A DNA stretch of 36,675 nt from Sulfitobacter sp. (GTDB lineage: Bacteria > Pseudomonadota > Alphaproteobacteria > Rhodobacterales > Rhodobacteraceae), in contig JABDKA010000135.1 in the NCBI GenBank assembly GCA_013002405.1, positions 1 to 36,675 of the forward strand, written 5' to 3'. This document shows positions 1 through 36,675 of this stretch, piece after piece. The stretch's first letter is position 1, and every line of letters starts with the position of its first letter. Position numbers and translations under genes: made by a program. Below the pieces are notes generated by a model. That model worked only from the letters and a program-made list of their open reading frames with translations. It was not told where the DNA came from and searched no databases.

Positions 1-1879
1 CGGAGAGTGGATACTTGTCGTGAATGCCCTTCCAATAGCCCAGGCGCTTGCCCTTCTCGTCGTACTCGAAATAGCCGGCCTTGGCCTTGCGGCCCAGACG
101 CCCGATGTCCTCCATCCAGACGATCAGGTCGTCAGCCTCGGATGCAGGGTACTCATTGCCCATCGCCTTTTTCGATGCCCGCATGATCTTGGTCGCCAGA
201 TCGATGGAGGTTTCGTCCCCCAACTGGATCGGCCCTACGGGAAAACCCATCATCTGCGCGGCGTTGTCGATCAGCGCCGGGGCCACGCCCTCGGTCACCA
301 TGCGCGTCGCCTCACCACCGTAAGGAATGATGCAGCGGTTGGCGTAGAAGAAGCGCGCGTCGTTGACTACGATGGGCGTCTTGCGGATCTGGCGGACATA
401 GTCCAGCGCCTTTGCCACGGCCCGGTCGCCCGTTTCGGCACCCTTGATGATCTCCACCAGCAGCATCCTCTCAACGGGGGAGAAGAAGTGGATGCCGATG
501 AACTGCTCGGGGCGCACACTCGCCTTGGCCAGATCAGTGATCGGCAGGGTGGAGGTGTTGGAAGCAAAGATGCAGTCGTCAGAGATGATGGCCTCAACCT
601 TCTTGGTCATCTCGGCCTTCACTTCCGTGTCCTCAAAGACGGCTTCGATGATCAAGTCGCAGTCCCTGAGCGCGTCCAGATCGGCCGTCGCGGTGATGAG
701 GCTGAGCAACTGCTCCTTCTTCTCCGGCGTGGCTTTCCGACGGGCGATGCCCTTGTCCATATAGGCTTCCGAATAGGCCTTGCCCTTGTCCGCAGCTGCC
801 TGATCACGGTCGATCAGCACCACATCGATGCCCGCCTGAGCGGAGACAAGTGCGATGCCTGCACCCATCATGCCCGCGCCCAGTACGCCCAGCTTCTTGA
901 CTCGCTGATCGGGGATGCCTGCAGGGCGCACGGCACCCTTTTCCAGCGCTTCCTTGTTGAGGAAGAGCGAGCGGATCATGGCGGAGGATGAGGGGTTCAT
1001 CAGGATGTTGGTGAACCAGCGCGCCTCGATCTTGAGGGCCGTGTCGAAGGGTACGAGCGCGCCTTCGTAAACGGCCGAGAGAAGCGCCTTGGCCGCCGGA
1101 AAGGCACCCTTGGTCTTGCCGTTCACCATGGCATTGGCCCCGACGAATGTCATGAAGCCGGCGGGGTGATAGGGGGCACCACCGGGCATCTTGTACCCCT
1201 TGGCGTCCCAGGGTTTGACCAGGTCCGCGTCCTTTGCGTTAAGCACCCACTCACGTGCGGCGGCAACGGGATCATCCACCACTTCGTCAATGAGGCCCGC
1301 CTTCACGGCGGCGGCGGGGGCGACCATCTTGCCTTCCAGCAGGAAGGGGGCCGCGTTCATCGCGCCCAGCTTGAAGGAAAGGCGCGTGGTACCACCGGCA
1401 CCGGGGAAGATGCCGACCATGATCTCTGGCAGGCCGATGCGGGCCTTGGGGTTGTCAGCGCAGAAGATGCGGTGCGTGGCCAGGGGCAGTTCCAGCCCGA
1501 TGCCCGCTGCCGTGCCCGGCAGGGCCGAAGCGATCGGCTTGCCGCCCTTGAGCTTCTTGGGGTCCATGCCCGCACGCTCGATCTTGCGCAGCAGTCCGTG
1601 CATCCGCATCGTTCCTTCGAAAAGGCCCTTGGCGGGATCGTCGCCCGCCTCCGCGCGCAGCTTGCCCAGCAGGTTGAGGTCCATGCCGCCGGCGAAGGAG
1701 TCTTCCTTGCCAGAGGTAATGACGATGCCCTTGACGGCCTCATCCGCGAGCGCTTCGTCAATCAGACGGTCCAGCAATTCAATGCCCTCGAAGGACATGA
1801 CATTCATGGATTTGCCTTCAACGTCCCAGGTGATCAGGGCGACGCCATCGGCGTCTTTTTGCATTTTGAAATCAGTCAT
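1..1879 (-). CDS. fadJ: FadJ-type 3-hydroxyacyl-CoA dehydrogenase / enoyl-CoA hydratase (C-terminus cut by window edge)
   Basis: This is the multifunctional beta-oxidation protein that hydrates trans-2-enoyl-CoA and oxidises the 3-hydroxyacyl-CoA with NAD+. The reading frame is open from the ATG at 1879 to base 1, about 626 codons, so roughly the last 100 residues are missing. The N-terminal crotonase domain shows an oxyanion-loop segment (SFAGGMDLN, near residue 62) and the catalytic-region pattern [14 protein letters not shown]. The dehydrogenase domain begins near residue 330 with a Rossmann motif GAGMMGAG and has the catalytic-His motif [11 protein letters not shown] near residue 462. The start follows a GGAGAGAGACA ribosome site and lies 22 bases after the fadA stop, so the two are co-transcribed. 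fadJ rather than fadB is chosen because the thiolase is upstream in the Rhodobacteraceae arrangement; the name is less certain than the function. Confidence 0.93.
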
Positions 1880-1901
1880 TTGTCTCTCTCCTGATGTCTG
1901 C

Positions 1902-3113
1902 TCAGACGCGTTCGATGATGGTGGCGGCACCCATGCCGGAGGCGATGCAGAGGGTGGCGAGACCCACCTCCTTGTCGGCGCGCTCAAGCTCATCGAGCAG
2001 GGTGCCGATGATCATCGCACCGGTGGCGCCCAGGGGGTGACCCATGGCAATGGAACCACCGTTCACGTTGACCTTGTCGTGCTCGACGTTGAACGCCTCC
2101 ATGAAGCGCATCACGACCGAAGCGAAGGCCTCATTCACCTCAAAGAGGTCAATGTCGCCGATGGTCATACCGTTCTCGGCCAGGATCTTCTCGGTCACGG
2201 GAACGGGGCCGGTCAGCATGATGGTGGGATCGGTGCCGATCTTGGCGGTGGCGCGGATGCGGGCGCGGGGCTTGAGGCCATATTGCTCGCCGAATTCCTT
2301 GTTGCCGATCAGCACGGCGGCAGCACCGTCCACGATGCCGGAGGAGTTGCCCGCGTGGTGGATGTGATTGATCCGCTCGAGGTGAGGGTACTTGAGGATC
2401 GCGACCTTGTCGAAGCCCGGCATGACCTCGCCCATCTGCTGGAAGGCGGGGCTGAGGGAGCCGAGGGACTGCATGTCCGTCTCGGGACGCATATATTCGT
2501 CGTGATCGAGGATCGTCAGACCGTTCTGGTCCTTGATCTGGATCACCGACTTGGCAAAGCGATTGTCGTCCCAGGCGGCCTTGGCGCGCTTCTGGCTTTC
2601 CACGGCGAGCATGTCGGCGTCGTCGCGGGAATAGCCATACTCGGTCGCGATAATATCCGCGGATATACCCTGAGGAACGAAGTACTGGTCAAGTGCGAGA
2701 GACGGGTCCACCGCGATGGCCGCCCCGTCGGAGCCCATGGCCACGCGGCCCATCATCTCCACGCCGCCCGCGATATAGGCTTGGCCTGCGCCGCCCTTGA
2801 CCTGGTTGGCGGCCAGGTTCACGGCCTCCATGCCGGAGGCGCAGAAGCGGTTGATGGCGAGCCCCGGGATGGATTCATCCAGATCCGAGGCCAGTACGGC
2901 GGAGCGCGCGAGGCAACCGCCCTGCTCCATCACCTGGGTCACGTTGCCCCAGATCACGTCCTCGACGGCGTGGCCTTCGAGGTTGTTACGGTCCTTGAGG
3001 GCGTTCATGGTCTGGGCAGAGAGCCGCACGGCGGTCACCTCATGCAGGGAGCCGTCCTTGCGGCCCTTGCCGCGCGGGGTACGCAGGGCGTCGTAGATAT
3101 AGGCGTCGGTCAT
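1902..3113 (-). CDS. fadA: Acetyl-CoA C-acyltransferase (thiolase)
   Basis: Type I thiolase of 403 residues that cleaves 3-ketoacyl-CoA with CoA to give acetyl-CoA and a shortened acyl-CoA. The three catalytic elements are visible: the nucleophilic Cys91 in [10 protein letters not shown], the His359 in [14 protein letters not shown], and the C-terminal proton-donor Cys389 in [10 protein letters not shown]. The length matches the family. The start at 3113 has an AAGGAGACCCCGA ribosome site. The gene lies 14 bases after a GST-like gene and 22 bases before fadJ, giving a fadA-fadJ tail to the fatty-acid operon. A biosynthetic PhaA-type role is less likely because of the neighbouring fadJ and acyl-CoA dehydrogenases. 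Confidence 0.95.
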
Positions 3114-3127
3114 TCGGGGTCTCCTTG

Positions 3128-3766
3128 TCAGGCGCGGTCAGCCGGGCTGCCGGGCATCAGATCGTATGGGGCTTTCCAGCCCGGTTGTTCGGAAAGGCGG
3201 GTGAGCCAGGCGTCGATGTTGGGCCATTCGGCCCGGTTGAAGCCGAAGGGCTCGGGATAATAGAGGTAGCCGCAGCAGGAGAGGTCCGCGTTGGTGACGC
3301 TGTCACCGACGATCCAGTCGCGGCCCGCCAAGTGATCATCGAGGACCTTGTAGGCAGCCTGCAAGCGGCCCTGGTTGAAGGCGATGACCTCCTTGGGCTG
3401 TTTTTCTTCGGGCAGGAAATTCATCAGGAAGCGTGTCATGCCCGCCATCGAGCTGAGCTTGTGATTGTCCCAAAGCACCCAGCGCAGGATCTCGCGGCGT
3501 TCCTCGGCGTCCTTGCCGCCGAACTTGCCGGACTTCTCCGAGACGTAGTCCTGAATGACGCCCGACTGGGTCAGGCGCATATCGCCGTCCACCATGACCG
3601 GCGCTTCGCCCATCACATTGACTTCTTTGCGATAATCGGGTGACCGGGTCTCACCGCCGAAAAAGTCGACCTTGACCGGCTCCCAGTCCAACCCGGAAAG
3701 CTGCAAAGCAAGGGCTGCCTTGTAGGCGTTGCCAGATTCACCGAAGCAGTAGAGTTTGATGGTCAT
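3128..3766 (-). CDS. Glutathione S-transferase family protein
   Basis: A 212-residue protein with the two-domain GST layout. The N-terminal thioredoxin-like half (residues 1-75) has MTIKLYCFGESGNAYK, the cis-proline region GEAPVMVDGDM and the glutathione-contacting LTQSGVIQDY; the C-terminal half is helical and contains the usual N-capping-box-like segment DWIVGDSVTNADL. There is a Ser/Asn rather than Cys at the usual catalytic position, so ordinary conjugation chemistry is not assured. It is placed directly upstream of fadA with a 14-base gap, which suggests a role linked to acyl-CoA degradation, for example handling reactive enoyl or aldehyde intermediates; that role is inference. Confidence 0.9.
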   Translation of the reverse strand: MTIKLYCFGESGNAYKAALALQLSGLDWEPVKVDFFGGETRSPDYRKEVNVMGEAPVMVDGDMRLTQSGVIQDYVSEKSGKFGGKDAEERREILRWVLWDNHKLSSMAGMTRFLMNFLPEEKQPKEVIAFNQGRLQAAYKVLDDHLAGRDWIVGDSVTNADLSCCGYLYYPEPFGFNRAEWPNIDAWLTRLSEQPGWKAPYDLMPGSPADRA

Positions 3767-3832
3767 AAGTCCGTCCCTTTTTGGGTCCCGTTGGACCGGG
3801 AGTTCACACCCCCGGACCCCAGTAGAGGTTTG

Positions 3833-3847
3833 TTTGGCAAGATGAAG
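3833..3847 (-). repeat. Dispersed short repeat CTTCATCTTGCC, copy A
   Basis: On the minus strand this reads CTTCATCTTGCCAAA. It is inverted relative to copy B at 3993 and the pair brackets about 145 bases of intergenic DNA. A third copy of the 12-bp core is at 12984. All three are intergenic. Confidence 0.55.
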
Positions 3848-3941
3848 AAGCTTTGGCAGCCCTTAACCTTTCGTTAAGCAGGCCCTTCGTAACGTAACGT
3901 CGCAGGGCAGGCTGGAAAGCTGTGTCCTGTGCAAGGTGAAG

Positions 3942-3974
3942 CCCCGCCTTCGGAATGCACCGTTCGGGGCGGGG
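3942..3974 (-). terminator. Possible terminator hairpin after the acyl-CoA dehydrogenase gene
   Basis: CCCCGCC (3942-3948) pairs perfectly with GGCGGGG (3968-3974) across a 19-base loop. It lies about 80 bases past the stop of the minus-strand acyl-CoA dehydrogenase gene. There is no clear T-tract, so it may be a stabilising or weak terminator hairpin. Confidence 0.4.
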
Positions 3975-3992
3975 TGGCGCTTCGGTCTTCTG

Positions 3993-4011
3993 CTTCATCT
4001 TGCCAAGTAAA
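3993..4011 (+). repeat. Dispersed short repeat CTTCATCTTGCC, copy B
   Basis: It reads CTTCATCTTGCCAAGTAAA on the plus strand and differs from copy A only after the first 14 bases. It sits close to the end of the acyl-CoA dehydrogenase gene. Confidence 0.55.
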
Positions 4012-4051
4012 CTCAAACCAAACCTCTTCCCTTGCGCTGCAGCCGCACGCT

Positions 4052-5209
4052 TCAGAGTGACCGTGCAATCAGTTCCTTCATGATCTCATTGGTACCGCCG
4101 TAGATCCGCTGGACACGGGCGTCGGCCCACATCTCGCCGATGGCGTATTCCTGCATGAAGCCATAGCCACCGTGGAGTTGCAGGCACTCGTCCAGGACCT
4201 CGCCCTGGGTGTCCGTCAGCCAGTATTTCGCCATTGCCGCACGCTCTACGGTCAGCTCACCGCGCAGGTGTTCGGCGATGCACTGGTCCAGGAAGGCACG
4301 GGCGACGGCCGTCTTGGTCTTGCATTCGGCCAGCTTGAAACGGGTGTTCTGGAACTGCAGGAGGTTGCCGCCGAAGGCTTCACGCTCTTTGCAGTACTGG
4401 ATGGTGCGTTCCACTGCCCCTTCCATCGCGCCAACCGCCTCACAGGCGATGATCAGGCGTTCCTGGGGCAGTTGCTGCATCATCTGGTAGAAGCCCTTGC
4501 CCTCTTCCCCGCCGAGGATGTTCTCGGGTGGGATCTCGACATTGTCGAAGAAAAGCTCGGAGGTGTCCGAGGCGTGTTTGCCAATCTTCTCGAGGTTTCG
4601 GCCGCGCTGGAAGCCTGTGGCCCCTTCGGTTTCGACCACCACCAGGCTCACGCCCTTGGAGCCTTGGGTTGGGTCCGTCTTGGCGGCGACGATGATCAGA
4701 CCGGCGTGCTGGCCGTTGGTGATGAAGGTCTTCTGGCCCGAGAGACGGTAGGCGTTGCCTTCGCGGATGGCCTTGGTCTTGATCGCCTGAACATCCGAGC
4801 CGGTGGAGGGCTCCGTCATGGCAAGTGCGCCCACCATCTCGCCCGAGACCATCTTGGGCAGCCAGCGCTTTTTCTGCTCTTCAGAGCCATAGGCGAGGAT
4901 ATAGTGGGCAACGATGCCCGAATGGATGCCATTGCCCCAGGAGGCGAGGTTGGCACGGGCCGCTTCGATCAGGATCGCGGCCTCGTGACCGAAATCACCG
5001 CCCGCGCCCCCGTACTCTTCGGGGACCGATGCGCAGAGCAGGCCCAGCTCACCGGCCTCGTTCCAGGTGTCGCGGTCCATCTCGGACTGCTTGCGCCACT
5101 TCTCGAACTTGGGCGCCCATTCGGTATTGATGAAATTTGTAGTCATCTCCGCAAGCATCTGGTGCTCGGCGGTCATCCAGGGGGATGAGTTTGTGGCGAT
5201 ATCTTTCAT
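4052..5209 (-). CDS. Acyl-CoA dehydrogenase (LCAD/IVD-like)
   Basis: FAD-dependent acyl-CoA dehydrogenase of 385 residues, expected to pass electrons to ETF. It has the FAD/substrate motif [14 protein letters not shown], the second signature [11 protein letters not shown] and the C-terminal pattern [34 protein letters not shown]. The usual catalytic Glu of the MCAD type (YEGT) is Gly here (YGGT). A Glu in the helix preceding KEREAFGG aligns with the alternative base used by long-chain and isovaleryl-type enzymes, so the enzyme is probably active. I chose the ATG at 5209 because an AGGG lies about nine bases upstream; the ATG at 5218 would have no spacing to it. It follows a small gene by 14 bases. 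Substrate chain length cannot be read from sequence. Confidence 0.9.
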
Positions 5210-5223
5210 GTTGCGCATCCCTG

Positions 5224-5436
5224 TCAGCGTTTACGGTCCTCAAGCTCGGCGTTGAATAGCCGGAGCCGGGCGGTGAGGTTTTCCTCGTTCATAACGGAAT
5301 TGAAGTTCTCAAAGAGAAAAGAGAGCGCCTCGCCTTCGTCCAGTCCCGCCTCGGCGCTGAAATTCTTGAGTGCGCGGTAACCGTCTTCGGTCATGGCGAC
5401 CGGGAAGCGGCGGGTCAGGCGAAAGCGTTTGGGCAT
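5224..5436 (-). CDS. Small possible ribbon-helix-helix protein, 70 aa
   Basis: A short gene with a strong ribosome site (AAGGAGGAGACA before the ATG at 5436). The product is 70 residues: a basic N-terminus ([10 protein letters not shown]), a possible beta-strand (FPVAMT), then two predicted helices ([15 protein letters not shown] and [16 protein letters not shown]) followed by a charged third helix. Strand-helix-helix order with a basic strand resembles CopG/Arc DNA-binding folds, but I do not recognise a specific family. It sits between two acyl-CoA dehydrogenase genes, 15 bases before the second start, so it is co-transcribed with beta-oxidation genes. A regulator or an enzyme-associated small subunit are both possible. 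Confidence 0.7.
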
Positions 5437-5493
5437 TGTCTCCTCCTTCAAGGTAAGAAGGCCGGACACTGATGCCCGGCCTCCTGAAGTACC

Positions 5494-7275
5494 TTAGAAC
5501 TGATCGGCGGTCAGCGCCATCACGGTGTCCGCACCAGACTGAATCCGCGCCAGGTGCAGCGCCGTGGCGGGCAACTGGCGGGCCATATAGTAGCGGCCCG
5601 TTGCCAGCTTGCTTTCGTAGAACTCCTTGTCGGAGGCCCCGCCGTCCAGCGCCTGCTTGGCGGTCCAGCCCATGCGGGCCCACATTAGGCCAAGGCAGAC
5701 GTGGCCGAACATGTGCATGAAATCGTTGGAACCCGCCAGCGCGTGGTTGGGGTTCTTCATGCCGTTCTGCATGAAGTACATGCCCGCCTGCTGCAGATCT
5801 TTTGAGGCGGCCTTCAGCGGGTCCAGGAACTCCTTGTCGAAGGCCTCGTCCTGGCCTGCGTGGTCCTTGATGAAGCTCTTGACCAGATCGAAGAAGGCCA
5901 CCACGTGCTTGCCGCCGTCGGCAGCCAGCTTGCGGCCCACCAGATCCAGCGCCTGAACGCCGTTCGCACCCTCGTAGATCATCGCGATCCGGGCATCACG
6001 GGAGAACTGGGACATGCCCCACTCTTCGATATAGCCGTGGCCGCCGTAGACCTGCTGGGCCTTGATGGTCATGTCATAGCCCACATCCGTCAGGAAGCCC
6101 TTGATGACGGGGGTCAGGAGAGAGACGAGGCCATCTGCATCCTTGTCCTCGGACCGGTGGGCAGCGTCGATCATGGTGGCGCCCCAGAGGATGAAGGCCC
6201 GTGCCCCTTCGGCAAAGGACTTCTGGTCCATCAGCGAACGGCGGATATCGGGGTGCACGATCAGCGGATCGGCGGGCTTGTCAGGGGCCTCTGCCCCGGT
6301 CACGGCACGCCCCTGCAGGCGGTCCTTTGCGTAGGCGACGGCGTTCTGGTAGGCCACATCGGCCTGGGCCAGGCCCTGCATGCCGACGCCCAGACGGGCC
6401 TCGTTCATCATGGTGAACATGGCGCGCATGCCCTTGTGCTCAGTCCCGAGCAGATAGCCTGTCGCTTCGTCGTAGTTCATCACGCAGGTGGAGTTCCCGT
6501 GGATGCCCATCTTTTCCTCGATGGAGCCGACGGCGACGCCGTTGCGCTCACCCAAGGAGCCATCTTCGTTCACCAGGAATTTAGGCACGATGAAGAGGGA
6601 GACACCAGCGATCCCTTCGGGGCCGCCTTCGATCTTGGCCAGTACCAGATGGATGATATTGTCGGCCATGTTGTGCTCACCGGCGGAGATGAAGATCTTC
6701 TGACCGGTGATCTTGTAGGTGCCATCCTCCTGCGGGGCGGCCTTGGTGCGCATGAGCCCCAGGTCGGTGCCGCAGTGGGGTTCGGTCAGGTTCATGGTGC
6801 CGGTCCAGTCGCATGAGACCATCTTGGGCAGGTAGGTGTCTTTCTGCGCGTCCGTGCCATGGGCCAGGATCGCAGAGGCCGCACCGTGGGTCAGGCCCTG
6901 ATACATCGTGAAGGCCTGGTTGGCGGCGGAGAAGTACTCGCCCACGGCCGTACCCATCACGTAAGGCATACCCTGGCCGCCGTACTGCTCGGGCATATCA
7001 AGGCCTGTCCAGCCGCCCGCGCGGACTTGGTCAAAAGCCTCCTTGAAGCCGGTAGGGGTGTAGACGATGCCGTTCTCGAGGCGGCAGCCTTCCTTGTCAC
7101 CTACGATGTTGAGAGGTGCCACCACCTCTTGGGTCAGCTTGCCTGCCTCTTCGAGGATGGCGGAGGTGAAGTCGGCCTCAAGATCCTCGTAACCGGGGAT
7201 CTGGGCTTCTGAGACTTTCAGCACATCGTGAAGGATGAACTGCATGTCTTTGGTGGGGGCGGTGTACGTTGGCAT
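5494..7275 (-). CDS. Long acyl-CoA dehydrogenase, DmdC/FadE type
   Basis: A 593-residue acyl-CoA dehydrogenase, about 200 residues longer than the classical family. It has an N-terminal extension ([16 protein letters not shown]), the FAD motif [13 protein letters not shown] (161-173), the second motif [16 protein letters not shown], the [29 protein letters not shown] segment with the catalytic Glu435, and a C-terminal helical domain. This architecture is shared by 3-methylmercaptopropionyl-CoA dehydrogenase (DmdC) of DMSP degradation and by FadE-type fatty acyl-CoA dehydrogenases. The fadA/fadJ neighbourhood favours fatty acids; a DmdC role cannot be excluded. A GGGAGAG ribosome site precedes the ATG. 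It is downstream of a MerR regulator gene by 48 bases. Confidence 0.92.
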
Positions 7276-7323
7276 GGGGCTCTCCCTGGAGTCGTCTCAA
7301 TTATTGGGTCGATGCTGCGCCGC

Positions 7324-7725
7324 TTATTCTGCGGCGCTGCGGTTGTGCTGCATGGAGGCGATCATCTTTTCGCCCCACTTGAGTTGTTCGCGCAGGTCGT
7401 CGATGGCGCGGTCCATTTCCTCACGCTGGGTTTCCATGTCAGCCAGACGGTCCTGCGCGATCTCATAGGCGCGCTGGATCTGGGTCTGCTGCTGGTCGCC
7501 CATGTGGTAGAGGTCCAGAAGCTGGCGGATTTCCTCAAGGCTGAAGCCGAAACGTTTGCCGCGCAGGATCAGTTTGAGCCGGGCGCGATCGCGTTTGGTG
7601 AAGAGGCGTTTCTGGCCTTCCCGGATCGGGAAGAGCAGTTCCTTGGCCTCGTAAAAGCGCAGGGTGCGGGGCGTCACGTCGAAGGCATCGCACATCTGCC
7701 GGATTGTCATTGTATCGGTTGTCAT
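7324..7725 (-). CDS. MerR family transcriptional regulator (first of a tandem pair)
   Basis: A 133-residue MerR-type activator/repressor. The winged helix-turn-helix is at the N-terminus (MTIRQMCDAFDVTPRTLRFYEAKELL), followed by the second wing (RLFTKRDRARLKLILRGKRFGFSLEEIRQLLDLY) and a long coiled coil for dimerisation. No metal-binding cysteines occur, so it is of the ligand-sensing or LiuR-like class rather than MerR/CueR. The ATG at 7725 is preferred over the GTG at 7740 because of the GAGAAAAG upstream and the family N-terminus. It precedes the acyl-CoA dehydrogenase gene and probably controls the fatty-acid operon and itself. Confidence 0.9.
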   Translation of the reverse strand: MTTDTMTIRQMCDAFDVTPRTLRFYEAKELLFPIREGQKRLFTKRDRARLKLILRGKRFGFSLEEIRQLLDLYHMGDQQQTQIQRAYEIAQDRLADMETQREEMDRAIDDLREQLKWGEKMIASMQHNRSAAE

Positions 7726-7804
7726 CACTTTTCTCGTCACGAATGTGTCTGTTGCTGAGCTTCAGATGAGGTCTTGGGGTGATGCTTACAACATGCTCTC
7801 AGGT

Positions 7805-7823
7805 TGACGTAACCGATACGTCA
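7805..7823. promoter_or_regulatory. Candidate MerR operator, 19-bp inverted repeat
   Basis: TGACGTA-accga-TACGTCA is a perfect 7-bp inverted repeat with a 5-base spacer, the spacing typical of MerR-family dyads. It is about 80 bases upstream of the first MerR gene. The ACGT-containing half-sites resemble published LiuR-type operators of branched-chain and fatty-acid regulators. The binding protein is inferred. Confidence 0.55.
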
Positions 7824-7922
7824 CGTCACTTTGCGTCCTGGCCACCTCAAGCGGGGAAATGCCGTAACGGCACTTTGCTGCGGCGCGGCATCTTTGAGTG
7901 AATCGCGGTTGCCGGGGGCCTT

Positions 7923-8312
7923 CTACGCTTTACCGGCCCGCATGCCTTCAAGCAGCTGGACGGTCTTGTCGTGCAGGTTTTGAAGCTCGTCCATGGCCTC
8001 GTCCAGCTGTGCCCGTTCCTCTTTCAGACGGTCCAGCTGTTTGGCCGATTCCTCGATCCATACTGCCATCTGCGCTTCGGTGCCTTCGTTCTCGTAGATC
8101 AGAAGCCACTGGCGGATATCCTCCAGCGCGAAACCGAACTTGCGCCCGCGCATGATCAGCTCCATCCGGGCCAGTTCCCGGGGGCCGTAATAGCGCGCGC
8201 GGCCCTCCCTGTCGGGCTGAAGCAGCTCGATGTACTCGTAATAGCGCAGGGTTCGCGGCGTGACCTCGAACTGCGCGCACATCTCTTTGAACGAAAGGCG
8301 ATCCTCTGCCAT
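7923..8312 (-). CDS. MerR family transcriptional regulator (second of a tandem pair)
   Basis: A 129-residue MerR protein clearly paralogous to the product of the next gene: both contain VTPRTLR(F/Y)YE and a matching RGRKFGFALEDIRQWL / RGKRFGFSLEEIRQLL segment. A coiled coil occupies roughly residues 80-125. No cysteine metal ligands are visible. The ATG at 8312 (MAEDRLSFKEMC) has a GGAGGATCGGC ribosome site; upstream extension of the frame is not family-like. It is separated from the first MerR gene by about 200 bases and is divergent from two thioesterase genes, which it may regulate. Confidence 0.9.
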   Translation of the reverse strand: MAEDRLSFKEMCAQFEVTPRTLRYYEYIELLQPDREGRARYYGPRELARMELIMRGRKFGFALEDIRQWLLIYENEGTEAQMAVWIEESAKQLDRLKEERAQLDEAMDELQNLHDKTVQLLEGMRAGKA

Positions 8313-8341
8313 GCCGATCCTCCCGGACGGCAGGTTAGGAC

Positions 8342-8358
8342 GCGCTTTGTCCAAGCGC
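8342..8358 (-). promoter_or_regulatory. Candidate autoregulatory MerR-type operator/promoter
   Basis: GCGCTT-tgtcc-AAGCGC is a perfect 6-bp inverted repeat with a 5-base spacer. On the minus strand it falls between a possible -35 TTGCGC and a possible -10 TAACCT spaced 17 bases apart, the position where MerR proteins bind. It is 30 bases upstream of the second MerR gene. Confidence 0.45.
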
Positions 8359-8430
8359 AACCGATAGGCTTGCCCTTTGCGCGGTGCGACAGGATAAAGG
8401 GCGAAGATCCGCGAGGGATGAAGGACCGGC

Positions 8431-8853
8431 ATGAACGACAAGAACAAAATGGCGCGGCAATTCATCGAGGCGCTGCCCCATTCGCGGGCCCTTGGCATGG
8501 TGCTGGAGGAGCTGGATGCGGGAACGGCGGTCATTTCGCTTCCTTACGACGAAAAGCTGATCGGCGATCCCAAGACCGGGGTGGTGCACGGCGGTGCCGT
8601 GTCGGCCTTGATGGACACAAGCTGCGGGGCGGCGGTGATGAGCCATCCCAGCAATCCCCACGGCACAGCCACTATTGATTTGCGTATCGAATACCTGCGC
8701 GCGGCCACGCCGGGTCAGCGGATCACCACCAAGGCCACCTGTTATCACGTGACCCGCTCCGTCGCCTTCGTCCGTGCCACCGCCCGGGACGAGGAAGCGG
8801 AAAGCCTGGTGGCCACCGCGACCGGTACCTTCACGGTGGAGGCGCAGCGATGA
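8431..8853 (+). CDS. PaaI-family hotdog thioesterase
   Basis: A 140-residue single hotdog-fold protein that should hydrolyse an acyl-CoA thioester. The core motif is VVHGGAVSALMDTSCGAAV, where HGG and the following Asp are the catalytic elements of the PaaI/4HBT family, followed by TIDLRIEYLRAATPGQRITTKATC. A GAAGGA ribosome site lies ten bases upstream. The stop overlaps the start of the next gene by four bases (ATGA), so the pair is translationally coupled. It is divergent from a MerR regulator, and with the adjacent beta-oxidation genes a housekeeping or regulated CoA-release role is likely. Confidence 0.9.
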   Translation: MNDKNKMARQFIEALPHSRALGMVLEELDAGTAVISLPYDEKLIGDPKTGVVHGGAVSALMDTSCGAAVMSHPSNPHGTATIDLRIEYLRAATPGQRITTKATCYHVTRSVAFVRATARDEEAESLVATATGTFTVEAQR

Positions 8854-9359
8854 GCCGCCCCCGTCCCGAACCCGTACAGGTGATCAAACAGCGCCGCGAC
8901 GGTGTGCTGCGCGCGCTGGTCGAGGGGGTGCCCTATATCCAGTTCCTCGGCATTGAGTTCGAGCGGCGTGGCAATGAATTGACCGCTGTGCTGCCCTTCA
9001 AGGATGAGCTGATCGGCAATCCCCTCCTGCCCGCCTTGCACGGCGGGGCCACTTCCGCCTTTCTGGAAGTAACGGCGATCATCACCCTTAGCTGGGCCTT
9101 CATCTGGGAGGATATGGAGAGTGGCGCGCTCGACGTGACGAACCTGACCCCCGACAAGCTGCCGCGCCTGCCCAAGACCATCGACTTCACCGTCGACTAT
9201 CTGCGTTCCGGTTTGCCGCGTGACGGCTATGCCCGCGCTCGGATCAACCGCTCGGGCCGCCGCTACGCCTCTGTCCACGTGGAGGCCTGGCAGGACCACC
9301 GAGAGAAGCTCTATGCCCAGGCCACCGGACATTTCGTGATGCCCAACCGGCAGGCCTGA
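8850..9359 (+). CDS. Second PaaI-family hotdog thioesterase
   Basis: A 169-residue hotdog protein with the motif LHGGATSAFLEVTAIITLSW. The acidic residue after HGG is Glu where the upstream paralog has Asp. The beta-sheet segment KTIDFTVDYLRSGLPRDGYARARINRSGRRYASVHVEAW is typical of the fold. Tandem thioesterase genes like this probably encode a heteromeric or functionally paired enzyme. The MATE gene begins two bases after its stop. Confidence 0.88.
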   Translation: MSRPRPEPVQVIKQRRDGVLRALVEGVPYIQFLGIEFERRGNELTAVLPFKDELIGNPLLPALHGGATSAFLEVTAIITLSWAFIWEDMESGALDVTNLTPDKLPRLPKTIDFTVDYLRSGLPRDGYARARINRSGRRYASVHVEAWQDHREKLYAQATGHFVMPNRQA

Positions 9360-9360
9360 G

Positions 9361-10725
9361 GTGAGCGAACCGCTGACCGACAGCGAGGTGCGCGCGGTCG
9401 AAAAGGGGGCGCTGGCGGCGCGGGACGTGGTCACGCACCGGCGGGTCCTCAACGTCGCAATTCCCATCGTCATCTCCAACGCCACGGTCCCGATCCTGGG
9501 GGCGGTCGACACCGGGGTCGTGGGCCAGATGGGCCTTGCTGCACCCATCGGGGCCGTGGGCCTTGGAGCCATCATCCTGTCGGCCTTCTACTGGATATTC
9601 GGCTTTCTGCGCATGGGAACCGTGGGTTTGACAGCGCAGGCCCTGGGCAACGGGGAGATGGATGAGGTGGCGGCCCTGCTGAGCCGCGGTCTGCTGATCG
9701 GCGCAGGTGCCGGGCTGGCCGTGATTCTGCTCCAGGTGCCGCTCTTCTGGGCGGCCTTCGCAATGTCGCCCGGCTCCGAGGAGGTCGAGAGCCTCGCCCA
9801 TACGTATATGGGCATCAGGGTCTGGTCCGCGCCCGCGGCCATCTCCATCTACGCCATTACTGGATGGCTTATCGCTCAGGAACGCACGCGGGCAGTGCTG
9901 GGCCTGCAGGTCTGGATGAACGGGCTCAATATTCTGCTGGATCTGTGGTTTGTACTGGGGCTCGGCTGGGGCGTGGGCGGTGTCGCCTTCGCCACCTTCA
10001 TCGCGGAATGGAGCGGGGCGGCGCTGGGCCTGTGGTTCTGCCGCGCGGCCTTTGGCGGGCTGGCCTGGCGCACGGCTTCGCTGGTTTTCGACGGGCTGCG
10101 ATGGCTCCGGATGCTCAGGCTGAACGGCGATATCCTTGTCCGGTCGCTTTTGCTGGAGGGGATCTTCGTTTCCTTTCTCTTCATCGGCGCGGATTTCGGG
10201 GATGTGACCCTCGCCGCCAATCAGGTGCTCCTGCAATTCCTGATGATCACGGCCTACGGGCTTGACGGTTTTGCTTTCGCCGCCGAAGCCCTGGTGGGGC
10301 AGGCGGTGGGCGCGAGACAGCGGGCGGTTCTGCGGCGCAGCGCCCTTCTGACGACGCTCTGGGCCTTTGGCATTTCTGCCCTGGTGACGCTCGTGTTTTT
10401 TCTCGCCGGGCCTTCCCTGATCGACCTGATGGCCAAGGCGGAGGAGGTCCGAAGCGTGGCCCGCGATTTCCTGCCTTACGTACTCTTGACGCCGCTTGTG
10501 GGTTGCGGGGCCTTCATGCTGGACGGGATCTTTATTGGGGCCACCCGGTCAAGGGATATGCGCAACATGATGGCCATTTCCTTTGCCTGCTATGTGTTGG
10601 CGGTCCTGCTGTTGGTGCCGGGTCTGGGCAATCGCGGGCTCTGGATTGCGCTGCTCCTGTCTTTTGTGGTGCGCACTGTCACGCTGGGTCTGCGATATCC
10701 CGCGCTGGAGCGGGCCGCGGATTAG
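9361..10725 (+). CDS. MATE family efflux transporter (DinF-like)
   Basis: A 454-residue inner-membrane protein with about twelve hydrophobic segments arranged as two MatE repeats. The segment following the first helices (ILSAFYWIFGFLRMGTVGLTAQALG) is characteristic of the DinF branch. Such proteins export organic cations or metabolites in exchange for H+ or Na+. Translation begins at a GTG just after the thioesterase stop, so the gene is the last member of a three-gene plus-strand operon. The substrate is unknown. It ends eight bases before the convergent arsC-like gene. Confidence 0.93.
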   Translation: MSEPLTDSEVRAVEKGALAARDVVTHRRVLNVAIPIVISNATVPILGAVDTGVVGQMGLAAPIGAVGLGAIILSAFYWIFGFLRMGTVGLTAQALGNGEMDEVAALLSRGLLIGAGAGLAVILLQVPLFWAAFAMSPGSEEVESLAHTYMGIRVWSAPAAISIYAITGWLIAQERTRAVLGLQVWMNGLNILLDLWFVLGLGWGVGGVAFATFIAEWSGAALGLWFCRAAFGGLAWRTASLVFDGLRWLRMLRLNGDILVRSLLLEGIFVSFLFIGADFGDVTLAANQVLLQFLMITAYGLDGFAFAAEALVGQAVGARQRAVLRRSALLTTLWAFGISALVTLVFFLAGPSLIDLMAKAEEVRSVARDFLPYVLLTPLVGCGAFMLDGIFIGATRSRDMRNMMAISFACYVLAVLLLVPGLGNRGLWIALLLSFVVRTVTLGLRYPALERAAD

Positions 10726-10733
10726 GCCACTCC

Positions 10734-11081
10734 TCAGAACAGCTCCTGCACCTCCTCGGGCGGCCGCCCGATCACGGCACGGTCGCCCGCAAAGGCGATG
10801 GGCCGCTCAATCAGGATCGGGTGCGCCACCATTGCCGCGACAAGGGTCGCCTCGTCATCCGATGTCGAAAGCCCCGCTTGGGTGAAGGCCTTTTCGCCCC
10901 TGCGCATCATTTCGATGGCCGGGATGCCAAGGGCGGCCAGTGCCGCCGTGATTTCGGCCGCGTCGGGACTGTCTTCAAGGTAGCGGCGCACCGTGACCAG
11001 GGTGCCGGACGCTTCAATCAGCGCCAGCGCCTGCCGCGATTTGGAGCAACGCGGATTGTGCCAGAGGGTGATCACAGCCAA
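10734..11081 (-). CDS. arsC: ArsC-family arsenate reductase (glutaredoxin-dependent)
   Basis: A 115-residue thioredoxin-fold protein with the catalytic Cys12 in [13 protein letters not shown] and the C-terminal ERPIAF...GRPPEEVQ, which contains arginines of the kind that bind arsenate in the plasmid R773 ArsC. The length matches the family. No arsB, acr3 or arsR is nearby, so a general redox role (as in Spx/YffB relatives) is possible. The gene overlaps the end of pyrD by ten bases, suggesting co-transcription on the minus strand. Confidence 0.88.
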
Positions 11082-12118
11082 TCCTTCTTTCGGCTGCCGA
11101 CGGCATCCTGCACATTTCCGAACCCGTCAGCGGCCAGCAGTCTGTCCAGCCCGCGCACGATCTCGCCCACAAGGGACAACCCGCCAAAGACCAGCGCGGT
11201 ATAAAGCTGCACGGCCGAGGCTCCGGCGCAGATCTTGTCATAGGCCTGCTGGGCCGATCCGACACCACCGACGCCCAACAGTGGTATCTCAGTCATGGTT
11301 GACAGACGGGCGAGGACACGGGTGGATCTGTCGAAAAGCGGCTGGCCCGAAAGCCCGCCTGCTTCCACCCCGTGAACGCTGCGCAGGCCGGTCCGGTCAA
11401 GCGTTGTGTTGGTCGCGATGATTGCGGCGACGCCGCAGGCTTCCGCCACCTCGGCCACATCGCCGATCTCGGCCTCCGTCAGATCCGGTGCGATCTTAAG
11501 GAAGACGGGTGTTTCGCCCCGCACCGCCATGACGCCCTCCAGCAGGGCGGACAAAGCCGCCTTGCCCTGCAGATCGCGCAGCTTTTCAGTGTTAGGAGAG
11601 GAGACGTTGACGGTGGCGAAATCAACGTGATCGCGCGCCATCTCCATCACCCGCGCGAAATCAGCGGCCCGGTCGCTGCTGGTCTTGTTGGCCCCCAGAT
11701 TCAGCCCCACGGGCACCTTGCCCCGTCGCCGCCGCGCCAGGCGGCCGCAGATCGCGTGGGCGCCATCATTGTTGAAACCGAACCTGTTGATCGCGGCGGC
11801 ATCCTCGCTCAGCCGGAAAAGCCGGGGGCGCGGGTTGCCTGGCTGGGGTAGGGGGGTGGCGGCCCCCACCTCGATAAAGCCGAAACCGGCACGGGAAAGG
11901 GGGGCGATGGCGGTGGCGTTCTTGTCGAACCCTGCAGCAAGGCCCACAGGGTTGGGCAGAGCGATCCCCGCCACCTCGGAGCGAAGGCGATCCGAGGTGA
12001 TCGGGCCGGGGGCGGGTGTCAGCCCGGTCTGCAGTGCTTTCAGCGCGAGACCGTGCGCCGCCTCGGGGTCGAGCCGACGCAGGGCCAGAAGACCCAGCCG
12101 TTCGGCCATCTTGATCAT
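11072..12118 (-). CDS. pyrD: Dihydroorotate dehydrogenase (quinone)
   Basis: Class 2 membrane-associated enzyme that oxidises dihydroorotate to orotate in pyrimidine synthesis, using ubiquinone. The 348 residues include the N-terminal helical quinone/membrane arm ([23 protein letters not shown]), the FMN motif [26 protein letters not shown], the catalytic Ser in [16 protein letters not shown], and the phosphate-binding LLGVGGV. All key elements are present. It overlaps the upstream DUF1330-like gene by four bases (ATGA). Confidence 0.96.
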
Positions 12119-12546
12119 CCGAAGCGATCCGTCAGCGGTTCACCCTTGGTGCGGATCAGACGTGAGGTCAGGACCGCCGCCTGCCGGTGCACGACGGCAC
12201 GCTGGTAATCGGGGTCCGAAATCATGGCAAGGAAAGCATGAGCGGTGGGATATCGCGCGATGAACATGGCGTCCCAGCTCTCCTCGCCCGGACCGATGAG
12301 AGTTACCTCAAAGGTGCCGCGCCAGATGATGTTGCCGCCAACCTTTTTGAAAGACGGGGCGGCATGCTTGCCATAGAGCGCGTAGGCCTCAGCGCCGGTC
12401 AGCCCGTCGCGGGCCAGTTCATGATCGCCGGGGTAGTTGGCGAGATCGCGAAACCGGACGAGGTTGAGCATGTTCAACTCAATCTCGCGGTCCAGCGCTT
12501 TGAAGGCTTCGAACTGGTCGCGGTCCGGATCGACGTGAAGGGTCAT
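12115..12546 (-). CDS. DUF1330-like small protein
   Basis: A 143-residue protein with an alpha-beta pattern of the dimeric ferredoxin-like (DUF1330) type: [68 protein letters not shown]. The family has no agreed function. The ATG at 12546 overlaps the stop of the upstream DUF952 gene by four bases, and the stop overlaps the pyrD start, so the three are coupled. An extension to 12615 would run into the upstream gene and is not used. Confidence 0.8.
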
Positions 12547-12893
12547 TGGCTGGCCTCCTTCAAGCCGACGGGAAACAGGTGCTTGCCATCGCCAAGCGGC
12601 AGGGGCTGGGCCCATAGGACATCTTCCATGGTCAGATCCCGGTAAAGATGGGGAAAAAGATCGTTGTTACGCGACTTTTCCCACTTCAGGGCCTCTCCTG
12701 CCGCCTCCGCATCCACGGCCAGCAGCATCAGGCCTTCCTGCCCCGCGAAATGCTTCGCGGCGGTTTCCTCGGCCTGCTCTGCGGTGGAGAAATGAACGTA
12801 GCCGTCGGCAAGATCGATGGGCGCCCCCTTGGTGCGCCCTTCGCGGCGCAACTGGGCCCATTCATCTTGGCGGAAAATCTTGAATATAAGCAT
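12543..12893 (-). CDS. DUF952 domain protein
   Basis: A 116-residue protein with the two hallmarks of DUF952: DGYVHFSTAEQAEETAAKHFAG near residue 32 and NDLFPHLYRDLTMEDV near residue 90, with conserved His residues in both. The family has no established function; the fold resembles ADP-ribosyltransferases according to published structural comparison, which cannot be tested here. The ATG at 12893 (MLIFKIFRQDEW) is the family-like start. First gene of a four-gene minus-strand operon with the DUF1330 gene, pyrD and arsC. Confidence 0.85.
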   Translation of the reverse strand: MLIFKIFRQDEWAQLRREGRTKGAPIDLADGYVHFSTAEQAEETAAKHFAGQEGLMLLAVDAEAAGEALKWEKSRNNDLFPHLYRDLTMEDVLWAQPLPLGDGKHLFPVGLKEASQ

Positions 12894-12983
12894 GAAAGAT
12901 CTGATGCCCGCCCGTTGCGGCGGGGTCAAGGCTCCTCCGCCATCCGCTTGTCCCAGCTTTCAGACGAAAGGACAGGCTCACTG

Positions 12984-12995
12984 CTTCATCTTGCC
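12984..12995 (+). repeat. Dispersed short repeat CTTCATCTTGCC, copy C
   Basis: Exact third copy of the 12-bp core seen at 3836-3847 (inverted) and 3993-4004. It lies in the 263-bp gap between the divergent DUF952 and 5'-nucleotidase genes; I see nothing else convincing in that gap. Confidence 0.5.
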
Positions 12996-13156
12996 GAATA
13001 GACGTCACCACAGGGCCCGTAATTGACCCGGCGTCTGCTTGTTCAGCACCGGAGTACAGGCTTCCGCTTACCGGACGGCAAGGGCACCATTCATCCTTTG
13101 ACAGCCCACCGCCCCCGCGCCACCATGGCGGCATAACACCAACAGGGGAAAAACCG

Positions 13157-14713
13157 ATGAAACGATTCCTGATAAGCGTTGCCGCGTTGGGCCTCAGTGC
13201 CGGAGCCGCCGCTGCCGACTATAACTTGACGATCCTGCACACCAACGACTTTCACGCCCGCTTCGAGCCGATCAGCAAGTATGACGGTCCCTGCTCGGCC
13301 GAGGATAACGGCGAAGGCAAGTGCTTTGGCGGCTCAGGCCGCCTGGTGACGGCCATCAATGAGGCCCGTGGGCGGACGAACAACGCCATCCTCGTGGACG
13401 GGGGCGACCAGTTCCAGGGCACGCTCTTTTACACCTATTACAAGGGTGCATTGGCCGCCGAGATGATGAACAAGATGGGCTATGACGCGATGACCGTGGG
13501 CAACCACGAATTCGACGATGGCCCCGAAGTGCTGCGCGGCTTCATGGACGCGGTTGGCTTTCCGGTCCTGATGTCCAATGCCGATGTCTCGGCCGAGCCA
13601 CTGCTGTCGGACGCCATTCAGAAATCCGTGGTGATTGAGCGTGGCGGCGAGAAGCTGGGTCTTATCGGACTCACGCCGCAGGACACCGATGAACTGGCCT
13701 CACCCGGCCCCAACATTACCTTCACAGACCCGGTTCAGGCGGTTCAGGGTGAGGTCGACAAGCTGACCGAGATGGGCGTGAACAAGATCATCGTTCTCAG
13801 CCACTCTGGCTACGCGGTAGACCAGCGTATCGCGGCGGAGACCACGGGCGTTGACGTGATCGTCGGTGGCCACTCCAACACGCTCCTATCCAACACCTCA
13901 GACCGCGCGGAGGGACCCTACCCAACCATGGTGGGCGATGTGGCCATTGTGCAGGCCTATGCCTACGGCAAGTTCCTGGGTGAGCTGAACGTGACCTTCG
14001 ACGACAACGGCGTCATCACAGAGGCCAAGGGCGAGCCCCTGATCATGGACGCCGCCGTGACCGAGGACAGCGGCACCGTTGATCGCATTGCCGAGGCGGC
14101 AGGCCCGCTGGATGAGATCCGCAACCGTGTCGTCGCTGAAACCGCGTCAGCCATCGACGGGGATCGTGGCTCCTGCCGGGCGATGGAGTGTGCCATGGGC
14201 AGCCTGATCGCCGATGCCATGCTGGCGCGCGTGAAAGACCAGGGAATCGATGTGGCCATCCAGAACGGTGGCGGCATCCGTGCTTCAATAGACGCGGGCG
14301 AGGTGACGATGGGCGAGGTCCTGACGGTTCTGCCCTTCCAGAATACCCTCTCCACCTTCCAGGTCAGCGGGGCCACACTGGTCGAAGCTCTGGAGAATGG
14401 CGTCAGCCAGATCGAGGAAGGCGCAGGCCGCTTCCCGCAGGTGGCGGGTATGACCTACGCCTTTGACGCAAATGCCGAACCGGGCAGCCGGATCAGCGAC
14501 GTAATGGTGGGCGGTACGCCCATCGACATGGACAAAGTCTATGGAGTGGTGAGCAACAACTACGTCCGCAACGGCGGGGACGGCTACAAGATGTTCCGAG
14601 ATGCGGCCAATGCCTATGACTTCGGCCCGGACCTTGCTGATGTAACGGCAGAGTATATGGCGGAAAGCGGTGCCTTCACGCCCTACACTGACGGGCGTAT
14701 CGTGGCCAAGTAA
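13157..14713 (+). CDS. Exported 5'-nucleotidase / metallophosphatase (UshA family)
   Basis: A 518-residue periplasmic enzyme that probably dephosphorylates nucleotides or related phosphate esters. Residues 1-20 form a signal peptide ending AGAAAA. The dimetal site is seen in LHTNDFHARFEP (Asp31, His33), GGDQFQGT, GNHEFDDG, LSHSGYAVD and GGHSNTLL. The C-terminal 5'-nucleotidase domain has QNGGGIRASIDAGEVTMGEVLTVLPFQNTL. Two short Cys pairs (near residues 46/56 and in CRAMEC) could form disulfides. A GGGGAAAAACCG stretch precedes the ATG. It stands alone, flanked by a 263-bp gap and a terminator. The exact substrate is undetermined. Confidence 0.93.
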   Translation: MKRFLISVAALGLSAGAAAADYNLTILHTNDFHARFEPISKYDGPCSAEDNGEGKCFGGSGRLVTAINEARGRTNNAILVDGGDQFQGTLFYTYYKGALAAEMMNKMGYDAMTVGNHEFDDGPEVLRGFMDAVGFPVLMSNADVSAEPLLSDAIQKSVVIERGGEKLGLIGLTPQDTDELASPGPNITFTDPVQAVQGEVDKLTEMGVNKIIVLSHSGYAVDQRIAAETTGVDVIVGGHSNTLLSNTSDRAEGPYPTMVGDVAIVQAYAYGKFLGELNVTFDDNGVITEAKGEPLIMDAAVTEDSGTVDRIAEAAGPLDEIRNRVVAETASAIDGDRGSCRAMECAMGSLIADAMLARVKDQGIDVAIQNGGGIRASIDAGEVTMGEVLTVLPFQNTLSTFQVSGATLVEALENGVSQIEEGAGRFPQVAGMTYAFDANAEPGSRISDVMVGGTPIDMDKVYGVVSNNYVRNGGDGYKMFRDAANAYDFGPDLADVTAEYMAESGAFTPYTDGRIVAK

Positions 14714-14737
14714 GGGCTGGCTTAACGATTGAATTCA

Positions 14738-14766
14738 GGGGCGCGGCGCAGGTCGCGCCCCTTTCT
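14738..14766. terminator. Intrinsic terminator between convergent genes
   Basis: GGGGCGCG (14738-14745) pairs with CGCGCCCC (14754-14761) across an 8-base loop and is followed by TTTCT. It serves the 5'-nucleotidase gene and may also act on the convergent MFS gene, which ends at 14770. Confidence 0.8.
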
Positions 14767-14769
14767 CGT

Positions 14770-16092
14770 TCAGGGGGTTCTGTCTGGCGCCTCTTCTGGT
14801 GATTGCGCCGCCAGACTGTCCGAAGCGGGGGGCTCCACCGGTTCGTTCTGACTAAACTCAACCGTCTGGAGGCTGGAGGTGCGCCCGACGTTGATGGGCT
14901 GGAAACTGGATTTCTCTCTCTCCGGCACGGCCGCCTTCCGCGAAATCCGCCAGAGGGTGTAGAGGATGACCACCCCGTGCGACAAGGCGGTCGTCAAGAA
15001 GAGGGCACGGTTGCCCACCGTCTCCATCGCCCAGCCCGCAACGGTTGGCCCGACAATGGAGCCTATGCCGTAGGTCAAAAGCAGCCCGCCTGATATCTGG
15101 ATCGCCGTGCCGGGGGCGGCGTGGTCATTCGCGTGGGCCACGATGATGGGATACATCGCATAGATCGAGCCGCCTAGAAGGGCGGCGAGGATCAGGTTCA
15201 GCGTGCGACCCTCGGGCGCGATGACGATGAAGGCGAAGTCTGCGATAAGGGCCAGAGAGGCCACGCCCAGCAGGACACGGCGCCGGTCCATCTTGTCTGA
15301 CAGCATGCCCACGGGTATCTGCATGATGGCCCCTGCCAGGATCGGGATGGCGGTGAAGAAGGCCACGGCCGAAAGGACCAGCCCCACCTTCTGCGCGTAA
15401 ACGGCGGCCAGCGTGCCGAAGGCCGCGTTGGAGACCCCGACCCAGAAGACGGCGAAGACGGCCACGGGCGAGTTGCGCCAGAGATCGCGAAGGTTGAGCT
15501 TGACGCTCACCAGTGGTGCAGGGGTCGTGGTGGAGCTGAGTGCGGTGGGCACCAGCGCAAGGCAATAGAAAATGGCTGCCAGCGCGAAAAAGAAGAACCC
15601 TGCCGGATCGCCCAGCACCAGCATCATGTAGCCCGCCGTATTGGCGCCGAGGTTGACCATCGTGTAGACGCCGAAGACCCTCCCGCGTTGGTTGGGTTTG
15701 GTCTGCTCGCTCAGCCAGCTTTCCACAACCATCGCGGTGCCCGCGAAACAGAAGCCGCAGACGCCCCTCAGGGTGATCCAGGCCCAGGGTTCGATCACGA
15801 TGGCGCTGGCCAGGATCGTCACAGCGGCGAAGGCGCAGAAAGCGCCGAAAGCGCGAATGTGGCCCACCCGCGCCACCAGGCCCGGTGTCAAAAGACAGCC
15901 AGCAACGTAGCCAAGTGCCCAACCGGTACCCAGCAAGCCGAGTGAAATGCTGGAGAAGCCTTCGATGTTGCCCCGTACAGGCAGGATCAGGCCATTGATG
16001 CCCCCCGCAAAGAGCAGAAAGGCGGAGCCGAGGAGAAGCGCGGAGATGGGCAGAAACTGTCGGATGGCACCGCTCCGGTTTGAAGACCTCAC
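14770..16092 (-). CDS. MFS transporter (sugar/drug-type permease)
   Basis: A 440-residue inner-membrane protein with twelve hydrophobic segments. Visible family features include GWALGYVAGCLLTPGLVARVGHIRAF between helices 2 and 3, and LSDKMDRRRVLLG between helices 6 and 7. It resembles the YcaD-like branch of MFS. The C-terminal ~50 residues are a hydrophilic tail rich in Ser, Pro and Glu. The frame is open well upstream into the divergent gene, so I placed the start at the GTG at 16092, giving a family-like N-terminus just before RQFLPISALLLG; this choice is uncertain. The substrate is unknown. Confidence 0.85.
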   Translation of the reverse strand: MRSSNRSGAIRQFLPISALLLGSAFLLFAGGINGLILPVRGNIEGFSSISLGLLGTGWALGYVAGCLLTPGLVARVGHIRAFGAFCAFAAVTILASAIVIEPWAWITLRGVCGFCFAGTAMVVESWLSEQTKPNQRGRVFGVYTMVNLGANTAGYMMLVLGDPAGFFFFALAAIFYCLALVPTALSSTTTPAPLVSVKLNLRDLWRNSPVAVFAVFWVGVSNAAFGTLAAVYAQKVGLVLSAVAFFTAIPILAGAIMQIPVGMLSDKMDRRRVLLGVASLALIADFAFIVIAPEGRTLNLILAALLGGSIYAMYPIIVAHANDHAAPGTAIQISGGLLLTYGIGSIVGPTVAGWAMETVGNRALFLTTALSHGVVILYTLWRISRKAAVPEREKSSFQPINVGRTSSLQTVEFSQNEPVEPPASDSLAAQSPEEAPDRTP

Positions 16093-16201
16093 GCATCTTT
16101 GCAGGATTTCTGAGCCTTGGGTAGTAGGCTGGTTTCTTTGCTCTTGGGATGAGAGCGGGCTAGTCTTTAAGGTATTCGGATCAATCGAAAGGCAAATGCC
16201 G

Positions 16202-16882
16202 ATGTGCGGACGCATGGCCGTGACCCTTCCCCCCGACGCCATGGCGCAGCTTTTCGCGGCCGCGCCCGCCAACGATTTGCCACCCGTGCCCAACTATAAT
16301 GTCTGCCCGACCAACCAGGTCCATATCGTGACTGGCGACGGGGAAGACCAGCGGCGGCTGAGCTCTATGCGCTGGGGTTTCATTCCGCACTGGTACAAAA
16401 AGGAAAACGACGGCCCCCTGCTGATCAATGCGCGGGCCGAGACGGTGGCGGAAAAGCCTGCCTTCCGCTCCGCCGCGCGGGAAAGGCGCGGGCTGATCGT
16501 GGCCAGTGGGTTTTATGAATGGACCAAGGATGAGGAAGGTGGGCGCGACCCTTGGTACATCTACCGCAGTGACGGTGCGCCGCTGGCTTTCGCCGCGATC
16601 TGGCAGGACTGGAGGGATGCCGAAGGGCACCGCAATCCCACCTGCGCGGTCGTAACCTGTGCCGCGAACAAGGCGATGGCGGCGATCCATGACCGGATGC
16701 CCGTCGTTCTGGAACAGAAGGACTGGCCGCTTTGGCTGGGGGAAGAGGGGAAAGGGGCAGCCTCGCTGATGAAGGCCGCCCCTGAGGATGCGCTGGAATG
16801 GTACCGGGTGGCCCGAACCGTCAATTCTAACCGCGCCAAGGGGCCCGAGTTGATCGAGCCCCTTCAGTTATCGGATGAATGA
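16202..16882 (+). CDS. SRAP family DNA-protein crosslink protein (YedK/HMCES)
   Basis: A 226-residue protein of the SOS-response-associated peptidase family, which covalently traps abasic sites in single-stranded DNA through Cys2. The start at MCGR fixes Cys2 once the initiator Met is removed. Other active-site residues are seen: Asn76 and Arg78 in INARAET, Glu106 in SGFYEW and His163 in HDRMP. The domain covers the whole protein. It is divergent from the MFS gene with a 109-base gap; no LexA box is evident there. The stop lies inside a hairpin shared with the convergent gene. Confidence 0.95.
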   Translation: MCGRMAVTLPPDAMAQLFAAAPANDLPPVPNYNVCPTNQVHIVTGDGEDQRRLSSMRWGFIPHWYKKENDGPLLINARAETVAEKPAFRSAARERRGLIVASGFYEWTKDEEGGRDPWYIYRSDGAPLAFAAIWQDWRDAEGHRNPTCAVVTCAANKAMAAIHDRMPVVLEQKDWPLWLGEEGKGAASLMKAAPEDALEWYRVARTVNSNRAKGPELIEPLQLSDE

Positions 16883-16911
16883 TCTGTGGGTGAATGCCAG
16901 CCGATCATTCA
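16876..16911. terminator. Convergent hairpin spanning both stop codons
   Basis: TGAATGATC (16876-16884) pairs perfectly with GATCATTCA (16903-16911). The stop of the SRAP gene and the stop of the opposite cupredoxin-like gene each lie in one arm. No long T-run follows, but the position suggests a bidirectional terminator. Confidence 0.5.
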
Positions 16912-17291
16912 GATGTGGTTAGGACTTCCACCATCGGTGCAATGACAACCTCACCGACCTGTTCCAGCAAAACGTCGCCTTGCTCGGCGCTGTTACCCTC
17001 TGTGTCCGCAGTGGCATTGAAGGTCAGAACGGTCTCGTCGGTGATTTCAAGCGAAAAGGAACCGTCGACCGGGATCGTACCGGAGGTCCATGAAGCATCA
17101 ACGGCCTGAACTTCGTGGGCATCGCTGGAACTGTTCACGAACATCAGATGGTCGCCGATGTCAGCGTAAATGAGCGGCGGGAAATAGGCACCGTCAACGA
17201 TAAGAACCTCGTGGTCAACGGCCAGTGCCGGACCGGCAAGAAGAGCGAGACCAACGACCGTGGCAGCGCCTTTGCGAATGTGCGTCAGCAT
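16905..17291 (-). CDS. Small exported cupredoxin-like protein
   Basis: A 128-residue product with a signal peptide (residues 1-24, ending GPALA) and a beta-rich mature part: HEVLIVDGAYFPPLIYADIGDHLMFVNSSSDAHEVQAVDASWTSGTIPVDGSFSLEI. This resembles the plastocyanin/azurin fold, where a His follows a strand of the type FVNxxxDAHEV. The rest of the usual copper set (Cys, second His, Met) is not recognisable, so copper binding is doubtful. The ATG at 17291 has an AAGGAGC ribosome site. Function unknown; periplasmic location inferred. Confidence 0.7.
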   Translation of the reverse strand: MLTHIRKGAATVVGLALLAGPALAVDHEVLIVDGAYFPPLIYADIGDHLMFVNSSSDAHEVQAVDASWTSGTIPVDGSFSLEITDETVLTFNATADTEGNSAEQGDVLLEQVGEVVIAPMVEVLTTSE

Positions 17292-17344
17292 TGAATGCTC
17301 CTTCGAAATGGCCCCCACCGATTCCGTTTCATCGAGAGTTACCC

Positions 17345-17374
17345 TTCAAATGTGGCATGAATTTGGCATTTGAA
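17345..17374. repeat. 30-bp inverted repeat between LysR and cupredoxin-like genes
   Basis: TTCAAATG (17345-17352) and CATTTGAA (17367-17374) are perfect inverted arms. The interior carries TGGCAT twice, exactly 11 bases apart (17353 and 17364). It lies 54 bases upstream of the exported protein gene and 12 bases past the LysR stop, so it could be an operator or a terminator stem. Confidence 0.45.
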
Positions 17375-17385
17375 TAATAAACTCC

Positions 17386-18279
17386 TCACTTCTCTAAGTG
17401 AGCCTGCATCTCCAGCCAGTTGCGGAAGGACAGCAAGGCGGCGCTTTCGGCCCGTTCACCCGGCCAGACCAGGTAATAGCTGCCGATACTTTGCGTTGTT
17501 TGCTGGGAGGCAAGGGCCAGCTGTCCGTCGCGTAGATAAGGATCAGCAAAAAAAGTTGGCAAAAGTGCGACGCCAAGGCCGTGAATGGCGGCCTGGGCCA
17601 TGGTGGAGAACTGATCGAAGACCATGCCGCCCGGCGGATCCGCCTCCACCCCAAGGGCGGAAAGCCAGCGCGCCCATCCCCTGGGCCGGGTTTCGAGGTG
17701 CAGGAGCGGGTAGTTGAGGATGTCGCGCGCTTCCTCAAGCGGGGCCTCCAGCAGGTCAGGCGCGCAGACGGGGACCACCGTTTCAGGCATCAGCGGCAGG
17801 TAATTGACGCCAGGCCAGTCTTCATGGCCAAAATGAATGGCCGCGTCGAAGCGGCTTTCCGTAATGGCGTAGGGTCTGAGCCTCGTGCTCAGATTCACCG
17901 TAACCTCAGGATGTGTTCGGGCAAAATCGCTGAGCCGCGGGGCCAGCCAATGCATGCCGAAGGCGGGCAGGATCGACAGGTTGAGTGTGCCGCCCGCGGG
18001 GTTGGTGCGCAGCGAGACGGAGGCCTGGGCCAACCGGTTCAGCACATCTCGCACCTGAACGACATAGGCCTGACCGGCCTCCGTAAGGCTCAGTTGCCGT
18101 CCCTGCCGGGTAAGCAGGACCACGCCAAGCTGTTCCTCAAGGGTCTTGAGCTGACGGCTGATGGCCGACTGGGTCAGCGACAGTTCTGTGGCGGCATTGG
18201 TGGCGCTGCCAAGCCGGGCCACCGCCTCGAAGGCGAGCAGCGCGGAGATGGACGGCAGGAAGCGGCGGGGGGCGATCAT
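17386..18279 (-). CDS. LysR family regulator (GcvA/GcdR-like)
   Basis: A 297-residue LysR protein. The N-terminal helix-turn-helix reads LAFEAVARLGSATNAATELSLTQSAISRQLKTLEEQLGVVLLTRQGR, followed by the substrate-binding domain (GGTLNLSILPAFGMHWLAPRLSDFARTHPEV) typical of the GcvA subgroup. It is divergent from glutaryl-CoA dehydrogenase, an arrangement known for GcdR-type activators of glutarate/lysine degradation, so control of gcdH by glutaryl-CoA or a related effector is a reasonable inference. The ATG at 18279 gives the family-like start MIAPRRFLPS; an in-frame ATG at 18294 is an alternative. Confidence 0.9.
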   Translation of the reverse strand: MIAPRRFLPSISALLAFEAVARLGSATNAATELSLTQSAISRQLKTLEEQLGVVLLTRQGRQLSLTEAGQAYVVQVRDVLNRLAQASVSLRTNPAGGTLNLSILPAFGMHWLAPRLSDFARTHPEVTVNLSTRLRPYAITESRFDAAIHFGHEDWPGVNYLPLMPETVVPVCAPDLLEAPLEEARDILNYPLLHLETRPRGWARWLSALGVEADPPGGMVFDQFSTMAQAAIHGLGVALLPTFFADPYLRDGQLALASQQTTQSIGSYYLVWPGERAESAALLSFRNWLEMQAHLEK

Positions 18280-18381
18280 ATGACTTTTTCTCATAGGTAC
18301 AGAAAAAAGCAGCGATAGTATTTCGGGCCCAATTTTGCAATAAGAGCGTCAAATGAACGTTATGACAGAGAAGGAACCGCT

Positions 18382-19605
<1,224 letters not shown>

Positions 19606-19617
19606 TCCAAAGGTGAG

Positions 19618-19635
19618 GGGCAGCTTCGGCTGCCC
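19618..19635 (+). terminator. UUCG-capped hairpin after gcdH
   Basis: GGGCAGC-TTCG-GCTGCCC is a perfect 7-bp stem with a stable tetraloop 13 bases past the gcdH stop. The following bases (TTCGCTAT) are only weakly T-rich, so it may be a terminator or a 3'-end stabiliser. Confidence 0.6.
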
Positions 19636-19775
19636 TTCGCTATATCTGCCATGAGGGGGATATCCTCCCCTTCAGACCCCCCTTCCGATTATTTCTGGCG
19701 AAAAGGAACGCAGGGCTGCGGTTGCCCTTGGGGTGTCTATTGTCCAATGGTAGGGCCGGTCAAAAAGGGGGCGCC

Positions 19776-21956
19776 ATGGACCGCGTTGCTATCGTTCACG
19801 AGAATTTTCTGCGCAGGGTGGCGGCAGGTGACTTTCCGGTGGGGGAAGTTTCTGTCGGAAACCTGACCTCCGAAGACGCCCTGGACCTGTTCCGCGCCCA
19901 GGTGCTGAGCCGCGCGCTCGATATCGAGAGCCGTGCGATGCAGAAGCGTGGCGAAGGGTTCTACACCATCGGGTCTTCCGGGCACGAGGGTATGGCGGCG
20001 CTGGCCCACGCCTTGCGCGTCGATGACATCGCCTTTTTGCACTACCGCGACGCCGCCTTTCAGATTGCGCGGGCGTCCAAGGCGGGTCAGAGCGGCATGA
20101 TGCGGGACATGCTTCTGAGTTTTGCCTGTGCCGCCGAAGATCCGACAAGTGGCGGGCGGCACAAGGTGCTGGGATCGCGGACGCTGATGATCCCGCCCCA
20201 GACTTCGACCATCGCCTCCCATCTGCCCAAGGCGGTGGGGGCGGCCCATTCCATCGGACTGGCGCGCCGTACGCGGCCCGAGCATGCGATCCTGCCTCGG
20301 GACGGGATTGCAATGTGTTCTTTCGGGGATGCCTCGCTCAATCATTCGACCGCGCAAGGGGCCATCAATGCCGCTGGCTGGACCGCCGTTCAGGGGGTTC
20401 CCTTGCCGCTCTTGTTGGTTTGCGAGGACAACGGGATCGGGATCTCAACCAAGACACCGACGGGCTGGGTCAGGGCCTCCGTCGCGCACCGTCCGGGACT
20501 GAAGTATTTTGCGGCCGACGGGCGGGACCTCTTTGCGGCTGTCGCGGCGGCGGAGGAGGCGGCTCATTGGGTGCGGACCCATCGGAAGCCCGCCTTTCTG
20601 CACTTGCAGACGGTGCGCCTTTACGGCCATGCGGGCCCTGATGTGGTGACCTCCTACCTGCCCAAGGCCGAGGTGGAGGCGGAGGAGGCGCATGATCCCT
20701 TGCTCTATTCGGCGCGGGGACTTGTAGGAATGGGTGCCGCAAAGGCCGACACGCTGTTGGAGATCTACCAAGGAACCCTCGCGGAGGTGGCCGGGGCCGC
20801 ACGTGAGATGGCCACCGTGCCAAGGCTCAAGACGGCAACGGAGGTCATGTCCACTCTCATTCCGCCAAAGCGGGAGTACGCCCCGACCAACGGACCCAGC
20901 CCGGAGGCGCGGGCCACGGTATTTGGCAACGACATCGCCCAGATGGATCAGCCGCAGCCCATGTCGCGCCTGATTAACTGGGCGCTTCACGATCTGATGC
21001 TGACCCATCCAGAAACCTTGCTGATGGGGGAGGACGTGGGCCGCAAGGGGGGCAACTACGGTGTCACGCAGAAGCTGCACGCGCGTTTCGGCCCAGCGCG
21101 GGTGATCGATACGCTGCTGGATGAGCAATCCATCCTGGGGCTGGCGATTGGTGTGGCGCATAACGGTTTTGTGCCCCTGCCTGAGATCCAGTTCCTGGCT
21201 TATCTGCACAATGCTGAGGACCAACTGCGCGGAGAGGCGGCCACGCTGCCCTTCTTCAGCCGGGGGCAATGGTCCAATCCGATGGTCATCCGGATCTCCG
21301 CCCTCGGCTATCAAAAGGGGTTCGGCGGGCATTTCCACAATGACAATTCTATAGCTGTGCTGCGGGACATTCCGGGCGTGATCATCGCCTGTCCTTCCAC
21401 CGGAGCCGATGCGGCGATGATGCTGCGGGAGTGTCATCGGCTGGCCCGGGAAGAGCAACGTGTAGTGGTCTTTCTGGAGCCCATCGCCCTTTATCCGATG
21501 CGTGATCTGGTGGCGGCGGGGGACGGGGCCTGGATGGATCTTTACCCTGATCCGGCTGCGCGGATTGGTCTGGGTGAGATTGGCGTGCACGGCGCGGGGC
21601 AGGATCTGGCCATTGTGTCCTACGGAAACGGCCACTACCTGTCGCGTCAGGCGCAGGTGGATCTGGCAGCGCGGGGGATTAACGCGCGGGTGATAGACCT
21701 GCGCTGGATTGCGCCGGTGCCCGAAGAGGCGCTGCGCGACGCGGTAGGGGAGCGCCCCGTTCTGATCGTGGACGAATGCCGCCGCACGGGCGGGCAGGCG
21801 GAGGCACTGATGGCCCTGTTTACGGAGGCCGGAAAGGACCGTCTTGCGCGGCTTACCGCGGAGGACAGCTTCATTGCGACCGGCCCCGCCTACGGGGCGA
21901 CCCTGCCGTCAAGGGAGGGAATCGTGGCCGCAGCGGAGGCTCTGCTGAGCGACTGA
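19776..21956 (+). CDS. Single-chain 2-oxoacid dehydrogenase E1 (alpha-beta fusion)
   Basis: A 726-residue thiamine-diphosphate enzyme in which E1 alpha and E1 beta are fused. The alpha half (to about residue 350) has SSGHEGMAALAHAL, HYRDAAFQIAR and the ThDP/Mg motif CSFGDASLNHS...CEDNGIGIST. The beta half (from about residue 395) has LLMGEDVGRKGGNYGVTQKL, DTLLDEQSILGLAIG, and the transketolase C-terminal part VIDLRWIAPVPEEALRDAV...VDECRRTGGQAEAL. This is the arrangement of branched-chain or related 2-oxoacid dehydrogenases in many Rhodobacteraceae. No E2 or E3 gene is adjacent, so it must borrow these. The ATG at 19776 follows AAAAAGGGGG; an upstream in-frame start at 19722 is less likely. 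Confidence 0.88.
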   Translation: MDRVAIVHENFLRRVAAGDFPVGEVSVGNLTSEDALDLFRAQVLSRALDIESRAMQKRGEGFYTIGSSGHEGMAALAHALRVDDIAFLHYRDAAFQIARASKAGQSGMMRDMLLSFACAAEDPTSGGRHKVLGSRTLMIPPQTSTIASHLPKAVGAAHSIGLARRTRPEHAILPRDGIAMCSFGDASLNHSTAQGAINAAGWTAVQGVPLPLLLVCEDNGIGISTKTPTGWVRASVAHRPGLKYFAADGRDLFAAVAAAEEAAHWVRTHRKPAFLHLQTVRLYGHAGPDVVTSYLPKAEVEAEEAHDPLLYSARGLVGMGAAKADTLLEIYQGTLAEVAGAAREMATVPRLKTATEVMSTLIPPKREYAPTNGPSPEARATVFGNDIAQMDQPQPMSRLINWALHDLMLTHPETLLMGEDVGRKGGNYGVTQKLHARFGPARVIDTLLDEQSILGLAIGVAHNGFVPLPEIQFLAYLHNAEDQLRGEAATLPFFSRGQWSNPMVIRISALGYQKGFGGHFHNDNSIAVLRDIPGVIIACPSTGADAAMMLRECHRLAREEQRVVVFLEPIALYPMRDLVAAGDGAWMDLYPDPAARIGLGEIGVHGAGQDLAIVSYGNGHYLSRQAQVDLAARGINARVIDLRWIAPVPEEALRDAVGERPVLIVDECRRTGGQAEALMALFTEAGKDRLARLTAEDSFIATGPAYGATLPSREGIVAAAEALLSD

Positions 21957-22110
21957 ACTGAGAGGGTGGCGAATCGTTTGTCAGTCTTCTTTCGCACTTT
22001 TTACTGAGGACTTGAGGGGTAAAGTGCAGGAGCCGAGGTGCCGCCTCTGTTTCTTGTAACGGACTGTTTTCGCCTCCATTCCGGGCGCTGGGAAGCTTCT
22101 CGGGCGGTCT

Positions 22111-22130
22111 TTTTGCACACGTGTGCAAAA
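22111..22130. promoter_or_regulatory. Perfect 20-bp palindrome, candidate LacI operator
   Basis: TTTTGCACACGTGTGCAAAA is a perfect palindrome with a central CG, the usual symmetry of LacI-family operators. It lies 72 bases upstream of the first gene of the transport/catabolic operon that itself encodes a LacI regulator (30655). No other copy was noticed in the window. Binding by that regulator is inferred. Confidence 0.75.
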
Positions 22131-22142
22131 ATATCTTGAAAT

Positions 22143-22190
22143 GGTGCGCCACATCGCCGACCGTAGAGGAAGCCGATCTTTCGGCGCACC
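22143..22190 (+). promoter_or_regulatory. Leader hairpin before the ABC ATPase gene
   Basis: GGTGCGCC (22143-22150) pairs perfectly with GGCGCACC (22183-22190) across a 32-base loop. The right arm abuts the GGGGGGATGGC ribosome-site region of the ATG at 22202, so the stem could affect translation of the first gene or simply stabilise the 5' end. Confidence 0.45.
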
Positions 22191-22201
22191 GGGGGGATGG
22201 C

Positions 22202-23257
22202 ATGGCCGAGATTGAACTGCGCAACGTGAACAAGCGGTGGGGCAGTTTTGTCGGCGTCGAAAATTTCAATCTCACCATTGCCGATCAGGAGTTTCTGGTG
22301 CTGCTGGGGCCCTCGGGCTGTGGCAAGACCACAACCATGCGGATGATCGCGGGGCTTGAAGATATCACCGAAGGGGAGATCGCCATTGATGGCCGGGTTA
22401 TCAACGATCTGGACCCCAAAGACCGCGATGTGGCGATGGTGTTCCAGTCCTACGGGCTTTACCCGCATCTGAATGTCTACGAAAATATTCGCTTTCCCCT
22501 GAAGGTACGCAAGGTGGACCCCGGGACCCACGACGAAAGGGTCCGGCGCGCCTCGGCCATGGTTGAACTGGACGACTTCCTGCACCGCAAACCTGCGGAA
22601 CTGTCGGGTGGGCAGCGGCAACGGGTGGCGCTGGCACGTGCCATCGTGCGGGAGCCGAATGTGTTCCTGATGGATGAGCCGCTGTCGAACCTGGATGCCA
22701 AGCTGCGGGTCAGCACGCGCGCTCAGATCAAGAATCTCAGTCATGAGCTGAAGGTAACCACGGTCTATGTCACCCATGACCAGATCGAGGCGATGACGCT
22801 GGCCGACCGCGTTGTGGTCATGAAGCAGGGCAAGGTCCAGCAGGTGGGCACGCCCACGGACATCTACGATAATCCGTCAAATACCTTCGTGGCCTCGTTC
22901 ATCGGCTCACCTGCGATGAACCTGATGGATGGAACTCTCAGGGGCGGTGTTTTCGAAGGTAAGAACGTGCGGATCGAAGGGATTGATGCGCCAGACGCTG
23001 AGGTCACTCTGGGCTTCCGGGCCGAAGATGCGACGGTGGCCGAGGGCGGCGGGGGCCAGATTACCGCGCCGATCTACACGGTAGAGCTTTTGGGAGATGC
23101 TGTCATGCTGGCGGTCCGCGCCGGGGGGCAGCTGGTCTCGGTCAAGGCGCACAAGGAATTTCGGGCGGAGATCGGGGACGAAGTCTCGTTCGGCGTCCCA
23201 AACGGGATCTGTCACCTCTTTGACAGGGCATCGGGCGAACGTTTGCGCGGCGGCTGA
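22202..23257 (+). CDS. ABC transporter ATP-binding protein, carbohydrate type (UgpC/MalK-like)
   Basis: A 351-residue ATPase of the CUT1 family that powers the importer encoded downstream. Walker A is GPSGCGKT (36-43), the signature LSGGQ is at 134-138, Walker B is VFLMDEP (154-160), the switch His is 192 in VTHD, and a C-terminal TOBE/MalK-type domain follows (FIGSPAMNLMDGTL...). All residues needed for ATP hydrolysis are present. The start at 22202 (MAEIELRNVNKRWGSF) is family-like; an upstream extension overlaps the palindrome and is rejected. It is the first gene of the LacI-linked operon. Confidence 0.95.
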   Translation: MAEIELRNVNKRWGSFVGVENFNLTIADQEFLVLLGPSGCGKTTTMRMIAGLEDITEGEIAIDGRVINDLDPKDRDVAMVFQSYGLYPHLNVYENIRFPLKVRKVDPGTHDERVRRASAMVELDDFLHRKPAELSGGQRQRVALARAIVREPNVFLMDEPLSNLDAKLRVSTRAQIKNLSHELKVTTVYVTHDQIEAMTLADRVVVMKQGKVQQVGTPTDIYDNPSNTFVASFIGSPAMNLMDGTLRGGVFEGKNVRIEGIDAPDAEVTLGFRAEDATVAEGGGGQITAPIYTVELLGDAVMLAVRAGGQLVSVKAHKEFRAEIGDEVSFGVPNGICHLFDRASGERLRGG

Positions 23258-23269
23258 TGTAATTGAATG

Positions 23270-23318
23270 CCCCCGCCGAACCGGGGGTCTAACGGGTGCA
23301 GGCTTGCAAGGTGCACCC
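23270..23318 (+). promoter_or_regulatory. Two consecutive hairpins before the binding-protein gene
   Basis: CCCCCG (23270-23275) pairs with CGGGGG (23282-23287), and GGGTGCA (23294-23300) pairs with TGCACCC (23312-23318) around an inner CTTGCAAG palindrome. They occupy the 86-base gap between ATPase and binding-protein genes and could mark a processing, attenuation or stabilising site. Confidence 0.45.
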
Positions 23319-23343
23319 TAACGATATGCATAAGGGAGTTTGC

Positions 23344-24567
23344 ATGATGATGTTGAAGAAACTGGCCCTCGCGGGGGCGATCAGCCTGATGGGCACGACG
23401 GCCTGGTCCGCCTGTGCCTTTGAAAACGAAACTGAGGTCAAGATCCTCTCAGCCGGGTTCGAGGCCTGGAAAGCGGTGACTGACGCCATGGCAGAGTGCG
23501 GCAACGTGCAGGCCGAGCTGGACCAGGAGTTCCGCACCAAGCAGCCCGCCGCCTTCGAGGCGAACCCCTCGCTTTATCACCTTGGTGGCGTGTCGAACGG
23601 GACGGTCACCCCGCTGCTGAACGCGGGAACGATCCGGCCCCTGGACGATCTGGTCGAAAAGTACGGCCAGAACCTGCAGCCCAACCAGCTGATCCGCGTA
23701 AACGGTCAGATCATGGCGATTGCCATGATGGTGAACACCCAGCACCTGATGTACCGCCAGGACGTGTTCGAGGAGCTGGGCATCGATGAGCCGAAGACCT
23801 GGGACGATGTCTATGCGGCCGCCGCCAAGATCAAGGAAAGCGGTAAGATGGACACGCCGCTCGGTGCGACGATGAAGTCCGGCTGGAACCTCGCGCAGGA
23901 GATGGTCAACATGCTGCCCGGTCATGGTGGCAAGTTCTTCAACGATGACAACACGCCAGCTGTCAATTCGGCCGAAGGTGTCGCGGCACTCGAAACCTTG
24001 AAGGCGGCGCTTGAATATACCGATCCCGAAGTGCTGGTCAGCGATTCCACTTACGTGCAGCAGCAGTTCCAGCAGGAAAAGATCGCCATTGCGAACCTCT
24101 GGGCAAGCCGCGCCGGTGCGATGAACGATGAGGCCGAAAGCGCGGTGGTGGGCAAGGTCAAAATGGCCGCGGCCCCCATGGCGATGGAAGGCGGCGCGCC
24201 CGCAACCACGCTGTGGTGGGACGGCATCGTCGTGGCCAAGAACATCACGGATGAGGAAGCCGATGCGGCCTTCCGTGTGGCGATGGAAGGCTTGGACGAG
24301 GAAATGGTCAAGGCCAACAACGGGGCGGCGATCTGGCTGATCAAAGGCTATGCGCCCGGCCCGCTGGCCGAAGGTGCCATTGCCACGGCGACGGCGAACC
24401 CCGCGCCGCCCGCCTATCCTTCGACCACGCGCATGGGTCTGATGCACACCGCCCTCGGCAACGAGCTGCCCGCCTTCCTGACGGGTGAGCGCGATGCCCA
24501 GGCAACGCTCGTGGCGATCGAGGAATCCTACACCACGGCTGCGAAGGAAGCAGGCATCCTGAACTGA
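23344..24567 (+). CDS. ABC transporter extracellular solute-binding protein, carbohydrate type
   Basis: A 407-residue periplasmic binding protein of the family 1 type that delivers the ligand to the permeases. A signal peptide is predicted for residues 1-23 (MMMLKKLALAGAISLMGTTAWSA) with cleavage before Cys24; the preceding Trp-Ser-Ala does not fit a lipobox. The hinge-region pattern GQIMAIAMMVNTQHLMYRQDVFEELGIDEPKTWDDVYAAAAKIKESG is typical of sugar-type binding proteins. Aromatic residues such as the WNLAQ, NLWASR and TLWWDG segments could stack on a sugar-like ring. AAGGGAG precedes the first of three consecutive ATGs. A strong hairpin follows the stop. The ligand is unknown. Confidence 0.93.
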   Translation: MMMLKKLALAGAISLMGTTAWSACAFENETEVKILSAGFEAWKAVTDAMAECGNVQAELDQEFRTKQPAAFEANPSLYHLGGVSNGTVTPLLNAGTIRPLDDLVEKYGQNLQPNQLIRVNGQIMAIAMMVNTQHLMYRQDVFEELGIDEPKTWDDVYAAAAKIKESGKMDTPLGATMKSGWNLAQEMVNMLPGHGGKFFNDDNTPAVNSAEGVAALETLKAALEYTDPEVLVSDSTYVQQQFQQEKIAIANLWASRAGAMNDEAESAVVGKVKMAAAPMAMEGGAPATTLWWDGIVVAKNITDEEADAAFRVAMEGLDEEMVKANNGAAIWLIKGYAPGPLAEGAIATATANPAPPAYPSTTRMGLMHTALGNELPAFLTGERDAQATLVAIEESYTTAAKEAGILN

Positions 24568-24576
24568 GAAAATGCC

Positions 24577-24601
24577 GCTGGCCGGGACAGACCCGGCCAG
24601 C
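24577..24601 (+). promoter_or_regulatory. Strong intercistronic hairpin after the binding-protein gene
   Basis: GCTGGCCGGG-acaga-CCCGGCCAGC is a perfect 10-bp stem, ten bases past the stop, with no T-tract. Such hairpins after a binding-protein cistron commonly protect its mRNA and raise its level relative to the permeases, as known for malE; here that is inferred. The rest of the 142-base gap before the permease shows no gene. Confidence 0.7.
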
Positions 24602-24709
24602 GCACCACCAGGCGGATTTCGTCGAAGACCTGTTCCGGTCTTTTGCCAAAACCGCTGATGTTGCGCTTTCGAACGCCGGTCCGGCTGGCAAGTGACCAAG
24701 GGGGATACG

Positions 24710-25735
24710 ATGAAATTCAAGACCTTCTTCGCCTTCGTGGCCCCGTCGCTGTTCATGATGATCCTCTTCATTGCCCTGCCCCTGGTGTCAGTGCTGATCC
24801 AGAGCTTCCAGATCACTCAGCCGGTGATGACCCAGTCCGAGGTCGAGACCTGCACGCCCGGGTTCCTGACGCAGACCTGTACGACCGAGCTCAAGACCGT
24901 GCCGGTACTGGATGAGAACGGAAAGACCATCACCACGACAGAATGGGTTGGTCTGCAAAGCTACCGGAACGTGCTGCAGATGGATAAGGTATGGGCCGCC
25001 ATCGGCTCGAACAGTTGGTCCGAGATCCTGCAGATCGACTTCTGGAAGGCCTTGCGCTTCACGCTGATGTACACGCTGCTCACTTTGCCGCTCGTGATTG
25101 GTGTGGGGCTCCTGATCGCGCTGACGGTAAATAATGCGGCCAAGTCGTTGCGCGGGCCGGTGATCTTCATTTCGCTGCTGCCTTTCATCATCACACCGGT
25201 CGTCGGGGCGCTGTCGATCTACTGGCTTTTTGTCGGGGACGGCATCCTGACCGCGCTGATGGAGCAATGGTCGGGTACCAACATCTCCATGTTCGCGCAG
25301 GCCTGGACGATTGAGCTTTTGATGTATTTCTACCGGGTCTGGCACGTGGCGCCCTTTGCCTTCGTGATCTTCTATGCAGGCCTGCAGACCGTGAACATGG
25401 ACACGCTGGAATCGGCCGTCATCGATGGGGCAAACCGCTGGGAGCGTCTGCGCCACGTGATCATCCCGCACCTCATGCCGCTCATTATCTTCATTGCACT
25501 GATCCACCTGATGGACTGCTACCGGGTCTTCGAAGAGATCGTGGGCTTCCGCTCGGAGGCCTATGTGATCTCGCTCCAGTGGCTCACTTATGATTTCCTC
25601 ACGCCAGACGATGCGGGCAACCGGGCGATTGCACGGGCATCTGCCAGCGCCATGCTGACAATGATCGGGATCGTGTTCCTGCTGATCCTGCCGCTGCGCC
25701 GTACCTGGCGCGACCACAAGGGAGGGGCGCACTGA
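24710..25735 (+). CDS. ABC transporter permease 1, carbohydrate type, with periplasmic Cys-containing insert
   Basis: A 341-residue MalF/UgpA-type permease. The binding-protein-dependent transport motif is visible as LESAVIDGANRWERLRHVIIPHLMP. After the first membrane helix (about residues 8-30) there is a hydrophilic stretch of about 45 residues, with Cys48 and Cys57, that is longer than in typical family members and should be periplasmic; a disulfide is possible. About six membrane helices are seen. The ATG at 24710 follows AAGGGGGATAC. The stop overlaps the next start by one base (TGATG). Confidence 0.92.
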   Translation: MKFKTFFAFVAPSLFMMILFIALPLVSVLIQSFQITQPVMTQSEVETCTPGFLTQTCTTELKTVPVLDENGKTITTTEWVGLQSYRNVLQMDKVWAAIGSNSWSEILQIDFWKALRFTLMYTLLTLPLVIGVGLLIALTVNNAAKSLRGPVIFISLLPFIITPVVGALSIYWLFVGDGILTALMEQWSGTNISMFAQAWTIELLMYFYRVWHVAPFAFVIFYAGLQTVNMDTLESAVIDGANRWERLRHVIIPHLMPLIIFIALIHLMDCYRVFEEIVGFRSEAYVISLQWLTYDFLTPDDAGNRAIARASASAMLTMIGIVFLLILPLRRTWRDHKGGAH

Positions 25736-26892
25736 TGGCAACCTCGAAGGCCATGCAGCAGTCCCTCGCGCTGCGCTTCTCCTCGGCCGCCTTTCTGGTC
25801 TTCTGGTGCGTGATCGCCGCCTTCCCGATCTTCTGGATCGCCGTGATGAGCTTCAAGGCCCCGCGCGACGCCTTCGCGGACAGTCCATGGGATGTGATCT
25901 TTGGACCGAACACCCTGGCGCGTGGCGACGGGCTATCGATCCTCGATATTCTGGTCGGGCTGGCGGTGCTCTACTTTGCGATCCGCTGGGCCTTTACCCG
26001 GCTGCCGGGATTGGTGACCCGGTACGCCAACGGGCCTTTTACCGTGCTGGGTTGGATTGTCGGCGCGCTAATCTACGCGCTCGTCTTCTTGTTGGTCTTT
26101 TTCGGGCTTCTGCCGTTGATCCTCGATCCGCTCAACGGCCTTCTTGGACCGCTGGGTGAGCCGGTGCTGGGCCTGACGACACAGCACTACGTCGCGGTAT
26201 GGGGAGAGAATGAGTTCTATCGCAACTTTCTCAACTCCATGCTGGTCACGGCAGGTGTGGTGACGATCTCGCTCACCGTTGGCACGCTGGCGGGCTATGG
26301 CTTGGCGCGCTCGGGCTCCAACCTGGCCTTCTGGCTGCTGATTTTGGCGCTGATCTTCCGCGCGCTGCCACACTCGGTCCTGGTCGCGGGTTACCTGCCC
26401 TGGTTCATCAACTCGGCCGAGATCCTGCGCCCGATCTTCGGGGATCTGTCACCGACCCTTTATGGTCAGCCCTGGGCGGTGATCGCGGTGCTGGTGTCGA
26501 TCAACCAGCCCTTCACGATATGGATGCTTCGTTCCTTCTTTCAGAACATCCCGTCAGAACTGGACGAGGCCGCGCGGGTCGACGGGTGTTCACACTTCCA
26601 GGCCTTCCGGCGGGTGATTATGCCGGTGATGTGGCCGGGGGTAATCACCACCGGGCTTTTCAGCTTCCTGCTCGGGTACAACGATTTCCTCGTCACCTCG
26701 CTTTTGCTGGACGCACAGAACCAGACCATGGTGCCGGCCATCGCGGGCTACTTCAACCGCGAGACGACGACGACCGATCAGGTCGAGGCGGTGGCGGCGG
26801 CGGTGTCTATCACGGCGCCGCTCTTCCTGCTGGTGATGGTGTTCCAGCGGCAGATCGTGAGCGGCCTGACCGCCGGAGCCGTAAAGGGATGA
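25735..26892 (+). CDS. ABC transporter permease 2, carbohydrate type, with extra membrane segments
   Basis: A 385-residue MalG/UgpE-type permease, roughly 100 residues longer than the usual 270-300. The EAA-type loop is ELDEAARVDGCSHFQAFRRVIMPVMWPG. The extra length lies between the first helix (about 15-40) and the conserved start of the core (FYRNFLNSMLVTAG near 161): it holds two hydrophobic segments at about 67-84 and 102-130 separated by a short polar loop. The frame is continuous and the insert has normal GC and codon use, so it is not a frameshift artefact. Overlap with the upstream gene shows translational coupling. Confidence 0.92.
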   Translation: MATSKAMQQSLALRFSSAAFLVFWCVIAAFPIFWIAVMSFKAPRDAFADSPWDVIFGPNTLARGDGLSILDILVGLAVLYFAIRWAFTRLPGLVTRYANGPFTVLGWIVGALIYALVFLLVFFGLLPLILDPLNGLLGPLGEPVLGLTTQHYVAVWGENEFYRNFLNSMLVTAGVVTISLTVGTLAGYGLARSGSNLAFWLLILALIFRALPHSVLVAGYLPWFINSAEILRPIFGDLSPTLYGQPWAVIAVLVSINQPFTIWMLRSFFQNIPSELDEAARVDGCSHFQAFRRVIMPVMWPGVITTGLFSFLLGYNDFLVTSLLLDAQNQTMVPAIAGYFNRETTTTDQVEAVAAAVSITAPLFLLVMVFQRQIVSGLTAGAVKG

Positions 26893-26894
26893 GC

Positions 26895-26938
26895 AGATTT
26901 CTCGCAAGAAATCTGGCAAGACTTCTGCAAAGGTCTTG
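26895..26938 (+). promoter_or_regulatory. Tandem hairpins between permease 2 and the first NTF2-like gene
   Basis: AGATTTC-tcgcaa-GAAATCT (26895-26914) is a perfect 7-bp stem three bases past the permease stop. CAAGAC (26917-26922) then pairs with GTCTTG (26933-26938). Both fill the gap between transport and enzyme genes. No T-tract is present, so partial termination or RNA processing is more likely than full termination. Confidence 0.55.
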
Positions 26939-26947
26939 GGGGACGGC

Positions 26948-27481
26948 ATGAAAGGATCGCGCCCCGAGCAGGCCGTGCTGACCCGTGATACGGATATGGC
27001 GCAGACCGAAGCGACCCGCCGTGTCATCGAAGGCATGGTCGACGGTTTGAACGACCATACCATCGACGGTATCGGCACCTTTTTCCATGAAAGCTTCCGC
27101 TGGATGGGCAACCAGGGCTGCGGCACCAAGCAGGGGCTGCAGGAATTTCAGGACAACTGGCAGAGGCCATTTCAGGCCGCCTTCTCCGATAAGGTCTGTA
27201 TCGACGAGGCACGGCTTTTCATGGGCGAATGGGCCGCGGCCTTCGGTCGGCAGGAGGCCACGCACTCGGGCACCTTCATGGGAGTGGCCCCGACCGGAAA
27301 GCGGATCGAGATCCGGTATATGGATTTCTGGAAGGTGAGCGAGGGCAAGATCGAGGACAACTGGGTGATGGTCGATTTCCCCCATGTCCTGGCCCAGCTT
27401 GGTATCGACGTTTTCAAGGGCGAAGGCTGGGAGGCCTTCGATCGCGGCGAGCGGACCCCGCCGCGCCCAGAGAGGCAATGA
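26948..27481 (+). CDS. NTF2/SnoaL-fold protein 1 (ester-cyclase-like)
   Basis: A 177-residue protein with one SnoaL-like domain: helices at the N-terminus ([35 protein letters not shown]) then strands ending [45 protein letters not shown]. Such folds host isomerases, cyclases, hydratases and dehydratases acting on small molecules, without a conserved catalytic signature. The C-terminal strand block closely matches that in the second half of the 28851 gene product, showing duplication within the operon. GGGGGAC precedes the ATG at 26948. It ends seven bases before the HisD-like gene. Substrate unknown. Confidence 0.85.
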
Positions 27482-27488
27482 GGTAGAA

Positions 27489-28817
27489 ATGACCATCACA
27501 TATCTGAAGCGTGGCAAGTCGGACGCGGAGCGGAGTGACGAGGACGCCCGCACGCGTGAGGCCGTGGAGGCAACCCTAAAGGACATCGAAGCGCGCGGCG
27601 ATGCCGCCGTGCGGGAGCTGTCGGAGAAGTTCGACAGCTACAGCCCGCCCGCCTTCCGGCTCAGCCCGTCGGAGATCGACGCGCTCATTGCCAAGGTCAC
27701 CCCACGCGAAATGGCAGACCTGAAGTACGCGCAGGAGAATGTCCGCCGCTTTGCCCAGGCGCAGCGCGATTCCATGCTGGATATCGAGGTGGAGATGCAA
27801 CCGGGTGTGATCCTCGGACACAAGAACATCCCGGTACAGTCCGTCGGCTGCTATGTCCCGGGCGGCAAGTTTCCGATGGTCGCTTCGGCCCACATGTCGG
27901 TCGCCACCGCCTCCGTCGCAGGCGTGCCGCGCATCATCGCCTGCACGCCGCCCTTCAAGGGCGCGCCGAACCCCGCCGTCATCGCCGCAATGCACCTGGG
28001 CGGCGCACACGAGATCTACGTGCTGGGAGGCATCCAGGCGGTCGGGGCCATGGCGCTGGGGACCGAGACCATCAACCCCGTGCACCTTCTGGTGGGCCCC
28101 GGGAATGCTTTCGTCGCAGAGGCCAAGCGCCAGCTCTTCGGTCGGGTGGGCATCGACCTCTTCGCCGGACCGACCGAGACCATGGTGATCGCCGATGAGA
28201 CGGTCGATGCTGAGATTTGCGCAACGGACCTGCTGGGGCAGGCCGAACACGGCTACAACTCTCCCTGCGTGCTGCTGACCAACTCAGAGAAGCTGGCACG
28301 GGAGACGATGGCGGAAATCGAGCGCCTCCTCGGTATCCTGCCAACGGCGGACACGGCCCGCGCCTCCTGGGAGAACTACGGTGAGGTGATCCTCTGCGAC
28401 ACCTACGAGGAAATGCTGCAGATGGCGGACGAAATCGCCTCGGAACATGTGCAGGTGATGACCGACCGGGATGACTGGTTCCTTGAGAAGATGACCTGCT
28501 ATGGCGCGCTGTTCCTTGGCCCGCGCACCAACGTGGCCAACGGGGACAAGGTAATCGGGACCAACCATACGCTGCCGACCAAGAAGGCGGGCCGCTATAC
28601 GGGCGGTCTCTGGGTTGGCAAATATCTCAAGACTCACTCTTACCAGAAGATCACCACGGATGAGGCGGCCGCGGAGGTAGGTGCCTACGGATCACGGCTC
28701 TGTATGTTGGAAGGCTTCGTGGGGCACGCCGAACAGTGCAACGTACGCGTGCGTCGCTACGGAGGCATTAATGTCCCCTACGGCGCGGGTGCGCCCGCGC
28801 GGAAAGCGGCAGAGTAG
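27489..28817 (+). CDS. Histidinol-dehydrogenase-like NAD-dependent alcohol dehydrogenase (HpsN-related)
   Basis: A 442-residue protein of the HisD superfamily. The zinc and catalytic residues of HisD have counterparts: Gln251 and His254 (QAEHGYNSP), Glu319-His320 (ASEHVQVM), Asp353 ([14 protein letters not shown]) and His413 (GHAEQCN). The nucleotide-binding part has [30 protein letters not shown]. It is not in a histidine operon; it is surrounded by transport and catabolic genes. Paralogs in this position include sulfopropanediol 3-dehydrogenase (HpsN), which oxidises a primary alcohol to a carboxylate in two NAD+ steps. I infer the same chemistry on an unknown polyol-like substrate. No sulfonate-pathway genes are adjacent, so the HpsN substrate is not assumed. 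Confidence 0.88.
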
Positions 28818-28850
28818 AAAGATCGCGGGATTTGGAACCATTTGGAAGTT

Positions 28851-29897
28851 ATGGACAGGCACACCCAGAATAAAGAACGGATCGCCCCGCTAAGGGCGGC
28901 GATGTACGATTTTGAGCAATCAGCCGTGCGAGAGGCGCTGGTGGAGGTCTGTGCTCAGGATGCCGTCTTCCGACTCGCCTTTCCCTTCGAGACAACCGAA
29001 GGGGTCGGGGCCTATTATGACAAGGCCTATGCACCGCTCCTGCGGGCAATCCCCGATCTGGAGCGGCGCGATCATATCGTGATGGCGGGACCCACGCCCG
29101 AGGGGCACGACTGGGTTGGCTGCGGGGGCTATTACTGCGGGACCTTCCAGGCGCCCTGGCTGGACATTCCGCCCACGGGCCACCTGATGCACATGCGCTT
29201 TCACGAATTCTACCGCATCGTTGAGGGTAGGATCGTTGAGATGCAGGCCCTCTGGGACATTCCGGAAGTGATGATGCAGGCCGGGGCGTGGCCTATGGTT
29301 CCCTCGCTCGGGCGGGAGTGGCATGTGCCTGCCCCCGCAAGCAACGATGGGATCGTGCCGGGACCCTACGAAGCTGCCAGTGGGACGACCACCTGCCAGC
29401 ACATCATCGACATGCTGGACCACCTCAAGAAGCATCCAAGTCAGGGCGGGCCGGAGGTGATGGAGATGGCGCGTTTCTGGCATCCACGGATGAACTGGTA
29501 CGGGCCTTCGGGCATCGGGACGGGCCGGGGGATCGAAGGTTTTCGCAAGTGGCATCAGATCCCTTTCCTCAATGGCATGCCCGACCGGGGTCAGTATGTG
29601 GATGAGATCACCTATCATTTCTTCGGCGACCGCAACTATGCGGCAGTGACCGGCTGGCCGGACATGTACCAGACCATCACCCACGATGGCTGGCTGGGGA
29701 TTGCGCCAGTGGGCAAGAAGATCGAGATGCGGTCGCTGGATTTCTGGCGGGTGGAAAAGGATCTCATCAGGGAGAACTGGGTTCTGGTGGACCTTCTGCA
29801 CATGTACGATCAGATCGGGGTCGATGTCTTTGCCCGGATGCGGGAATTCAACAAGGTCCGGTCCGGTTTCGATCCTGTGACAGGGGTGGCGCTGTGA
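28851..29897 (+). CDS. Double-domain NTF2/SnoaL-fold protein 2
   Basis: A 348-residue protein that appears to hold two SnoaL-like domains in tandem. Domain 1 runs to about residue 160 (FRLAFPFETTEGVGAYYDKAY ... PPTGHLMHMRFHEFYRIVEGRIVEMQALWDIPEVMMQAG). Domain 2 occupies about 190-335 and ends GIAPVGKKIEMRSLDFWRVEKDLIRENWVLVDLLHMYDQIGVDVF, nearly the same pattern as in NTF2-like protein 1. The ATG at 28851 is chosen; a TTG at 28842 is possible and no clear ribosome site settles it. Its stop overlaps the GTG start of the SDR gene. Function unknown; a small-molecule isomerase, dehydratase or hydrolase is plausible. Confidence 0.82.
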   Translation: MDRHTQNKERIAPLRAAMYDFEQSAVREALVEVCAQDAVFRLAFPFETTEGVGAYYDKAYAPLLRAIPDLERRDHIVMAGPTPEGHDWVGCGGYYCGTFQAPWLDIPPTGHLMHMRFHEFYRIVEGRIVEMQALWDIPEVMMQAGAWPMVPSLGREWHVPAPASNDGIVPGPYEAASGTTTCQHIIDMLDHLKKHPSQGGPEVMEMARFWHPRMNWYGPSGIGTGRGIEGFRKWHQIPFLNGMPDRGQYVDEITYHFFGDRNYAAVTGWPDMYQTITHDGWLGIAPVGKKIEMRSLDFWRVEKDLIRENWVLVDLLHMYDQIGVDVFARMREFNKVRSGFDPVTGVAL

Positions 29898-30655
29898 GCA
29901 GCTTACCCAATCCTCCCTCCTTCGATCTGACCGGCAAGCGGGCCCTGGTGACCGGGGCATCCTCGGGTATCGGTCTGGGCTGCGCGGTTGCCCTGGCCGC
30001 GGCGGGGGCGCACGTGGTCTGTGCCGCGCGGCGGGTCGAGGCGCTGCAGGAGGCGGTGAATGCGATGGCCGGGAAGGGCTGGTCTGCCGAGGCGATGGCG
30101 CTGGATCAAACGGATCTTGAGGCGATCGGGGAGGCCTTTGCCGAGCCTTTCGACGTGGTGCTGAATTCCGCCGGGATGGCGCGCCATTCGGCGGCAGTGG
30201 AAACGAGCGCCACCGACTTCGACGCGGTCATGGGGATCAACCTGCGGGGGGCCTATTTCCTGTCTGCCGAGGCAGCAAAGGCGCTTATGGCGGCGGGGCG
30301 CGGCGGTTCGATCATCCATATTTCCAGCCAGATGGGCCACGTTGGCGGGACCGACCGGGCGCTTTACTGCGCCTCGAAACACGGGTTGGAAGGGATGGTC
30401 AAGGCCATGGCCGTGGAGTGGGGCAAGGCGGGCATCCGGATCAACACCATCTGCCCGACCTTCGTGCGCACGGCGCTGACGCAGGCCACCTTCGATGATC
30501 CGGCGCGGTTTGCCTGGATCATGGAGAAGATCAAGCTGCCCCGGGTGGCGGAGGTGGACGATATTTCGGGCGCTGCGGTCTATCTCGCCTCGGATGCCTC
30601 GGCCATGGTCACCGGCTCTGCCTTGATGATCGATGGCGGCTGGACGGCGGACTGA
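29894..30655 (+). CDS. Short-chain dehydrogenase/reductase (SDR)
   Basis: A 253-residue classical SDR. The cofactor motif is TGASSGIG (20-27), NSAG is at 91-94, a catalytic Ser lies in HISSQMG (144-145), and Tyr158 and Lys162 are in YCASKHG. Arg46-Arg47 after the second strand (AARRVEA) hints at NADP(H) but is not decisive. The C-terminal pattern VYLASDASAMVTGSALMIDGGWTAD is typical of polyol- and hydroxyacid-type members. It starts with GTG, overlapping the preceding stop, and its stop overlaps the LacI start. It probably oxidises a secondary alcohol of the imported compound. Confidence 0.93.
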   Translation: MSSLPNPPSFDLTGKRALVTGASSGIGLGCAVALAAAGAHVVCAARRVEALQEAVNAMAGKGWSAEAMALDQTDLEAIGEAFAEPFDVVLNSAGMARHSAAVETSATDFDAVMGINLRGAYFLSAEAAKALMAAGRGGSIIHISSQMGHVGGTDRALYCASKHGLEGMVKAMAVEWGKAGIRINTICPTFVRTALTQATFDDPARFAWIMEKIKLPRVAEVDDISGAAVYLASDASAMVTGSALMIDGGWTAD

Positions 30656-31665
30656 TGGGGGGCAAGGTTACATCGCTGGACGTGGCGGAGCGGGCCGGGG
30701 TCAGCCGTTCTGCGGTCAGCCGGGTCTTCACGCCCGGTGCCTCGGTCAGCAAGTCGACGGCGGCCAAGGTCCGCTCGGCCGCGCGGGAGCTGGGATATCG
30801 GCCCAACGTCCTGGCGCGCAGCCTGATCACGGGGCGCAGCCGGATCATCGGACTGGTGGTGGCCTACCTTGAAAACCAGTTCTATCCGGAGGCGATCGAG
30901 CGGCTGTCGAAGGCGCTTCAGGCCAATGGCTATCACGTGCTGGTCTTCATGGCGTCCAACGACAGTGCGGCCACACAGCAGGTGATCGACGAGTTGCTGG
31001 ACTACCAGGTGGACGGGATCATCGCCGCGTCGGTCGGTCTTTCCAACGATCTGACCCGCCGCTGCGAGGAGGCGGGCATTCCCATTGTGCTCTTCAACCG
31101 GGACCAGTTCGACGACCGCCTTTCCAGTGTCACCTCCGACAATATGGCAGGGGGCCGCAAGCTCGCTGATTTCCTCATTGCAGGGGGACACAGCCGGATC
31201 GCCCATATCGCAGGCTGGGAAGGCGCCTCTACTCAGATCGACCGGGAGGCGGGATTCAAGGCGGGTCTTATGGCGGCAGGGTTCAGGCTGGTGGCGCGGG
31301 GCGTTGGGGATTTCAACTTCGCCCGCGCGCAGGAGGCCGCGCGGGAGATGTTCGACCGGGACGATCCGCCCGATGCGGTTTTCGTGGCCAATGATCACAT
31401 GGCCTTTGCGGTGATGGACGTCCTGCGGTTCGAGCTGGGTATCGACGTGCCGGGCGATGTTTCAGTTGTAGGCTATGACGATGTGCGGCCCGCCAGTTGG
31501 GCCAGCTACGATCTGACCACGGTGCGCCAGCGGGCCAACGTAATGGTGGACGAGGCAACCGCGCTGCTGCTGGCGCGGATTGAGGATCAGGATACACCGC
31601 CCCGTCGCATCTGCATCGACGGGCCGCTTATCGTGCGCGGATCGGCCCGCGTGCCGAAAGGATAG
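30655..31665 (+). CDS. LacI family transcriptional regulator
   Basis: A 336-residue LacI/GalR repressor. The N-terminal helix-turn-helix and hinge read VTSLDVAERAGVSRSAVSRVFTPGASVSKSTAAKVRSAARELGYRPNVLARSLITGRS, followed by a periplasmic-binding-protein-like effector domain (IIGLVVAYLENQFYPEAIERLSKALQANGYHVLVF ... DAVFVANDHMAFAVMDVLRFELGIDVPGDVSVVGYDDVRPASWASYDLTTVRQ). It starts in TGATG overlap with the SDR gene and lies in the operon it presumably controls. The best candidate operator is the 20-bp palindrome at 22111. The effector is likely the imported compound or its first catabolite. Confidence 0.95.
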   Translation: MGGKVTSLDVAERAGVSRSAVSRVFTPGASVSKSTAAKVRSAARELGYRPNVLARSLITGRSRIIGLVVAYLENQFYPEAIERLSKALQANGYHVLVFMASNDSAATQQVIDELLDYQVDGIIAASVGLSNDLTRRCEEAGIPIVLFNRDQFDDRLSSVTSDNMAGGRKLADFLIAGGHSRIAHIAGWEGASTQIDREAGFKAGLMAAGFRLVARGVGDFNFARAQEAAREMFDRDDPPDAVFVANDHMAFAVMDVLRFELGIDVPGDVSVVGYDDVRPASWASYDLTTVRQRANVMVDEATALLLARIEDQDTPPRRICIDGPLIVRGSARVPKG

Positions 31666-31668
31666 GAC

Positions 31669-32637
31669 ATGCAAGGATTTGACCCCAAGTTCCGGGATTT
31701 CCCGGACTACATCATCGGCATTACCAAGGAGATCTGGGAGGACCGTGGCATCGCCACGCTGCACCAGTACTACAGCGAGGATATCGTGGTACGTTCTCCC
31801 GGTTCGGTGGTGGTCGGCAACAAGGGTGTGATCGCCGCCACCATGGCGACGCTGGCAGAGTTTCCGGACAGGACACTTCTGGGGGAGGATGTGATCTGGT
31901 CGGGCACGCCGGAGGAGGGGATGCTTTCCTCCCATCGGCTGCTGTCGACGGCGACGCATCTTAATGACGGGATGTACGGGGCCGCGACGGGAAAGAAGCT
32001 GGTCTACCGGATCATGGCGGACTGTCACGCGATCAACAACCAGATCAACGATGAATGGCTGGTGCGGGACCAGGGGGCGATCGTGCGTCAGATGGGGTGG
32101 GAGCCCAAGCAGTATGCGGCTGACCTTATCGAGCGGGAAGGCGGGCCGGAGCATTGTGTCCAGCCGATGACGCCCCGCAACGATCAGACGGGCCCCTACA
32201 AGGGGCACGGGAACGACAATGAATGGGGGCGTAAATATGCGGCTATCCTGACCGGGATCATGTCTGCCGATATGGCCCTGATCCCGCAGGAGTATGACCG
32301 CGCCGTGGTGAGCCACTATCCCGGCGGTGTGCAGGGGCACAGCCACGGGCCGGTTGATCAGTTCTGGACGGGGCTTAGGGCCTCCTTTCCGAACGCGGCT
32401 TTCCGGGTGGATCACGTGATCGGACGAGAGGACCCGATGATGCCGCCACGTGCGGCGGTGCGCTGGTCCCTCACCGGCAAGCATGATGGCTGGGGCAGCT
32501 TTGGGACGCCTACGGGCAAGGACGTCTACGTGCTGGGCATCAGCCATGCGGAGTTTGGCCCCTGGGGGCTGCGCCGCGAATATACGCTTTTTGACGAGGC
32601 GATGATCTGGAAGCAGCTTCTGCTTCAGACTGGATAG
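31669..32637 (+). CDS. Double-domain NTF2/SnoaL-fold protein 3
   Basis: A 322-residue protein with two SnoaL-like halves. The first (about 10-150) has ITKEIWEDRGIATLHQYYSEDIVVRSPGSVVVGNKGVIAAT and ATGKKLVYRIMADCHAINNQINDEWLVRDQGAIVRQMG. The second (about 190-320) has YDRAVVSHYPGGVQGHSHGPVDQFWTGLRASFPNAAFRVDHVIG and PTGKDVYVLGISHAEFGPWGLRREYTLFDEAMIWKQL. A Thr-Gly-Lys before a strand recurs in several NTF2 domains of this operon. It starts three bases after the LacI stop and is followed by a 62-base gap. The function is unknown; presence beside the two other NTF2-fold genes implies a linked role. Confidence 0.82.
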   Translation: MQGFDPKFRDFPDYIIGITKEIWEDRGIATLHQYYSEDIVVRSPGSVVVGNKGVIAATMATLAEFPDRTLLGEDVIWSGTPEEGMLSSHRLLSTATHLNDGMYGAATGKKLVYRIMADCHAINNQINDEWLVRDQGAIVRQMGWEPKQYAADLIEREGGPEHCVQPMTPRNDQTGPYKGHGNDNEWGRKYAAILTGIMSADMALIPQEYDRAVVSHYPGGVQGHSHGPVDQFWTGLRASFPNAAFRVDHVIGREDPMMPPRAAVRWSLTGKHDGWGSFGTPTGKDVYVLGISHAEFGPWGLRREYTLFDEAMIWKQLLLQTG

Positions 32638-32699
32638 TCCTCATCGCCGGGCCTTGCCCGCTCTTCGCAACGGGCGGCACACTGACAGGAAGAAAAAGA

Positions 32700-33668
32700 A
32701 TGACACCACAGGAAATGGAAAACCGCATCGTCCGCTACGGTGATCTGCAACCGTGCAAGACGGCCTTCATCGACGCACACACGCCCGGCAGTGACCAGAA
32801 GGAGAACTTTACCATCATCGGCGGCGGCGTATCGGAGTCCCCCGATCAGCACGTCCACATCACCATCCCGCACGGCTTCAACATCGGGGCCGCAGGCCAG
32901 CCGCCCAAATGCCGCAACTCGCTCCACAACCACCGCACGGCAGAGGTCTTCTTTGTCCTCTCGGGGCGCTGGCGATTCTTCTGGGGCCAGCACGGCGATG
33001 CGGGTGAGGTTATCCTGGAGGAGGGGGATATCTTCAACATACCCACAAACATCTTCCGCGGGTTCGAGAATGTCGGCACCGACTATGGGATGATCATGGC
33101 CATCCTGGGCGGGAACGATGCGGGCGGCGGTGTCATCTGGGCGCCCCACGTGATTGAAGATGCCAGGGATCACGGTCTGATCCTGGGCGAGAATGGCAAG
33201 CTTTACGACAGCAAGAAGGGCGAAGGCCTGTCTGCAGGCGTGAACCCCATGCCACTGCTGACAGAGGCTGAACTGGCCAAGGTCGATACCCCCAGCCCGA
33301 TGCAGGTGGTCGGCGGCTATGTGCGCCGCTACCTTGACATGCTGGCGCTCACCCAGTCCGGCAAGGCCTGCAAGGTGATTGGTGAGCGTGGTATCATCCG
33401 CGACAAGCCGGGCTTCGAGGTGGATCTGGTGACCCGCGCCTGCGCGACGGAGGCCATGCATCAGCACGACCGTCCTTCCGTCCTCATGCCGGTCAAGGGA
33501 CACTGGCGGGTGAACTGGGAGGGCGGCAGCGCAACGCTTGCACCCGGCGATACCATGTCGGTCCCCGAAAACCTGATGCATAACGCCCTGCCCGCCATGT
33601 CCGGGCAGGCGGCGCTGTACCACGTCGTCGCCACCGACGACGCAGCCGGTCCGACCTGGAAGGGATGA
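32700..33668 (+). CDS. Bicupin with altered metal ligands
   Basis: A 322-residue protein with two cupin domains, as in gentisate 1,2-dioxygenase-like proteins. Domain 1 has His76, His78 and Glu82 in LHNHRTAEVFFVLSG, but the last ligand position is Arg120 (PTNIFRGFEN) instead of His. Domain 2 has His254, His256 and His294 (MHQHDRPSVLM, ENLMHNAL), but the Glu position is Ser260. Each domain thus keeps three ligands of different types. The product could be a dioxygenase, isomerase or epimerase; I cannot say which. The ATG follows GGAAGAAAAAG. The stop overlaps the dipeptidase start (ATGA). Confidence 0.88.
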   Translation: MTPQEMENRIVRYGDLQPCKTAFIDAHTPGSDQKENFTIIGGGVSESPDQHVHITIPHGFNIGAAGQPPKCRNSLHNHRTAEVFFVLSGRWRFFWGQHGDAGEVILEEGDIFNIPTNIFRGFENVGTDYGMIMAILGGNDAGGGVIWAPHVIEDARDHGLILGENGKLYDSKKGEGLSAGVNPMPLLTEAELAKVDTPSPMQVVGGYVRRYLDMLALTQSGKACKVIGERGIIRDKPGFEVDLVTRACATEAMHQHDRPSVLMPVKGHWRVNWEGGSATLAPGDTMSVPENLMHNALPAMSGQAALYHVVATDDAAGPTWKG

Positions 33669-34711
33669 CCTTGGTCCCAGTCTTTGATGGACATAACGAT
33701 GCTCTGGGCCGCCTGTGGTGTGCGGAAGGGGACCCTGTCGCCCGCTTTGCGCGCGATGAAGGGCATATCAACGTGCCTCAGATGGCGGCAGGCGGGTTCA
33801 GGGGCGGCTTCTTTGCGCTCTATTCCCCGGAAAAGCGCGCGCCCTTTGACTTCAGCGCTTTCTCTGTCGCGGATCTGGAAATCCCCTTGCCCCCGATGCT
33901 GGAAGAAGGCGCGGCTTTGACCGCCGCCATAGGGCAGGCGGGCATTGCGCATAAACTGGCCGCGGCGGGGCATTTGAATATCTGTACCACAGCAGACGCG
34001 GTGCGCAGTGGATTGACCGAAGGGCCACCGGTCTGCCTGCTGCACCTTGAAGGGGCGGATTGCATCGGTCCCGATTTGCTGGCGCTCGATACGCTTTACG
34101 CACTGGGCCTGCGGTCGCTAGGCATCGTCTGGTCGCGGCCCACCATCTTCGGCCATGGGGTTCCCTTTCGGCACAACCACGACGGCGATACCGGGCCGGG
34201 ACTGACGGCGGATGGCAAGCGTCTGGTGGCGCGCTGTCTTGAACTGGGCATGGTGATCGACACCAGCCATCTCACCATGAAGGGCTTCTGGGACGTGGCC
34301 GAGGCGGGTGCGCCACTGGTCGCCACGCACTCCAACGCCTGTGCCATCTCCAACAACGCCCGTAACCTGACTGACATGCAACTGCGCGCCATTGGTGCGA
34401 GTGGCGGCATGGTCGGTCTGAACTTTGCGACGGTCTTCCTGTCCGATGCGGGCTGGAAAAGCGGTCAGGCAGGTATCGACGATTGCCTGCGCCAGCTGGA
34501 CCATATGGTTGAGGTCACTGGCGAAACCTGCGTCGGCCTTGGCTCAGATTTCGACGGCGCGCCCTTGCCCGAAGGAATATCTGGCGCTGGCGATCTGCCC
34601 GACCTCATCGCGGCGATGAAGCGGTACGGTTTTGACGCGCCGCTCATCGACAGGCTCTGCCACGGCAACTGGCTGTCCTTCCTCGACCGAAACCTTGCCG
34701 CCCCCACCTGA
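33665..34711 (+). CDS. Membrane-dipeptidase (M19) family metallohydrolase
   Basis: A 348-residue cytoplasmic-looking member of peptidase family M19 (renal dipeptidase type), with no signal peptide. The dizinc site is complete: His10 and Asp12 in DGHNDALGR, Glu129 in LHLEGAD, His202 in DTSHLT, His222 in ATHSNA, and Asp295 in GSDFDG. Family members hydrolyse dipeptides, often with D-residues, and other amide bonds. In this catabolic operon it may cleave an amide or N-acyl bond of an intermediate. It overlaps the bicupin gene by four bases and precedes the MetE-like gene by 17 bases. Confidence 0.93.
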   Translation: MTLVPVFDGHNDALGRLWCAEGDPVARFARDEGHINVPQMAAGGFRGGFFALYSPEKRAPFDFSAFSVADLEIPLPPMLEEGAALTAAIGQAGIAHKLAAAGHLNICTTADAVRSGLTEGPPVCLLHLEGADCIGPDLLALDTLYALGLRSLGIVWSRPTIFGHGVPFRHNHDGDTGPGLTADGKRLVARCLELGMVIDTSHLTMKGFWDVAEAGAPLVATHSNACAISNNARNLTDMQLRAIGASGGMVGLNFATVFLSDAGWKSGQAGIDDCLRQLDHMVEVTGETCVGLGSDFDGAPLPEGISGAGDLPDLIAAMKRYGFDAPLIDRLCHGNWLSFLDRNLAAPT

Positions 34712-34728
34712 AGCATCCGGAGACCCCC

Positions 34729-35859
34729 ATGAAGATCAAAACAACCCACGTAGGTTCCCTTCCCCGCTCACAGGAGGTGGTCGATTTCATCTTTGCGCGG
34801 GAGCGGGAAGAGCCCTACGACCCCGCCGGTTTCGACGTGGCGATGACGCAGGCGGTGTCCGACACGGTGGCCAGGCAGGTGAAGGCAGGCATCGATATTG
34901 TGAGCGACGGTGAGACCTCCAAAATCAGTTACGCGACCTACGTCAAGGATCGCTACACCGGCTTTTCCGGCGACAGTCCCCGCAACGCGCCTGCGGACTT
35001 GAAACTCTTCCCATCTTACCTGCAACGTTTGGCCGATGATGGCGGCACGCCCAAATACGCCCGACCCATGTGTACGGGTGAGGTGCGCTCCAAGGGGCAG
35101 GGAGAGCTTCAGAAAGACATCGACAACCTGCAAACGGCCATGGCCGCGCACGGGGCCGAGCGGGGTTTCATGAATGCGGCTTCTCCGGGGGTCATCTCGC
35201 TTTTTCTGCAGAATGACCACTACAAGACGCGCGACGCCTACCTGGCTGCGCTGGCCGATGCGATGAAGGAAGAGTATGAGACCATCGTGGCCGCCGGTCT
35301 GGACCTGCAGCTCGACTGCCCCGATCTTGCCCTCTCGCGTCACATGCTCTTCAATGATCTGTCCGACGCGGAGTTTATCAAGGTCGCCGCGTCCCACGTG
35401 GAAGCCCTCAACCATGCCCTGAGTGATGTGCCCGAGGAGAAGGTGCGCATCCACATCTGCTGGGGCAACTACGAAGGGCCGCATGTCTGCGACATCGGGA
35501 TGGAAAAGGTCTTTGACACCCTGATGGGGGCCAAGGCGCGCTATGTCCTGTTCGAGACTTCCAACCCCCGCCACGCCCACGAATGGACGGTTTTCCGCGA
35601 CCGGAAAGCGGATATTCCCGAGGGCAAGGTGCTGGTGCCGGGTGTTGTCGACACAACGACCAACTTCGTGGAGCATCCCGAGGTGGTGGCCCAGCGGATC
35701 GAACGCTTCACGGATATCGTAGGGGCCGAAAGGGTCATTGCGGGCTCGGACTGCGGCTTCGGCACCTTCGCGGGCTTTGGCGCGGTGGACCCGGAGATTG
35801 CCTATGCCAAGCTATCCGCACTGAGCGAGGGAGCTGCCCTGGCGGGGGCGCGGGTATGA
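34729..35859 (+). CDS. MetE-like zinc methyltransferase-fold protein (cobalamin-independent methionine synthase II family)
   Basis: A 376-residue single-barrel relative of the C-terminal half of MetE. The zinc ligands of MetE have counterparts at His242 and Cys244 (IHICWGNYEGP), Glu276 (LFETSNPRHAHEW) and Cys342 (AGSDCGFGTF). The N-terminal HVGSLPR is a family hallmark. It lacks the MetE N-terminal half, so it is not a full methionine synthase. Relatives include epoxyalkane:coenzyme M transferase and uncharacterised thiol alkyl-transferases, so a zinc-thiolate reaction such as demethylation or thiol addition/removal is likely. Its stop overlaps the RraA-like gene start by four bases (ATGA). 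Confidence 0.9.
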   Translation: MKIKTTHVGSLPRSQEVVDFIFAREREEPYDPAGFDVAMTQAVSDTVARQVKAGIDIVSDGETSKISYATYVKDRYTGFSGDSPRNAPADLKLFPSYLQRLADDGGTPKYARPMCTGEVRSKGQGELQKDIDNLQTAMAAHGAERGFMNAASPGVISLFLQNDHYKTRDAYLAALADAMKEEYETIVAAGLDLQLDCPDLALSRHMLFNDLSDAEFIKVAASHVEALNHALSDVPEEKVRIHICWGNYEGPHVCDIGMEKVFDTLMGAKARYVLFETSNPRHAHEWTVFRDRKADIPEGKVLVPGVVDTTTNFVEHPEVVAQRIERFTDIVGAERVIAGSDCGFGTFAGFGAVDPEIAYAKLSALSEGAALAGARV

Positions 35860-36548
35860 AAGAGAGCCTTCAAGCGCTTCTATGCCGCGTCGATACGCCG
35901 ACGGTCTGTAATGCCATCGAGGTGGCACAGGGCAAGCGTGGCTTTGACGCCTTCACGCGGGGGACGATGCAGTGCTCCGCACCGGGAGCGGCAATGGTGG
36001 GCTTTGCCCGCACCGCACGTATCCGCGCGGTCAAGCCCCCCGAAGAGCCGGCCGAAGTCATCAAGGCCCGGCGCATGGCCTACTACAAGTACATGGCCGA
36101 GGGACCACGCCCCGGTTTGGCTGTCGTGCAGGACCTCGACGTGCCCCACGCCATCGGCGCCTACTGGGGGGAGATCAATACCAATGTGCACAAGGCCTTT
36201 GGCCTTTCAGGTGCGCTGACCGACGGGGTGATGCGGGACCTGGGCGATCTGCCGGACGGATTTCCGGTTGTGGCAGGCGCGATCGGGCCGAGCCACGGCT
36301 TCGTCCATGTGGTGGATTTCGACCAGCCGGTCGAGATCATGGGACTGCCTGTCGCCCCCGGCGCGCTGGTCCACGCCGACCGGCATGGGGCGGTGGTCAT
36401 CCCGGATGACCTGGTACCAGAACTGGAGCAGGCCATTGCCCAACTCTTCCAATCAGAAAGGGTCGTTCTGGATGCCGTGAAGGGCAAGCGCATCGGGTTT
36501 GACGAATTCGAGGCGGCCTGGGCGGCTTTCGAGGCCTCCCGCACCTGA
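35856..36548 (+). CDS. RraA-family aldolase/decarboxylase
   Basis: A 230-residue protein of the RraA / 4-hydroxy-4-methyl-2-oxoglutarate aldolase fold. The hallmark Mg-binding and catalytic motif is present as GALTDGVMRDLGDL, with Arg and Asp in the expected RD pair, along with VHADRHGAVVIPDDLV. Enzyme members cleave 4-hydroxy-2-oxo acids to pyruvate or decarboxylate oxaloacetate; other members inhibit RNase E. The catabolic operon favours an aldolase or decarboxylase feeding central metabolism. The start overlaps the MetE-like stop. It is the last gene seen; the remaining 127 bases show no gene or clear terminator. Confidence 0.9.
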   Translation: MKESLQALLCRVDTPTVCNAIEVAQGKRGFDAFTRGTMQCSAPGAAMVGFARTARIRAVKPPEEPAEVIKARRMAYYKYMAEGPRPGLAVVQDLDVPHAIGAYWGEINTNVHKAFGLSGALTDGVMRDLGDLPDGFPVVAGAIGPSHGFVHVVDFDQPVEIMGLPVAPGALVHADRHGAVVIPDDLVPELEQAIAQLFQSERVVLDAVKGKRIGFDEFEAAWAAFEASRT

Positions 36549-36675
36549 CCGGATTTGTAGCAAGGCTGCGGCTTTTTCGCATCAGACAGAGCTAATCTGC
36601 TAACCTCCCAGTGGGTTGCAGGACCCCTTCCTTGCCGCACGTAGAATCATTTCGTCAAATGGCCAAACGTAGCCA

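Follow-up and report, generated by a model that had tools for sequence, protein, structure and literature searches.

The catabolism of sulfopropanediol (DHPS) by hpsN/O/P employs HpsN, a zinc dehydrogenase of the HisD fold that carries the motif G-R-Y-A/S-H with a sulfonate-binding His126; the HisD motif is G-S-A-P-L (both as given in an excerpt of PMC11382572). The core-MetE/Mes methionine synthases are short forms that dispense with the N-terminal folate domain, and the roles of their zinc and homocysteine residues have been described (an excerpt of PMC7857596). LigK/PcmE and related aldolases share the RraA-family fold and an Arg-Asp pair, and "sugar-type" catabolic operons combine an ABC transporter with a local LacI gene and a palindromic operator. 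The operon analyzed here lies in a 36675-base contig of Sulfitobacter (that whole stretch is referred to below as "the window"). It has something of each of these systems and departs from each: its HisD-like protein, nearest by sequence to HpsN among solved proteins and with the catalytic residues kept, has Met in place of the sulfonate-recognizing His and is accompanied by another importer and other partner genes; its MetE-like protein is likewise a short form with zinc and homocysteine residues intact, but is encoded in a LacI-controlled catabolic operon and scores below the NCBIfam cut-offs; its RraA-family protein has the fold and the Arg-Asp pair, but reaches only 26.5 bits against the LigK equivalog TIGR02798 (cut-off 304.5) and has beside it no gene from any named family of aromatic ring-cleavage enzymes; and its fourteen genes, for all their sugar-type architecture, LacI gene and palindrome, lack any kinase, sugar isomerase or dehydratase that takes part in a known sugar route. 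The open-licence literature that was searched yielded no description of this exact gene set, in agreement with the original prediction that it matched no described pathway. Ocean bacteria appear to use the operon to import and degrade one hydroxyl-rich, probably methylated compound.

Layout of the operon

The operon spans 22202-36548, with all fourteen genes on the + strand; nine of them encode enzyme-like proteins, the others an ABC importer and a LacI regulator. Pfam and NCBIfam profile searches, by which all fourteen proteins were assigned to families, bear out the co-directional arrangement and the families originally proposed. The importer comprises a UgpC/MalK-type ATPase (22202..23257; ABC_tran, 1.8e-34), a family 1 extracellular solute-binding protein with an N-terminal signal-like stretch (23344..24567; SBP_bac_1, 3.2e-23) and two permeases (24710..25735 and 25735..26892; BPD_transp_1, 2.7e-9 and 7.7e-22, respectively). 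The closest solved sequences to the binding protein are sugar binders. Judged as a UgpB/UgpC glycerol-phosphate importer, the ATPase exceeds its cut-off (NF008653; 446.5 bits against 432) but the binding protein falls far below (20.4 bits against 411).

There follow the single-domain SnoaL/NTF2 protein SnoaL1 (26948..27481; 181 residues as listed; SnoaL, 1.1e-20), the HisD-like zinc dehydrogenase (27489..28817; Histidinol_dh, 5.6e-134), the di-domain SnoaL2 (28851..29897; 351 residues as listed; two SnoaL stretches, 6.3e-21), an SDR dehydrogenase (29894..30655; adh_short_C2, 6.2e-54), the LacI-family regulator (30655..31665; LacI HTH, 7.3e-13; Peripla_BP_3, 1.3e-31), the di-domain SnoaL3 (31669..32637; 322 residues; SnoaL, 3.3e-16; SnoaL_2, 3.7e-11), a bicupin (32700..33668; Cupin_2, 1.3e-12), an M19 dipeptidase-family hydrolase (33665..34711; Peptidase_M19, 6.8e-78; 262.5 bits, cut-off 26), the MetE-like core methyltransferase of the zinc, homocysteine type (34729..35859; Meth_synt_2, 2.6e-13) and the RraA-family aldolase-like protein (35856..36548; RraA-like, 1.7e-15). 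Overlaps of 1-4 bases are found at four junctions (29894/29897, 30655/30655, 33665/33668 and 35856/35859). The contig stops at 36675, so that genes 3' of the operon are out of view. (A technical note on start sites: the ATPase is taken to start at ATG 22202 because the GTG at 22121 sits within a perfect 22-bp palindrome; the starts of the HisD-like and RraA genes were corrected to 27489 and 35856; the remaining starts are early in-frame Met codons of our choosing.)

Conservation of the gene set and of its operator

The original prediction proposed a neighborhood search. Of 578 confirmed MetE-anchored loci, the best 80 (L024-L103) were picked by MetE similarity, MetE being present in 80/80 by construction. 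Among these best 80 of 578, the HisD-like gene is found in 76, SDR in 78, LacI in 78, SnoaL3 in 79, the bicupin in 78, SnoaL2 in 75, SnoaL1 in 68 and RraA in 66, and gene adjacency is kept in many genera, in Rhodobacteraceae and beyond. These counts rule out genes that are usually scattered, which would have told against the prediction; on comparative sequence evidence the fourteen-gene block is a conserved unit. The M19 gene, put forward as a possible amide-cleaving member of the pathway, fares differently: its product is over the Pfam cut-off, yet it occurs in 1 of the best 80 of 578 loci and, judged by its distribution, is a rare extra rather than part of the core. An α/β-hydrolase, on the other hand, lies less than 3 kb from MetE in 60 of these 80 (the larger count of 67/80 includes remote members of the family encoded outside the operon). 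The window's operon has none; a 57-58% relative is found elsewhere in the genome, with no related cluster there. Amide hydrolases of other families are confined to some lineages. M19 and the α/β-hydrolase were considered as simple alternatives to one another, a notion that is not borne out, some clusters elsewhere carrying both an amide hydrolase and an α/β-hydrolase.

The conserved core, as delineated by these comparisons, is HisD-like protein, SDR, cupin, α/β-hydrolase and pyruvate-type aldolase. It also turns up in Sinorhizobium, Pantoea, Deinococcus, Alloyangia, Novosphingobium, Priestia, Klebsiella, Martelella and Labrenzia, where the sequence retrieved contains no MetE match. The aldolase can be of either of two families that seldom occur together: 79 of 126 non-redundant loci have RraA only, 18 have HpcH/HpaI only, 1 has both and 28 have neither (10 of 136 loci had been dropped at 97% bicupin identity). 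Two 1.4-Mb genomes (L181 and L182) hold most of the gene set, MetE included; within the window's own genus the operon is patchy, with a strong full-length MetE match in 16/58 genomes.

The palindrome at 22110..22131 (TTTTTGCACAC/GTGTGCAAAAA, arms 100% complementary) is predicted to be the LacI operator. A 16-bp consensus, TTGCATACGTATGCAA, stands upstream of module genes in Alphaproteobacteria, Pantoea, Deinococcus and Priestia; the window's core (22113-22128) is a perfect palindrome that differs from this cross-species consensus at 2/16 bases. A search of 136 loci gave 65 sites, 64 of them in module-gene promoters, while 20 permuted control palindromes gave zero matches in module promoters of the same loci. 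Sites are present in 35/136 loci, hence not in all. Where a UgpC-type ATPase could be seen with 400 bases upstream, 12/28 loci have the operator there; in several of the remaining 16 the ATPase gene does not come first, and the operator precedes another module gene. An operon-borne LacI gene with a conserved palindrome at the promoters is what a local LacI regulon should look like, and the original proposal of a LacI-controlled import-and-catabolism operon is supported, with a conserved operator added to it.

In the window's own genome TTGCANACGTNTGCAA has a sole zero-mismatch match, which is the window palindrome. The generic LacI pattern TGNNANCGNTNNCA has no match in the window, and TTGCAWACGTWTGCAA has none in the genome with one mismatch allowed; both miss the window copy because it has C/G at two variable positions. 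A looser operator pattern matches within genes too. A second operator-like site of the genome, at C223:11502, is taken to be due to chance; its neighbors resemble ntrX/ntrY and trk genes (translations read by eye). Besides this one, the genome has seven more sites at two mismatches.

Residues retained by the enzymes

Residue counts cover the window's own proteins and those matches in L024-L103 that are full-length. The closest PDB sequence to the HisD-like protein is HpsN (8v35; 8.2e-117). The equivalents of the HpsN catalytic Glu318, His319, Asp352 and Lys353 (E323, H324, D357 and K358) are invariant in 72 orthologues, and a set of Gln, His, Glu, His, Asp, Lys and His is retained, each in 72/72: by sequence comparison, the HisD-like dehydrogenase that had been predicted is a zinc enzyme with its catalytic residues intact. 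The motif, however, reads GKFPM in 72/72, conforming neither to the HpsN nor to the HisD motif as these are given in the excerpt cited above, and the sulfonate-binding His is replaced by Met in all 72. In a tree the operon proteins form their own group, apart from HpsN. The genome has a separate GRYSH-motif gene beside TRAP-like genes and an SDR; its strongest HisD-family match, on contig C67, has the motif GLASY (G-S-A-P-L is therefore not universal) and is presumably the histidine enzyme, on which account a role of the operon protein in histidine synthesis was rejected. As far as sequence can say, the operon enzyme is neither a classical HisD nor an HpsN: it belongs to a third group of the family.

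With NCBIfam MetE-type models the MetE-like protein reaches 22.2 to 91.7 bits, in each case below the cut-off. H242, C244, E276, C342, S10, E62 and D196 are each conserved in 81/81: both the zinc site (His, Cys, Glu, Cys) and the homocysteine residues of core-MetE/Mes are complete, their roles being transferred through an alignment by eye. A zinc-thiolate step had been predicted without further definition; the completeness of these residues makes methyl transfer the likelier reaction. The intact site hints at a methylated substrate, more weakly so for the lineages that have no MetE. MetE relatives on three sphingomonad plasmids lie within one-carbon clusters (the plasmid contexts were our selection from MetE, SnoaL2, bicupin and SnoaL3 matches, not a random sample).

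The first cupin domain of the bicupin keeps H76, H78 and E82 together with R120, which occupies the usual position of a fourth ligand (78/78); the second domain is weak, and its would-be ligands are conserved in merely 33, 33 and 45 of 78. A three-His dioxygenase site that had been read there by eye was dropped because its His residues vary. The bicupin has no PDB match at E 0.001. Asp147 of SnoaL1 (64/64) and Asp139 and Asp317 of SnoaL2 (69/69) are invariant, and so are Arg127/Asp128 of the RraA-type protein (49/49), whose assignment is thereby supported; Arg-Asp is the catalytic pair of RraA-family pyruvate aldolases.

What might the operon degrade?

In our judgment, the genes probably form a catabolic operon under LacI control that serves a single small compound, rich in hydroxyl groups and probably methylated. 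Gene content and its conservation, operator sites and catalytic residues are observed; the reactions, and the order in which they might run, are inferred from them. The ABC importer would take up the compound, which, itself or as an early product, would release LacI from 22113-22128. The MetE-like protein would pass the substrate methyl to a thiol, for which homocysteine is the simplest choice; the HisD-like enzyme would oxidize a CH2OH beside a carbinol to the carboxylate; the SDR would oxidize or reduce a second group; and the SnoaL proteins would contribute acid-base steps such as isomerization, dehydration or C-N hydrolysis. Cupin and hydrolase could then yield a 4-hydroxy-2-oxo acid. Its cleavage into pyruvate and an oxo acid would fall to RraA or, in other lineages, to HpcH/HpaI. 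The compound is probably a common natural one, since roseobacters keep a pathway of about twelve genes, which is largely retained in 1.4-Mb genomes and partly found in other phyla with the same operator.

Which compound would call for such enzymes? C7 cyclohexenones of the mycosporine/gadusol type are tentatively placed first, and it is conceivable, though doubtful, that the operon serves to break down mycosporines and mycosporine-like amino acids, with which algae, cyanobacteria and fungi screen themselves from the sun. The MetE-like protein would remove the methyl group at 2-O; the vinylogous amide would be relieved of its amino acid by amide hydrolases or by SnoaL proteins; the HisD-like enzyme would oxidize the CH2OH that the tertiary carbinol bears; cupin and α/β-hydrolase might open the ring to 4-carboxy-4-hydroxy-2-oxoadipate, a LigK-type substrate, for RraA to split into pyruvate and oxaloacetate. 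Among the papers listed by literature searches on mycosporine degradation, none describes a catabolic pathway for mycosporines or gadusol; most are unrelated reviews, and a narrower search gave a single paper, on a coral genome.

The sugar-type importer and LacI would also suit a sugar acid or polyol with a straight or branched chain (of the tetronate, apionate or carboxypentitol type), having neither ring nor nitrogen and degraded by lactone hydrolysis and a pyruvate aldolase. That is rather unlikely: genes for 3-oxo-tetronate kinase do occur in cupin-hydrolase-aldolase clusters (L118, L126, L219 and L220), but these clusters have no operator (at up to 3 mismatches) and no nearby HisD match, and the conserved methyltransferase, like the amidase found behind the same operator elsewhere, would go unexplained. 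A methylated betaine, sulfonium or glyceryl-linked osmolyte, demethylated by MetE and oxidized by HisD at the glyceryl CH2OH, would put the intact core-MetE residues to use, and has a low probability. In its favor, a related SnoaL-ABC cluster of Vibrio pelagius adjoins sarcosine oxidase and purU. Matches to the sarcosine oxidase β-subunit (52-59%; L030, L074 and L086) nevertheless number 3 in the best 80 of 578 MetE-anchored loci, which is near chance (~1 by our rough estimate), and purU has no match of at least 35% in these 80; moreover, some lineages share the operator without MetE, and a pyruvate aldolase is not obviously needed.

Biosynthesis or detoxification in place of catabolism, an idea prompted by the polyketide-cyclase-like SnoaL proteins, is very improbable. 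Membership in the SnoaL family speaks for it, as does a SAM methyltransferase that 20 of the best 80 of 578 loci contain; the dedicated importer, LacI control and pyruvate-type aldolase speak against it, and the annotated module regions that were inspected hold no carrier-protein or synthase gene. Hardly any weight is left for a variant of DHPS or other C3 sulfonate catabolism, rejected for its missing HpsN motif: HpsN dehydrogenases are the closest solved relatives, but Met in place of the sulfonate-binding His disfavors a sulfonated compound (which had been among the substrates suggested for growth screening), the genome's GRYSH gene is a separate one, and the tree keeps the two groups apart. 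Pantothenate, ascorbate, pyridoxine and riboflavin routes were set aside because each leaves the aldolase, the methyltransferase or a missing named oxygenase unexplained.

With an operator, a third group of the HisD family and a methyltransferase site that is complete, the question of the dissolved substrate becomes a testable one; if it were a mycosporine, the operon would be a means by which microbes remove a major biological sunscreen. An amidase co-occurs with a second HisD, a pair well matched to the amino alcohols found in fungal mycosporines. The lineages with this pair come from leaves, freshwater and sea alike; such mixed habitats lend the point no support, and our estimate for mycosporines was lowered slightly on that account. 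Some HisD-less clusters contain a 3-oxo-tetronate kinase, which fits the mycosporine proposal: its substrate is presumably the expected product of RraA-type cleavage from gadusol.

The operon and its relatives

Family profile searches recovered all fourteen genes of the original prediction on the plus strand, at 22202-36548. The gene set stands; some of the start sites do not. The GTG at 22121 lies within a perfect palindrome of 22 bases (TTTTTGCACAC/GTGTGCAAAAA, at 22110-22131), and the ATPase start is placed at 22202, where the NCBIfam UgpC alignment opens in that frame (residue 28); HisD and RraA now start at 27489 and 35856, respectively. The window is the entire contig C14 (36675 bases, in a 3.6-Mb genome of 252 contigs), and the gene view of the operon's surroundings accordingly ends at 36675. 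The window holds no alpha/beta-hydrolase; a 57-58% relative elsewhere in the genome (C235:7548-8228) is in no related cluster. Searching the open-licence literature by family names bore out the statement that no described pathway has this gene set, absence there not being proof.

Conservation was assessed at 80 loci fetched from genome contigs by the MetE-like protein (the best 80 of 578 confirmed), with flanks of at most 10 kb on each side of that gene. The genera include Sulfitobacter, Ruegeria, Roseobacter, Shimia, Octadecabacter, Planktomarina, Amylibacter, HTCC2255 and Roseibium, together with one Rhizobiaceae MAG. Matches were found to SnoaL3 in 79 of these loci, to SDR, LacI and the bicupin in 78 each, to the HisD-like enzyme in 76, SnoaL2 in 75, SnoaL1 in 68 and RraA in 66; an alpha/beta-hydrolase lies no more than 3 kb from MetE in 60. 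The permeases (59 and 62), binding protein (35) and ATPase (23) have counts that are limited by flank length. Less frequent are a SAM methyltransferase (20/80) and a GMC oxidoreductase (9/80). The M19 dipeptidase, previously credited with a possible amide cleavage, drops out of the core pathway: it is matched at just one of the 80 loci. By our reading of translations, an enolase-superfamily-like gene lies 3' of the operon in five Sulfitobacter/Roseobacter-type loci (L024, L025, L026, L039, L084), some of which also have a zinc alcohol dehydrogenase-like gene.

The distribution is patchy. Within the window's genus, 16 of the 58 genomes searched (the window's own included) have a strong full-length MetE match and one more has a fragment; the bicupin is matched in 69 of 385 genomes of Alphaproteobacteria, often by single-cupin relatives of its first half. 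Most of the 27 neighbourhoods around longer bicupin matches (L163-L189) have the same gene set. Two of these, from 1.4 Mb genomes (L181, L182), keep importer parts, SnoaL proteins, MetE, RraA, cupin, HisD and SDR, with no LacI or hydrolase match; L188, from a 1.6 Mb genome, also retains much of the set but has no SDR or RraA match. Four genomes (G159, G264, G354, G432) each have five matches to the bicupin N-terminal half, some with internal stops.

A predicted LacI operator

Scanning 136 module loci (2.75 Mb) with the consensus TTGCATACGTATGCAA at no more than two mismatches located 65 sites in 35 loci, 64 of them no more than 350 bases ahead of a module gene; twenty permuted palindromes of equal composition gave no promoter sites at all (totals 0 to 11). 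The sites precede genes for transporters, HisD, SnoaL, LacI, MFS, cupin, SDR, amidase, hydrolase and aldolase, and occur not only in Alphaproteobacteria but also in Pantoea, Deinococcus and Priestia. This distribution supports direct control of the operon by LacI through the predicted operator, and also supports counting the amidase found in other lineages as part of this putative regulon. The window's operator core is two bases off consensus, yet a perfect palindrome, and nothing else in its genome matches TTGCANACGTNTGCAA without a mismatch. A looser pattern gives 98 matches in 56 loci, some intragenic and two, in L062, ahead of an unrelated LacI gene.

The operator is not universal among module loci: it precedes the UgpC-type ATPase in 12 of 28 loci (400 bases in view); at several of the other 16 it precedes a different module gene, and L118 is without a site. 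At no more than two mismatches it is also absent before the window genes at 17386-21956. Lying upstream of the operon, these encode an acyl-CoA dehydrogenase (18382-19605), a 2-oxo-acid dehydrogenase with fused E1 alpha and beta parts (19722-21956) and, on the minus strand, a GcvA-type LysR protein (17386-18294).

Active sites

The closest solved relatives of the HisD-like enzyme are the DHPS dehydrogenases HpsN (8v35, 8.2e-117), ahead of HisD (1e-75). Excerpted text of PMC11382572 gives the HpsN motif as G-R-Y-A/S-H, its final His binding the sulfonate, and that of HisD as G-S-A-P-L; the operon enzyme differs from both, with GKFPM in 72/72 full-length operon orthologues, and retains all zinc and catalytic residues. 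Among 118 collected HisD-family sequences (some genes counted twice), 94 read GKFPM, 7 GKYPL and 11 other variants, with 6 outside the search pattern. The window's genome also carries, on C136 (locus L162, 8210 onward), a GRYSH dehydrogenase with TRAP-like genes and an SDR next to it, a likely DHPS locus, and on C67 a third HisD, which reads GLASY. In a 30-sequence tree the operon enzymes cluster together (19 rows, 97/93), away from the GRYSH pair (100/100, long branch) and from most second-copy HisD rows; the C67 row and two others sit on very long branches. Judged by motif and tree separation, the operon enzyme thus belongs to a third HisD-family group, for which we found no characterised member.

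In the MetE-like protein H242, C244, E276, C342, S10, E62 and D196 are invariant (81/81); such residues are zinc and homocysteine ligands in the MetE and Mes families (excerpt of PMC7857596, to whose residues positions were matched by eye). Core-MetE homologues of unclear use are reported from marine bacteria, including one from P. inhibens that may or may not correspond to the operon gene; mutation of mtgCDE still leaves P. inhibens auxotrophic for methionine (excerpt of PMC12478193). Relatives at 51-54% lie in three sphingomonad plasmids (L106, L107, L108) near one-carbon genes (aminomethyltransferase-type protein, methylenetetrahydrofolate reductase, purU), the MetE-like gene there being followed by NTF2 and IclR genes. 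RraA retains Arg127 and Asp128 (49/49). An Asp is invariant near the domain end of SnoaL1 (64/64) and near the end of each SnoaL2 domain (69/69 for both), as are D134 and D309 of SnoaL3 (79/79). The bicupin's first cupin keeps H76, H78, E82 and R120 (78/78); the His residues of the second vary (33/78, 33/78, 45/78), which argues for one site per chain, and the shorter versions with a single cupin that Deinococcus and Priestia have agree with this.

The wider module and a candidate substrate

The core extends beyond roseobacters. On annotated plasmids it recurs as LacI, HisD-like enzyme, SDR, cupin, alpha/beta-hydrolase and an aldolase of pyruvate type, either RraA or HpcH/HpaI, in Sinorhizobium medicae (L113), Martelella (L123), Labrenzia (L124), Alloyangia (L117), Novosphingobium (L119), Pantoea (L115), Klebsiella (L122), Deinococcus (L116) and Priestia (L121); the Priestia HisD belongs to the second type. 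The stretches fetched for these nine gave no MetE match, and their importers vary (ABC, MFS or TRAP). Several have a second HisD copy along with an amidase or carbon-nitrogen hydrolase. Of 136 loci with a cupin of this family, 7 have both the amide hydrolase and the second HisD, 4 the hydrolase alone, 4 the second HisD alone and 121 neither (Fisher p 6.7e-7, overstated because the lineages are akin). Extra stretches showed an amidase adjoining the second HisD (L258, genome of L225) and a second HisD (L259, genome of L226), but those for L223 and L224 (L256, L257) contained no amidase. Recorded sources are leaves (L115, L121), freshwater (L119) and the sea (L123, L124), so the pair is tied to no single habitat.

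What might the operon consume? Gene set, operator sites and retained residues are matters of observation; the reactions and their order are what we infer as most likely. The compound would be imported first; the MetE-like protein would then take off a methyl group, the HisD-like enzyme oxidise a CH2OH next to a carbinol, and the SDR perform a second redox step. SnoaL proteins may serve acid-base steps, cupin and hydrolase might yield a 4-hydroxy-2-oxo acid, and aldol cleavage would give pyruvate and an oxo acid.

Mycosporines are our leading guess, though less likely than not. In 4-deoxygadusol and the mycosporines there is a single methoxy group, a single CH2OH on a tertiary carbinol and, bound as a vinylogous amide, an amino acid or amino alcohol. 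CH2OH oxidation and ring cleavage would lead to 4-carboxy-4-hydroxy-2-oxoadipate, which is of a substrate type known for RraA-family aldolases; gadusol, with its CH2OH left unoxidised, would give pyruvate and 3-oxo-tetronate. A 3-oxo-tetronate kinase does occur at four loci with a cupin-hydrolase-HpcH triad and no HisD match (L118, L126, L219, L220). Among 126 non-redundant loci, 110 have HisD only within 8 kb, 3 the kinase only, 13 neither and none both. Against mycosporines, three further HisD-less triads (L127, L218, L221) have no kinase match, and the kinase clusters, being without an operator, may serve a different compound. The ring-cleaving role of the cupin is itself a guess, the 4-deoxygadusol core offers the SDR no secondary alcohol, and the lack of a habitat link for the amidase/second-HisD pair also counts against them. 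Searches of the open-licence literature on mycosporine catabolism showed no matching pathway among the matches listed.

Some clusters share other parts of the operon. A haloarchaeal one (Halobellus limi plasmid, L114, 187-15153) combines five genes of SnoaL type with a MetE-like one; an ABC importer, an aldehyde dehydrogenase and an IclR regulator are encoded nearby, with no HisD or cupin match. On a Vibrio pelagius plasmid (L112, 4544-21146), relatives of the window's SnoaL proteins and ABC importer lie beside heterotetrameric sarcosine oxidase and purU, with no HisD, cupin or MetE match. Further SnoaL, ABC and LacI clusters without the enzyme core (L120; L098, 12865-21069) suggest sister pathways.
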